Shown: piece after piece, positions 1 through 64,000 of the stretch | Layout of the letters: the number at the start of each line of letters is the position of its first letter | How positions within the stretch are numbered: the stretch's first letter is position 1 | Assembly: GCA_963921195.1 (NCBI GenBank) | Contig: OY992540.1 | Span: 14,081,136 to 14,145,135 of the forward strand | Reading direction: 5' to 3' | DNA: 64,000 nucleotides | From: Pegoplata infirma | Taxonomy: Eukaryota > Arthropoda > Insecta > Diptera > Anthomyiidae | The notes under the pieces: generated by a model | Seen by the model: the letters and a program-made list of their open reading frames with translations, nothing else | What the model was told of the DNA's origin: nothing | Database searches by the model: none | Position numbers and translations under genes: made by a program

Positions 1-15
1 ATACATTTTTTCCAG

Positions 16-142
16 AATAAAATGTCTCTAATACAAGTCATCAAAGAAGGCCAGTATAAGACACAAGATGAATTGGAAAAATTTAGTGAAGAAATGCCAG
101 AGAATGAAATCGATGATGTGTTTGATATTAATCAAGTAGAAG
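16..142 (+). CDS. Rhp: Rhophilin exon, linker before PDZ
   Basis: Coding exon bounded by a TTTTTTCCAG acceptor and an AAG/GTAAGT donor. It encodes a charged linker (NKMSLIQVIKEGQYKTQDEL, then an acidic stretch) and leaves a split glycine/alanine codon (phase 1) that is completed by the exon at 1572. Confidence 0.85.
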
Positions 143-3100
143 GTAAGTTTTTTTATTTTGTTGTTATTCTAAACATAATGACAATGACAAATTGTGACAA
201 TGCAAATATGTATAATGTGTGAAAATTTTCACTGTGATGATGGTCAAGAAAAAAACTTTTTTTAACAAAATGATGACAAGAAGTCTGTTAAAGCTTTTTT
301 TAAACGATATTTAAAACAAAATGATCACATGAAGTCCGTAAAAGCTTTTCTCAAACGATATAACAAAAATGTAACAAAATGATTACATAAAGATTTCAAA
401 AGCTTTTTTAAAAGTTTTTTATAATCAAACTGATGTCATTAACTTTATAAATGCTTTTATTAATTTTCATCTCATACTTTTTTATTTTTTGTGAGCATTT
501 TCACTGTGATGATGGTCAAGAAAGAAAACGTTTTCTTAAACGATATTTAAAACATAATAAAATAAAATCACATAAAGTCCGTAAAAGCTTGTTTCAAACG
601 ATTTAAAAAATAAAATGCAACAAAATGATGACAGAAAGTCTTCTAAAGCTTTTTTAAAAGCTTTTTATAATCAACTGATGCCATTAACTTTATAAAAGTT
701 TTTATTAATTTTCTTCTTATACTTTTTAATTTTTTGTGAGCATTTTCACTGTGATGATGGCCAAAAAAGAAACTTTTTTTTAACAAAATGATGACATAAA
801 GTCTGTAAAAGCTTTTCTTAAACGATATTCAAAACAAAATAAAACAAAATGAGCACATGAAGTCCGTAAAAGCTTTTCACGAAAGATATAAAAAAATATT
901 ACAAAATGATGACATAAAGTCTTCAGAAGCTTTTTAAAAAGCTTTTTTAACAAAATGTTATCATTGACTTTATTAAAGCTTTTATTAATTTTCTTCTTAT
1001 ACTTTTTTATTTTTTATGAGCATTTTCACTGTGAGATGGCCAAGAAAGAAAACGTTTTTTTAATAAAATTATGACAAGAAGTCTGTAAAAGCTTTTCTTA
1101 AACGATATTTAAAACAAAATAAAACAAAACGATCATATAAAGTCCGTAAAAGCTTTTTTCAAACGATATAAAAAAATGCAACAAAATTATGACAAACTCT
1201 TTAAAAGCTTTTTTAAAAGCTTTTTATAATCAACTGATGTCATTAACTTTATAAAAGCTTTTATTAATTTTCATCTCAAACTTTTTTATTTTTTGTGAGC
1301 ATTTTCACTGTGATGATAGCCAAGAAAGAAAACGTTTTTTTTTTGTAACAAAATTATGACAAAAAGTCCGTAAAAGCTTTTCTTAAACGATATTTAAAAA
1401 TAAAACAAAACGATCATATGAAATCCGTAAAAGCTTTTTTCAAACGATATGAAAACATGCAACAAAATGATGACAAAGTCTTCAAAAGCATTTTTAAAAA
1501 GCTTTTTTTAACAAATTGATATCATTAACTTTATAAAAACTTTTATTAATTTTCTTCTCATACTTTTTTAGCCTGCTCCAAATTTACCCTTTCCTTAACT
1601 GGTCCCGATTTTACATCGTACAAAGTTGATGACCCCTTCAAACGTTTGGGACCAATAGCCATTTTCTCGGCCAGACGTCATTGGACAGCTCCCCGCTGTG
1701 TGCGACTACAAAAAGGTTCTAGCATATATCATGATGGTACACACTATCATTGTCATTGTCCTTCACCCGCAGATGGCCATGAAGTGGGTTGTAGTTTATA
1801 CAAAGAAGATTTGGAAAGTTTTGGTTTTCATGTACAGGGTGATGCTCCCGTTATGATAGCACATGTCGAAATCAATTCCTTAGCTGATGTAAGTATTTTG
1901 GATTATTTTTTAAATATTAAATGTTTTCAACATTTTTTTTTGTTTTGTGTTTAGTTGGGTGGCATTAAGGAAGGTGATTTTATTGTGGAAATAGCTGGAA
2001 TTGATGTCAAGTGGTATTTACATCAACAGGTGGTGCGTTTAATACAGTCATGTGGTACAACGTTGGAAGTAAAAGTCATAACACCAATGGATAGAAATTA
2101 TTTAAAGGTAAATAATACAGGTTTTGAAAAGCTTTACTTACTAAAAAGCTTTTAGCAATTAAGTTATAAAATATTAAAGTAAAATCAATTTTTAAAATTA
2201 CAAAATTTCGGTATTTTAATAAGTTAAAGTAAAAGCTTAACCCTTTGACGACCATACATTTGCTGCCGAAGCTTTTTTCAGTTTCTATTCATTGTCGTGA
2301 TCTGTGACCTAATAATTGTTATGAAACAAAAAATTGGATCCCTACCCCGTTTCTTTCTCCCTTATTTTTCTTGGTGAAAAAATTTCCTCTCTGACGATTA
2401 CGCAGTTCTGGCCAAAGTCCCTTAAATAGAGATTATTATTTTTCAAACTTTGAGGGCTTATAGTGAGTAAGTGGATCAAACTAGAGAGTTACTGAAAACT
2501 AAAATGTTGTTGCCGGAACCCTAATCTACAATTCATCTTTTAGCACATTTACAATATATTTTGCCTGAGCAAAAATAATCCCCAAAAACGCTTTGGCAAG
2601 TATACTTTCCTATGGTCGTTAAAGGGTTAAATAAGTTAAGCTAAAATCTTGAAACGTACATAAAAGATTAATCTATTTTTCATTATTTCAAAGCTTTAAT
2701 AAATGCGTTCAATAGTCAGTTATTTAAAGCTTTTACGAAAGTTTAATAATTTATAATACCAAAAAATCTGCATTAAAGCTTTGTTGAAAGTTCAAATTTC
2801 TTTATTATTTGAATTAATTAGCTTTATCATAAAAGTTATAAAATTTTAAAATAAAAGCTTTTTAATTAAGAAATTTTGTAATTTCGCCAAATAAAGTAAA
2901 AGCTCATATCATTTATATCTTGTGTTTACATAAAAGATTAATCAATTGTTCACTACTCTAAAGCTTCAATGAATGCGTTTAATAGTTTAAAGCTTTTACG
3001 AGAGTTAAACAATTTATAATACCAAAAAACTTCATTAAAGTTTTGCTAAAAGTTCAATTGTTAATAATTTAAAGCTTTATTGTAGATTTAATTATTTTAA

Positions 3101-6100
3101 AACTTTAATAAATCCTTATTATCAATCCTTGATTATTTTGTAAATTAAATAAAAGCTTTATAAGAAACTTTAATGAAAGTTCATTTGTTTATTATTTTGA
3201 ATTCTGAGCAAAAGCTGCACGAAATCTTTAAATACATACTTTGAAATTAACCAAAATTGTTGGCTTTTTCGTGGAATTTTGTGTAGTCAAAATAAAAGCT
3301 TTAGAATTACAACACATATTCAAAATGAATGAAAGCTTTTTAATTAAATTGATTTATAAAATAAAAGCTTAACGTTTTTAATTATGCCAAGTTAAGTTCA
3401 AAGCTTTGACAATTATGTATTACAAATTAAATTAAAGCTCAGCGAACACAAAATAAAAGTTTGGCTGACATTTATGAAAAATCCTGCAAAAAATCAAAAA
3501 TTATATCCGCTCATGAATTAATAAAGAGAAACTTTGAAATTAAAATAGGTAAGAGATCATACCCGAAGGCATTTTTGGAAATTCATTTAACGGTCGATGG
3601 ATGGCCCAAAGCAGCTTTTACAACAAAAAATTCAAAAAAGTTGACCAGAAAGCATTTTTTTTAACCAAGTTTTAGCCCCTAAAAATTTAACTCCGGAATT
3701 TAGCAAGGCTTTATTAATATTAAAGCTTATGTTAGTATAACGTCAAAATGAAATGAAAATTTTTAAATGTGGCCACTAGAGTGCTTCAAAAAAAATATTA
3801 TTTTTTGCGTTCTCACCCCCTAATTTTGTGTTATTTGGTGCTAAAGCTTTGTCTGAATTTTTCAGATTTTTAAAAAAATTTTAGAACTGTTGCAAGCATT
3901 ATTTTACATCCGTAGTACATATGGGTGGGGGGAACAAAAAGTTTGGCGGTCTCTCCCTCCCCTTCCATTTTATGTTATTTGGTGGAAAAAGCTTTGCCTG
4001 ATTTTTTTCAGATATTAAAAAAAAGGTTTGAGGTGTTTCAAGCAACATTTTGCATCCGTAGTGCATTAAGGGCATGCTTGAACAGATCTAAACATATTTT
4101 TATACCCTACACCACTCTGTGGTACTGGGTATAATGAGTTTGTGCTGATGTTTGTAACTACCCGAAATATTGGTCCTAGCCTACACACAAAAAACAAATT
4201 TGCTAATTTCCAACTAATATTCAGTTGTTACAACAAAAATTCAGTTGACGAATTTGTATTAAAGTTGTAACAACTTAATATCGGTAGTTTCAACTAAATT
4301 TTGTTAGTACAACTGACTTTTGATAGAAACAATTGAAAAATTGGTTTGCCACAGCGAAATGCAGTAGCACCAACCGAATTTTGAGTTGATACAACTGAAA
4401 AATTCAGTTGGAAATTTATTTTTCTCTGTGTACCTTCAAGTAGTCGATTTAGCGATGTCCGTCCGTCCGTCCGTCTATCGGCTTAAGCACGATACAGGTC
4501 GCAATTTTCAATCAATTGACTTGAAATTTGTAACTTAAGCATATTTTGGCCCAAGGACGAAGCATATTGAAATTGTAGAAGATCGGTCCATGTTAAGATC
4601 TAGCCCCCATACAAAGGCTCCCTTTGGATTCGGCTTAAATTACTTTAATAACCGTATTATAATAGATATCGCTTTGAAGTTTAGCAGTTAATCAAATTTT
4701 GTGTGCACGAATCACCATTCCAAATTTGAAAGGGATCGGATCAGTCCTTCTGGTAGTCCCCATACAAACCACCCTCTCGATATTCACATATTTCCGTCAA
4801 AATTCATAAAAATGGAAATATTTGATAAAAATTTTATTTTTAGGTGTTAAACGTGTACTTTAGTAACCTAATCAAATCGAAATATAATTAGACCATTTTT
4901 GGACTTAGCCCCCTATATAAAAATGTTGACCGATATTCAGTTAAATCGGTCTATTGACAAAAAATAAAGCAGTTCCACTAAAATTTGATCTGTGTGTGTT
5001 CTCTACACTAAATAAAGATCTAACAAAGGACAGATCCAATCTGTCCATGATTGGACTTGGGACCTATTTTCCGGAAAACACTGGTGTAGGGTATCATATG
5101 GTCGGTCTTGACCGACTATAACTTTCTCACTTGTTTTTAAATGTTAATAGGGTCGAAATTTAAGCTTTGTCAACTTTTTGAACTAGATTTATCGTAGTTG
5201 TTGACTTTTAAAGCTTAAAGCTAAGTACTCTGTTTTTTACGGAGAAAATGTACTTAAACTTTAATCTCACCAAATCGCAATAAAACATTTAAAAAGCAAC
5301 AACTTTTGACAATTATAAGAAAGAAACGATCATGACAAAACTGAATTGTCGCTTTTTCACGACAATTTAAATTGTCTTGTATAATAAAAATGCGTGCTAA
5401 CGTTTTTAACAATTTTCCTATAATTCCTCGCGTTGCCAAAATTAATTTTTTTTATATGGAGTTTGACAGATTTTTCCCCGTGAAATTGAACAGAGTACTA
5501 TGCCTAAGATAAAATTAATCAAAATTTATTGTTACTTAAAAAAAAAGCTTGTCAAATTACAAGAAAAAGTCTCGTAATCCTATTTTACCAATATTTGACA
5601 GTTTTCCTTGTTTTTTAACAAATAATTTTCGATCGAAATTTAATATTTTTTTTTGGGCTTTTACAGTTTTTCTTGTAATTTTACAAATTTCTAAAATTTT
5701 TTACAAACTAAATCTCTTAAATTTACGAGAATTTCCTTTAAATTTTATTTCGCCAAAAAAGAAATTATCGTCAAATAGGAGGTAGCAAACAATGTAGCAA
5801 AATCACGAAACATCCTTGTAAGTTTTATCACGTCAAAAAATTTGTAAATTTACAATTTTATTGGTAAAAAACTAGTAAAATAACAAAATTATTGGTAAAA
5901 AGCTTGTAAAGTTACAAGGAATTGTTGTCAAACAGGAGGTAGCAATAAAAAAGTTACAACCTTTTCTTGGTGTTTTACAAGTTTTTTTTTAATTGTGAAG
6001 TATTACACAATTTTATTTTAAAACGAAATTAGAGCTTTAATAAAGATAGTTTTTAAAGCTTAATAATTTCAAAGAAAATAAAAGCCCAATCATAGATTAG

Positions 6101-6464
6101 TGGTCTCTTTTCAAACTCGAAAGCTGTAATTCATGTTAAAACTTAAAGCTTTTTTCAAATTTTTATTAATAAAAGTTTGTTATCTAATGTATTTAATAAA
6201 TTTTACTATTTCTATTGTCTTTGCATATATATTAAAATTGTTTTATATTTTATTCTATTTTAGCCTTTATCATCAAAAGGTTCAATTTCCACATTATCTG
6301 CCGCTAGTTCTTCCGGAGTTTCATCGGGTTCTTCCAGTCCCACTGGTACTACTACAAAATCTAAAATTCGTCACAAGTCCACATCTAAAGCTCGCTTGGG
6401 TAGTATTTCATCTAGCTCGTGGAATCCCTTTCGTCGTACACCAAGTTTAGCAAAAATATTTTAA
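16..6464 (+). CDS. Rhp: Rhophilin, C-terminal part with PDZ domain (5' partial, 4 exons)
   Basis: Rhophilins are cytoplasmic Rho-GTPase effectors built as HR1, BRO1 and PDZ domains; only the C-terminal part is here. Exons 16-142, 1572-1888, 1955-2107 and 6264-6464 join in frame (splice phases 1, 0, 0) into 265 residues and a TAA stop, all introns GT-AG. The stretch DPFKRLGPIAIFSARRHW is the family signature just before the PDZ domain, as in human RHPN1/2 (from memory). It is followed by FGFHVQGDAPVMIAHV and IKEGDFIVEIAGIDVKWY, the PDZ beta strands and the GD-I-V turn. The tail is Ser/Thr-rich and basic, ending NPFRRTPSLAKIF. The frame is open at the first acceptor (AG 14-15), so the ATG at 22 is internal and not the gene start. 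The long introns 1 and 3 are full of repeats. The family call is firm; the exact exon 2 structure is less so (see 1716-1772). Confidence 0.92.
143..1571 (+). repeat. Intron 1: five degenerate tandem repeats of about 245-280 bp
   Basis: The marker TTTTCACTGTGA recurs at about 226, 497, 743, 1023 and 1302. Each unit carries, in order, a run of T, AACGATATTTAAAAC, a GTCCGTAAAAGCTTTT block, AAAATGATGACA, paired AAAGCTTTTTTAAAAGCTTT blocks and TTTATTAATTTTC. Spacings are about 271, 246, 280 and 279 bp. The array fills almost the whole intron. No coding content was seen. Confidence 0.85.
1572..1888 (+). CDS. Rhp: Rhophilin exon, PDZ first half
   Basis: Begins after TTTTTAG with the completed codon for A (ACSKFTLSL...) and ends at GAT/GTAAGT in phase 0. 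It encodes the LGPIAIFSARRHW signature, the first PDZ strand (RCVRLQKG), a His/Cys-rich insertion, and FGFHVQGDAPVMIAHVE. An ATG-initiated reading frame at 1646 is just the downstream part of this exon. Confidence 0.88.
1716..1772 (+). other. Rhp: Possible 57-nt minimal intron or retained His/Cys-rich insert inside PDZ coding
   Basis: This stretch starts with GT, ends with a pyrimidine-rich tract and CAG, and is 57 nt long, within the typical minimal-intron size of flies. It is a multiple of three with no stop, so both forms keep the frame. Retained, it adds GSSIYHDGTHYHCHCPSPA between the first PDZ strand and FGFHV; removed, the protein reads LQKDGHEVGCSLYKEDLESF. The donor (GGTTCTAG) is weak, so retention or alternative use is possible. 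Confidence 0.5.
1955..2107 (+). CDS. Rhp: Rhophilin exon, PDZ second half
   Basis: Bounded by GTGTTTAG and AAG/GTAAAT, phase 0 on both sides, 51 codons: LGGIKEGDFIVEIAGIDVKW onward to the strand LEVKVITPMD and NYLK. It matches the second half of the rhophilin PDZ (compare the GDYIVS and CKW segments of vertebrate rhophilins, from memory). Confidence 0.9.
2241..2626. mobile_element. piggyBac-like MITE, TTAA flanked (in Rhp intron 3)
   Basis: 386 bp with terminal inverted repeats CCCTTTGACGACCATA / CCCTTTAACGACCATA. It is flanked on both sides by TTAA (2237-2240 and 2627-2630). TTAA target duplication and ends starting CCC are the hallmarks of piggyBac. No transposase reading frame, so non-autonomous. 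Confidence 0.8.
2631..4100 (+). repeat. Intron 3 segment saturated with the palindrome AAAGCTTT
   Basis: Intronic DNA made largely of diverged segments each carrying AAAGCTTT or half of it, alternating with TTTAATAATT and AAATTAA runs. Two related sub-blocks occur at about 2640-2880 and 2900-3070 (both with ACATAAAAGATTAATC and AATGCGTT(C/T)AATAGT). At 3770-4080 there are two related copies of a segment with TCTCTCCC/TTCTCACCCCC and GCATCCGTAGT. No gene is supported; the small reading frames are chance. Confidence 0.6.
4101..5137 (+). mobile_element. INE-1/DINE-1-like element, family A (Rhp intron 3)
   Basis: Starts TATACCCTACACCACTCTGT, itself a hairpin with GGTACTGGGTATA. It carries the (GTCC)n/(GTCT)n core after TTTAGCGATGTCC and ends with GGTCGGTCTTGACCGACT followed by ATAACTTTCTCACTTGTTT. 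This order (5' TATACCC hairpin, GTCY microsatellite, 3' hairpin, pyrimidine tail ending CTTGTTT) matches Drosophila INE-1, a Helentron-associated non-autonomous Helitron, as I remember it. A small element is nested at 4184-4430. Confidence 0.8.
4184..4430. mobile_element. TA-flanked word element (word CAACTGAA/TTCAGTTG)
   Basis: 247 bp nested in the family A element, between TA dinucleotides (4182-4183, 4431-4432). Ends are CACACAAAAAACAAATTT and the inverse of CACAGAGAAAAATAAATTT. The interior repeats CAACT and AGTTG in both orientations more than ten times. Confidence 0.7.
5228..5495. mobile_element. TA-flanked word element (word GACAATT/AATTGTC)
   Basis: 268 bp with ends CTCTGTTTTTTACGG and the inverse CTCTGTTCAATTTCACGG, flanked by TA inside AGTACT on both sides. 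The interior has several GACAATT/AATTGTC pairs. A partial end of the same type (AACAGAGTACT) occurs near 30364. Confidence 0.6.
5496..6263 (+). repeat. Rest of Rhp intron 3: word-rich region TTGTAA/TTACAA
   Basis: About 5540-5990 is packed with CTTGTAA, TTACAAG, GTAAATTTACAA and the pair CAAAYAGGAGGTAGCA, again a self-complementary word in both orientations. No clean terminal repeats were found. 6000-6263 is ordinary AT-rich intron ending in a TTCTATTTTAG acceptor. Confidence 0.5.
6264..6464 (+). CDS. Rhp: Rhophilin terminal exon
   Basis: 66 codons plus TAA (6462-6464), entered in phase 0 after TATTTTAG. It encodes a Ser/Thr-rich tail with a basic cluster (TTKSKIRHKSTSKARLGS) and the end SSSWNPFRRTPSLAKIF. 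Codon use is GC-richer than the surrounding DNA, unlike the overlapping frames. Low-complexity C-terminal tails are normal for rhophilins. Confidence 0.85.
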   Translation, partial: PLSSKGSISTLSAASSSGVSSGSSSPTGTTTKSKIRHKSTSKARLGSISSSSWNPFRRTPSLAKIF

Positions 6465-7160
6465 TTACAAAAAATAAAATTGAAAAAATTATCATAATCC
6501 GAACAAATTTTTTTTTTACAAAAAAAGAAAAGTTAAAAACAGTGGCCATTACAAAAAAAAATAAATATAAATTATTTAAAATTAATATAAATATTTTTAT
6601 TATTTAAACAAAAACATACACACAATTTTAAATTCTTAGTAAAGAATTTTCTACTTTTACTTAATTTGTTAATTTTTTTAAAAATTTCATTTTATTTTCT
6701 GGGTTTGAGGAAAATAATTTTCTGAAAAAAATAAAATACAAAAATTGTAAATTAAAGAAATTGTCATATTTTTAAAACTTTTAAATATTTAGATTAAGTT
6801 TTAAAAACTTGTTTTTAAAAAAATACACACACACAAATCTACAAAAATTAAAATACTGAAATATTTTAATGGTTTTCCATTAAAATTAGATTTGAATTTG
6901 TATAATCTCCAGCAATATAAAAACCTTCAGAAATCTTTCCATTTATACAAAACAATTATATACATATTTTGTTTAAATTTAAACATTATTTTTTTTTTGT
7001 TTTTAAATTAAGCCATAAATATTTATATTAAAATATATAATAAACCCACACAAATGTATATTTTATTTTTAATTAAAAAATTAAGTATTGTAAAAAAATT
7101 CGAATTATTTTTTTTTTTAATAAAAAATTGTATATATTTTTACTTTATAAATAATGTGTA
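6465..7160 (+). other. Probable Rhophilin 3' UTR
   Basis: A- and T-run-rich DNA directly after the stop with several AATAAA-type signals (about 6472, 6729 and 7040). The polyadenylation site cannot be fixed from sequence alone. No further coding content. Confidence 0.5.
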
Positions 7161-7372
7161 ATAATTTTATAAGAAATTAATATGAGATCTAAGGTAAGTA
7201 ATTATATACAGTTGCTGCAGACCTTTTAAAGCTAATGTCCTTCTTAACAAAATAGCGGGTTGCCATTAGTACTTTATAACTTCATGAAACGTGAAAATTG
7301 CGTTTAGATCAGAAAGTACTTACGATACACAAAAAAGTCACATGATACAAAAAAACACATCCGTCGAATACA

Positions 7373-8861
7373 CACAGAAAATAAAATCATAAAATTCAAG
7401 TCAACAAACAGCAATTGTGAATGTCCTAAACTGATATCAACCAAACATTTAGTAAAAACGGCATCCCGTTAGTCAATAATACAAAAATTCGATTTTGTTT
7501 TTAACAAACTACGTCAAATAATTTTATTTCAAAATAAAAGGAAAATTTCAACAAATCATTAGTGGCATTTTGTCAATAAGACAAAGAAAATATTTTTTTA
7601 ACTTTCAAATAACCCGTTTGTTATTAATGTTCAATAATTTGTAAATAAAACTGATTTTTTTCAACTATTTATGTCAATAAACGACTTTGTCAAATAAAAG
7701 TGATATTTTCAACAATTTAAATCAATAAATATAAAGAACTTTGTCAATCTAACAAAATCGTAAATTTTTTTTAAACAATTGCTGTCTATAAAGAATTTGG
7801 TAGCTTTTGTAAAGTATAAAACAAAAACACAAACATACTGTAACACAACGTGCTCTCTCTCGTCGTGTAGTTTGTTTTTTATTTGTGCCTGTACTTCTTT
7901 TTAAAAAAGCAGACAAAAGAAGACAATTAAAAAAAAAATATTATGAATTTAGTTTTATCTGAGCTAGCAAGTGGTACGGCAGCAATTGAAATTATTTCAT
8001 AGAAAATATTATTAAAAAATGTATTTCGAAAACAAATTAATCTTTTTATATAAACATTTTGTTTTATTAACTATTGTTTTGTTTTTGCCTTTTTATTTTT
8101 GGAATAATTTTTTTACAGAATTTGCTTTCCAAGTTTTTACTGATTGCTATGTTTGTATAAAACGAAACTAAAACATGTGTATATAAAAAAGAAAGAAATA
8201 AAGAACAAACGAAAAAAAAAAGAATTTTCAACATAAGACAAAAACAGTAAAACGATAAAAGTAAAATACATTCTTAAGTGTTATAAAAAAGAATATTGAC
8301 TAACAAAATAATTTTGTTTAATTTCAATATTAATATTCTCTTACATTTATCTCGATTTTTAATCAATTTATTTTTAATTTTTTTTCCTATAAAAAAAGTT
8401 TTAATTTGTCAATACAACTAATACTGTTGGTTGATATCACAAAATCGTTTGTTGAATTCCTTTACCATATCAACAAATGACGTTTGTGTTTGTTGAATTT
8501 CTTTGTTGAAAACAAAATTTATTTTTTTTCTTTTGTTAGATCAACAAATTACGTTTTGTGTTTGTTGAATTTCTTTGTTGAAAACAAAATTTATTTTCTT
8601 TTCTTTTGTTAGATCAACAAATTACATTTTGTGTTTGTTGAATTTCTTTGTTGAAAAAAAATTTAAGATTTTGTACGTTTGTCAATACAAATAATAATTT
8701 AGGAGAACTATTACAAACTCATTTATCAATTGTTTTTTCAACAATTAATATTTACAAACGTTAGTTGATATTACAAATTTCCGTATAGGAGCACTTTCAG
8801 TGAAAAATTTAATTGAATTCACAAATATGGGGGTCAATATTACAATTCGTTTTTTTCTGTG
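7373..8861. mobile_element. Candidate inverted-repeat word element, CACAGAAAA ends
   Basis: Left end CACAGAAAATAAAA and right end TTTTTTTCTGTG, each flanked by CA. The interior is full of GTCAATAA, CAACAAAT and TTTGTTGAA words in both orientations, including three near-identical units of about 70 bp at 8440-8660 (CAACAAATTACGTTTTGTG core). About 7840-8300 is unlike the rest and may be a second insertion or host DNA. The boundaries are less sure than for other elements. 7161-7372 and 8862-9210 hold nothing I recognise. Confidence 0.45.
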
Positions 8862-9218
8862 CACGAAAGCTCTCCAGGCAATAGCTTTTAAGTTATGTTA
8901 AAATTAGCAGTGCAATTTTATATATATTTTTTTAAATGTTCAAGGTGTACCTACCTTTAAGGTATGATCAAAAGAAAAGCTCTGTCAAAAAATCTGTAAA
9001 ACGACTTTTAATTTAAATTAGCAAACTTTTAGCAGATTTTTGTACTGAAATATATATTTAAGGTAAATTTTCTGTTCTTCAGTTTTAGAAAATAACAGAA
9101 ATTTGAATTTCAAAATATTTTTGTGCAGATTTTTAGCAGATTATCTGTTATTTTACAGAAAAAGTCGGTTGACTTTTTTTCATAAAATGTTTTAAGTTTT
9201 TTTGAGATGTAATTATAC

Positions 9219-9770
9219 CAGAGACCAAATATAACAGTTATATGTGACTTTTTGTTTTAAAAAAATCATGAAACGAATGTTGTCCAAACTTAGTATTATA
9301 TATATGAAAAAAGACTTCTAGAGATGTCCCTTGTTAAAATTTGCAATAACATTTATTTTTTTGATTTTTTCAGTAACAGTAAAAAATAACAGTTATTAAA
9401 AACTTTTTGTTCAAACAATCTAAAATAACTTTTATTTTATACTTATTTGAGTAAATAACTGTTATAACAGTTATTTTTAAACAAATCAATCAAAGTTTAT
9501 ATCTTTAAATCAATGATTGAAGTATTAGATATCAATAGGATTCTTCTGCATGTGTTTATTGTTGTTTTATTTTAATAACTCGAGTTTTTTAAGGCTCAAA
9601 GAGTTTTTTATAACAGTTATAAAAAATAAAAGTTTTTTATTTCTGTTATTTTGAACAGATATTTATATAAATCATTTCAAACTGTTATTTTTAATTTTTA
9701 TTTGAAAAAATATTTTTGAACAGTAAAATTTGATTTTTTTCAATAAATCTCATAACTGTTATGGTCTCTG
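9219..9770. mobile_element. hAT-like word MITE (word AACAGTTATT), 8-bp TSD
   Basis: 552 bp with terminal repeats CAGAGACCA..TATAACAGTTAT and the inverse, flanked by the 8-bp duplication AATTATAC (9211-9218, 9771-9778). The end type CAGAG and 8-bp duplication fit hAT transposons. The interior repeats AACAGTTATT / AATAACTGTT many times. The target was the first bases of the family A element that follows. Confidence 0.8.
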
Positions 9771-10462
9771 AATTATACCCTACACCACTCTGTGGTACAG
9801 GGTATAATGACTTTGTGCTGATGTTTGTAACTACCCGAAATATTGGTTCTAGACCCACTTTTAAGTATACCGATCGACTCAGAATAACTTTTTGAGTCTA
9901 TTTAGCGATGTCCGTCCGCCCGTCTGTCTGTCCATGTAAACGGTGTAAACACGATACAGGTCGCAATTATCAATTGATTAGGCTGAAATTTGAAACATTA
10001 GCTTCTCTTGGTTCAAGAACGAAGCCTATTGAAATTGGTTCATGTTTTGACATAGCCCCCACACAAACGTCCTTCCTAAATTTGGCTTAAAAGCCTCTAA
10101 CAACCGTAATATAATAGGTATCCTTCTGAAATTTTGCATGTCAACGTATTTTGTATTCAAAAATCATCGTTCCAAATTTTAAAAGAATCGGACCAGTCCT
10201 TCTTGTAGCCCCCATACAAACCACCTTCCCGATATTCACATAAATCTCTCAAAATTCATGAAAACTGAAACGAAATTTAAGTGAAATAGGCTTCTTTTTG
10301 TTGCCAATAGACCGATTTATCTGAATATCAGACAAAATTTTTATATGTGGGCTGAGTCCAGATATGGTCCAACTAAAATAAAATTTGATAAGGTTACCAA
10401 ATTATACATTTAACACCTTTGTTTTTGTGAAATTTTAAATTTTAAAATTAAAAACTTAATAA
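9771..10462 (+). mobile_element. INE-1-like family A, 5' part (rearranged)
   Basis: Starts TATACCCTACACCACTCTGT, contains GCGATGTCCGTCCGCC with a GTCY core, and the conserved CGCAATT and AGCCCCCA blocks. After about 10265 the sequence continues with family A material in the opposite orientation (GTTGCCAATAGACCGATTTA). The copy is therefore a composite or has an internal inversion, and it lacks its own 3' hairpin. Confidence 0.7.
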
Positions 10463-11274
10463 AAACAAGCAAGAAAATTATAGTTGGTCACGACCGACCA
10501 TATAATACCCTACACCAGAGTTTCCCGGAAAATGGGGCCCAAGTTCAAACATGGACTGATTAGATCTATATTTTGTCAAATCTTTAAATTTGAGAGGAAT
10601 AGGTTTCTTTTTGCTGACAATAAACCGCTTCAACTGAATATCGGGCGAAATTTTTCACATGGGACTTAAGTCCAAAAATGGTCCGATGATAATCAGATTT
10701 GATAAGGTTATTAAAGTACGCGTTTAACATACACAAACAGAATTTTAATTAAATATTTTCTATTTTCATGAAATTTGAGAGATTTATGTAAAAATCGCGA
10801 AGGTGGTTTGTATGGGGGCTACAAGAAGACCTGGGCCGATTTCTTTAAAATTCGGAATGTTGATTTGTGTGGATGAAACATGATTACCTGCCAAATTTCG
10901 AAAAGATACCTATTAAAATGCGGCTATTAGAGTAGTTTGAGCCAAAACTAAAGAGGACCTTTGTATGGGGGCTAGGTCTAAATATGGACCGATTTTTTCC
11001 AATTTCGTTCTTGGGCCAAAAGAGGCTTAAGTTTCAAAATTTCAAGTCAATTGATTAAAAATTGCGACCTGTATCGTGTTTACACCGTTTACATGGACAG
11101 ACAGACGGACAGATGGACAGACGGACGGACGGACGGATATCGCTAAATCGACTCAAAAAGTGATACTAAGTCGATCGGTATACTTAAAAGTGGGTCTAGG
11201 ACCAATATTTCGGGTAGTTACAAACATCAGCACAAACTCATTATACCCTGTACCACAGTGTGGTGTAGGGTATA
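10463..11274 (-). mobile_element. INE-1-like family A, complete
   Basis: Reverse orientation: starts with the complement of the 3' tail (AACAAGCAAGAAAATTATAG), then the GGTC..GACC hairpin, and ends with the 5' hairpin TATACCCTGTACCACAGTGT near 11242-11274. About 0.8 kb, the usual length of this family here. Confidence 0.8.
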
Positions 11275-11957
11275 ACAAGTGAGAGTGTTAAATTTGGCTG
11301 TGCCGAATCTTTTATACCCTCCAAAATGTAAAAAAAAAAAATCAGGGGCGTCTTTTTTTGTGAGGGGGGCAGGGTTTGGGGGTTTGGTGGGAGACATTGG
11401 GGGACACCTTCCCAATGAGATAGATGTTAGCAAATGTATTTATTATGGTTCTTCCAATTATTTAATCCAATTAATCATTATTAAAATAAATTTTTTATAT
11501 CCACGCCCACAAAAGGGGCCGGTCCAACTTTTTTTCAATTTTTTTTTATCCGCTGGGTCCACATGGAGGGTTTTGAGCTTCCTCTGACATGAAAATGTTG
11601 CATTTGCTTAAAAAAGTACAAAAAACCCTGCAAAAATACCGTTTTTCAGAGGTTGGTTTAGTTCTCCAAGGGGGAACTGTTTCCCCCTTAGTCCGATTTT
11701 GCCCATTTTCGAACTTAACCTGCCTAGAAATATAAGACATATTCATGTCAAACTAAGAAAGCCTAGCTCTTTTATTTTGGACTGTATCGTGTCTTCTACA
11801 GACGGACAGACGGGCGGACGGACATCGCTAGAATGTCTTAGAATCGAACACTGATCAATAATATATACTTTATAGGGTCCTAGACCTATATTTCGATGCG
11901 TTACACACGGAATGACAAAGTGAGTATACCCCCCATACTGTGGTTGGAGGGTATAAA
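11274..11957 (-). mobile_element. INE-1-like family B, complete
   Basis: On the minus strand it starts TATACCCTCCAACCACAGTA and runs through GTGTGTAACGCATCGAAATA, a CGATGTCCGTCC core and GATACAGTCCAAAATAAAAG. It ends with a hairpin (ATTCGGCAC..GCC-type) plus TTTAACACTCTCACTTGT. Its 3' end abuts the 5' end of the neighbouring family A copy without spacer. Confidence 0.8.
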
Positions 11958-12590
11958 AACAGCAGATTGTTTTGTTACTTTTACAGAAATAATTTGTTAT
12001 TCCTTGTTGAAAAAAATTTTTTTTTTGTTTGATCTTAAAAAAAAAATTTTGAAATTTTTTTCCTGGAAAACAGTTTAATATTAAAAAATTAAAAAAAATA
12101 GAAAATTTTCTTGTATTTTTTTATTTTACAATACAGAGTTTTAGTAAACTGAATCTGCTAAAAGCAGCAGATTTATCATATGGCTCAAACTCGATGTAAT
12201 TCCAGCATAATTTTCTGCTGAAATCAGCAGATTTTTCTGCATTGATCAGCAGACTTTTCTTGACAGATTTCTCAGCTGATTTCACCTAGATTATTAAGAC
12301 AGATATTTAGCAAACCGCGTATGCTAAAATCAGCAGATATATGAGAAATCTGCTGATGTTAGCAAAATGGGTGTATTTTCAGCAGATTTTTCTTCTGATT
12401 AGACAGAGAATTTATTTTGAGTGGACAAAGGTACTCAATCATCTTCCTTATGTTATCTAAAAAAAAATCCCCTAAAGGTCGCAAAATAATCTTCTCAGAT
12501 CTGCATAAAATTTGACTAATTTTAGTTCTTTTCTAAAATTGAATAACAGAAAACTTATTTTAAATATCAATTTTAAAAGAAAATTCTGTT
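11958..12590. repeat. AGCAGAT/ATCTGCT word-rich region
   Basis: About 12140-12400 contains roughly fifteen copies of AGCAGAT, TCTGCTGA and their half-sites in both orientations, the same style of self-complementary filling seen in bounded elements. Isolated copies also occur at 9010-9150. No terminal repeats could be defined. Confidence 0.45.
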
Positions 12591-12945
12591 AAAAAGGAAA
12601 AGTACTTTTTGAAAATTTGGATTCCAAGGGGAGTAAAAGGGGTAAAAATTGTACTTTTAGTACTTTTTTTATTTCTTGAAATAATGGGCATAGAAACTTC
12701 AAATTCAGAATGTGGGATTTCGGTTAAAAAAAGGTTCTGGGAAAAGTACTTTTTAGAAATTGCGTGTCTTAGGGTGATAAAATGCGTAAAAATTTTACTT
12801 TTGGTACTTTTTGTATATACGGAAATAATGACCCTAGACACTCGATATTTGGATGGTGGGATTCTTTAGTGAACTAAAACATTCTGAAATAAGTACTTTT
12901 TGAAAATTGTGTTTCTAAGTGTCGTAAAACGGTTAAAAAAGCGTA
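12591..12945. repeat. Tandem repeat family F (unit about 145 bp, AAAAGTACTTTT)
   Basis: About two and a half diverged units, each with AAAAGTACTTTTTGAAAATT, a GTAAAA..GGTAAAAATT block, TACTTTT-TACTTTTT, GAAATAATGG and a CTTTAG/CGGTTAAAA block. Related units recur at 13591-13775, 15440-15560 and 15880-16130. The even base content makes open frames on both strands; none looks like a protein. Confidence 0.6.
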
Positions 12946-13342
12946 CACTAAGAAAATTATGTCATTAACTGTTTGTAGGTTATTTTAAAAAGTAATCAGT
13001 AAAGTCATTTTAAAAGAAAAATCACTTATTTTATAAAGGATTTAATTTTTTTACTGTTTCTATAGTTTAAAAAAAAAAAATTTACTGTATTAAAAACGAA
13101 TTTTCTGTTACATTTAATTTCGGCAGTAAAAAATTTCTTCTATAGTTTTACTGTTTTTCAATACAAAATAACTGAATATTCACTAGTTTTTTAATGTTTT
13201 GGTTAGTCATTAAATTAACATTTAAAATTGACTGTAATGTGTTTTTATTTTAAATGAAAAAACAGTGGAATGGTTTTTAAATAAAATTTCATTTGTTTTA
13301 AGTGAATATTCACTGGAATTTACCTACATAATTTTTTGAGTG
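12946..13342. mobile_element. TA-flanked word element (word TTTACTG/CAGTAAA)
   Basis: 397 bp between TA dinucleotides (12944-12945, 13343-13344). Ends are CACTAAGAAAATTATGT and the inverse CACTCAAAAAATTATGT. The interior repeats TTACTGTT, CAGTAAA and GTGAATATTCAC. It is inserted into repeat family F. Confidence 0.75.
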
Positions 13343-13590
13343 TACCTTTTATAAAAAGTACCTTTTATAAAAAGTACGTTTGATAAAAAGTACGTTTTAT
13401 AAAAAGTAAGTTGTATAAAAAGTACCTTTTATAAAAAGTACGTTTTTTAAAAAGTACGTTTTATAAAAAGTACCTTTTATAAAAAGTACCCTTTATAAAA
13501 AGTACGTTTTATAAAAAGTACCTTTTATAAAAAGTACCTTTTATAAAAAGTACCTTTTATAAAAAGTACCTTTTATAAAAAGTACCTTTT
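13343..13590. repeat. 16-bp palindromic minisatellite (ATAAAAAGTACCTTTT)
   Basis: About fifteen head-to-tail copies of ATAAAAAGTACCTTTT, with GTACG and GTACC variants. The core AAAAGTACCTTTT is nearly self-complementary and equals the AAAAGTACTTTT word of the surrounding family F. Confidence 0.9.
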
Positions 13591-13775
13591 GAAGAAGAGG
13601 TAAAAAATTGTACTTTGTTACTTTTTTTTAATTTCCTAATATAATGGTCATAAAAACTTAAAATTTTTAGTCTAGGATCTTTTAGCAAAAAGAAAACAAT
13701 CTGAAAAAGTGGTTGTTGCAAAATTTGACCCAAGAGTCCAAAAACAAAAAAAGGGAATTTAATACCTTTTTTATA
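13591..13775. repeat. Repeat family F, further diverged unit
   Basis: Continues family F after the minisatellite (GGTAAAAAATTGTACTTTGT, TAATATAATGGTCATA, TTTTAGC-AAA). No coding content. Confidence 0.5.
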
Positions 13776-14579
13776 ATTATACCCTACACCACACTGTGGT
13801 ACAGGGTATAATTAGTTTGTGCTGATGTTTGTAACTACCCGAAATATTGGTCCTAGACCCACTTTTAAGTATACCGATCGACTTAGAATCACTTTTTGAG
13901 TCGATTTAGCGATGTCCGTCCGTCCGTTCGTCCGTCTGTCCATGTAAACGGTGTAAACACGATACAGGTCGCAATTTTTAATTAATTGACTTGAAATTTG
14001 AAACTTAAGACTCCTTTGGCCCAAGGACGAAGCCTTGGAAAAAATCGGTCCATATTTAGACCTAGCCCCCATACAAAGGTCCTCTTTAGTTTTGGCTCAA
14101 ATGACTCTAATAACCGCATTTCAATAGGTATCTTTTCGAAATTTTGCAGGTAATCATGTTTGATTTTTTTAAAGAAATCGGAACAGTTCTTCTTGTAGCC
14201 CTTATACAAACCACTTTCCGATTTTCACATTAATCTCTCAAATTTCATGGAAATAGAAAATATTTAATTAAAATTCTGTTTTTGTATGTTAAACGCGTAC
14301 TTTAATAACCTTATCAAATCTGATTATAATCGGACCATTTCTGGACTTAGGTGCCACGTGAAAATTTCGCCCGATATTCAGTTAAAGCGGTATGTTGTCA
14401 ACAGAAAGAAGCCTATTTCACTCAAATTTAATTTAAGAGTGTTTTTTACACTTATTAAAGATTTGACAAAATATAGATCTAATCAGTCCATGTTTGAACT
14501 TGGGACCCATTTTCCGGGAAACTCTAGTGTAGGGTATTATATGGTCGGTCTTGACCGACTATAATTTTCTTACTTGTTT
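13776..14579 (+). mobile_element. INE-1-like family A, complete reference copy
   Basis: About 0.8 kb from ATTATACCCTACACCACACT to CCGACTATAATTTTCTTACT-TGTTT. Order: 5' hairpin, TTTGTGCTGATGTTTGTAAC, GCGATGTCCGTCCGTCCGTT core, CGATACAGGTCGCAATTTTT, AGCCCCCATAC boxes, the box ACACTCTAGTGTAGGGTATT-like and the final GTCGGTCTTGACCGAC hairpin. Confidence 0.85.
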
Positions 14580-14847
14580 CATTTATTTTTTTTTTATCAC
14601 TCAAACTTTTTTTAGCGTCCAACCTGAATCAAATTACGTTGCGTAAGGCGTAACGCCCAAAAATTTTTCGTTTCTAATATTTAAATGTGAGTTACCTAAA
14701 TCAAACGGACGTAAAAATTTCATATTTGATGTGTTTGTTTTTGTTCTTTTTTTACGTCTTGCGCTACGCATTTGATTCTGGTTCGACCCTTAATTAAAAT
14801 TTCTTTTTTTACTAAAATTTGTTTCCATTTAAAATATTTTAAACTCA
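14580..14847. other. Unassigned AT-rich segment
   Basis: Contains one imperfect inverted pair (GCGTCCAACCTGAATCAAAT / GATTCTGGTTCGAC at about 14614 and 14772) around GCGTAAGGCGTAACG / ACGTCTTGCGCTACGCA. It may be another small inverted-repeat element of about 170 bp. Confidence 0.35.
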
Positions 14848-15426
14848 CAAGGGAAGTCTCTCTAGTGTCACCCGCGGATCTTTATGGAATTGGTTTTATT
14901 TTGTAGATCAGAAAAAATAAAGGGACACGTATTTTTTTAGCGGCCCAAATTCATATTTAGGGGGTAAAAAAGAGGGGGGAAGAAAAGGCCATTTTTCAGT
15001 TTTTTTCGTTTATCTCCTATATTATGCAAAGAAACCTAGTCATGTTACATACCAAATGAAAGGTCTTTGGAAAACTTATCTACGTGTGCTAAGAACATGC
15101 CCAAACATGCACAACTTTTTGTCATATTGAGTAAATACCAAAATTTTAGGACATTTTTGTTAACAAGTCGAAAAATATTAACTTCTTTGGCTCGTTGTTA
15201 GCACCACGAGATAGGTATTTTTAATATCTTTAATCTGATACCACACATGCCTATATTAATTTTGTTTAAATTGGCGTAAATCGTAAAAAAACCCCATACA
15301 AATCGACCCCCCCTAAAAATGAGTTTGGGCCGCTATAAAAAAATACGTGTCGAATTAATTTTCGTTCTTAACAACATATCCAAATTTCAAGAAGATCGGA
15401 GGGTGACACCAGGGAGACTTCCCTTG
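14848..15426 (+). mobile_element. CTNAG-site TIR element, copy 1
   Basis: 579 bp with inverted ends CAAGGGAAGTCTCYCT and onward for about 35 bp (GTGTCACCC...GATCTT). It is flanked by TCA on both sides (14845-14847, 15427-15429), within C-TCA...TCA-G. The empty-site paralogue near 15869 reads ACTCAATTATTTC, confirming the boundaries. No transposase frame. 3-bp TNA duplications recall PIF/Harbinger, but the superfamily is unproven. Confidence 0.85.
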
Positions 15427-15429
15427 TCA

Positions 15430-16130
15430 GTTATTTCAATATCATAAGAAAATTTTGATTCCAAAGAAGCAAAAAATGGTAAAATAGTGAACTTTTGTAT
15501 TTTTCTTTGAAAAATTTACCTTTCTGGAATTCCGATTTCAATGTAAAAATCCAAAGCTTTTTAAACGAAAAGGAATGAAACTTTCATGGAACAAAACGAT
15601 ACTGAACTGAGAACGAAATGAAATAGAACAGGGAAGAAAATGGAATGGAACAGGAATAAAATGGAATAATTTTTTATTTAAATTTCACATTTTTTGTACT
15701 CAAAATTTTTTAGACTGAAAATTCTTTTTCACTTAAATTTTTTTACTTAATATTTTTCACTTAATATTTTTTTGCACATTTTTTCAGTAAAACTTCTTTT
15801 ATCACTTTAACTTTTTTCATTCAAATTTGTTTTTTACTGAAATTTGTTTTTACTTAAAATATTTTAAACTCAATTATTTCAATATCATAAGAAAATTTTG
15901 ATTCCAAGAAAGCTAAAAATGTGGTACTTTTCTCTAAAAGAGGTACCTTTTTAGAATTCCGATTTCAATAAGGTAAAAAGGGTAAACATTTTTACTTTGG
16001 TACTTATGCTATATCCTAAAATAATGGTTCTAGAAACCATAAATGTAGGATCATTAAGCGAAAGAAAAAATTCTGACAACAGTATTTTTTAGAAAGTTTT
16101 TACGCTAAGAAGGTAAAAAAGTGTACATTA
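15430..16130. repeat. Family F units and TTTACTTAA-rich filler
   Basis: 15465-15560 and 15880-16130 are related units with GATTCCAA, GAATTCCGATTTCAA and GGTACTTTT. The T-rich block between them (CACTTAATATTTTT, TTTACTGAAATT) has a sister at 20050-20280. The TCA-flanked insertion at 14848 interrupts one copy of the same motif. Confidence 0.5.
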
Positions 16131-16131
16131 G

Positions 16132-16515
16132 GGTGTCCCAAAAAAAAAGTTGTCCGGGCTGAAGCATAATTTGAAAGATTATAGGGCAAAGTATTTTTGA
16201 GATTTTTTTCAGATTTTTCGGAAAAGGTCGCGGAAATCGATTTTTTGCTAAAAATCAGCCTAGCCGACCTTTTTTAACTTTCTTTTTAAATTCGCCAATA
16301 ACCACGAGTTTCATCACTATTGAGTAACATTTTTAAACAAAAATGTCCAAACTTTACTTTTGTGTGCATTAAAGGTGATTTTTCAAAATCACTTTTTAAT
16401 ACCTGGTAGGGTCCTAAATTGTAGTTTAGTATCTAAAAGTTAGTGAGCCAAAATTTGGGACAATCGAATAAAAATAACTCGTGCCAAAAATGGATTGAAA
16501 TTTTTGAGACACTCT
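16132..16515. mobile_element. Candidate short TIR element (AGGGTGTCCCAAAAA ends)
   Basis: Left end AGGGTGTCCCAAAAA, right end inverse AGAGTGTCTCAAAAA (13 of 15 match). The interior has GGTCGCGGAAATCG and TAGCCGACC. A fragment of its right side lies inverted at 19852-19932 (ATGTCCCAAACTTCAATCC). Confidence 0.5.
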
Positions 16516-16599
16516 TTAAAAAGTTTTAAAAGCATGGTGGTAACTTTACAATGCTTTTCAAACTTGTTTAGTTTTAAAGCAATGCTTTTTAAACTTGTT

Positions 16600-16993
16600 T
16601 AGTTCCAAAAGCATTGGTAACTTAAAAATTACACTCGAAAAAAATTTTACACTCAAAAAAAAATTTACACTCAAAAAAAATTTTACACTAAAAAACAATT
16701 TAGTTTTTTTTTTACAAAAATTACAATATTTTGTGTACATACGTATGTACGTGCATTCCCTCAGAAATATTTTTACAGTAAAAAAATACATTACACTCGA
16801 AAAAAATGTTACACTCAAAAAAAAATTAGTAATTTTTTTAAATGACACAAAAAGAGTTTTTAACTCAAAATAAAATATTTCTAATCAAAATTGTTAATTT
16901 TTTCACGTTAAAAAATTAACTATCCTTTAAAAAATGCATTGCGGAGGGTATTCATAGATTCGGCAAAGTCGAATTTAACTTTTCTACTTGTTT
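16600..16993 (+). mobile_element. INE-1-like third type, 3' part
   Basis: Ends with GGAGGGTATTCATAGATTCG, a hairpin TTCGGCAAAGTCGAA and TTTAACTTTTCTACTTGTTT, the same 3' layout as families A and B. The body consists of repeated TTACACTCRAAAAAAA blocks and a GTACATACGTATGTACGTG palindrome. A related piece lies at 26040-26215 (ACTC-A runs, then GAGTCGACTTTTATTTTTTT). Confidence 0.5.
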
Positions 16994-17006
16994 AATTTGG
17001 CGTAGG

Positions 17007-17357
17007 TAGTTATATAATTTCCGCGGATTTCAAAGAAAATGTGTTTTTCTATGATAATTTAGCAAATATGGAAAAAAAAATGTTCTGTATTGTACTATAC
17101 CAAGTGTAAAACATAAATTCTGTAAATTTTTGGAGAAATTGGGCAACTTTAACCCCTTTTCATCGAGGTGAAATGGCAATTTGGGATATTACATATTTCT
17201 ATAATACAAGATATCTGCATATATCCGATTTCTCAAAAGCTACAGAATTTACATTTTACGCTTCGTTCCGTACAGTACAGAAAAAATTCTCCCATATTTG
17301 CTAAATTATTGTGAAAAAACGCATTTTATTTGGAATCCGCGGAAATTTTATCACTAC
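17007..17357. mobile_element. Palindromic element with about 110-bp arms
   Basis: The left arm (ATAATTTCCGCGGATTTCAA, AGAAAATGTGTTTTTCTATG, TAATTTAGCAAATATGG) is repeated inverted on the right (CCATATTTGCTAAATTATTG, GAATCCGCGGAAATTTTATC). The arms surround a 120-bp centre. No coding content. Confidence 0.7.
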
Positions 17358-17445
17358 AGGCGAAAAATAAAAAAGAGCTTGACTACTTTATCTGCTATTT
17401 TTAATCGTAAACACGTTTTCAATATGATCATAAAGTAAAATTTAT

Positions 17446-19565
17446 TTTTATACCCTCCAACCACAGTATGGGGGTATACTCACTTTGTCATTCCGTGTGT
17501 AACGCATCGAAATATCGGTCGGGGACCCCATCTATATATATAAAAATGGATGTGTGTATGTATGTATGTATGTGTGTATGTATGTTCCGTATGGACTCGA
17601 AAACGGCTTGACCGATCTTGATGAAATTTTCAGGGAATATTCAGAATAGCCTGGCGAGTAACACTGTCAAGTCGGATTTTTGATTTTCCGTCTGTGGGCG
17701 GAGGGGCGTGGCAAAATCCAATTTTTGCATTCCACCACTAATGACATCCATATATAAAAAACGGGTGGACCGATTTTGATGAAATTTATATCAAAGATAG
17801 CACTAACTGAGTACTCACTATGTGCCAAATTTGAGCGTCATCGGACAAAGTGGCGTAAAATGCCATGCAACTTTGTATTGAATTGAAAGTTATTTCAATA
17901 ATGCAAAAAGCGGATATATGTATGTTCCTTATGGACGCAAAAATGGCTGGACCGATCTTGATGAAATTTTCAGGGAATATTCAGAATAGCCTAGGGAGTA
18001 ACACTGTGCAGTCAGATTTTTAATTTTTTTCGTGTGGGCGGAGGGGCGTGGCAAAATCTAATTTTTACATTGCACCACTAATGACATCTATATATAAAAA
18101 ACGGCTGGACCGATTTTGATGAAATTTAAACCAACGATAGTACTAACCAAGTACTAACTGTGTGCCAAATTAGAGCGTGATCGGACAAATGGGCGTAAAA
18201 TGCCATGCCCCTTTGTATTGAATTGAATTTTATTTCTGCATGCTCCGCAATAACGCAAAAACTGTTGACTTGATTTTAATTAAATTTTCAGCACTGATAG
18301 TATTAACCGAGTGCGGAACTATAGGCCATGTTATACTACGATTGGAAAAAGTGGCGTAAAATGCCACGCCCCTTTGTACTATATTGGACTTTGTCTGCCT
18401 GTTTCGCAATCACACAAAAACAGCTGAACCGATTCTCTTGACACTTTCACTACATACATTGCTAACCAAGTGCATATGTAGGCCATATAAGATCGTTATT
18501 AGAAAAAGGGATCAAAATTTGCAACGCCCTTAGTACTATACTGACCACGATTGAACAAAGAGGCGTAAATTGACAAGACCCTTTGTTTTATACAGAACGT
18601 TATATCTGCCTGTTGTAAAATCACGCAAAAACGGATAAGCCGTACTGATAGAATTAACCGAGCGGGAACTGTAGGTCATATGTATAGCGCGATTCGGCAA
18701 AAGGGTTTAAAATATTACTCCCGTTTTTCATAAATAAAAAGTTATTTCCTCCTCTTTCGCAATCACACAAAAACGACAAAACTGATGTCAATTAAATTTG
18801 CAGCACAGATAGTACTAATCGAGGATGCAGCATGGAACTTTAGACTATCACGATTCGATAAAAATGCGTTAAATGACACGCTCCTTTGTGCTATTCTTAA
18901 CGTTATGTCTGTCTGTTTCGAAATCACGCAAAAACGGCTGAACCGATTTTGTTGAGATTTCTATATAGATAGTGCTAACTGAGGATGGAACCAAAGGTTA
19001 CTAGCTGGAACCGGACCCGTGCTTTAATTTTGTCTGACACTATATTTAAATTAAGATGCAACATAAAACAGTTTTTTTCTCGGACCGGGTATAGCTAGTG
19101 TATATATATTATTGATCAGTGATCGATTCTAAGACATTCTAGCGATGTCCGTCTGTCCGTCCGTCCGTCTGTCCGTCCGTCCGTCTGTCCGTTTGTGGAG
19201 GACACGATACAGTCCAAAATAAAAGAGCTAGACTCCTAAAGTTTGGCACGAATATGTCTTATGGTCATAGGCTGGTTAAGTTCGAAGATGGGTAAAATCG
19301 TACCACTGGGGAAAAAGTTCCCCCTTTAAGAACTAAACCAACCTCTGAAAAAACGCCATTTTTTATAGATTTTTTGTACTTTTGCTTTGCAAACGAAACA
19401 TTTTTTATGTTAGAAGAAGTTCAAAGTCCAGTAGTTGGATCCAGAAAGGTTGTCTCCCACCACCAAAACCCCCCCCCCACAAAAAAAAAGACGCCCCTGT
19501 TTTTTTAACGTGTTGGAGGGTATAAAAGATTCGGCACGGCCGAATTTAACACTCTCACTTGTTTT
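17446..19565 (+). mobile_element. INE-1-like family B, interrupted by a Helitron
   Basis: Starts TTTTTATACCCTCCAACCAC with GTGTGTAACGCATCGAAATA, resumes after the insertion at ATATATTATTGATCAG and has the GTCY core (GCGATGTCCGTCTGTCCGTC). It ends GGAGGGTATAAAAGATTCGG, hairpin ATTCGGCACGGCCGAAT, TTAACACTCTCACTTGTTTT. It also carries the family B marker GATACAGTCCAAAATAAAAG. Confidence 0.85.
17531..19098 (+). mobile_element. Non-autonomous Helitron with about nine tandem units
   Basis: 1568 bp from TCTATATATATAAAAATGG to CGGACCGGGTATAGCTAG, inserted between A and T with no duplication: 5'-TC and 3'-CTAG ends, as Helitrons have. The body is a tandem series of about nine diverged units of roughly 165 bp, each with AAAAACGGCTGGACCGATTT, TTGATGAAATTT, a GATAGTACTAACCGAGT box and AAGTGGCGTAAAATGCCA. 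No Rep/helicase frame. Confidence 0.8.
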
Positions 19566-20350
19566 TTATTTTTTTGCCTAAAAATTTTTAAAATTTTGAA
19601 ATTCTGGCTTTAAAAACCATACAATGGTCTGGGGCATGTATGCGTAAAATGCTTGTTTTTTATCCGATTTTAATTTTATTGACCTTTTTGGAATGGTAAT
19701 TCAATACCATTTTCATATTATATATATATGGGTTCCTGTTGATCCTATAAGGAGCATAGGGCCTCAAAAAAATTGTTTCACAAAAAAATTAACAAAAAAT
19801 AACCAATACCAATATCTTTGCAAAAACTAGAAAAAACGGGTTTTTCTTTTATATAAGAATGTCCCAAACTTCAATCCATTTTCGGCACGAGTTATTTGTA
19901 GCCGATTGTCCCCAAATTTTAGGTCACTCGGCGCTTCGGAATCAAAATGGAATGCAACTTTCATGGAACAAAATAATATGGAACTGGGAACGAAATGGAA
20001 TTTATTTATTTTCTTATATTGTTTGTACGAAAACTTTTTTTGCCAAAATTTTTTAATTTAGTTTTCACTTGGATTTTTTTTATTATTTTTTTTTCTCTCA
20101 AACTTTTTTCATTCAAATTTCTTTTTTTACTGAAATTTTTTTACTAAAGATTTTGTTTTCACTTAAGTTTTGTTCACTTAATATTTGCTTTATCACAAAA
20201 AATTTCGCGGATTTTTTTTTTTTTTTTCAATTAAATTTTTTTTTTTTTGACTCAATACTTTTTTTACTAATTTCTTTTAGAACTGCGTTAAATTCGTTGG
20301 AAAAAGAAAAAGAAGGTGCTAGATTTAGCACACAAAGTGTCTAGGGAAAA
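19566..20350. other. Mixed repeat remnants
   Basis: 19566-19850 shows nothing recognisable apart from a short TA run. 19852-19932 is an inverted fragment of the 16132 element. 19940-20280 repeats the GGAATGAAACTTTCATGGAA and T-rich filler of 15590-15880. The rest is T-runs. Confidence 0.4.
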
Positions 20351-22460
20351 ATTAACTAACTCCATTGTAAACATTTTTTTTTTTCAAATAATTTTTAAAT
20401 GATTTTTATTAAAGATTTTCATTTAATTTTTAGTTTTACACATTTATAATTTTTATGCATACATACATTTAAGGATATAATAATCATAATAATAATAATA
20501 GCTATATGTACTTGTAAACTTATGGGCTAAAAAAACAGACATTTATAAGAATTTTTTATTTTATTGATTTTTTTTATAGATTTTCAGTTTTTTTTAGATT
20601 TTTTTTTTTATTTTTTTGTAAACACTTATGAAAAACAAAAACTTTGTTTTTTGTTAGTTAAAAAATGTTTCTAAAAATTTTGGTTGGTTTGGGGATATTA
20701 TTGTTGTTTTTTTTAGTTTTTTATTTATTTTTTTTTTTTAATTATTTTATACAGTTAAAGAAGACTGTATGAATATATTGAGTAGTTTTTTTATTATTTT
20801 TTTTTAATTTTTTGTATAATTATCATTTTTTTTTTATTTTCTTGATGATTTTAGTTTTTTTTTTTTGAATTTTCTTGATTTTTTGTTTAATCTTGTTTTT
20901 GTTATTATTTAATAATACTGAAAATACGACTAGACATTTATATAAATATATAAGTTTTTTTTTATTATTTTTTTGTTTTTACTTGTCTCAATATTTCTTT
21001 AAATTTACCGTTGGGGTTAAATTTCTCTTCATTTTTTTGAAAATGTATTTTTTTATGGTTTTTGAAAATTAAAAATTTTATTGTTTTCTATTTTTGAAAA
21101 AAAAAAAATTAAAAAAAATTATCTCTAATGAATTTAAAAAAAAAAAAAAATATTTAATTTATACAAAAATTTGTACCACCAAACCAATATGGCGAAACAA
21201 TAATTAAAAAATATATATTTTTTAAAATTAAAACAAGGAAGATGTTCCAAATTTTGATTCTATTTCTTAAAGTTCAGTTCGAACATATTCCTGTTACAAT
21301 ATTCTTTCTATACATAAGTGTAAATGAAATCATAATTTTGAATGAGTTTTAAATAATGTCCAGTTTTTGTATGACGAACGTCATTCGTTTCCGAAGAATT
21401 ATGATGTATTTTGTTATTGCAATAAAAACAGTGCAGTTCTTCATAGAAACTGGGTATAAATCATTAAAAATCAATAAAATATTTTTTATGTGTTTAAGCA
21501 GCTGGATTCTGAATTTTTCAGTGAAAAACATAAAGTGTTTTTAACACAAATAGTTTTTATTCTCAAAAAATACTAAAATTGGTTTGCTAAATATTAATTA
21601 ATATTTTATTTAAATAAAAAATTTTGAAAAAAATATGGACTTATCGAAATTTTTCTAACACTTATAATTTGTTATATAGTTTTAGAATTTGCTAAATTTA
21701 TCTAATCTTTTTTATAACCAAATAGTTTTGTAAAAGATAAGTAAACTAAATTCAAAACCAACATAAAAAGTTTGTCCGGTTTAACCGGTTTTGGAATCCC
21801 AATATAAAAAAAAATGATATTTGAATGTGGATGTTATAAGCCAAAAACAAAATTGTGTAAAAGAACCAAAAAAACTAAAAAAACGAGAAAAAATTAAATT
21901 TTTGGAATTTTTTTTTCAGTTTCTTACTTGTTTTTTTAATAAAAAACAAGTAAAATATGCTGATTTCGAGTCAGTTTTTTAACGAAAAAATGTTATGGCA
22001 TGGAAAACAAAGATATAACTTGTAGCAATATTTCTAATGTAAATTTAGTTTAAAGCTTTTCATCTTAAGCCCTTAAATTCGCGGATTTTTTAATTTTGTA
22101 AGTTTTCGCGAAATTAACCACTAAATTGGTCTCTGATAAAAAACTTGCTCTTTGTGGATCATAAAGGCATCCATGACACTACGAATACTGGACAAAAACC
22201 ATCTATGTTATATGGACCATCATGATGAAAATCGCGAAAACCCGTTTTTTTGTATATGGCAGCATCACTTTACGAGATGATTTAAGGCTCCATCTTTTAG
22301 TATTAAATGTGGGAACCATAAACAATGAACTGATCCAAAATTTGTCAAAAAAAGTTTTCATTTGTAAAAGTTATCCTAACAAAAACTATTATTTCACTTT
22401 TTTTGTTAAAAAAGCAGCTGAAAATCAGCGAATCTTTAATGACATTTTGCAAGAAAACTG
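20351..22460. other. AT-rich intergenic DNA, no element recognised
   Basis: Long A and T homopolymer runs, an (AAT)n stretch near 20487, and no word enrichment. It may be unique backbone DNA between insertions. An inverted pair near 21350-21540 gives open frames on both strands. No gene is supported. Confidence 0.4.
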
Positions 22461-22462
22461 TA

Positions 22463-23671
22463 CACAGAAAAAAATATGGAGGAAACAAATTTGAGTTATC
22501 ACTTGTTTAATTTTAAAAACAAAAATTGAGTAACTTTTTAATTGACGCAATTAAAAATTTACTTAAAAATTTTAAAAACAATTTAAGAAAATAATTTAAT
22601 AGTTTTTTTAATTTTTTTTAAGCTCTCATAGTTTTTTGAATTCTCGTTTATTTTATAGTTTTTTGTGTATGTATTAGTGTTTGGGAATTCCCGGACTTTT
22701 CAATTTCCCGGGAAACGGGAAAAAAATAATTTATTTCCCGGGATTCCCGGGAATCCCGGGAAATTTTCATTATTAATGTAAATCATAAAAAACATTAAAA
22801 TTTGATTATCTTTTTATTAAAAACAGTTTTATTAGAGATAAACAATTAATTAAAACATAAAAAATCAAAACATAAAAGTTTAAAATCCTGAAATACAATA
22901 AAACAAAACAAAAAAAAATATTGCAACTTTTTCCTTCACAAAAATCGCAAAAAATAGCTAAAAATCGCAAATTCGAGCACTTTTAATATTTATTCTGGAA
23001 ATGTTAATTCTAAGTTCAAAATTTTTATATTTTTTTGACAGTCTTAGCAAAATTATCATTAACCGAGGTATATTTTTTGACTTTTTAAGTTTTTTTCATG
23101 ATATTAACATACTTTTTATACTTGGTCAGTTTCCTATGAATAAATATTTGCACTGTTCTTCCAAATAGAAAAAATCAAATGTAATTATACCTGTATGTAA
23201 AAAAATGTTAAAAATTAAAGTATAATAAACGTTTTTATGCAAACAGGCATATATAACAAAATTCCCGGATTTCCCGGGAAAAATTAAAAAAATTCCCGGG
23301 AATTCCCGTCAGTGTTTTCCCGGGAATTCCCGGGAAATCCGACCCGGGAATTCCCGGACCCCAAACACTAGTATGTATGTATATGAAAGTCTGTAATCGT
23401 ATTTATAAAATTTTCCTATGTTTTTGAGACATAAATATGTTTGGTAAAGTTTGAAAAAACAATTTTTTTTTTTGTAAAAAAATTTAAAACTTTTTTAAAC
23501 TTTTAAAAAAAATAAATAGATAAATTTTGAGTAAATTTTTAATTGTGTCAATTAAATTTTTATTAAAAATTTACTCAATGCTATTAAATCGTTTACTGGT
23601 GCAAAATTGAGTAATTTTTTACTCAATACTATTAAAAATTTACTCAAATATTTTTTTTATTTTTTTCTGTG
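22463..23671. mobile_element. TA-flanked word element (word TTGAGTAAATTTTT), hosts a hAT-like insert
   Basis: Ends CACAGAAAAAAATA and inverse CACAGAAAAAAATAAA, flanked by TA (22461-22462, 23672-23673). The interior has TTGAGTAA / TTTACTCAA and CAATTAAAAATTTAC in both orientations. The 696-bp hAT-like element at 22675 splits it, so the original is about 505 bp. Confidence 0.75.
22675..23370. mobile_element. hAT-like word element (word TTCCCGGGAA), 8-bp TSD
   Basis: Ends TAGTGTTTGGG and inverse, flanked by the 8-bp duplication GTATGTAT (22667-22674, 23371-23378). Both subterminal zones are runs of CCCGGGAATTCCCGGGAA. The middle (22780-23260) is ordinary AT-rich sequence. The GC-rich ends stand out strongly from the surroundings. 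Confidence 0.85.
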
Positions 23672-23832
23672 TACCATACATCGAAAAACGGAGTACGCCA
23701 TTCATGTTCGAAATATAAAGAAATGTTGGTCGCACCTCTTGTTATCTAAAATAGTGGTTAGTTTTGTCACGCAGTGATATCGGTCAAATTTTTTATATAA
23801 AATTTTAATAAAAACATCAAAATCAAAAGAAA

Positions 23833-24052
23833 ATAACAAGAAAATTATAGTCGATCAAGGCCGACCATATGATACCCGACACCACCGTTTTCCGGAAAGG
23901 GGTCTTAAGTCCAAACATGGACCGATTGGAAATATCTATTGATTCCTCTTTAAGAAAACACAAACATACCAAATTTGAGTGGAATTGCCTTTTTTTTGTT
24001 GCCAGTAGACCGATTTAAATGAATATCGGACGAAATTTTTGTATGGGGTTAC
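23833..24052 (-). mobile_element. INE-1-like family A, 3' fragment
   Basis: Minus-strand 3' end: AACAAGAAAATTATAG, GTCGATCAAGGCCGAC hairpin, ATACCCGACACCACCGTTTT, TCCGGAAA box, then the CGATTTAAATGAATATCGG box. Truncated at about 24052. 23674-23832 shows nothing recognised. Confidence 0.65.
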
Positions 24053-24253
24053 AAGCCAGCGTTGTCAATTTAGCTTTTTCCCGCTAGATTTAGCTTTTTT
24101 TAAGTTTTTCGCGGGAAAATTTTGCATTTATTTTTAAGTGGGTTTTTTAGCTTTCTTTAAATTTTTTGTTTGGCTTTTTTTAAACTTTTTTTAAATTTTT
24201 TTCATTCAAAAAATTTAAAAAATTTAATTTTTCACGGGAAAATTTTGAATAAA

Positions 24254-24804
24254 CCCAATCAGAAAAATACAATCGCAAAAGCGTTGTGGAAGGTTGTACG
24301 AGCGTTCTCTATACCAACTTCAAAGCGCCTTCAGATGATCCGAATGATAACATCGATCTACGCTAGGTATAAAGCGTTTTAAAAGCAATGTAAAAAAGTG
24401 CTTTGAGAACGTTTTTTTAAAGTCATCAAAGCGCTTTAAAAACCCAAAGTAAAGAATTTCTGCTTTAGTTCGGGTATAATAATTTGTTTGATACAAAGTG
24501 AAATCCGAAAAAAAAATTTTTGTACTCCAAAAAAATTTTTCAAACAAATTTTCAAAACTTAGAAAATTTAAAAAAAAAAAAATCTAAAACATTTTTGATA
24601 TTTTTTTTTACTTAAAAAACAAAAAAGAAATGTTATTCAAAAATATATTTTATAAAATGTAACTATAGTTTCGGAACTTATAAATTTTTTTTCAAAAAAA
24701 AATCTAAAGAACTCTTAAAACGATTCGCACAACCTTCCACAACGCTCGTACAACCTTCCACAACGCTTTCACAACGCTTTTGCGATTATATTTTTCTGAC
24801 TGGG
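24254..24804. mobile_element. Word element (word AAGCGTT/AACGCTT)
   Basis: 551 bp with 30-bp inverted ends beginning CCCAATCAGAAAAATA / CCCAGTCAGAAAAATA and continuing ..ATCGCAAAAGCG. Next comes a second inverted block, GGAAGGTTGTACGAGCG. The interior and right flank (to about 25030) repeat AAGCGCTTT and AACGCTTT in both orientations. No convincing target duplication. A 60-75 bp direct repeat (TAGTTTCGGAACTTA) lies at 24668 and 24805. Confidence 0.65.
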
Positions 24805-25030
24805 TAGTTTCGGAACTTAGAAATTTTTTTCAAAAAAAAAATCTAAAGAATTCTTAAAACGATTTTCGAAGCTCGCAAAGCGTTACAAAAAAACGCTTTG
24901 AGATTACTTTTTTTTTTTGTTATAGTGCTTTCAGAACACTTTTTAAAAACGCTCGAAAAGCGTTTAAAAATAGCGTTTTGAGAACGCTTTTTTTTTTGTT
25001 ACAGTGCTTTCAGAACGCTTTTTTTTAGAA

Positions 25031-25555
25031 CCGTCGTCAATTTCTGCTTGGGAAGCTTTAGTTTTCGAATCACGGACACTCACTCACGAGCATATTTTCT
25101 CTACTCACAATCACGTGTAACACAACGTTACTTGCTAACTTCTGGTATGCCTTTTTTTTACCTTACTCGTATGCTTCGTTATAAATTTGATAATTTATTT
25201 TATACCTTACAGGTATGGTTTGTCATAATGTGCATGCATTACTTTGAGTCTCATCCCATGTTAAAATCATCAATGCAAGAGTGAGATCATAAAAATGTTA
25301 ACACACATAGGCCCGTACCACAAGAAAACAAAAAGTCTATTTTAACAAAAGTTTTATTTTAAATTTAAAATTTTCAATACATTTTTTGAAAGTCGATTTT
25401 AAAAACAAAAACAATTTGTATTGGAATAAAATTAAAAGCTCATTTTAAATTTATTTTCTTGTGGTAAGGCTGATAAAGTTTAATAAAAAACAAACCACTG
25501 AGTTTTGAGACTAAATTTTTATTAAATGCAATTTAATACAAAATTAATACAAAAT
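25031..25555. other. Remnant related to 29660-29880, then AT-rich DNA
   Basis: 25045-25270 (CGAATCACGGACACTCACTC, CAATCACGTG, TTACTCGTATGC, TTTGAGTCTCATCCCA) is a diverged sister of the segment at 29670-29870. The rest shows nothing recognised. Confidence 0.4.
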
Positions 25556-26447
25556 GCGGAATCTTTTATACCCTCCAACATGCAAAAAAATGAATTGCAG
25601 ACGTTTTCTTTTTTTTTGGGGGGGGGGTAGGAAGTGGTAATTGGGGGGGGGGGGAGGCAAGTGGTAATTGGGGGGCAAATTGTGTTTAAAAATGTATTCT
25701 TATGCTTTTTGCACTAAAGAAATACAAGTTTATCATTATTTAAAAAAAATTTTATTCCACGCCCATAAAAGGGGGCGGACCGGAAAACGAAATTATCTAA
25801 TTCTCTGGGTCCAAATGCAGGACTTTGAACTTCTTGTAGCATAAAAATATTGCATTTGTTAAACAAAAACACAAAAAATCATGTAAGAAAATCGGCCAAA
25901 AAGCACAATTTTGGCCGAATAGGCCGAATACCGAATAATTGTATAATATTTGTGCTCACGTGTTGAAAAACATACTAAACTAACTTTAAATCACATTAGA
26001 AAGCCACAAAAATATTTTAATAAGTGTTTTTGCAATTAAAAACATTTTTTACATTCAAAAAAAATTTTCGGTCGAAAAAAATTTACACTCTAAAATATAT
26101 TTTTTTACAAAAATGTCCAAAAAAAAATTTTTGCTTAAAATAAAATCATTCTAGACAACATTCTCATGCATTTGAGTATCCCGCCGAGTCGACTTTTATT
26201 TTTTTCTTGTTTTTACTACATAAATATTTTTTTTTTTTTAATATTCGGCTTCGGCTTCGGTTTCGGTTTGGCCGAATAGTGAAAATTTGGCCGAATATTC
26301 GGCTTCGGCCAAAAAAGGTGTATTCGGTCGGACACTACTGATCAATAATATATATACTTTATGGGGTCTTAGACCGATATTTCGATGCGTTACACACGGA
26401 ATGACAAAGTGAGTATACCCCCATACTGTAGTTGGAGTGTATAAAAA
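25556..26447 (-). mobile_element. INE-1-like family B, disrupted copy
   Basis: On the minus strand the 5' end is TATACACTCCAACTACAGTA (a mutated TATACCC) and the 3' side is TTGGAGGGTATAAAAGATTC. A GGGGGG-rich stretch and the family B boxes lie between. Inside sit a TTCGGCCGAA word remnant (25897-26338, right end CGGTCGGACACTA as in the element at 42048) and part of the third INE type. Confidence 0.65.
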
Positions 26448-26702
26448 CCGCATGGAGTTCTAACTACTACGAACAAAGTTATCCACTTTTTCCGGAAACC
26501 CTCCCATTAAGGCCTTTATGGTAGTTTCTATTACCTTTTAAGATCAGGCGGTCCATCTACTTTTGTAATCTTGCATGTCCTGGGAGACCTTTCGAGCTCT
26601 GGTTTCATTTTCAACATTTTTACATAGGGGACTTTGTCCAAAATTTTTTTGAATCGGTCAACATTTTTACATAGGGGACTTTGTCCAAAATTTTTTTGAA
26701 TA
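26448..26702. repeat. Short direct duplication of 49 bp
   Basis: CAACATTTTTACATAGGGGA and the following bases occur twice, at about 26611 and 26660. The upstream part (26448-26610) is unusually balanced in base content but shows no open frame of note. Confidence 0.5.
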
Positions 26703-26927
26703 TGTGATGAAAATCGTTCGATTTCAAATCGATCGTTTTTAAATTTTCAATTTCGATGATTTTGAAATTGTTGTAAGATAAATAAGATAAAATTGTATGA
26801 ATTCATTTATTTGATTATACTCAAGCCTTTAAAAACAATTCAAGTTATTTTGGCTTTTCTGCTAACTTTTCGAATTAAGATTTTTAATAAAATCGATCGA
26901 AATTGAAATCGTTCGATTTCCATCACA
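26703..26927. mobile_element. TA-flanked word element (word AATCGATCG)
   Basis: 225 bp, ends TGTGATGAAAATCG and inverse TGTGATGGAAATCGAACG, flanked by TA (26701-26702, 26928-26929). Subterminal ATCGTTCGATTTCAAATCGA runs occur in both orientations. Confidence 0.75.
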
Positions 26928-27006
26928 TACCAGATTTGTTACAAAAGTACACCTTTAACATCTACAACCAAATGTTATTTAAACATTTCATTTCCTTTTT
27001 TAATTG

Positions 27007-29056
27007 CCCAGCAAAAAAAGAGCTTACCATTCACTACAAAATTCACCACAACTTATGAACCAGATGTACTTCTTCTTCAGCTGAAACACTGATGAATTTT
27101 ATATGGGCGTGACACACAATATCACTAGTGTTTAGTATGTACATATATATTAACATCTTTATCACAACTTCTGAAGTAGTGATCGGGATGTAAATATAAC
27201 TTGACCTTTTGGAAGTGCTTTTTTCATCACTTCTTTAGAAGTATATATTTCTTGGCATTTTGGATGTGATTATGTAATTTTTATATGGTGATTTAGAAGT
27301 GATTTTTTCATCACTTCTTGATAAGTACATATTTCATGACTTTTTGGGATTGATTTTAAGAGTTTTTTTTTTAGTATTTACACTAATAAAAAAAATAAAA
27401 CCAAAACGATATTTTTAACAATGTATAATATTTATTATGTAATATTTAGACTTGAAATTGTTAAGATTAAATCGATGTTTTTAATAATTTAGTTTAGCTA
27501 ATAGGAATTATTAATTAAATGTGGATGTATATATTTTTCTAATAGTTTTTCATGCGCTTAATCCGAATCTGGCCTTAGAAGTGATTTATCTTATTTTGAG
27601 ATATTTAGATTTTCCATTGACAGTACTGCATAAACTCAGATATTCGCAATGTTCGAGACCTTATAAAACCGAGAATTATTTTATGATGTATAATTAGTGC
27701 AGCACATCTAAAAATACTTCACTTATTCTTCAAATTACTTTTGCAATCCTTAAGATATCTTTTTTTCATTACGGAGATATCGACCGATAAAATTATTGCA
27801 ATTTCGGCCCTAAAAAATAAAAGAAAACAAATTTGAAAACCAACCAATTTGTCTTGTTGATATATAATAGTACCGAATTCGAAACTCTATTAGAGGTGCA
27901 TCTAAGCCCGGCATCAATTTGGGTATCAATTTTAGGGTAAATTTTCAGGGTGTCATACAAAAAATCTTTATTTGGGCTAACATTATAGAGCTTCGCCATA
28001 TCGGATAAAGATTTATTTTGAATAAAATTAATAAAATTCTTAAAAGTACATAGAGTTCTTAGTTTTATATTCAATTAAAATTTTTATTATTCGGTTAACC
28101 GAATAATTCAAATTTATCCGATTATTAACCGATAAAATCTCAACCCCGATTAATTATTTGCCCGATTAGCCGATTAAACCAAAACCTCGATTAATTGAAT
28201 ACCCTAATGTTTAGAAGAGTTTTTATACCTTTCAACATCGATACCAACTTAGTCATTTTGTGGCTATATTCAGCCCTTTTTTTTTAAAGGCTACCACCTT
28301 TTTTTGGTTATCTTTTTTAGCCCTTTAAGCACTTTTTAAGTCATTTGATAATTTTTACCATAATCTGGAAACTTTTTATTGTTTTTTTTGTACATAATTT
28401 ACAAAACAACTCCAAAAATTATATAAAAAAAATGTTTTTATACATGTAGTTAAAAAAAAACATCCAATAAATAAAATGAAGAGATAAAAAAAAGTAATTC
28501 TCTCATTTTAAATCAGATATCGTATATTTTTAGAAGAGTTTTTATACCTTTAAACGGCAATACCAACTTAGCTCTTTTTTGGTTATATTTAACCCTTGTC
28601 TTTTTTAAGGGCTAAAAGTATTTTTGTTATCTTTTTAGCACTTCTTGAGTCATTTTGTAATTTTAACAAAAATCTGGAAACTGTTATTTTTTATAACATT
28701 ATTTACATAACAAATTCGCTTTTGCGGCATATCAAGTTAATTCATTTATAAAATTTAGCTTTTTATTAAATCAGAGAAAATTATAAAAAAAAATATTCAA
28801 CAAAACAAATCCAATACTTATTAAGTGCCACAAATTTGTACTTTTCAATTGCATTTGTAAACACATATGAAAATGATACTTCTAAATCATTGAGGAAAGA
28901 ACTGGTGAAAGTTGTTATTATTGGCATTTTTTTTAGCAGTTTTGGAAGTGCTTATAAAAGTACTTCTTATGGAATATGAAGATCGGCACATATAGCTACT
29001 ATGTATGTAGTGAATCACTTATTCTTTTTGCACCACTTCGATTTTTTTTTGCTGGG
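27007..29056. mobile_element. Large word element (word AGAAGTGAT/ATCACTTCT) with nested inserts
   Basis: Ends CCCAGCAAAAAAAGAGC and inverse CCCAGCAAAAAAAAATCGA. AAGTGATTTTTTCATCACTT-type words fill 27060-27340 and 28900-29050. The middle is foreign: a TTAACCGA/CGATTAAT word block (28080-28205) and a tandem duplication of about 322 bp (TTTTTATACCTTTCAACATC at 28220 and its sister at 28542). No transposase frame. Confidence 0.6.
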
Positions 29057-29308
29057 TGGGAATGATGATTTGTAAATACATACCTGCGAAATTTCGATTC
29101 CTATAATAATACGGTTTAGGTCTCTGTTATGTCTTTCACAACTTTTCAATTCAAATTTTCCGAATCACATGAAATCGAATTCGGTATTCTGTTGTTCAAA
29201 TTTTCATTCGAAGTTTGAATCACAAAACTAATAAATTAAAGTTAAAAAATGTTAACGAACAAAGTGCATTCGTTTTTCATTCACGAATTTTTAGAGTTTT
29301 CAGTAACG
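29057..29308. repeat. Direct repeat, first copy
   Basis: 29110-29300 (CACAACTTTTCAATTCA, GAAATCGAATT, CATTCGTTTT) is repeated, diverged, at 29945-30110. The two copies flank the element at 29309. Confidence 0.55.
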
Positions 29309-29942
29309 CCCAGCAAAACTTTGGTAATGGGTGGTGATTATTTAACACATTACCAGGTAATGTATCTCCCTTATTTGTAGCATTATTTTAGGATGTCTTA
29401 CCAGTCATTTGTTTAGCAACATATTATTTCAAGGTGAAAAATAATGTTTTACTAATAACGTGTTACGTAATGCATGATTATTGCAAAAATTGTATTTCAT
29501 AGTTATTATTTTATTTCTAAACATTAAATCATGGGTGACTTTTATTTGGTTACATTATGTATTATTTCAAAATTTAAAATAATGCATTATTTGTAATTGA
29601 ATACACAATGCATTATAATAACATAAAAAATAAATACTTTATACAAAAATGCATAAGTTTTAACTAGAGATGGGCTCACGAATTTTTGAATCAGGGACAC
29701 TCATTCACGGGCATATTTTTTTATACTCACTTACAATCACGTGAGTAAATTTAATACATCGTTACTTGTTAATTACTCGTAACGCCTTATATATTACGTT
29801 TTGGTATGCTATATTTAATACATTACTCGTATGCATTACTTTGAGTCTCATCCCACGTAAAAATCATCAATGGTGCAATGTATAAAATAAGATATCCTAT
29901 ATCATATTTTATACCTTATTTGGTAATCAAAGTTTTGCTGGG
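29309..29942. mobile_element. Word element (word GTAATGCATTAC) with nested remnant
   Basis: 634 bp, ends CCCAGCAAAACTTTGGTAAT and inverse CCCAGCAAAACTTTGATTAC. The interior repeats AATGCATTA, CATTATT and GTAATG. 29660-29880 is a sister of the segment at 25045. The ends match those of the 27007 element in the first 10 bases. Confidence 0.7.
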
Positions 29943-31043
29943 GTTGTCTAAGGCTTCTGTTCTGTCATTCACAACTTTTCAATTCACACGAAAATTTCCG
30001 AGTTATATGAAATCGAATTGGAAATTTAAATCAAATACCTAAAAGTTAAAAATTATGACGAAAAAAGTCCATTCGTTTTAATTTCATGCAAAATTTTCCA
30101 ATTTTTCTAATTTTAAAATCGTCGGAAAAGTTGCTCTTTAGGGTCCGTATTAACACACAAAAAATATTGAACCAGTAGAGAAATGTGTTCGGATTCCTTT
30201 TTTGACTTAAAAATCGGAAAGGTCCGAAATTTTTTTTTTAATTTTTTTCTTTATTTGTCAAAAATTGTTAATTCATAAATTTTTTATTACGATTTGAGGC
30301 GTTTAAAGTTTAAGTGAAATTTTCGCCGTAAAAAACAGTGAAGTGAAAATTTCGCTGTGAAAAACAGAGTACTAAGCTTGATATTCTGAAGTTGCAAACA
30401 CTGTAAATGCCTCTATTGATTATAAATCTGGGGTGCTTCTATATTTCGACGATTAATATAATAAATGTTATGAAAACGATTTAAAGTTTATGTAAAAATA
30501 ATAAAATGAGCTGGTTAACTTATAAATAATATGAAATTAAAACGAAATTATTATGCATAAAATAAAACAGAATAACAAAAATTAGTTTGATATTATTTGA
30601 TAAAAAAAGAATCCTGATTTTGGTATTTTCAATATTTTTTTTTGTTTTTTGTAGCAGTATTCAGAATCAGTTGTATTGTTTTTTTTTATCATTATTATTT
30701 TTTGAGTTTTTGTTTTAAAACTACTACATTACCCATTAAAAAAAAAATAACTTTTGTTATAATAATATTTATATTATTAAAAACATAAAAATTAAGCTAA
30801 AATTCATATTATTTTATAAATTATCAATTTCATTATTATTATTATTATTTTATATGTAGAGTTTAAGGTACATTTTAAAAAAGATTGATTATAATAAAAA
30901 AAAAATATTTTTCAATTTTTTTTTTTCAGTTTTTGTTAAAAAAAAATGTAAGATATTTTTGTTTTTTTTTTTTTAAATTATTTTTATTGTTTTTTATTAA
31001 TTACACATACATTTATAGAAATATAATTTTTAAATACATATTA
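29943..31043. other. Direct-repeat copy 2, then AT-rich intergenic DNA
   Basis: 29945-30110 is the sister of 29110-29300. After 30380 there are A/T homopolymer runs and (ATT)n, with no element or gene recognised. Confidence 0.4.
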
Positions 31044-31188
31044 GAGGTATTCAGAGTCTTGTTGCCAGCCCTGGCAATGTAGCAAAAGAGTACTTCTTTC
31101 AAAAAATACATGTATTTTGAAAAGTAATTTTGAAAAGTGCTCTTTTACCACCAGTGCCAGGGCTGGCAAGCAAGACTCTGAATACCAC
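31044..31188. mobile_element. Small near-perfect palindromic MITE
   Basis: 145 bp flanked by TA (31042-31043, 31189-31190). Arms of about 50 bp run GAGGTATTCAGAGTCTTG, TTGCCAGCCCTGGCA, AGCAAAAGAG; the right arm is their inverse with few changes. GCCAGCCCTGGC is itself palindromic. Confidence 0.8.
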
Positions 31189-31217
31189 TATTGATTTTTT
31201 GTTTTTTTTTTTTAATA

Positions 31218-32540
31218 CCCAGGTAAAAATCGTCACGTATGTACACATATGAACATGTATGCGTTCATGTGTGAACATGTATGAATCACATATGATTACG
31301 TATGAAACATATATGAACATGTTCGGCACATATGATAGCATATGTGGAGTCATACATTCATATAGCGGTTTGTGTTTGAACATTATATGATATACATCCC
31401 ATAGCTGATACTATTAATTTTCAATCATATGATCGAACATTTGTTCCTTTTAGCCAAATTTAACATGCAGGTTTTGAAGGCTGGTAGTGATAAGGTCAGA
31501 CTTTCTTTAGAGAGAAAATAGGTGTAAAAATGGAGTTGTTTGTCGATTTTATTTTTTTTTTGCTTGGTACATTTACAAATATGGTATCATTGGAATGGAA
31601 TTTAGAGAGCTTTCCAAACTAGTTCAACAAAATATTTAATTTTTTTAGTTTTGATTCCCCAAAAAAAAACTAAAAGAACGAACAGATGGACCACTAAATA
31701 AATCATCACATTAGAATTCCTTTTTGATAATAAGCAACATTTTAAAATAATTTATAATTATCTTTGTATTTAAATGTATGCTATTTATTTCCTTCCGTGT
31801 TTTTTTTTTTTCTTCGTAACAGTTGTCAAACATTTTTATTGTTTTCAAAATTTTTAAAACTTCAAATAAAAAAAAAAATTATTCACAAATTGAAAATTTT
31901 TTAAGAAAAACAAAATCATCCTTTTGTACAGAATTTGCGGAAAATAAAAGGTAAAATATAAGAACATTTAATTAAGATTTATCTTAAAATAACTATCTGT
32001 CTTATTTACAGCTCAATATCGATTTTTTTTTTTGGGGAGAGAGAGCAACTTCGTCAAGAAATCAAAAATTGAAGCGAAGAAACGTAAGGAATTTTTAACA
32101 CTCTATTGCAATATAATAGTTTCAAAGCAAGATAAATCCCGGAAAGGATGCGTTTGGTAAGAGAGACAGCAACTTCGTAAAGAAATCAGCAATTGAAGAA
32201 AAGAAACGCAAGGAATGTTTAGCTCTTTATACAAGATGAATACCGGACAGGATGTGTAAGATTAGCAAAAACTGTGTAACCTCAAATATTATTTTCGAGT
32301 ATAGAATTTAAAAATATGAATTTTATTAAACAATAAACTTTTTATTATATAAAAATAATCTCTTTTTATGTACCAATAAGAAAGCAAAAAAATATAAAAG
32401 AAAAATTTGTGAATATATGCAAAAACATACATTATCATATATGCTCATATGTCTACATATTACCTCAATTTTCGTCCATGCACATATATGGGTGATCATA
32501 TGTGTTCATACGTGAACACATGTGACGATTTCTAACCGGG
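31218..32540. mobile_element. TA-flanked word element (word CATATG)
   Basis: 1323 bp flanked by TA (31216-31217, 32541-32542). Ends CCCAGGTAAAAATCGTCAC and inverse CCCGGTTAGAAATCGTCAC. The outer 200 and 100 bp are full of CATATG, GAACATGT and ACGTATGTA words. The middle has two diverged units of about 125 bp (GCAACTTCGT, AAGAAACGYAAGGAATKTTT, ATACCGGACAGGATG) preceded by an intron-like stretch (AAAG/GTAAAA to TTATTTACAG). Confidence 0.75.
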
Positions 32541-32868
32541 TAATTAAAATTATTTTGTATAGAGTGTTAGCATTGATATACTTTCATTATTATTATAATA
32601 TTATTTTTTTTTTAGTTTTTAGTATAAAATAAATACAAAAAAAAAATATTTAAAATATATTGTAGTACGTATAAAGTTAATTGTAAAAATTAAAAAAAAA
32701 AATATATTAAAAAAAAATAAAGTGAATAGATAGATACTTGTATTTATTATTAGTTAAATAAATTTTAAAATATATAAAACAGTTTTTTTTTTCTTAAAAA
32801 ATATATATATATATATATTGTAAATTAATATTATAGATTTTTATACAGAAAGATGAGGAAAATTTATA
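32541..32868. other. AT-rich DNA
   Basis: A/T runs and an (AT)n stretch at about 32800. No element recognised. Confidence 0.4.
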
Positions 32869-34446
32869 TGGGGCATTCCATGTCAAATCGGACACTTTGA
32901 AAAACTTTTTTTTTTTATTTTCCCAATTTGTTAACAGTTTTTAGTACCCTTCGAAAACTCCTTCGTGGTAAATTTTCAGAGTTTTTTGATGATCCGTTCA
33001 AAAGATATCGAATTTTTAAAAATTGGTAGTTTGTTCTTTTACTCAAACTTCTTTTAATCATAACTTCTTCAATAATGGTCCAAATTTCAATTTTTTTTTT
33101 TCAAAATTTTTTGTTTTTTACGTACTTTCTAAAAAAAAAATCCCAAAAAATTCTTAAAAGCGCTCTAGTATGCGATTTTTAAGTTTTAAAATTTAAATCT
33201 CATTTTTGAAAATGTTTGTACTCTTCGATTTTTTTTGAAATTTTTTTGTGTAAAACATCTATCGATTCTACAAATTTTTTGCCCAGGCGGATCGTGGGAT
33301 AACGATAATTACTATTTTTTTAAATTTTTTGAAAAAATTTTGTTGTAATTTTCCAATCTTAAAATCATTTCTACTGCTCGAATGGTGCGTCATTTTTTCA
33401 AAACATACCTACGCCCTATCTCCACTCCCTAAGTAGGCTCCCATACAAAATTACATTTTTATAAAATTTGCTCCAACTGTTATTTGTATGGGAGCCTACT
33501 TAGGGAGTAGAGATAGGGCGTAGGTATGTTTTGAAAAAATGTTGTAGGGTAAAAATAAATGGGGGTCGGTCTCACTAATGACCCCTCTCGGACGCACCAT
33601 TGGACCGGTAGAAGCTGATTAAATAAAACAAATTTGCAAAAAATAAAAAAAAATTGTATGGGGACCGCCTTAACAGTTAAAGATAGAGGGTAGGTGTGTT
33701 CAGAAAAAATGTTTGGACTAAAAAAATATTGTGGGTCGGTCATACATTTTGTTGCTCTAAGGGCACTATTAGGGCAGTTAGAGCGGTTGGAACAAATTTT
33801 AAAAATGTCGTTTTGTGTGGGAGCCCCCTTAGAAATTGGAGATAGGGTATTAGTTTGTTCCAAAGAAATGTTAAGACGTAAAAATTAATGGGGGTCGTTC
33901 TTATAAAGGACCCCTCTATGACGCACCATTGGAGCAGTAGAAATGATTTTAAGATTGAAAAATTACAAAAAAATTTTTTCAAAAAATTTAAAAAAATAGT
34001 AATAATCGTTATCCCACGATCTTCCTGGGAAAAAAATTTGTAGAATTGATAGAAGTTTTACACAAAAAAATTTCAAAAAAATCGAAGAGTACAAACATTT
34101 TCAAAAATGAGATTTAAATTTTAAAACTTAAAAATCGCATACTAGAGCGCTTTTAAGAATTTTTTGACATTTTTTTTATTTAGAAAGTACGTAAAAAAAC
34201 AAAAATTTTGAAAAAAAAAAATTTGAAATTTGGACCATTATTAAAGAAGTTATGATTAAAAGAAGTTTGAGTAAAGGTACAAACTACCAATTTTTAAAAA
34301 TTCGATATCTTTTGAACGGGTCATCAAAAAAATCTGAAAATTTACCACGAAGGAGTTTTCGAAGGGTACTAAAAACTGTAAACAAATTGGGAAAATCTAA
34401 AAAAAAAAAGTTTTTCAAAGTGTCCGATTTCACATGGAATGACCCA
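32869..34446. mobile_element. Foldback-like element D, complete copy
   Basis: 1578 bp with TA on both sides (32867-32868, 34447-34448). Ends TGGGGCATTCCATGTCAAAT / TGGGTCATTCCATGTGAAAT. The inverted arms are about 500 bp (left 32869-33390, right 33930-34446), with a shorter inner palindrome around 33465. The centre holds three related units of about 130-160 bp (33490, 33659, 33820) with GGGAGCC, GGGGGTCGGTC and GACGCACCATTGG boxes. No transposase seen. Confidence 0.8.
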
Positions 34447-34448
34447 TA

Positions 34449-35570
34449 TATAGAGTAGATAGAGTATGATAATAATTTGAACTTGTTTTATTTTCTTAAA
34501 AAAAAAATTTTTCAATTCAATTTTTATTTTTTTTTTAATTTGTGCAATTCGAGTAAAATAAATTATTTATTTTTTTTATAAAAAAAAAGGATTCTTAATC
34601 ATGATTTTTTTTGTTATTTTTTAAATTTTTGTTTTGTTCATATGTGTGCGCAGTCGGTTTAACAAAAATTTTCTGTTTTTGTCCATATAGTTTAATGATT
34701 TTTTTATGTTTATTTATATTTTTTTAGTAATAGTTTAAATCACAAAATGTTTTTATTTTATATTTATTAAAAAAAAAAAGTTATAAATGTTAAACATAAC
34801 ATGATTTTAATATATTTTAAAATATCGTAAATATAAATTTGTTATTGTATATAAAAAATTTTTTTAATTCTTCTCTGCAGCTTAATTTCAAAAAAATAAA
34901 ACAGTTCTTGTTTTTTTTTTTACTTAAATTATTTTTTACTACGAATATAATTCGTATCTTTGGTATAAAAAGAGAAAAAATAAAAATAAAAAGTATTATG
35001 TTGTTTAAGAGTAAATAATAATAAAAAAAAAATGTAATTAAATTGTATAAATAGAAAAAGATTTTCACAGTTGTTTTTTTTTTCTTTAAGTAATATAAAA
35101 TAAATACAAGTTTTTTATAGAGATTTTTTTTTAAGTTTTAACTTAATTTTAGGAAAAAAAAATATAAAAAAATTTATAAAATTTAAAAAATAGTTTATAT
35201 ATATAATTAAATACAATGAAAATTAAAAAAATATATTAAAAAAAAAAAATATTATTCATAGCAGCCTATTTTCATTTTAGTTTTGTTCACTTTTTCTCTG
35301 TGCGTATGTTTTACTTTTTTATTAATTTGTTGATTTTGTTTTAAAAAAATTTTGTAGAAATTTCTTTCTTTTTAATATTGTTGCCAGATGAATGATGGAC
35401 CTGCCAGTTTTAATATAAAATAAAAAATAAATGGAAGAAAATATATAAGAAAAATGTTTATAAAGTAAAGCTAAGTTTGTAGAATTTCTTTAATTTATAA
35501 ACATTTGCACAAAAACAAAAAATATTTCTTTTTGATTAAAAATATGTCTTTAAAGTAAAATATTAAGTGA
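34449..35570. other. AT-rich intergenic DNA
   Basis: Dominated by A and T runs, (TTTTTAAT)-like filler and occasional ATATAT. No repeats shared with other parts of the window and no coding signal. Confidence 0.4.
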
Positions 35571-35730
35571 AGCTGATCATATTTGGTCTGACCTAATCGT
35601 ATTTAATTTTATCTAAAATTATATCTGATCAAATCTGTCAGATTTCAAATTGAATCCTTTATTTTAAGATTCGGAATCAGATCGAATCAGATTCCGAAAT
35701 TTGAAATCTTATCAGATACAATTACACAGT
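35571..35730. repeat. AATCAGAT/ATCTGATT word cluster
   Basis: Short cluster with ATCTGATCAAATCTG, GAATCAGATCGAATCAGATT and ATCTTATCAGAT, again self-complementary. Ends not defined. Confidence 0.45.
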
Positions 35731-35971
35731 GGATGTAGATGTAATTCGTTAGCGACAAAGTTAACAATAATTTACTTAATATTATCAAACAAGTATTTTT
35801 GTAAAAACTGCTGTGTAGGTAATTTATCCAGCTTTAATTGCTAAATGGCGTCCAGATTGAGTAAATATTTAATGTGCTACGAGGGTCGAAACGGAAATTG
35901 AAATCATTGAAAGATCTTTTTTAGAAATTTTTTTAAAAATAATTTTATGTCGATTTTTTTCAAGCTCAAAC

Positions 35972-36571
35972 TAGGGTTCTATAGTCGAAAAGTCGATTAA
36001 TAGACTTTTTGTATGAAAATTCGAAAAGTCGATTAATCGACTTTTTGTATGAAAAAGTCGAAAAGTCGATTAATCGACTTTTTGTATGAAAAAGTCGAAA
36101 AGTCGAAATCGACTTTTTTGTTCTTAAAAAGTCGAAAAGTCGACTTTTGCTTATTTTCGACTTTTTTCGAATTTTTTACCAATATTTTTGATTATTGTAA
36201 ACACCACAATGATAGGGTTCTATAAATCGAAGTCGACTCTCATTTCAACCTTTTCCACATTTTCGATTTCTTCGACTTTTTTTTTATAAATAAAATACAA
36301 CCAAAAAAAGCACCTAAATGCTTACTACAAGTCAAAACTAAACTTTTATTTACAAAAAAATCTACTTTTTAAAAGTTGGAAAAGGTCGAAAAAAAGTTAA
36401 AAAGTCAAAGAAAGTCAAAAAGTCGAAAAAAATCGAAAAGTCGAAAAAATCGAAAAGTCGAAAAAGTCGAAAAAAGTCGACTTTTTAAAAAGTCTAAAGG
36501 TCGAAAAGTCGACTTTTTAAAATTTGAAAAAAGTCGAAAAATCGACTTTTTGTTGCGACTATATAACCCTA
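35972..36571. mobile_element. hAT-like word element (word AAGTCGATTAATCGACTT), 8-bp TSD
   Basis: 600 bp, ends TAGGGTTCTATAGTCG and inverse TAGGGTTATATAGTCG, flanked by the 8-bp duplication GCTCAAAC (35964-35971, 36572-36579). Subterminal zones are dense runs of AAAAGTCGATTAATCGACTT. An internal TAGGGTTCTATAAATCG near 36212 looks like a second left end. The Lys-rich 99-aa frame in it is only the word translated. Confidence 0.85.
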
Positions 36572-36579
36572 GCTCAAAC

Positions 36580-37160
36580 CATACTTGGGAATTTTTAATT
36601 GGCATTGAATTTTCATTGGCATTATTTGAAACTAATGCCAATGTCAAAAAAAGCATTAGCATTTATTGCCAATGAAATTTTTTGGCATTGGCATTATTTG
36701 TACTAATGCCAATGAAATTGCAATTGCCTAAAAAAAGGATTTACAATTTATAAAAAAATAACATTTTTTTTACAATAAATATATTTTTTTAAAACATAAA
36801 ATTTTTTAGATTCAAAGTTTGGACTTTTAGGGTTCACATATGTGAAGAGAAAAAGCAAAACAATGTAGATTCAAAGAACCAAAAATGCCATTCATTTTGT
36901 TCTATCTGGTTTAGTTTTCGAGATATAGCCACTTTAAGTTTTAACCAAAAAAAAAAATTGACAACACGCTGACGGAAATACGACATTAATTATTGCTAAT
37001 GCTTTGTTTTCATGAAGGCATTTATTAATGTCAATGAAATTTTTCATAATTGGCATTAGTAATGTTACTAATTCCTTAACGGGAATTGGTATTGATTGAA
37101 ACAATACCAATGCTAAAAATTTCATTGGCTTTAGTTTCAATATAATGTCAATGAAATCGT
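36580..37160. repeat. ATTGGCATT/AATGCCAAT word region
   Basis: About twenty copies of ATTGGCATT, AATGCCAATGAAAT and inverses at both ends (36590-36720 and 37015-37155), with plain AT-rich DNA between. This is the layout of a word element, but exact termini are not clear. Confidence 0.5.
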
Positions 37161-38017
37161 CAATTAATTGGTCCATTTATTTAAATAGTACCATGTGTGG
37201 CTCAAACATTAAAAATTTAAAAATTGTTTCAAAAGTTTTTATTCAGTTATCAACAAAAATTTCCAACGACTCAAAGACAAATGGAAAAAAAGTTAAATAC
37301 AGTAGAAGAAATCCGCATTCTTTGACCTCCAATTTTTTATAAACAAAGAAAGTGTTTAATTATTTTTATGTCGTACACTTAGATCTACTAAAATTAATAA
37401 ACAATAAAATCTTTTCATTGTTTACAAAAAATTGGTGGTCAAAAGAATTTGAGGTCATAAACTCAGATTTGTTCTACGGGTCAGTCTTAGTGAAATCAAT
37501 CAAAAATAGCTAAAAATTTTCGTGACCCCCTCCGATTTTGATGAAATTTGGTTTAGTTGTAACACTAAGTGATAAACTGACGCACACTTATTTTCAGCCC
37601 TCTAAGTAAACAGTGGGCGAAAATATGGAGAGTCGAAATTTCCCACAAAATCTCCCAGTCACGACACTTTGCACCGTAAAAACTTAATATCGTTGGTTCT
37701 ATTATAGCTAGAAAGCCCATTTTTGGTTTGTTTTGAAGCTCATAATATGCTCTACAAGACCTACCATAACCCTTATTTTAAGGTCGTGATAAAGGGAGGA
37801 GAAAATGGGAAGAACTGAAAATGCAGTTTTACTACATTTAGTCTGTAGTTTCAAACGTATATTATTCAGTTCGTATTTAACGACGAAAACACAATGAAAA
37901 AAAAAATGTGACAAAAAAATTGTTGAAAAAAAGTTTTTGTATTAAAAAAGGTGAAATAAAAAAAAAATAAAATTGAAAATAAAAAAATTTTAAAAGAAAA
38001 TTGCTTCCTTTTACTAC
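37161..38017. other. Intergenic DNA, nothing assigned
   Basis: Contains an inverted pair around 37310-37450 (TCTTTGACCTCCAATTTTT / AAAAATTGGTGGTCAAAAGA). 37520-37680 has CTCCGATTTTGATGAAATTT, similar to the Helitron unit box. No gene seen. Confidence 0.35.
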
Positions 38018-38020
38018 TGA

Positions 38021-38630
38021 CAAGGGAAGTCTCCCTAGTGTCACCCGCGGATCTTTATGGAATTGGTTTTATTTTGTAGATCTGAAAAAAATAAAGGGAC
38101 ACGTATTTTTTTTTTAGCGGCCCAAATTCATATATAGGGGTAAAAAGGAGGGGGGAAGACAAGGCCATTTTTCAGTTTTTTTTTTTCGTTTATCTCCTAT
38201 GTTATGTAAAGAAACCTAGTCATGTTACTTACCAAATAAAAGGTCTTTGGAAAACCTATCTACGTGTGCTAAGAACGTGTCCAAACATGCACAACTTTTC
38301 GTCATATAAAGTAAATTACCAAAATTTTAGAACATTTATGTTAATAAGTCGAAAAATATTAACTTCTTTGGCCCATTGTTAGCAACGCAAGATAGGTATT
38401 TTTTATACCTTTAATCTGATATATTATATATATATGCCTATATTAATTTTGTTTAAATGGGCGTAAATCGTAAAAAACTAAAAAAGGTCAATTTCCCCCC
38501 ATACAAATCGACACCCCTAAAAATGAGTTTGGGCCGCTAAAAAAAAATACGTGTCGAATTAATTTTCGTTCTTAACAACATATCCAAATTTCATGAAGAT
38601 CGGAGGGTGACACCAGGTAGACTTCCCTTG
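38021..38630 (+). mobile_element. CTNAG-site TIR element, copy 2
   Basis: 610 bp from CAAGGGAAGTCTCCCTAGTG to the inverse end, flanked by TGA (38018-38020, 38631-38633) in the context C-TGA...TGA-G. Interior as in copy 1 (GCGGCCCAAATTCATAT, AAAGAAACCTAGTCATGTTA, AGATAGGTATTTT). Confidence 0.85.
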
Positions 38631-38890
38631 TGAGTCAAATGATTTTCGTCATTTTTAGAAATATTTCTAAAAGTTTTGAAAATAATGCGTAACATAAATT
38701 TGTCCATTAATTCATTTTAGTTGCATGTCCCGTTTTCACCAGACATGTGACAGAAGATTTCGAAACGACCGACTCCTCCCATGTTTTTTCTGCTCTCTAT
38801 AAATTGGTTCTCTTTATGTTTCCCCATACAATTGCATGTAAAAACTCTCTAAATACACTAAGGAACCAATTTATAGAAAGTGACATATTT

Positions 38891-39334
38891 GGGGTTTTCA
38901 CAGTGACGATTAAATTTGCCATTTTTAGTGTGGTATTTGGCAAATTTGCCATTTTACTAAACGTCAAGTATTTGCCACCATTTTTTCTTTGCATATCGTG
39001 AGCGCACCTTTTGTTATTAATTTGCACAAAATAACTTTAATTAACTTTTTACATTCACAATTTTAAAATAAACCCAAAAAATATGTATTTTTTCTTTTTA
39101 TATAAATGTTTTTGTTGCCGCGTTCGAAATTTTAGCATAAACAATCACAGCTGTTTTAATTTTTATGTTTTTTTCTTATTTGCACACTGGCATTTTGTAT
39201 TTAGACAAGGTTTGTGTTGGGCATTTTAAGAAAAATATGCCACATTCAAATTGGCATTTTTTTTTTTGACGTTTGGCACGTTTGCCAAATACCACACATA
39301 AAAAGGCAAATTTAATCGTCACTGTGAAAACCCT
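38891..39334. mobile_element. Inverted-repeat element (word ATTTGGCAAATTTGCC)
   Basis: 444 bp with about 60-bp arms: GGGGTTTTCACAGTGACGAT, TAAATTTGCC, GTGGTATTTGGCAAA and the inverse at the right end. The arms are rich in TTTGCCAAAT. No clear target duplication. It sits next to a moderately GC-rich stretch (38716-38880) of unknown origin. Confidence 0.7.
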
Positions 39335-39764
39335 AATCGTTTTTAGGGTTTACCAAAGTCTCTTATTTATCTTTACTCTATGGACCCCGCTTTGGATATT
39401 AATCGCAATTGTTTTCATACATTTTATATGAAAACAAAATTCCGCCGTGTTTTACCGCCAAACTAGATTTAATTCTATTTTAATGAAGAAAATTGTGGAA
39501 AACCGCTTCCCGCTCCAATTGTGAGTATTCTCTTAGTTTAGAATTGAGGTAATACTCTTACATAAATGGATTTCAATAGGTTAAAGATTGGAGATAAGAT
39601 TTATGTTTTAGTGATCTTCATACGCATTTAATTTCTCCAAAAGAGTAAAAAGTAGAGAGAAAAAATAAATTCTATTCTTGAGAAATGTTTTTAACCTCTC
39701 TGTACTTTTTAGTCTTAAGTAAAACACTCTGCTCGGAGTTTATGTAAAAAAAAATCAAAATCGC
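39335..39764. other. Intergenic DNA, nothing assigned
   Basis: No repeats or long frames were recognised; base content is somewhat less AT-rich than its surroundings. Confidence 0.35.
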
Positions 39765-40275
39765 GACCTTATACACCTGATTATAATTGCTCTTATGGTC
39801 AAAAATCCGGTCTCTCAAACTTTTCTATTTTCCATTTAAAAAAAAATCTACGTTTTGGGCATTTTTGGCAACTAATACCGGATAAACCCGATTTGTTGAC
39901 GACTTAAAAATAAGTCGAAGGCAAAGATTAAACATTTCTCTCTAAAATGCAAAACTCATTTGGTCGGTCGCCTTAAACCTTAGTGCATCAATTGTCTTTT
40001 AATGAGTTCTTGTTCCCCAGTATCGGAAGAAAAACGTTTTTGGGGAGAAAATACTTTATTAAAATATAATTGGTGCTCCAAAAGTCAAAGCGACTGATCA
40101 AATGAGTTATGCATCTCAAAGAGAAATGTTTTAACTTTACCCTTGAGTTGTCAAATATGCCCAAAAACGCGATTTTTTTGAATTTCATATTTCTCAAATG
40201 CTGATGTTAAGGAAAAGTTTGTAGACCGAATTTGTGATCAGGAGAATAATTGTAATCATGTGTATAAAAAGTGGC
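39765..40275. repeat. Long imperfect inverted repeat, arms about 240 bp
   Basis: Matching inverted blocks include ATTTCTCTCTAAAATGC (39934) with GCATCTCAAAGAGAAAT (40110), GTTTTGGGCATTTTTGGCAA (39854) with TTGTCAAATATGCCCAAAAA (40147), and CCGGTCTCTCAAACTTTTC (39808) with AAAAGTTTGTAGACCG (40214). The centre is near 40030. Arms are perhaps 75 percent alike. It lacks the simple word filling of nearby elements. Confidence 0.65.
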
Positions 40276-41861
40276 GTTCTAAAAATCGTTTTTGGGGAAT
40301 AAGACATCATTGAAAGGCAATTGGTGCACCAAAGTTTTATAGTTTATTTTAATTATCTCCGCCCTCAAAACTATTAATGTTGCCGTAAACTCATTTCAAT
40401 ATTTGGAGCCATTTTAGTAAAAAAAATCTTAGCGGATTGAAACTTAGGATAAATTTTGTGATTCTTAAAAGTCCCTAGGTAAATCTATTATTAAAGACAT
40501 ATTAAGAAAAACGAAATATAATTTTTTTATCTTAATATAAAAAATAATTAAAAAATAACTAATTTTAAATTTCTTTTGTGCTTTTATTATAGAAAAAAAA
40601 AATTCGAATGGAAAATTTTTAACAACCGGCACACAATGCTATTATTTATCCAATGAAAAATATACAATTATGGTTTGAAAAACAAAAATTTTTTTTAAAA
40701 TAAATTGAAAATAATCCAAAAATTCCAAAAATGTTTATGTTTATAATTTTTTTTACTAAAAACTCATTATTTAGTTAATCTTAATTGCTATATTTGACTA
40801 CTACTTTGTTACTAATTATTTTGTTGTGTAATTTAATTTTTTTGTTTGTTTTCGACAAAGTTAAATTTTACTAAATTTTTTTTTAATTATGTATTTTTTT
40901 GTTTAATATGAATTTAAAATGTTTTATTGGTTGTTTTTATAATTTTCTACTACTTTTTTCCATTGATTAAAAAATTACGTGCTTTTTTTGTTGTTGTTTT
41001 AGCAAATAATTTTAATAATAATATTGTATTAAATGTTTCTTCTACCATGCTAAAATATAAAACAACATTTATTTTTATTATTATTTAATTTTTTTTTTTA
41101 ATTTTAACTTTATTTAAGGTTGGGGTTTTAAATGCAATACTTTTATTTTTAAATGGGATGAGGGAGAGAAAATGAAATGTTAAAAAGAAAAATGAGTAAT
41201 GTTTTTTTTTGTGAGTATTAAGCAAGAACTTATGGAAGGGGAATTTTAATTTGGGATGTAATTAGACTTGACAATATTAGCTTTCAAGATTAAAAAATAG
41301 GATACGAATCCTGCAGTTTTGAAATTCAAAGAGGCCTATGTTATTCAGTAACTTTCTCGTGGTATTTTTTAAATATTTGTTTAAAAATTTGTTATTTTTA
41401 TAGCATACTTTCCAAGCGTAGAAAAAAAGAGTTTTCGAAATTTGAAAAGCAAATTGAATTGTAATTTGTTTAACTTTTTTTCAAAAGAAGAGAATCTAAC
41501 AATAATTTTAAAACAATTGATTTCAAACTTTCAAAATTTGTGGAAAATAAATCTTTTTTTTTAATAATCATATTTTCCGACAGCCTAAAGTTATGCTACA
41601 AAAAAATTCAAAATTGGAATTTTAAAGAATGAACAGAAACATCACGGCACGGCACTTTTCATAAGATTTGACAGTTAAAAACCGTAACCATGTGACAACA
41701 AATTTAAATTTATTTTATTTTCACCAGTTTTTTCCAATCTCCCTTTCTCACTTTAGTGTCACCGTATTTTAACAAAAAAAGTTTTTTTATTCACAATGTA
41801 AAAAGGTCAGTGGTGCCAACTTGATGATATTAACAAAGATTAAGCTATTTTTTTTATAAAC
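40276..41861. other. AT-rich intergenic DNA
   Basis: 40280-40340 has a short direct repeat of the inverted-repeat centre (CGTTTTTGGGGAATAAGA and GGCAATTGGTGCACCAAAG). 40500-41240 is homopolymer-rich; 41250-41861 shows nothing assigned. Confidence 0.4.
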
Positions 41862-41864
41862 TTA

Positions 41865-42988
41865 CAAGGGAAGTATCCCTAGTGTCACCCGCGGAATTGG
41901 AATTGGTTTTATTTTGTAGAGCAGAAAAAATAAAGGGACACGAATTTTTTTAGCGGCCCAAATTCATATTTAGGGGGAAAAAAGTAGGGGGGAAGACAAG
42001 GCCATTTTTCAGTTTTTTCGTTTATCTCCTATATTATGCAAAGAAACTAGAGTCCGACCGAAACCAGTTTTCGAGGCCGAACCGAAACCGAACCGAATAT
42101 TCGGCCGAAAAAGTAATATTCGGCCGAAACCGAACCGAAACCGAAACTTAAAAAAAAAATACCGCCTGGCATGAATAAAATTATTAAAAATTTGTTAAAG
42201 ATTAATATACAGAATATAATGCTTTTAAACCATAGGAATTGTTGTAATTTTGAAAAAAAAATATGTTTTTTAAAAAACTTACAAAAAAAATTGCATATTT
42301 CATTTGCAGATTAGGAGAAAATTATTTTTGAACTGAAACAGTTTTACATTTATTGCATAAACTTGTAACATTTTCTTCAGTTGAACTGAAACAAGTGTAA
42401 TGAAATACGAAATCAAAAAATTCACCGACTTTTTTACATATTTTTTAAAATACCAAAAAGTTTCGGTTTCGGCTAATATTCGGCCAAAATTTTGCCGAAT
42501 ACCGAATAGAGGCCGAAACCCCATTATTCGGCCGAAACCGAGACCGAAACCGAATATTCGGTCGGACTCTAAAAGAAACCTAGTCATGTTACATACCAAA
42601 TGAAAGGTCTTTGGAAAACCTATCTATGTGTGCTAAGAACGTGTCCAAACATGCACAACTTTTCGTCATATTGAGTAAAATACCAAAATTTTAGGATATT
42701 TTTGTTAATAAATCGAAAACTATTAGCTTCTTTGGCCCGTTGTTAGCACCACGAGATAGGTATTTTTATTACCTTTAATCTGATACCACACATGCCTATA
42801 TTAATTTTGTTAAAATAGGCGTAAATCATAAAAAACTGAAAAAGGTCAATTTCCCCCCATACATATCGACCCCCCTAAAAATGAGTTTGGGCCGCTAAAA
42901 AAAAGTACGTGTCGAATTAATTTTCGTTCTTAACAACATATCCAAATTTCATGAAGATCGGAGGGTGACACCAGGGAGACTTCCCTTG
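41865..42988 (+). mobile_element. CTNAG-site TIR element, copy 3 (with hAT-like insert)
   Basis: From CAAGGGAAGTATCCCTAGTG to the inverse end, flanked by TTA (41862-41864, 42989-42991) in C-TTA...TTA-G. Split by the 524-bp element at 42048. Removing that insert and one TSD restores the order of copies 1 and 2 and a length of about 592 bp. Confidence 0.85.
42048..42571. mobile_element. hAT-like word element (word TTCGGCCGAA), 8-bp TSD
   Basis: 524 bp, ends TAGAGTCCGACCGAA and inverse, flanked by AAAGAAAC (42040-42047, 42572-42579); uninterrupted sister copies read GCAAAGAAACCTAGTC here. Subterminal zones consist of ATTCGGCCGAA, CCGAAACCGAA and inverses; the 260-bp middle is plain AT-rich. The frames across it are translated words. 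Confidence 0.9.
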
Positions 42989-42991
42989 TTA

Positions 42992-43390
42992 GCCCCATTG
43001 ATAACACAAATGGCAATTTTGGCCTTCGCCGTCCACCGTCATTGTTTTGGGTACATTTTCGCGCTTGCTCTGTTAACAATACTTTGTTATCTTTACCTAG
43101 GCCTTTTTTGATTGTTTGGAAGGAGAAGTTAAACAGATTTATCAACAAGTCCGTAATAATTGTTGAAGACTGCGTCAGTAGATATCGAAGGTAGTGAGCA
43201 TGCGAATGATAAGCAAGGAATGTGGAACTGCTCAATTATCGATAGGAAAAATATCTCAGAATATAAAAATTTTTGTGTAGGACTTTAGCCGGAATCTCAA
43301 AGTCGAATACTTTTAGTAGGAAAAACTTTTTCAGAAACTGCGAATTTCTCTACAGGTAAAACATCTTAGAATCTGAGCATAATTTGAGAC
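42992..43390. other. Unassigned, then degenerate edge of the 37-bp array
   Basis: 43000-43230 is the least AT-rich intergenic stretch nearby, with no supported gene. From 43250 on, degenerate CTCAGAAT..GAGACATT motifs and one TTTAGCCGGAATCTC lead into the array. Confidence 0.4.
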
Positions 43391-46230
43391 ATTTTCTATA
43401 TAGGAACAAAGTCTCAGAATCTGAGACTTTTTCTATAAAGGCAAAATTTCTAAAAATCTGAGAGTCTCAGAGTCTGAGACTTTATTTATATAGAAAAAAT
43501 GTCTCAGAGTCTGAGACTTTTTTATATAGAAAAAATGTCTCAGAATCTGAGACTTTTTTTATATAGAAAAAATGTCTCAGAATCTGAGACTTTTTTTATA
43601 TAGAAAAAATGTCTCAGAATCTGAGACTTTTTTTATATAGAAAAAATGTCTCAGAATCTGAGACTTTTTTTATATAGAAAAAATGTCTCAGAATCTGAGA
43701 CTTTTTTTATATAGAAAAAATGTCTCAGAATCTGAGACTTTTTTTATATAGAAAAAATGTCTCAGAATCTGAGACCTTTTTTATATAGAAAAAATGTCTC
43801 AGAATCTGAGACTTTTTTTATATAGAAAAAATGTCTCAGAATCTGAGACTTTTTTTATATAGAAAAAATGTCTCAGAATCTGAGACTTTTTTTATATAGA
43901 AAAAATGTCTCAGAATCTGAGACTTTTTTTATATAGAAAAAATGTCTCAGAATCTGAGACTTTTTTTATATAGAAAAAATGTCTCAGAATCTGAGACTTT
44001 TTTTATATAGAAAAAATGTCTCAGAATCTGAGACTTTTTTTATATAGAAAAAATGTCTCAGAATCTGAGACTTTTTTTATATAGAAAAAATGTCTCAGAA
44101 TCTGAGACTTTTTTTATATAGAAAAAATGTCTCAGATTCTGAGACTTTTTTTATATAGAAAAAATGTCTCAGAATCTGAGACTTTTTTTATATAGAAAAA
44201 ATGTCTCAGAATCTGAGACTTTTTTTATATAGAAAAAATGTCTCAGAATCTGAGACTTTTTTTATATAGAAAAAATGTCTCAGAATCTGAGACTTTTTTT
44301 ATATAGAAAAAATGTCTCAGAATCTGAGACTTTTTTTATATAGAAAAAATGTCTCAGAATCTGAGACTTTTTTTATATAGAAAAAATGTCTCAGAATCTG
44401 AGACTTTTTTTATATAGAAAAAATGTCTCAGAATCTGAGACTTTTTTTATATAGAAAAAATGTCTCAGAATCTGAGACTTTTTTTATATAGAAAAAATGT
44501 CTCAGAATCTGAGACTTTTTTTATATAGAAAAAATGTCTCAGAATCTGAGACTTTTTTTATATAGAAAAAATGTCTCAGAATCTGAGACTTTTTTTATAT
44601 AGAAAAAATGTCTCAGAATCTGAGACTTTTTTTATATAGAAAAAATGTCTCAGAATCTGAGACTTTTTTTATATAGAAAAAATGTCTCAGAATCTGAGAC
44701 TTTTTTTTATATAGAAAAAATGTCTCAGAATCTGAGACTTTTTTTTATATAGAAAAAATGTCTCAGAATCTGAGACTTTTTTTATATAGAAAAAATGTCT
44801 CAGAATCTGAGACTTTTTTTATATAGAAAAAATGTCTCAGAATCTGAGACTTTTTTTATATAGAAAAAATGTCTCAGAATCTGAGACTTTTTTTATATAG
44901 AAAAAATGTCTCAGAATCTGAGACTTTTTTTATATAGAAAAAATGTCTCAGAATCTGAGACTTTTTTTATATAGAAAAAATGTCTCAGAATCTGAGACTT
45001 TTTTTATATAGAAAAAATGTCTCAGAATCTGAGACTTTTTTTATATAGAAAAAATGTCTCAGAATCTGAGACTTTTTTTATATAGAAAAAATGTCTCAGA
45101 ATCTGAGACTTTTTTTATATAGAAAAAATGTCTCAGAATCTGAGACTTTTTTTATATAGAAAAAATGTCTCAGAATCTGAGACTTTTTTTATATAGAAAA
45201 AATGTCTCAGAATCTGAGACTTTTTTTATATAGAAAAAATGTCTCAGAATCTGAGACTTTTTTTATATAGAAAAAATGTCTCAGAATCTGAGACTTTTTT
45301 TATATAGAAAAAATGTCTCAGAATCTGAGACCTTTTTTATATAGAAAAAATGTCTCAGAATCTGAGACTTTTTTTATATAGAAAAAATGTCTCAGATCTG
45401 AGACTTTTTTTATATAGAAAAAATGTCTCAGAATCTGAGACTTTTTTTATATAGAAAAAATGTCTCAGAATCTGAGACTTTTTTTATATAGAAAAAATGT
45501 CTCAGAATCTGAGACTTTTTTTATATAGAAAAAATGTCTCAGAATCTGAGACTTTTTTTATATAGAAAAAATGTCTCAGAATCTGAGACTTTTTTTATAT
45601 AGAAAAAATGTCTCAGAATCTGAGACTTTTTTTATATAGAAAAAATGTCTCAGAATCTGAGACTTTTTTTATATAGAAAAAATGTCTCAGAATCTGAGAC
45701 TTTTTTTATATAGAAAAAATGTCTCAGAATCTGAGACTTTTTTTATATAGAAAAAATGTCTCAGAATCTGAGACTTTTTTTATATAGAAAAAATGTCTCA
45801 GAATCTGAGACTTTTTTTATATAGAAAAAATGTCTCAGAATCTGAGACTTTTTTTATATAGAAAAAATGTCTCAGAATCTGAGACTTTTTTTATATAGAA
45901 AAAATGTCTCAGAATCTGAGACTTTTTTTATATAGAAAAAATGTCTCAGAATCTGAGACTTTTTTTATATAGAAAAAATGTCTCAGAATCTGGGACTTCT
46001 TTTTATATAGAAAAAATGTCTCAGAATCTGAGACTTCTTTTTATATAGAAAAAATGTCTCTGAGTCTAAGACTTTTTTTATATAGAAAAAATGTCTCAGA
46101 ATCTGAGACTTTTTTTATATAGAAAAAATGTCTCAGAATCTGAGACTTTTTTTATATAGAAAAAATGTCTCAGAATCTGAGACTTTTTTTATATAGAAAA
46201 AATGTCTTAGAATCTGAGACTTTTTTTATA
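43391..46230. repeat. 37-bp palindromic minisatellite, about 75 copies
   Basis: Unit: AAAAAATGTCTCAGAATC plus TGAGACTTTTTTTATATAG, 37 bp. GTCTCAGA-A-TCTGAGAC is a perfect 8-bp hairpin extended by the A6/T7 runs to about 15 bp. The first units (to about 43520) and the last few are variable. The core is nearly invariant, with single changes at about 43771, 44135, 45331 and 45396 and T-run length changes. This gradient fits homogenisation by unequal exchange. Confidence 0.95.
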
Positions 46231-46804
46231 TCCCGGCTAAAAATAAATGTGTATGTTCATATATGACTATGTATTGATCTTTATATGATCATATATGGCA
46301 TGTAAGGAAGCATATATGTGCCCATATATGCAAAAATCGATCCCATATATGAGGTCGTATGTAAACTATGTACCATATATGATATCATATATGGAACCAT
46401 ATATGTTGCAAATTTGAATCAGAATTACAAAAAAAAAGTTTTTTACGAATAAAATTATATTTTATTACCATCGATTAACTTATATAAAAATAAACATAAC
46501 TGCAATACCGGTGCATATAAATAATTTAACAACTATTGTCCTACTTGAAAAATATTCTGCTTAAAAAATTACTTTTACATAGAAAAATGTTGGAAAAGGT
46601 AAGTTTTCATTAATATATATAAAGAATTCTAAAATCATGTTTTCTTTTTTTTCAATTATAAGCGTGGACATTTTATTCCAAAACAAGATGAACTGGAAAT
46701 TTTCGTATTCAAAATGTCGAAAAAACAATATTCTTGAGTTCTTTGATGTTGAAGAAAATTAAACAACGCAGCTACATAAAGCTTTCGCAACATGGTGGAG
46801 AGGG

Positions 46805-47224
46805 CATATGCACCACCATAATGTTATCATTACGATTTCAATATTACAAACTTTTTACAAATCCCTTAATGTCGCCATATCAAATTGGAAATTAAAAGAT
46901 CGTATAAGCAGTTTTGATACCGAGTTACGAGTTGAAGAAAGCTCTTCTACTTGGAAGAGAGAACATATGCGCCACCATAACGTTATCACTACGATTTCAA
47001 CACTACAAACTATTTTGAAATCCCTTACTGTCGCAAAAGCAAATTGGAAATGGAAAGAACATGTATGCAGTTTGAAGGTCGAGTTACGAGTTACAGCAAC
47101 GTTCAGCTCACTCAACTTGGGGGAAAAATCATATGCATTTCTGTCACCTTACATACATGGAAAATATTGTCGGCATGATGTAAGTATTAATAGTTTATTT
47201 ATCCCTCTCCTTCAAATATCCTAA
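46805..47224 (+). other. Open frame over 159-bp tandem repeat, doubtful coding
   Basis: Two units 159 bp apart start CATATGCACCACCATAA and CATATGCGCCACCATAAC. Because the unit is 53 codons the frame stays open for 138 residues, with repeated HHNVI.TIS.LQT, K.LTVA and ELRV segments. I recognise no domain. It sits inside a mobile element after an intron-like stretch (AAAAG/GTAAGT at 46597 to ATTATAAG at 46664). Most likely noncoding, but the near absence of frame-breaking indels is noted. Confidence 0.3.
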
Positions 47225-47466
47225 GAAACATAACCCAGTAAGATAATATACATACTACTAAATATATTGCTTTTAATAAAAGTTTTAAGTACTCATTTGC
47301 TTATTATTAGTAAAAAATTCTTTTAGTAGTAGAAAGTTATTTTTTGCTGGAATAAAAAAGAAATGTGGAATTATTTTTAATATTTTTTCACTTGAAATTC
47401 CATAAAAAGTATTCGATGGTCTTAAGCATCCCATGGTCTTAACAAAATACACTCTATTAACATGTA

Positions 47467-48646
47467 CACCGAAAAAAATCCATGCAACATTTTACGAAAA
47501 AAAGTTTCGTACTTTTTTTTTCGTAAAATACACGAAAGTTGACTACATAGTACGAAAAACTTTAGTGCTGAATTTCGTATTTTTACGAAAGTAACGAAAA
47601 TGATTAGTAAATATTTTTTTCGTAATATTTACGAATGTTGACTACATATTACGAAAAAAATGTTGTAAAAACTTTTGTAATTTTACGAAAGTAACGAAAA
47701 AAAGAATGTAAATGCTTCTTTCGTAAAATATACGAATGTTGACTACATTTTACAAAAAAAAGTGTACAGACTTTCGTTTTTTTACGAAAATAATTCGTAA
47801 AAACTTCTTTCGTAAAATATACGAAAGTGGACTTTATATTACGAAAAAAATAATCAAGAATTTTGTAATTTTACGAAACTAATGAAAAAAGAAGAAATCT
47901 TTAAATGAACGCTTAAAGGGTGTTTTTATTCCCTCCAACTACAGTATTGAGGTATACTCACTTTGTCATTTCGTGTGTAACGCTATGTATTATTGATCCG
48001 TGATAGATTCTAAGGCATTCTATTAATGTCCGTCTATATAAAACACGGATACCATCCAAAATAAAAAAGCTAGACTCCTGAAGTTTAGCACGAACAAGTC
48101 TTTTTGTCATCAGCTGGTTAAGTTCGTATGTGGGCAAAAAAGTTTCCCCTTAAAGAAATAAACCAACCTCGGAAAAACGAAATCACTGTAAATATTATTT
48201 ACTAAATAATGAATGAAATCTTATAAGTCTCTGTTAAGAAGAAACAATTAATTGCTTGGAAATGTTGCTGTCAAAACGTTTTAAACGTTGTTCTTATTCT
48301 CAAGAAAGAATTTTTACATGTAATTTCGTTTATTTACCGATTTTTTTTTTTATTTTACAAAAGATTTTCGTAAAAAAAAAATATTTCGTTTATTTTACGA
48401 AATAATTTCGTAAAACAAAAAAAAATATTTCGTTTATTTTACGAAAATTTTCGTAAAACACAAAAATTTATTGCGTTTATTTTACGAAATTTTTTTGTAA
48501 AATACAAAAACAATTTCGTTTATTTTACGAAAAAATTTCGTGCATTTCGTACATTGTACGCAAGAATTTCGTGGTGCGAAACAACGAAATTTTTCGTACA
48601 ATGTACGAACGTTTTCGTACATATAAGGCAGGAATTTTTTTCGGTG
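47467..48646. mobile_element. TA-flanked word element (word TTTTACGAAA)
   Basis: 1180 bp, ends CACCGAAAAAAATCC and inverse CACCGAAAAAAATTCC, flanked by TA (47465-47466, 48647-48648). TTTCGTAAAATA and TTTTACGAAA fill both sides more than thirty times. A family B fragment is nested at 47925-48180. Confidence 0.85.
47925..48180 (+). mobile_element. INE-1-like family B, 5' fragment
   Basis: TTTATTCCCTCCAACTACAG (mutated start), GTGTGTAACGC, ATTATTGATCCGTGATAGAT, CATCCAAAATAAAAAAGCTA. It ends in the AAACCAACCTCGGAAAAACG box and has no 3' hairpin. Confidence 0.7.
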
Positions 48647-49222
48647 TATGTATCTAAGAAGTCAATATTTAAAGGCACATGGTTGTTTCTTTAAATGATA
48701 TCAGTGTTATCATTAAAACCCATCAGCACCAAATGCTATTGTTGGTAATACTTAAGGGCCTGCCACAGAGTCAATTCCGTTCCAAAGTGGTTTGAAAGTT
48801 TTTCTCTAAAAACGTAAAACAAAATATTTTTTCGGAATAAATCCACTCCTATGCAATTGAATCCCACTTTGATTTTTGAAAGTGATTTCATTCCGAAAAA
48901 AAAAATATTCGTTTTGGGTTTTACGAGTAAACCACTTATAACAATTCCGAACGGAATTAAGCCTGTGACATGCCCTTCAATACAATAAAATGTCTAGAAA
49001 TACCTTATTAATATTTTATATCTTTTTTTTATAGATTTTGACTTTAAATATGCTAAAATGAAGTTTATAGCATAACAAAAACGCTAAGTCTGAAGAAACT
49101 CTAATTTAACAATAACACAAGAAAACAACAAGGAAATCATCCTTCCTTTAATAAGCCCTTTGCTCGCTTCTTGATATTTTAAATCCTTTACTATTTTTTT
49201 ACTATCAAAATGTGTTCTAATA

Positions 49223-49362
49223 GGTCTATTCGATTACCCAAATTTTTTACTATTTTTTACTACAACTGGAAAGTCTTGTTTACTTTTTGTATTCAAAATT
49301 TCCAGCTGTAGTAAAATGAGTAAAAAAAAATAGTAGATTGTAGTAAGGTAATCGAATAGACC
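49223..49362. mobile_element. Small palindromic MITE
   Basis: 140 bp flanked by TA (49221-49222, 49363-49364). Ends GGTCTATTCGATTACC, arms of about 55 bp with TTTTTTACTATTTTTTACTA and CAACTGGAAA, inverse on the right. Confidence 0.8.
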
Positions 49363-49832
49363 TAATATCTATAAGTTAAATTATATATTTTTATATGGTC
49401 ACCAAAAATGCAAACGGAGTAAGTAAAAAATCAAAATCATCAAACTAAAGGTTTTTATTGAGATATATGAAAAACCCCATAGTGAATAAAAAAATATTTT
49501 TTATTTTTAATTATACTTATGTACACCGTTTGCAATTCTGGTGAATATAATAATCTATTACATATAGTTTAAGATAAAAAAAAAATAATTAAAAATAAGA
49601 AAAAGAATGTAAAACAAATTGAAAACAAGATCATATATGATCCAATATATGACCCAATATATGATACAATATATGATCACATATATTGGATCATATATGA
49701 TCGTGTCTTATATAAGCGCCAATTTTGGAATATGTTCATATATGAGACCATATTTGACACTATATATGATACTGTATATGGTCTCATATATGATATCATA
49801 TATGATAATATACAACATTTTTAGCCGGGATA

Positions 49833-50280
49833 GAAAGAATGTCTCAGAATCTGAGACTTTTTTTATATAGAAAAAATGTCTCAGAATCTGAGACTTTTTT
49901 ATATAGAAAAAATATCTCAGAATCTGAGACTTTTTTTATATAGAAAAAATGTCTCAGAATCTGAGACTTTTTTATATAGAAAAAAATGTCTCAGAATCTG
50001 AGACTTTTTTTATATAGAAAAAATGTCTCAGAATCTGATATTTTTTTTATATAGAAAAAATGTCTCAGAGTCTGAGACTTTTTTATATAGAAAAAATGTC
50101 TCAGAATCTAAGACTTTTTTTATATAGAAAAAATGTCTCAGAATCTGAGACTTTTTTTTAATATAGAAAAAATATTTCAAAATCTGAGACTTTTTTATAC
50201 AGAAAAAATGGAAAAATGTCTCAGAATCTAAGACTTTTTTTATATAGAAAAAATGGAAAAATATCTTAGATTTTGAGAAA
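49833..50280. repeat. 37-bp minisatellite, right part, about 12 copies
   Basis: Continuation of the array after the 3.6 kb insertion. Units become increasingly diverged towards 50280 (T-run changes, ATATTTCAAAATCTGAGAC). Just beyond, at about 50308, AATTTTAGCCGGATTG resembles the terminus of the CATATATG element family. Confidence 0.9.
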
Positions 50281-51785
50281 AAAATTTATTAAAGATATTT
50301 TTTTTAATTTTAGCCGGATTGTTGTTTGTGTAAGTCAAAATAAAGAATTTTAATTTTTTGAAACCTTTTTTTTTAGAAAACAAAAAAAAATAAATGCAAA
50401 TTTTAAAACTTTTTTTTAAGAATAATTTTTAATCTCAAAATTATATGTTTTAAACTTAAACTTAATAAAATTGGACATCAATTATAGTATTTAAAAAAAA
50501 AAAAAAAGGAAATATGTATGAGTGAATGCGCTTGCTTAAAATTTGAATTTTAAATAAAAAAAAATACAAAACAAAAATATTAAAATTAAAAAATCGTTGG
50601 GTTTGGAAAATCACATTTTATGTATTAGATAGAGTAAAAGTTTAGTTAGATATTATATAAAATTACAAAAAAAAATTAAAGTAAATATTGTGAAAATTCT
50701 AAGAAAAGGAAAATATTAAAACAAAAGGAAAACTTTTTTTATATTTTTTTTTTTTTGAGTTTATATTAAAATATTGCACTGGGAATTTTAAGATCTATAC
50801 AACATAAGGTCTTATTCTTAATTTAAAATAAAATTTTCAATTTTGTGGTTTTTGTTTTTTTTTTTTACATTTGAAAGAAGAAGAATAAGACCAGTTTTTT
50901 TAAGGAAGTACATTTTTTTTTCAAAACAAAGAAAAGTTTTCCCTTTTATATATGTGTTTTTTTTAGTTTATGTTTACTAATAATATAATAATGATAAAAT
51001 CCTACGTTATTTTCTTGTTTTTAAACTACTCTAAAATATATTATAATGATTCTTTAAAGGTTAATATATTTAAATAATATATTTTTTACTGATTTTTAAC
51101 ATGCATTCATCGGGCAACAACATTTTTGAATTATTTGTTTAAGACACCAAAAAAAAAAGTAATTATTGAAAATCTATGACAATTACATACACACACAATT
51201 TGCATATATACAATATATAAATATAAAACAAAATATTAATAATAATTAAAATAATAATAATGAAAAAAAAACTTAAACAAATAAATGTGTTTAAAATATA
51301 ATCAATGCTGTTTTTTTTTTTTAAGGGGGAGATTTTCATTTTGTAGGTGGGGGGACAAAAGACAGTGTTGAGTTTTAAATATCTTAAAGGGGAAAGATAC
51401 AGGAAGGGCGTGGGGTAGAAGAGATTTCAAATATAATTTATGAATTAATTACACATTTACGACGCTTACAAACTAAAATTATAACATCAAATAACACAAT
51501 TAAACACACACACACACAATGTATATTATAGATAGATTGTTAATATTGAAATTAACTCAAAATTATTAAAAAAAAAAAAATCTTAATAAAACTACTTTTA
51601 AAATCATAAGAGTTAAATTATAAAAAGAAATCAAAGTTATTCCAAAAACTAACCTTTTTTTGTTTGTTTTCTTGTACAGTAAGCCATAAGTTCTGTCGGG
51701 AAGTATTTTATGTGTTTAATTAATAACACAGCTCTACAAACAACTGCGTATTGGATTCTAGTAACTGTTTTGTGTAGTTCGTGAG
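50281..51785. other. AT-rich intergenic DNA
   Basis: A/T homopolymers, (AC)n runs at about 51193 and 51505, one GGGG-containing stretch at 51320-51420. It could be far 3' UTR or intergenic. No gene or element recognised. Confidence 0.4.
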
Positions 51786-52262
51786 GCACTGATTCCAAAT
51801 CGGCTACCCAAATTTGTCTATCACGTCAGGATTTTGAGTAATTCGGGGTTAAAGTGCTGAAAAAGTGCTTTTGAAAGCTTGTGAAATTAGACCCCAACTT
51901 GCGACTGATTTGTTACCAAGTCCATTTGAAGGTCTAAAATGTTGCCTTAATGACTGGATAACATGTTTTTGTAATTTAATTGTCCAAAATTTAAAAAAAA
52001 AAAAAAAAACATTAACAAAAACCCTTCCATTTTTTTAAATATTTTGTTTATTTACACAGTGATTTCGAGAAACTTTCTGCAGACTTTCAAACAGACTTTT
52101 TCAGACTTTCCTAAGAGATTAGAACCAAGACATTCGTAAGTTAGCATCTTTTTTATAGGCTTCCAATAGTTTTCAAAATAGTTCTTTTCTTACACTTTGA
52201 CACAGATTTTCTCAAAATTGTGAGGTGATAGAAAATTTGAGTAACCGTTTTGGAATCGGTAC
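51786..52262. repeat. Inverted-repeat element candidate
   Basis: CTGATTCCAAATCGGCTACC and CAAATTTGTCTATCAC at the left match, inverted, TAGAAAATTTGAGTAACCG and TTTTGGAATCGGTAC at the right (about 80 percent over 40 bp). No target duplication recognised. 52263-52871 holds nothing assigned. Confidence 0.5.
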
Positions 52263-52871
52263 ATCAAAACCTATATTTTGTTTGCGGTTCTATCCAAAAC
52301 GCAGCGACAAACCTCGGATTTGTTGAGCGGTGTAATTTATTGGATTTTTTTTTGTATATTTTTAAGTATTTTTAAATAAATTTTTAGCAAAATTGTAACA
52401 ATGAAAAATTTAGCAACAACACTATTTTTAATACATACATATTTCTAGAGACATAACTAAGAGCAGACCCATCAATAGTATTTAAAATACAATGATATTT
52501 GTTTACCTTTTTTTATAAAAAATACCAAAAGACACGTAGTTTATTATAGGGCGCCTTAAGGTATGCTTTTAAAATGTTTGAATATTTACGTCCATATTTG
52601 AGATCAATTTAAACAGAGTCAGAGGCAGCTCTTAACTATATGTTGTCCTGAAAACTGTGTTGTTTATCACTTGGATTGCAATAATTTGCTTTTTAAAAAA
52701 GTAGACATTTTAAATCCAAACCTTAATTTGAATACATGTATTCAAATAACTTTTTATTTGTAGCATACCTTAAGGAGAGTACAGTAACTAAACATTTCAT
52801 CCTACAAAGACTGTTTTCTATAAAACTGTTTCCCAACAAGATATGTTAGACTCTTGATGTTAGACACTCGG

Positions 52872-53729
52872 TTTTTATACCCTTCAAACACAGTATGGGG
52901 GTATGATCAATTTGTCATTCCGTGTGTAACGCATTGAAATATCGGTCGGGGAGTATATATTTTATTGATCCATGATTGATTCTAAGACATTCTTTGAATG
53001 TCCGTCTGCAGTTAACACGATGCAGTCCAAAATAAAGTTTGGCACGTTAAGTTCGTAAATGGACAAAAACGGACCAGGGTGAAAAATAGAGCTAACAAGG
53101 GAAGTCTCCCTGGTGTCACCCTCCGATCTTCATGAAATTTGGATATGTTGTTAAGAACGAAAATTAATTCGACACGTATTTTTTTTAGCGGCCCAAACTC
53201 ACTTTTAGGGGGGGTCGATTTGTATGGGGGGAAATTGACCTTTTTCAGGTTTTTATGATTTACGCCTATTTAACAAAATTAATATAGGCATGTGTGGTAT
53301 CAGATTAAAGGTATTAAAAATACCTATCTCGTGGTGCTAACAACGGGCCAAAGAATTTAATATTTTTCGACTTTTTAACAAAAATGTCCAAAAATGTTGG
53401 TATTTTACTCAATATGACGAAAAGTTGTGCATGTTTGGACACGTTCTTAGCACACGTAGATAGGTTTTCCAAAGACCTTTCATGGTATGTAACATGACTA
53501 GGTTTCTTTGCATAATATAGGAGATAAACGAAAAAAACTGAAAAATGGCCTTGTCTTCCCCCCTCCTTTTTACCCCCTAAATATGAATTTGGGCCGCTAA
53601 AAAAAAATACGTGTCCCTTTATTTTTTCTGATCTACAAAATAAAACCAATTCCATAAAGATTCGCGGGTGACACCAGGGAGACTTCCCTTGTAAGCCGAC
53701 CTCTGAAAAACTACAGTTTAGTACAAAAA
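52872..53729 (+). mobile_element. INE-1-like family B, interrupted by a CTNAG-site element
   Basis: TTTTTATACCCTTCAAACAC, GTGTGTAACGCATTGAAATA, GATGCAGTCCAAAATAAAG. Broken at 53096-53691 by the TIR element, it resumes with the CCGACCTCTGAAAAACTACA box; the 3' end is missing. Confidence 0.7.
53096..53691 (-). mobile_element. CTNAG-site TIR element, copy 4
   Basis: 596 bp in reverse orientation to copies 1-3, flanked by TAA (53093-53095, 53692-53694) in C-TAA...TAA-G. Ends CAAGGGAAGTCTCCCTGGTG on both strands. The 146-aa frame across it and its flank is not conserved in the other copies and is not called. Confidence 0.85.
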
Positions 53730-53974
53730 CCATAATAAATAAATTTGTTAACACTTATCGCGAGCGGAAGGTGTCACAATCATAATATCTTTTATATAAA
53801 AACACCTATGAAATGTCACTGGACCTGCCCATTCACTCAGAAACACAAACCGTGCCGGTTCAATAGTGACATGTCATAGAACTTATTACAGTTTTTAACG
53901 GGAATTAGTGACATTTTTTCAAAAAATGTTCCCCTAAAAGCTTTTTAAATGAATTATAGACTTCAAAACGCAAA

Positions 53975-55112
53975 AAATGCCATATCCCGGGCATTATCTT
54001 TGAGAGGAAATTAAATTGGCTCAAGAATCTAAAGGAGAGAGTGAAGAAGGCGCATGCAGCTATGTATGCCAGAAAATGATTGAAAACACCAGGTCTTAAA
54101 CCGAAGCTTATACACTGGATTTTTACGGCAATTGTTAGACCAACTCTGGCACATGGTGCACTAGTGTGGTGGCCTATTGCGTATCTAAACAAAGTGATTA
54201 GAGTGGCTGCCATAAGTAATATTGGAGCACGGAAGACGACGTACACGCATGCTGTTTGTAGGATTCTGAAATTGCCATCGTTAAGACACAGCTGGGACAG
54301 CAGACTGGGACAAAATAGAGTGCTAAGGGTGTGGGACTATGGACACACAAAACTTATAAGAAACCATCGATATAAAGGCACTGGGAATATAAGATCAAAG
54401 CTAGTCAGTCGTCGTCGCCAAGAGCGTGAGGCTCTCATCGAACAACACTCTTTAAGACTGTGCTGGGTTCCGGGTCATAAAAATATTTCAGGAAATGGAA
54501 AGCCGGGCAAGTTAGCTCGTATGGGCGCAATTTTGCCATCAAAAGCAATTACGACCGACGTGAATCCGGGCCTGGATTCAAAATGGAAAAGCAAACACGA
54601 CTACATCCAAACGAAGGCATTGCGGACTTGCGGTGGAAAATGTGTTCACAAACGCTTCTTCCTACGGAAAAGACAGATCTAAGGAAGTATGTAGGTTTGA
54701 TTACAGGCCATACTGGCTTGAAAGATTATTTGAAAATTTTAAAATTTATAAGAGATGATTTGTGCAGCTGGTGTGGAGACAAAGAGACAGTAGAAGATTC
54801 AATACATTATCTTTGGCAGTGCTCTGTACTATATCGCACTCGGATTTAATTTTTTTGGCTCTTACTTCTTTTTGACTTTGGAGGAACTTAGAGGGATCAA
54901 CCCGTGGAAGATTTTAAAATATATTATGCTGAGTAAATTTGATGAAGCATATGTGTGGACTTAAATCGGCATGCTATAGGACAGGAAGACTGAACAATTC
55001 GAATTAATATGAATAGAAAACCAACACCCCTCCAACTGCAACTTTCCTCGAAGTATCACTTTGGATCAGGGTCTGGTCTTGTGAAAATTACGTCAACCTC
55101 TTAACCTAACCT
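53975..55112 (+). mobile_element. Non-LTR retrotransposon 3' end, decayed
   Basis: Coding remnant about 53990-54964. In order: an end-of-RT segment (KLNWLKNLKERVKKAHAAMY, GLKPKLIHWIFTAIVRPTLA, HGALVWWP), an RNase H remnant (LCWVPGHKNISGNGKPGKLA), the knuckle CSWCGDKETVEDSIHYLWQC and the terminal NPWKILKYI..FDEAYVWT. Broken by an in-frame TGA at 54077, a frameshift between the overlapping frames at about 54583-54680, and TAA plus shift at 54847. A short 3' UTR ends near TTAACCTAACCTATTG. The presence of RNase H suggests an I/LOA/R1-like lineage of LINE; the exact clade is not determined. Confidence 0.8.
53990..54964 (+). pseudogene. LINE ORF2 C-terminal remnant (RT tail, RNase H, zinc knuckle)
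   Basis: See the enclosing element. The three reading-frame breaks mean no functional polymerase or RNase H can be made. The catalytic part of RT lies 5' of the truncation and is absent. The fragment is in the convergent space 1.4 kb beyond the stop of the zinc-finger gene, on the opposite strand. Confidence 0.8.
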
Positions 55113-56350
55113 ATTGTCTCCGGTCACGGAATAAGAATTTTTTAGTTTAGTAATAAGTCAAACTTTAACCCGTCACGTGATAAGCATTTAAGGGCATTAT
55201 AGGGATTTGTCCCGTTTTTACCAGTCACGGAATAGAAACTTCGGATCGACCAACATCCTATTGCCTGCAGAAAAGTCTCTAAGAGATTCTGAGACAATTT
55301 TTCTATAAGAAAATTACGTAATTTTTCTTATAGAAAAAGTATCAGATTCTGAAAAATTCTTTCCTTAGAATTAACAGAAGAGTACACATCTAATCAGATA
55401 TGGACAGATGGATAGTCCTGTCAGACTAGACCACAGATTTGCCATTCTCTTATTCAAAAGCGCATAAGTGAGTTGCTATCGTTCTCAAGAGTAGGGATTT
55501 CGACAGTGGTTGCTGACACTGTCTTATAAAAAGGCTTTTAAGGAATTTATTCATTTTCTAATTTATCTTGTGGACAGAAATCCTTCCAAAACATCATATT
55601 CCAATTGAAAATTCTGTTATAGGTGGTTGTCATGTTGTCAATTAAAAAAAAAAAACACATTCGACTTTTTCATAGTTCCTATTCGAACTCTATAAACTGT
55701 TACCATTTCTGCATCTTTATTATTTAAAACTTTGATTTAAAAAAAAAAAAGTTTAGAAACAAATTGTTAACACATTTTCTACCAAATCAATTGTCCTATC
55801 ATCTACTAAAAATATACAAAAAATTTCCAATCCAATATAACTTGTGTAAAGCTTCCCCGTTAGATTTCAACAACTATGGCCTTTGACTTTTATCATTAAA
55901 TCAGTTGTTTGTTTTCATTACTTCTTTATCTGGTTTTTCTTAATATGCGAGGAGGAGTTAAAATTATTTTTAACTTAACCAAACCAAAAAAAAATTTGGA
56001 TTAGATTTTGTTTTGTTTTTTTTTTTGTTTTTTTATCCATTATTGTTTGAGTTTTACTTTTTTTTTTTTTTGTTTTCATTTTAAGATAGATTAATAATTA
56101 AAATTAAATTATGTGCTTATTTTTTGTTTTTGTTTTTCAATACTTAGTAAATTTGTTGGCATTTGTTTACACATGTTTTCATTACGCAAAACATGTTAGA
56201 AAAATTAATGGAAAAAAAGAACTATTCTTTTTTTTCAAAATTTCCAGGATTCATATTTTTTTTTTAAGATTTAAAATTGTTCACCTCAAGTATTGGTTAA
56301 CTATTACATCAACCATCAACTAATACTGGTGATGGTGGTATGTCTTCTAA
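55113..56350 (-). other. Downstream / probable 3' UTR of the zinc-finger gene
   Basis: 55250-55360 has degenerate units related to the 37-bp array (TCTAAGAGATTCTGAGACAA, TTTTTCTTATAGAAAAA). 55640-56350 is T-rich on the + strand, with possible AATAAA signals on the minus strand (for example TTTATT at 55723). The mRNA end is not resolved. Confidence 0.45.
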
Positions 56351-57138
56351 TCAATTATAAATAAAATTAGCTGCATCGCATAATGCATTACTATCATCAT
56401 CAAATTTACCATTTATTGTGTAATTCGAACTTGCTCCGTAACTCCATTCCTTTTTGATATAATCACCATCCGTGGTTGAGGATGAGTTATTGTGCAGTGC
56501 ACCCAATGAGTTGTGATCTAATCGAAAATCATCATCATCGGCATATAATTGAGCTGGTATTGTATCGGGTATTGAGTGTTGATCCAAAAGATAACCATAG
56601 GTCGGCAACGAATGGGCCAAATCTACATGATGATCTAAATCATTATCAAAATTAGACATACCAAACTTTGAACTGGGTGGTGAATGTGGTGAATTGGCGG
56701 AGGCATCATCGAAGACGACCTCTTCTTTAATCAACATTTCATTTGAATTATCACCAGATACATAGAAATTCGGTTCGGTTTTAATGGCTGTTGTAGCCAG
56801 GGACGGGGAAGATTTCTCATCTAATATAACATCATCATCGTCATCAAAATGACGACCATTATTGACATTCGGATGATGTAAATTCGTATCATCATCATCG
56901 TCATCCATATCGGCTAGATGACGACGCCGGTGGTGATTTCGGTGGTTATTACGTTGGTGGTGGTGGTTTTGATGGTGATGATGACCATTTAAACTAGCTT
57001 CATGATCACGTGTACTGCGTATTATTGACGAGGAACCCAAAGCGGCCGAGGCCAATGATAAGGGTACTCTTTTAGAGACCACAACTGAAGAGGAACATGA
57101 TGTTGATGAAGAAGAGGGTGACGGTGATGGGGAAGTGC
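56351..57138 (-). CDS. Zinc-finger gene terminal exon
   Basis: Entered in phase 1 with GTSPSPSPSSSSTSCSSSVV, then poly-His/Asn/Arg (HHHHQNHHHQRNNHRNHHRR), three Asp runs, IKTEPNF and LIKEEVVF, a Ser/Pro segment and YIKKEWSYG. It ends NFIYN and TGA at 56351-56353. No zinc finger here. The GTG at 57082 sometimes taken as a start is internal. Confidence 0.88.
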
Positions 57139-60100
57139 CTAAAAAAGAAGATATAAAAAAATGTTTAAATATTTTTTACAGACTTAAGAGGAAATAAATG
57201 TTATACTCCAACTGAAATGAAAATTTGAAATGAAATTCGAAAAACATCAATAAAAATTCAAAAAGATCAATTTGTAATTCAAAAAAAAACAGTTGAAATT
57301 TCAAAAATATTAGTTGTAGTTCGAAAAAGATTTTAATTCGAAAAGGAGCAATTTTAATTCGAAAAAGGTCAATTGTAATTCAAACAAGTGAGTTCGGCTG
57401 TGTCAAATCTTTTATAACCTCCAACATTTAAAAAAAATTAAAAAAAATAATCAGGGACGTTTTGCTTATAACTTTTGAACCACTAGACCGATTTTGCTGA
57501 AATTCAAAACCAAACAGACTTGGAGAACGACAAATATATATGCTACGCTTCAGCACCCTCATAATTGTCTTTCGAAAGTTAGAGTGGTTTTAATCTCGTA
57601 AATTCGCAAAATACCCTTGCCGAAATTTACAACATATATGTCAAACTTCAGGAGCCTCCGTAAAGTCTTTCAAAAGTTAGCGTGTTTTCAACGGACAGAC
57701 AGACGGACGGACATCGCTAGATCGACTTAAAATCGATCAAGGATCATGAATATATATATACTTTATGGGGTCTTAGACCAATATTTCGATGTGTTACAAA
57801 CGGAATGACAAACTTATATAAACCCTTTATCACTAGAGTGGAGGGTATAAAAATATCAGTTGTAATTATAAGATTTCAATTGTAATTTGAACAAGTGAGA
57901 GTGTTAAATTCGGCTGTGCCTCCAAAATGTAAAAAAAAATTGTCAGGGGCGTTTGTTTGGGGGGGGGGGAACGTTGAGAGCACCTTCTCACCCCGATAAA
58001 TATAACAAATGTTTCATGTATTTAACAAAAATACAAAAAAACATGTAAAAAAAGTGTATTTTTTCAGAGGTTGGTTCAGTTCTTCAAGGTGGAACTTTTT
58101 TCCCCCCGAGCCGATTTTGCCCATTTACGAACTTAACCTACCTAGGACGATAAGACATATTCATGCAAAATTACAGGAGGCTAGCTCTTTTATTTTGGAC
58201 TGTATCGTGCCATCTACAGACAAACGGACGGACATTCACAGAATGTCTTAGAATCGATCATGGATCAATAATATATGTACTCTATGGGGTCCCCGACCGA
58301 TATTTCGATGCGTTACAAACGGAATGACAAAGTGAGTATACCCCCATACTGTTGTTGGAGGGTATAAAAAGATCAATGGGGAAATCCGTAGATGTTTATC
58401 AAATTAAAATTGGAATCTTCGAATTACAATTGATATTTTTCGAATAAAAATTGGCCATTCTAGAATTACAATTGATCTTTTTGGAATTAAAATTATTTTT
58501 TCGAATTACAACTGATCTATTTCGAATTACAATTAATTTTTTTCGAATTACAATTGATTTTTTTCGAATTACAATTAAACTTTTTCAAATAACGATTGAT
58601 CTTTTTCGAACTACAATTAATATTTTTCGAAATGCGAATTACAATTGGATTATTCAATTGTAATTGAAAAAAAAGATAAATTGTATTCTAAAAAATATCA
58701 ATTGTATTTCAAAGATTCCAGTTATAATTCGAAAAATATTAATGGGGAAATCCATATATTTTTTTCGATATATATATTTTTTCTCGAATTACAATTGATC
58801 TTTTTCAAATTCCAATTGATCTTTTTGGAATCAAGAATTACATTTGGAATCTTTGATAACAATTGATATTTTTGAAGTACAATTTATTTTTTCGAATTAT
58901 AATTGATATTTTTTGAACCACAATTAATCTCTTTTGAATTACAATTGGAATTTTCAAGTTACAATGGAATTTTCGAATTACAATTATAATCTTCGAATTA
59001 CAATTAGAATCTTTGAATTACAAATCGAATCTTTAAATTAGTAACTCTTTTCAGCAACTAAAGATTATAATCGTGGTACGATTATTTTTTTTGCTATTTC
59101 GCGGAAGTTATAAATAAGTTAAATATTTGTATAAATCCTCAGATTCTGAAACATTTTTCCCAGTAAAAAGAATCACAAAAAAAATTATTAGTTCGACTTA
59201 CCTCTCTGTTGTATGGCACTAGCAAATACTGAATTTGATAATGATGTTGCACCACCAGTTGAATGTATAATAGGAGTTTTACGCATTAATTGCTGTTGCA
59301 ATGCACTATTGCTGCTCGTTATATTGCCGCTGCTGCTGCTACTATTCTGACGTATAACTTGAGCATGATGTTGCTGATGATGGTGATGATGATGTTGCGG
59401 CTGCGAAGTTTGCGATAATAGTGTATCAACACCTTTATTATCATTATTATGCAAATAATTATTAATCACAATAGCTCGTGTTGGTGTGGCACCATTCAAT
59501 AAAATCTGTCTAGTTTGTCGCAATTGTTCTTGAGATGTATTCGATGATTCCGAAGAATCATCGCCGGTGGCTGAAACAATTTCATTTTTAACACAACTAG
59601 TGCTAACATACTGATGACCATTTAATGATGATGTTAGACCATCACTCATACCCGAATTATCATCTAAATCATCATGTATAGAATGTTGACTTAAGAGTAC
59701 ATTACTACTTGTACTGGGTCTCTCTATTGTGTTCAAATGAACGGCTGTCTCGACTATAGATGATGTAGACATTTGTGGTTCCATTTTAACAATGGTCGAA
59801 GAGGGTGAGTTGTGAGCACTGCCAGCACTGCTGCTGGAACTGGTATTGCCACTAGTTGTGGTACTGGTGGCTGTTGATTTTATAGTCGAAGTTGCTTGTG
59901 ATGTTTGAACACGTTGATGGACCTGCATGTGAGTTTGCAACGATGATTGAGTATGTAATTTCTTTTTACATATTTTGCATTCAAACGGAAAATCTCCAGT
60001 ATGTGTACGAGCATGAATTTTAAGATTATAACGTTGACCAAAACCTTTACCACAAACTTCACATCTAGAAAATTTAAGAAATTTTAAATGAGATTAGTGG

Positions 60101-63100
60101 TTAAACAATTTAACAGTCATGTCTTTATATAAATTTGAAAATAATCAAGATAAAACCTAAAAATACCAATTGCAATAGATTTAAAGACATCAGACCGGTT
60201 TATTTACAGTGAGGGGAGAAATTCAAGAAGGCCGTCCATAAATCTTCAACATCTGATTTGATAAATCTTTCTAACCTAATAAATCTGTTTTAAATACATA
60301 TACGAATATTTGGTCGAAGGGTTTCTGAGGTATAATTGACGTCAAAAGTGGAAATGTTGAGTTTTTCTCAATTTTTTTAATCTCAGTATTTTTCAAATAA
60401 TACATTTGAAAAAAATCCATAGATTTTCAAAAGCAAAAATGTACTTATAAAAAGTATTCGGTTTCGCGGAGTCAAGACTCTTGACTCAAGAGTTTGATTC
60501 CAACTTAAGCTTTTGGAATGACCCAACAATAACACGCACAAATAAAATAGATGAATAACAGAAAAATATACAAAATACTCGGTTTCGCGAAGCCTCGAGT
60601 TTAATTGCTAATAAAGCTTTTGACTGAAGCTTTTCGACTGCCACAAATATAACAGTACAAATAAATAAATGCACAAAAAAAAAACTGTTTATGTCAGTTG
60701 TTTTTGAACCGTTTCCAAACCACTAACTATTGTTGTTAATTAAATTTAAATTGTTTGAGTGCATGGGAAAAAATATTTCGGGAATCTACTTTTGAAAATA
60801 TTCGTTGAAATCGCATTAATTTTTAATTAAAAAGAATTTTCAGAGTGGTTTCTATTAAAAAAGAAATCTTTAAAACTGGAACTTACAAGGAAAGTCTCCC
60901 TGGTGTCACCCGCCGATCTTTATGGAATTGGTTTTATTTTGTAGAGTACGAAAAATAAATGGACACGTATTTTTTTATAGCGGCCCAAATTCATATTTAG
61001 GGGGTGCAAATCTCCACTCCCTAAGTAGGCTCCCATACAAATAACAGTTGGAGCAAATTTTATAAAAATGTAATTTTGAATGGAAGCCTACTTAGGGAGT
61101 GGAGATAGGGCGCAGGTATGTTTTAAAAAAATGTTGTAGAGTAAAATAAATGGGGGTCGGTTTCACTAATGACCCCTCTCGGACGCACCATTGGACCGGT
61201 AGAAGCTGATTAAATAAAACAAATTTACAAAAAATAAAAAAAAATTGTATGGGGACCACCTTAACAATTAGAGATAGAGGGTAGGTGTGTTCAGAGAAAA
61301 TGTTTGTACTAAAAAAATATTGTGGGTCGGTCATACATTTTGTTGCTCTAAGGGCAATATTAGGGCAGTTAGAGCGGTTGGAGCAAATTTTAAAAAATGT
61401 CGTTTTGTGTGGGAGCCCCTTAGAAATTGGAGATAGGGTATTAGTTTGTTCCAAAGAAATGTTAAGATGTAAAAATTAATGGGGGTCGGTCTTATAAAGG
61501 ACTCCTCTATGGCGCACCATTGGAGAAGTAGAAATGATTTTAAGATTGGAAAATTACAATAAAATTTTTTCAAAAAATTTAAAAAAATAGTAATAATCGT
61601 TATCCCACGATCCTCCAAAAAAATTGTAGACTCGATAAAAGTTTTACACAAAAAAATTTCAAAAAAAATCGAAGAGTACAAACATTTTCAAAAATGAGAT
61701 TTAAATTTTAAAACTTAAAAATCGCATACTAGAACGCTTTTAAGAATTTTTTGGGACTATTTTTTAAAAAGTACGTGAAAAAACAAAAATTTTTAAAAAA
61801 AAATTGAAATTTGGACCATTATTGAAAGAGTTATCAGTAAAGGAAGTTTGAGTAAAGTAACAAACTACAAATTTTTAAAATTCGTTTGAACGGGTCATCA
61901 AAAAAATCTGAAAATTTAACATGAAGGAGTTTTCGAAGGGTACTAAAAACTGTTTGGGACAAATTGGGTAAATCTAAAAAAAAAAATTTTTTCAAAGTAT
62001 CGGATTTGACATTGAATGCCCCATACATTTCCTATTTCCATCACGTGAATTCGAGCCTGAGAAAAATCGGACGCAAGGAAATAAAGTTTGTTCATGAAGA
62101 ACTATATGAAACTTTCATTAATGTTTTGTTTACAAATGAAACATTTTTATGTCAGTAGAAGTTCAATGTCCTTCCTGCACTTGGACCCTAGGGATTAACT
62201 AATTTTATCATTTATTAATGTAATGATAAAATTGTATTTTGAAGTACAAAAATTTTATTAAATGAATTTGTTAATCGCGAGATATAAGGTGTACACTGGC
62301 GAACCACCTACCCACATAAAATAACGCTCCTTTTTTTAACTATTTCTTACTTATTTAAAAATTGTTTAGCGTATTTTTTATAAACTCCATGATTTTGATA
62401 TTAATTAATATCAATTTAAAAAATTTAACATAATTTAGTTTGTTGGAATATTGTATATTTGACAAGATATTTAGCACAGACCCATTTTTAAATTTCAATT
62501 GGTATTTTTAGAAATATTAATAAATATGTATGTTCATATTTTCCATATGTGTTTGTTTGACAAAAAATATAAATGGTAAAATTAAAATAAAATATGTTTA
62601 ATAATAAAAAAGACTTTTACTTACTTGTGCAACTTAACACCTGAATGCAATTTGGAGTGTCCCCTTAATGATGCCAAAGCACTAAATTGTTTGCCACATA
62701 TTTCACAGGTTAAATTAACATTCTCATTATGAATCTTTTTATGGACTTTGAAATACTCGAAACTCATAAACTCCTTGTGACATACTTCACACTTGTATTT
62801 ATGACGTTCGGACTGTTGTCCGGTGTGGACACGCATATGCTTAATAAAATTGGGACGAAAACGTACAACACGGCCACATATTTGGCACTCGTATGGTTTG
62901 CAGCGTAAACAATGTTTTTCATAGTTTTTCAAAGATTTCAATACCATATTGCAGATGGCGCATTTCATATTATTGGCATGGCCGGAACGATGTATTTCAT
63001 ACAGTTCTTTATTATCGAATTTCTCAACACATTCTACGCATTGATAAATGGCGCCCGTAGAAGGATTTGAAGTGGACGAGGGCGAAGCAGACGAGGAGGA

Positions 63101-64000
63101 AGAGGGTGGTGAAGTTGAGGCTGTATTGCGAGAATATGTTGTATGATGATTTAAAGCTGCCTGGGCTGCTTGAGCTGATGTTGAAGCAATGGGATGCTGT
63201 GCAGTAGCAGATGATCGTGGTGGTGATCTTGTTGTTGATATGGCAGCATTAGTTGTTGAGGTTGATGTTGAGCTGTTTTGTATAGTCATTATTGTTGTTG
63301 GTTGTTGATGATGATTGGTCGTTAAAGCATTTGTTAGGATTTGTGTATTGGAAGATGATAATGATGGAGAAGTATTTCCTGTAATTTCTGTAGTAGTTTG
63401 TTGCTGCTGTTGCAGTTGCTGCTGGAGCTGGTGTTGCGCCTGTTGCGTAGTAGTTACCAACATTTGGGTACCGGTGGAGTTGTTGCCATTCGACATGGGA
63501 GCTGCTTGTAATATAAGTTGAGTGGTCTGACCATTAGCGCCAACTTGTTGTTGTACCACATTTAATACCGCCATAGAGCCATTGCGACTGAGAACAGCTG
63601 GCATTCGTACTAAAGTTGTACCACCAACATTGGCCATACCATTACTAATAAAAACTGGACGTCTTTGTAAGTGAGCCAATTCAGACATTGGTACTGTAAC
63701 TGTACGTGTACTAGTGCTTACTATGGAACCAGCTGGTAACACCAGTTGAGTAGGATGACCATCTGCATCAGTGGTGGTCACTGTTGTGGCTGAACTTGTA
63801 TAAGCCAACCTGGGAGTTTGATCATTGGTGGTTTGTACCTCCATATTTTCCACTTTTATCTGTGCTGCCTCCAATAAAGGTGGTTCTTCATCGAGTTCTG
63901 ATGCTTTAACTTCATCTTCGAATTCTTGAAGATTTTCATCATTTAATTCTGGATCTTCTTCATCATCATCTTCAGCATCCAATGAATTTGGATTGGCCGC
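56351..64000 (-). CDS. C2H2 zinc-finger transcription factor, seven fingers (5' partial)
   Basis: Exons 64000-62625, 60064-59202 and 57138-56351 join in frame (phases 2 and 1, GT-AG) to 1008 visible residues. The frame is open at the window edge; the TTG at 63982 is not a start. Visible layout: acidic N-part (8-40), Gln/Ser/Thr-rich region with a poly-Q tract, then zinc fingers from about 318 to 508: YQCVECVEKF, MKCAICNMVL (C2HC-like), YECQICGRVV, YKCEVCHKEF, LTCEICGKQF, HKCEVCGKGF, FECKICKKKL. The sixth finger begins across the first intron, which supports the splice. The C-part is low complexity with poly-His and poly-Asp. Six psi-K-x-E motifs (K about 49, 552, 618, 866, 884, 975) suggest SUMOylation. 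Presumably a nuclear DNA-binding regulator; I do not recognise the orthologue. Confidence 0.9.
57383..57853 (-). mobile_element. INE-1-like family B, diverged copy
   Basis: Minus-strand 5' end TATACCCTCCACTCTAGTGA, ATCGATTTTAAGTCGATCTA next to a short GTCCGTCTGTC core; 3' tail complement CAAACAAGTGAGTTCGGCTG. The interior (TTTTGAACCACTAGACCGAT) differs from other B copies. Confidence 0.7.
57890..58370 (-). mobile_element. INE-1-like family B, shortened copy
   Basis: Minus-strand start TATACCCTCCAACAACAGTA, GATACAGTCCAAAATAAAAG, end complement AACAAGTGAGAGTGTTAAAT with a damaged hairpin (TTCGGCTGTGCC). The GTCY core is reduced. Confidence 0.75.
59202..60064 (-). CDS. Zinc-finger gene exon with fingers 6-7 and Ser/Gln/His-rich linker
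   Basis: Begins with the base completing an AA/A lysine codon, then CEVCGKGFGQRYNLKIHART and FECKICKKKLHTQSSLQTHM. It continues with Thr/Ser-rich (STATSTTTSGNTSSSSS), VKMEPQ, CVKNE, QPQHHHHHHQQHH and ends AIQQR-G at donor G/GTAAGT (phase 1). Confidence 0.9.
60896..61009 (+). mobile_element. CTNAG-site TIR element, copy 5, truncated
   Basis: Left end CAAGGAAAGTCTCCCTGGTG, TCACCCGCCGATCTTTATGG, then GCGGCCCAAATTCATATTTA, after which it stops and element D begins. Left flank CTTA fits the CTNA rule; the right end is missing. Confidence 0.8.
61010..62023. mobile_element. Foldback-like element D, left arm missing
   Basis: Matches the centre and right arm of the copy at 32869: GGGGGTCGGT units, GCGCACCATTGG, CGTTATCCCACGATC and the end GAATGCCCCA followed by TA. 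The left arm is absent and the break coincides with the truncated TIR element, so a single deletion may have joined the two. Confidence 0.75.
62625..64000 (-). CDS. Zinc-finger gene exon with fingers 1-5
   Basis: 458 codons plus two bases, donor CACAA/GTAAGT. Contains the acidic region, AQIKVENME, the Gln-rich stretch around QQLQQQQQTTTE, Ser/Pro-rich linkers and fingers 1-5. The fingers have normal H/C link spacing, but finger 2 ends H-C-L-R-C instead of H-x3-H. The upstream codons (AANPNS) run to the edge. Confidence 0.9.

Follow-up and report, generated by a model that had tools for sequence, protein, structure and literature searches.

Transposon-like elements with word-packed subterminal zones in a window of the Pegoplata infirma genome

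The window, by which we mean the whole 64,000-nucleotide stretch of Pegoplata infirma DNA that was analysed, contains a series of short bounded elements in which one short word is repeated many times close inside short terminal inverted repeats (TIRs), the word differing for the most part from one family to the next. Our data are best explained by non-autonomous cut-and-paste transposons whose subterminal transposase-binding sites have been amplified, in the manner of Ac, Herves and Hermes, a reading to which we assign a probability of roughly 0.72. The architecture is real in the hAT-like group, is multicopy in the two families checked and recurs in a 200 kb sample of the genome. It is ordinary in principle, since subterminal transposase sites are already known, and unusual in the density of the words, their palindromy and the number of families that have a word of their own.

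Elements, termini and target duplications

The window is clearly of eukaryotic origin, with a GC content of ~28.7% (from base counts), a C2H2 zinc-finger open reading frame (ORF) at 62621-63982 on the minus strand and repeats that resemble those described for Calliphora vicina in the accessible part of PMC3630058. No Rfam family matched it at gathering scores, and two exact patterns looked up in viral contigs gave no matches. The first-pass annotation had listed twelve bounded elements here, with eleven of the given starts falling on a TIR tip and one (46231) lying one base off. The list was incomplete, as two further elements (9219-9770 and 24254-24804) and a partial one ending at 26337 belong to it too. 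The elements are as follows, with the strand given where one was assigned:

4184 to 4430, TA-flanked element; TIR CACAnA..; word CAACTGAA/TTCAGTTG
9219 to 9770, hAT-like element absent from the first-pass list, recovered by blind scan; TIR CAGAGACC; target duplication AATTATAC on both sides; word ACTGTTAT
12946 to 13342, TA-flanked element; TIR CACTnAnAAAATTATGT; word TTTACTG, with a weak exact-word signal
22463 to 23671, TA-flanked element; TIR CACAGAAAAAAATA; word TTGAGTAA; the 22675 element is nested inside
22675 to 23370, hAT-like element; target duplication GTATGTAT; word TTCCCGGGAA at both ends
24254 to 24804, CCCA-TIR element absent from the first-pass list; TIR of 39 bp, 36 identical; word AACGCT
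25880 to 26337, minus strand, second member of the GGCCGAA word family, incomplete; one end, TAGTGTCCGACCGAA, at 26337, other terminus not found, left limit placed by eye
26703 to 26927, short fold-back element, TA-flanked; word TCGATCGA in 4 copies; exact words weak
27007 to 29056, CCCAGC-TIR element; weak word zone, lying mostly in the interior
29309 to 29942, CCCAGC-TIR element; weak zone of a degenerate word around GCATTAC
31218 to 32540, CCCRG-TIR element, TA-flanked; word CACATATG
35972 to 36571, hAT-like element of a multicopy family; target duplication GCTCAAAC; word AAGTCGA(CTT)
42048 to 42571, hAT-like element of a multicopy family, inserted in another repeat; target duplication AAAGAAAC; word GGCCGAA/CCGAAAC
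46232 to 49829, CCCGGC-TIR element within a satellite array; word CATATATG at both ends; split by the element at 47467-48646
47467 to 48646, TA-flanked element; TIR CACCGAAAAAAAT; word TTTACGAAA

Three TIR classes can be distinguished, namely hAT-like elements with TAGnG tips and perfect 8-bp duplications (22675, 35972 and 42048), elements with TA-flanked CACnnAAAA ends (4184, 12946, 22463 and 47467) and elements with CCCRG ends (24254, 27007, 29309, 31218 and 46232), with the small TA-flanked fold-back at 26703 standing apart from them. TIRs are 9-17 bp long in most elements and reach 25-39 bp in 24254, 26703 and 31218. The architecture does cross these classes, as the first-pass annotation had proposed, and it is strongest in the hAT-like one. 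Of the duplications claimed in that annotation, the 8-bp type is perfect in the three hAT-like elements just named and TA is present on both sides of 4184, 12946, 22463, 47467, 26703 and 31218, but neither type was found at 46232, 27007 or 29309. The CCCRG group as a whole is mixed, its flanks being TA/TA (31218, and a copy of the 29309 element at locus L059), AT/AT (46232), TG/TG (27007) or without a duplication (29309 itself and 24254, where none was clear). When 9219 is included, perfect 8-bp duplications are found in four of four hAT-like elements. All four also share a short TIR starting with YARNG, a feature that was built into the blind scan described below and so is not independent, although three of the four were also recovered without it. 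The presence of TA on both sides of all four members of the Tc1/mariner-like set (4184, 12946, 22463 and 47467) is weak evidence, as a scan of the window for 12-bp TIRs with TA was not specific (213 rows, where shuffles averaged 39) and a 91% copy of positions 1-396 of the 12946 element, at L041, lacks TA flanks.

A hAT-type right terminus was seen at 28206, within the 27007 element, pieces of a relative of which, with the same ends, are present at L045, and the interior of 47467 contains a piece of another dispersed repeat.

Empty sites for 42048 were recovered, among the matches listed, as three spans of ~300 bp at 90-95% and two weaker ones at 68-69%, and its host repeat also occurs three times uninterrupted in the same window. 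Also among the matches listed, the search was consistent with insertion of 46232 into its satellite and returned two spans at 71% for 26703, tandem matches for 12946 and short matches for 31218, with no span for 22463, 22675, 27007, 29309 or 35972. The repeat in which 4184 sits has three relatives, where an alignment gap of ~28 bp leaves no clean empty site. Target duplications, the empty sites of 42048 and the copies of two families show that the hAT-like elements of the window are mobile elements with real ends, and a rolling-circle origin of this group is ruled out by its precise target duplications.

Subterminal words and their confinement

The claim that every element has zones packed with its word was borne out when inexact copies were counted. 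In a test that compared the best 8-letter end word (one mismatch allowed) with 60 shuffles, all 12 listed elements exceeded every shuffle, 22463 barely so (6.1 vs 6.0). Exact 6-mers likewise exceeded 100 of 100 shuffles in 12/12, and exact 8-mers did so in 8/12, the zones being weak by this measure in 12946, 26703, 27007 and 29309. The word of 4184, for example, occurs 10 times against 0.29 expected (none of 60 shuffles was as good), with successive gaps of 20, 31, 20, 19, 20, 41, 10, 11 and 11, and that of 9219 also 10 times with the TIR excluded (0/60 shuffles). Two control segments of the window scored highly too (17015-17348, above 60/60 shuffles; 38913-39312, above 59/60). Against 1000 other segment pairs of the window, which themselves include further word zones, only 22675, 35972, 42048, 46232 and 47467 exceeded all; 31218, 22463 and 4184 ranked within the top 9-51 and 12946, 26703, 27007 and 29309 within the top 62-548. 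Some of the words as first written out did not hold up to the letter, as the one given for 29309 (GTAATGCATTAC) has no exact occurrence in the window and AATCGATCG and TCGATTAATCGA are present at just two occurrences each.

The words are confined within the proposed ends, as had been anticipated, with 121 copies in the terminal 150 bp (a count biased upwards, since the words were picked from inside) against a single copy in the adjoining outer 150 bp, where ~3.3 would be expected from background; the terminal intervals were shorter in the two elements that measure less than 300 bp. Few or no words lie in the middles of 22675 (none in 396 bp), 42048 and 31218, words continue further in within 35972, 47467 and 29309, and those of 46232 are grouped in two terminal blocks. 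The terminal 150 bp of 27007 are nearly without its word (0 left, 2 right). In the hAT-like elements the distance from the tip to the first word is 9-14 bp at one end or both (13/9, 14/13, 11/24 and 11/21).

A different word in every element, as originally proposed, is mostly but not strictly what is found, since the words of 31218 and 46232 are related and one word is common to 42048 and the partial element that ends at 26337. In both of these pairs the ends are alike beyond 200 of 200 shuffles and the interiors fall within the shuffled range, although for 42048 and its partial relative a lack of relatedness between the interiors is not clear-cut (4/200 shuffles matched as well). TIR starts are alike within a group and the words mostly differ, so that of the two the word is the more private label.

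Scanning for ends first, with words ignored (YARNG TIR plus 8-bp duplication), recovered exactly four hAT-like elements in the window, one of which (9219-9770) had been missed before, and word zones were present in all four with the TIR excluded. The loose form of this window scan has a shuffled expectation of 1.2 (maximum 3 in 30), yet all four duplications were perfect. We applied the strict form to 20 stretches of 10 kb (200 kb) taken at round coordinates from five long contigs, and obtained 12 elements, whereas 10 shuffles yielded 0.2 on average and 1 at most. The word exceeded 40/40 shuffles in 8 of these 12, with not all shuffles beaten in the other 4, and the ends outscored the element's own flanks in 11/12 (Wilcoxon p=0.0015); together with the four of the window, the word exceeded all shuffles in 12/16 and ends exceeded flanks in 15/16 (p=9e-5). 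The upper tail of 300 random segments of the sample is heavy, the top 5% lying above 30, and the 12 elements rank between 18 and 296. Words of the eight sampled elements include ATATGCAC, CGGTACGC, CCGATTAA, ATCGAATA, CGATACCG and AGCGCATA; the elements at L041 and L043 have different TIRs and both carry ATATGCAC, so that a private word is not strictly unique. Matches over 2 kb for L042, L055 and L057 held seven ORFs, none with a transposase domain.

Family copies, word divergence and a transposase-coding relative

Alignment of copies from the assembly (1.384 Gb, 813 contigs), a check proposed in the first-pass annotation, confirmed the boundaries and duplications of two families. The 42048 family has at least 42 matches (40 of 4697 first-look candidates scored), the full-length ones being 96-98% alike. 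All 28 loci examined, the window's own included, match over positions 1-524, with an 8/8 target duplication in 27 and 7/8 in one when one-base offsets are allowed. For 35972, with 3530 first-look candidates, 10 of 12 loci (again including the window's own) yielded both ends, nine of them with perfect duplications and one with 7/8, the end pair with the best duplication having been chosen at each locus. Within these 10 copies of 35972 there are 19-36 AAGTCG words, with 0-1 in flanks of up to 600 bp, and the positions of these words shift from copy to copy while the top words are identical in all 10. Word positions therefore turn over between copies of one family.

Divergence among copies of 42048, which are the best-scoring ones, is lowest at the tips (1/1008 differences per base), followed by words (14/2912), spacers (29/2358) and middle (172/8349), the words differing from both spacers (p=0.003) and middle (p=2e-10). 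Counted by column, shared variants (words 2/104, spacers 3/68, middle 34/316) separate words from middle (p=0.004) and not significantly from spacers (p=0.39). Singletons (10/104, 15/68 and 69/316) differ between words and spacers at p=0.028, a difference that is gone with a second word definition (p=0.20), and they are also fewer in words than in the middle, which is not predicted by selection before insertion. In 29309, compared with a single copy, words again changed less than other sites (1/71 vs 66/553, p=0.004), and a single copy of 12946 gave no sign of word protection (6/71 vs 27/324, p=1); the word lists for these two comparisons were chosen by us.

These figures bear on neutral amplification, in which slippage, unequal exchange or abortive gap repair near the ends would multiply words that have no function, and which we regard as unlikely. 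Duplication alone would be expected to give the tandem periodicity seen in 35972 (37 bp), 47467 (43-89 bp) and 46232 (12 bp), where 16-22 of 28 columns beside the word are conserved, and this reading also fits a palindromic unit that forms a satellite of ~75 copies and the words of 12946, which diverge like the rest of their element. It fits less well with the flanking columns elsewhere, of which 0/28 in 12946 and 6-10/28 in seven other elements exceed the 95% null, and with a word core of ~1.0-1.7 bits per position, a value raised by how the words were picked. Nor does it lead one to expect that words occupy each end and, in most elements, start shortly after the TIR, their lower divergence than the interior in 42048 and 29309, or the (nearly) word-free middles of 22675, 42048 and 31218, a pattern from which 35972, 47467 and 29309 depart.

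The hAT-like elements of the window are 524-696 bp long and encode no BED/hAT transposase; they are too short for an enzyme of ~600 residues and are thus non-autonomous at best. None of 35 ORF queries (one ORF queried twice and one pair overlapping), a subset of the 66 open stretches in the window, named a transposase, and the ORF at 46808 had no relatives at E 0.001. A search of the genome with the hAT dimerisation domain family gave at least 150 matches (150 of 946 candidates scored), and three loci with long open frames (L061, L062 and L063) were fetched. L061 is a complete element of another family, from 197 to 2992, with TIR TAGAGATGAGC and the duplication GTCTCTGT on both sides, and contains a 593-codon open frame with Dimer_Tnp_hAT and a BED finger just upstream; the solved relative of its transposase is Hermes. 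Its end word ACGGTGAT occurs in 5 copies across the two ends against 0.11 expected (0/200 shuffles) and is absent from the 629 bp outside. The word architecture is thus present on one element that codes for its own transposase; the word of L061 differs from those of all listed elements. The fetched stretches of L062 and L063 showed no credible ends, just low-complexity candidates overlapping the frame, and among the window ORFs and the three loci no window element could be linked to a transposase of its own.

Possible role of the words and comparison with known systems

If the words are transposase-binding sites, each short TIR would be followed by a zone of multiplied putative sites that is read, in both orientations, by a family-specific transposase made elsewhere in the genome, for the 8-bp group probably a BED-finger hAT enzyme. 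The transposase would load cooperatively at both ends, and the loaded molecules would then pair and cut the tips. New word copies would arise by tandem duplication, and selection for mobilisation would keep the word while spacing and interior change. The first-pass annotation had already taken the words for over-amplified binding sites of a transposase or a host protein. For the hAT-like group their position, their occurrence in both orientations, the lower divergence in two of three families (42048 and 29309) and the precedent of Ac, Herves and Hermes all suggest that a transposase binds them; 12946 does not fit, and the two other TIR classes, TA and CCC, may operate in the same way by analogy with the hAT-like group. 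Word copy number would then probably matter for mobility.

Hermes, a hAT element of Musca domestica, also makes 8-bp duplications, and the window elements are like it in this and in having many short subterminal sites concentrated near the tips. According to the accessible portion of the Hermes study, its BED fingers bind short sites cooperatively, a quasi-palindrome at bp 11-27 accounting for two of them, and the site, a 4-bp AAGT/AAGC motif, forms just two palindromic pairs and has an arrangement that is unlike at the two ends (PMC10368747). The first word of the hAT-like group, at 9-14 bp, is placed much as that quasi-palindromic site is, as far as this portion describes it. Judged against the same text, the window words are longer than the 4-bp motif, often palindromic and dependent on the family. 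The word of 35972, in which AAGT faces ACTT, is reminiscent of the Hermes site (5.67 AAGT/ACTT per 100 bp vs 1.32 in the window), an enrichment that is absent in the other three hAT-like elements (1.34-1.63 per 100 bp).

In maize Ac/Ds, many subterminal AAACGG sites are bound cooperatively by the transposase, and Ds elements have the TIR and the hexamers in common around unrelated filler, as far as the available text of PMC3260210 goes; there, one word serves one family, whereas here many families lie side by side, mostly with their own words. Herves of Anopheles gambiae has several repeats of CG(A/G)ATTCAT at each end, a motif that is critical for binding of the transposase and suffices for it, and its authors state that binding sites differ between hAT elements (PMC3143072, in part); unlike many words here, the Herves word, as given in that part, is not palindromic. 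The excerpted account of Drosophila elements describes extra transposase sites inside the tandemly repeated TIRs of Galileo and the spread of TIR repeats into satellites in Tetris (PMC4079207), the Tetris units in this account being ~220 bp within long TIRs, in contrast to words of 6-12 bp beside short TIRs. The pogo-like Emigrant/Lemi1 of Arabidopsis is counted among the closest systems by a title alone.

We judge it highly improbable that the words are bound not by a transposase but by a host DNA-binding protein, such as a transcription factor, a silencer or a chromatin protein, with a helping or restraining effect on the elements. Several words do resemble known factor sites, GGGAATTCCC being similar to a kappa-B site and CATATG and CAACTG to E-boxes, and a ten-bp phasing of word gaps hints at proteins bound side by side. 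Over all gaps in 11 elements the best period was 10.5 bp (0/2000 jittered sets as good), and with all gaps of 7-90 bp and the tandem types removed 1/2000 was as good. The signal is weaker under strict settings, with gaps of 15-90 bp in 15 elements giving 10/2000, or 57/2000 without tandem types, and a best period that was not significant (50/300 and 116/300), and the phasing is suggestive only. Words that mostly differ between families and lie just inside the ends are a better fit to an element-specific protein.

A chance location of ordinary microsatellites or fold-back stems close to transposon ends is scarcely credible and, for the hAT-like group, largely refuted, since longer inverted arms (26703 and 24254), some tandem arrays and better inverted than direct matching beyond the TIR in 5 of 12 elements compared (9219, 24254, 26703, 31218 and 46232) are outweighed by precise TIRs and target duplications, by words that end at element boundaries and by inverted matching no better than direct in 6/12 (4184, 12946, 29309, 35972, 42048 and 47467) and equal in 22675. 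Pure microsatellites or satellite arrays are ruled out by the sharp ends, with 35972, 46232 and 47467 still containing tandem stretches, and long-stem fold-backs are ruled out for most elements by TIRs of 9-17 bp and by inverted arms that do not make up most of the element.

Under the transposase-site reading, subterminal sites so far known one element at a time are seen here in many families side by side, mostly each with its own word. The titles and abstract openings searched, which lay mostly outside the subscription literature, contained no report of a single genome in which many families have palindromic words of their own. A bolder extension, possible though we lean against it, is that the word serves as the private address of each transposon family and that non-autonomous elements, in three or more TIR classes, accumulate a high-affinity palindromic form of their family's site in competition for transposase, which would give a fast-diversifying code of end recognition and surplus words that seed satellites. 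With these elements one can ask directly how BED fingers select DNA words and whether the number of words determines how mobile non-autonomous elements are, and the word zones themselves offer a simple annotation signal for short transposons without genes.

A satellite around nested elements

The element at 46232-49829 interrupts a satellite whose unit is a near-palindrome present in 74 exact copies, and it in turn contains the element that starts at 47467, so that the nesting order, from outer to inner, is satellite, 46232, 47467. The interior of 47467 also matches another dispersed repeat.

43411-50135: satellite, 37-bp unit, GTCTCAGAATCTGAGAC
48754-48977, 49218-49367 and 49383-49558: short inverted repeats inside the 46232 element

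A terminus of the CCGGCTAAAA type adjoins the satellite near 50318, and the satellite may therefore have originated by growth out of a word zone, the subterminal cluster of one short, mostly family-specific word found inside transposon ends.

hAT-like termini and a shared word

Two elements with CCC-type terminal inverted repeats (TIRs), which start at 27007 and 29309, contain a hAT-like terminus and a possible one, respectively.

28197-28206: right terminus of a further hAT-like family, nested in 27007; end TAGGGTATTCAA, word CGATTA
29665: TAGAGATGGGC terminus within the 29309 element

Elsewhere in the genome (L045:1308-2331), the CGATTA family has a copy that possesses its two ends as well as an 8-bp duplication. 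The TAGAGATGGGC terminus, which has one mismatch to the TIR of a Hermes-related hAT element with an open transposase frame (L061), recurs at 1384 in the L059 copy of 29309, and perhaps marks a nested hAT-like element. The word ATATGCAC is common to two hAT-like elements with different TIRs (L041:6807-7434 and L043:7699-8246), a pair that is an exception to the rule of one word per TIR.

Other repeats and reading frames

32867-34448: inverted-repeat element, 1.58 kb, with an internal ORF at 33480-33863

A shuffle test found no clear word zone in this element (1 of 60 shuffles was equally good), and a close copy of its ORF lies at 61092-61454. Another ORF (54080-54682) matches RNase H weakly, at E 0.0016, which fails the cut-off, and is possibly a retroelement remnant. 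Close to the window start, an AAGCTT word zone (264-3994) has periods of 51-280 bp. Two tandem zones with a unit of approximately 21 bp, GAATTACAATTGATC and its complement, occupy 57233-59040 in opposite orientation, with approximately 1 kb between them.
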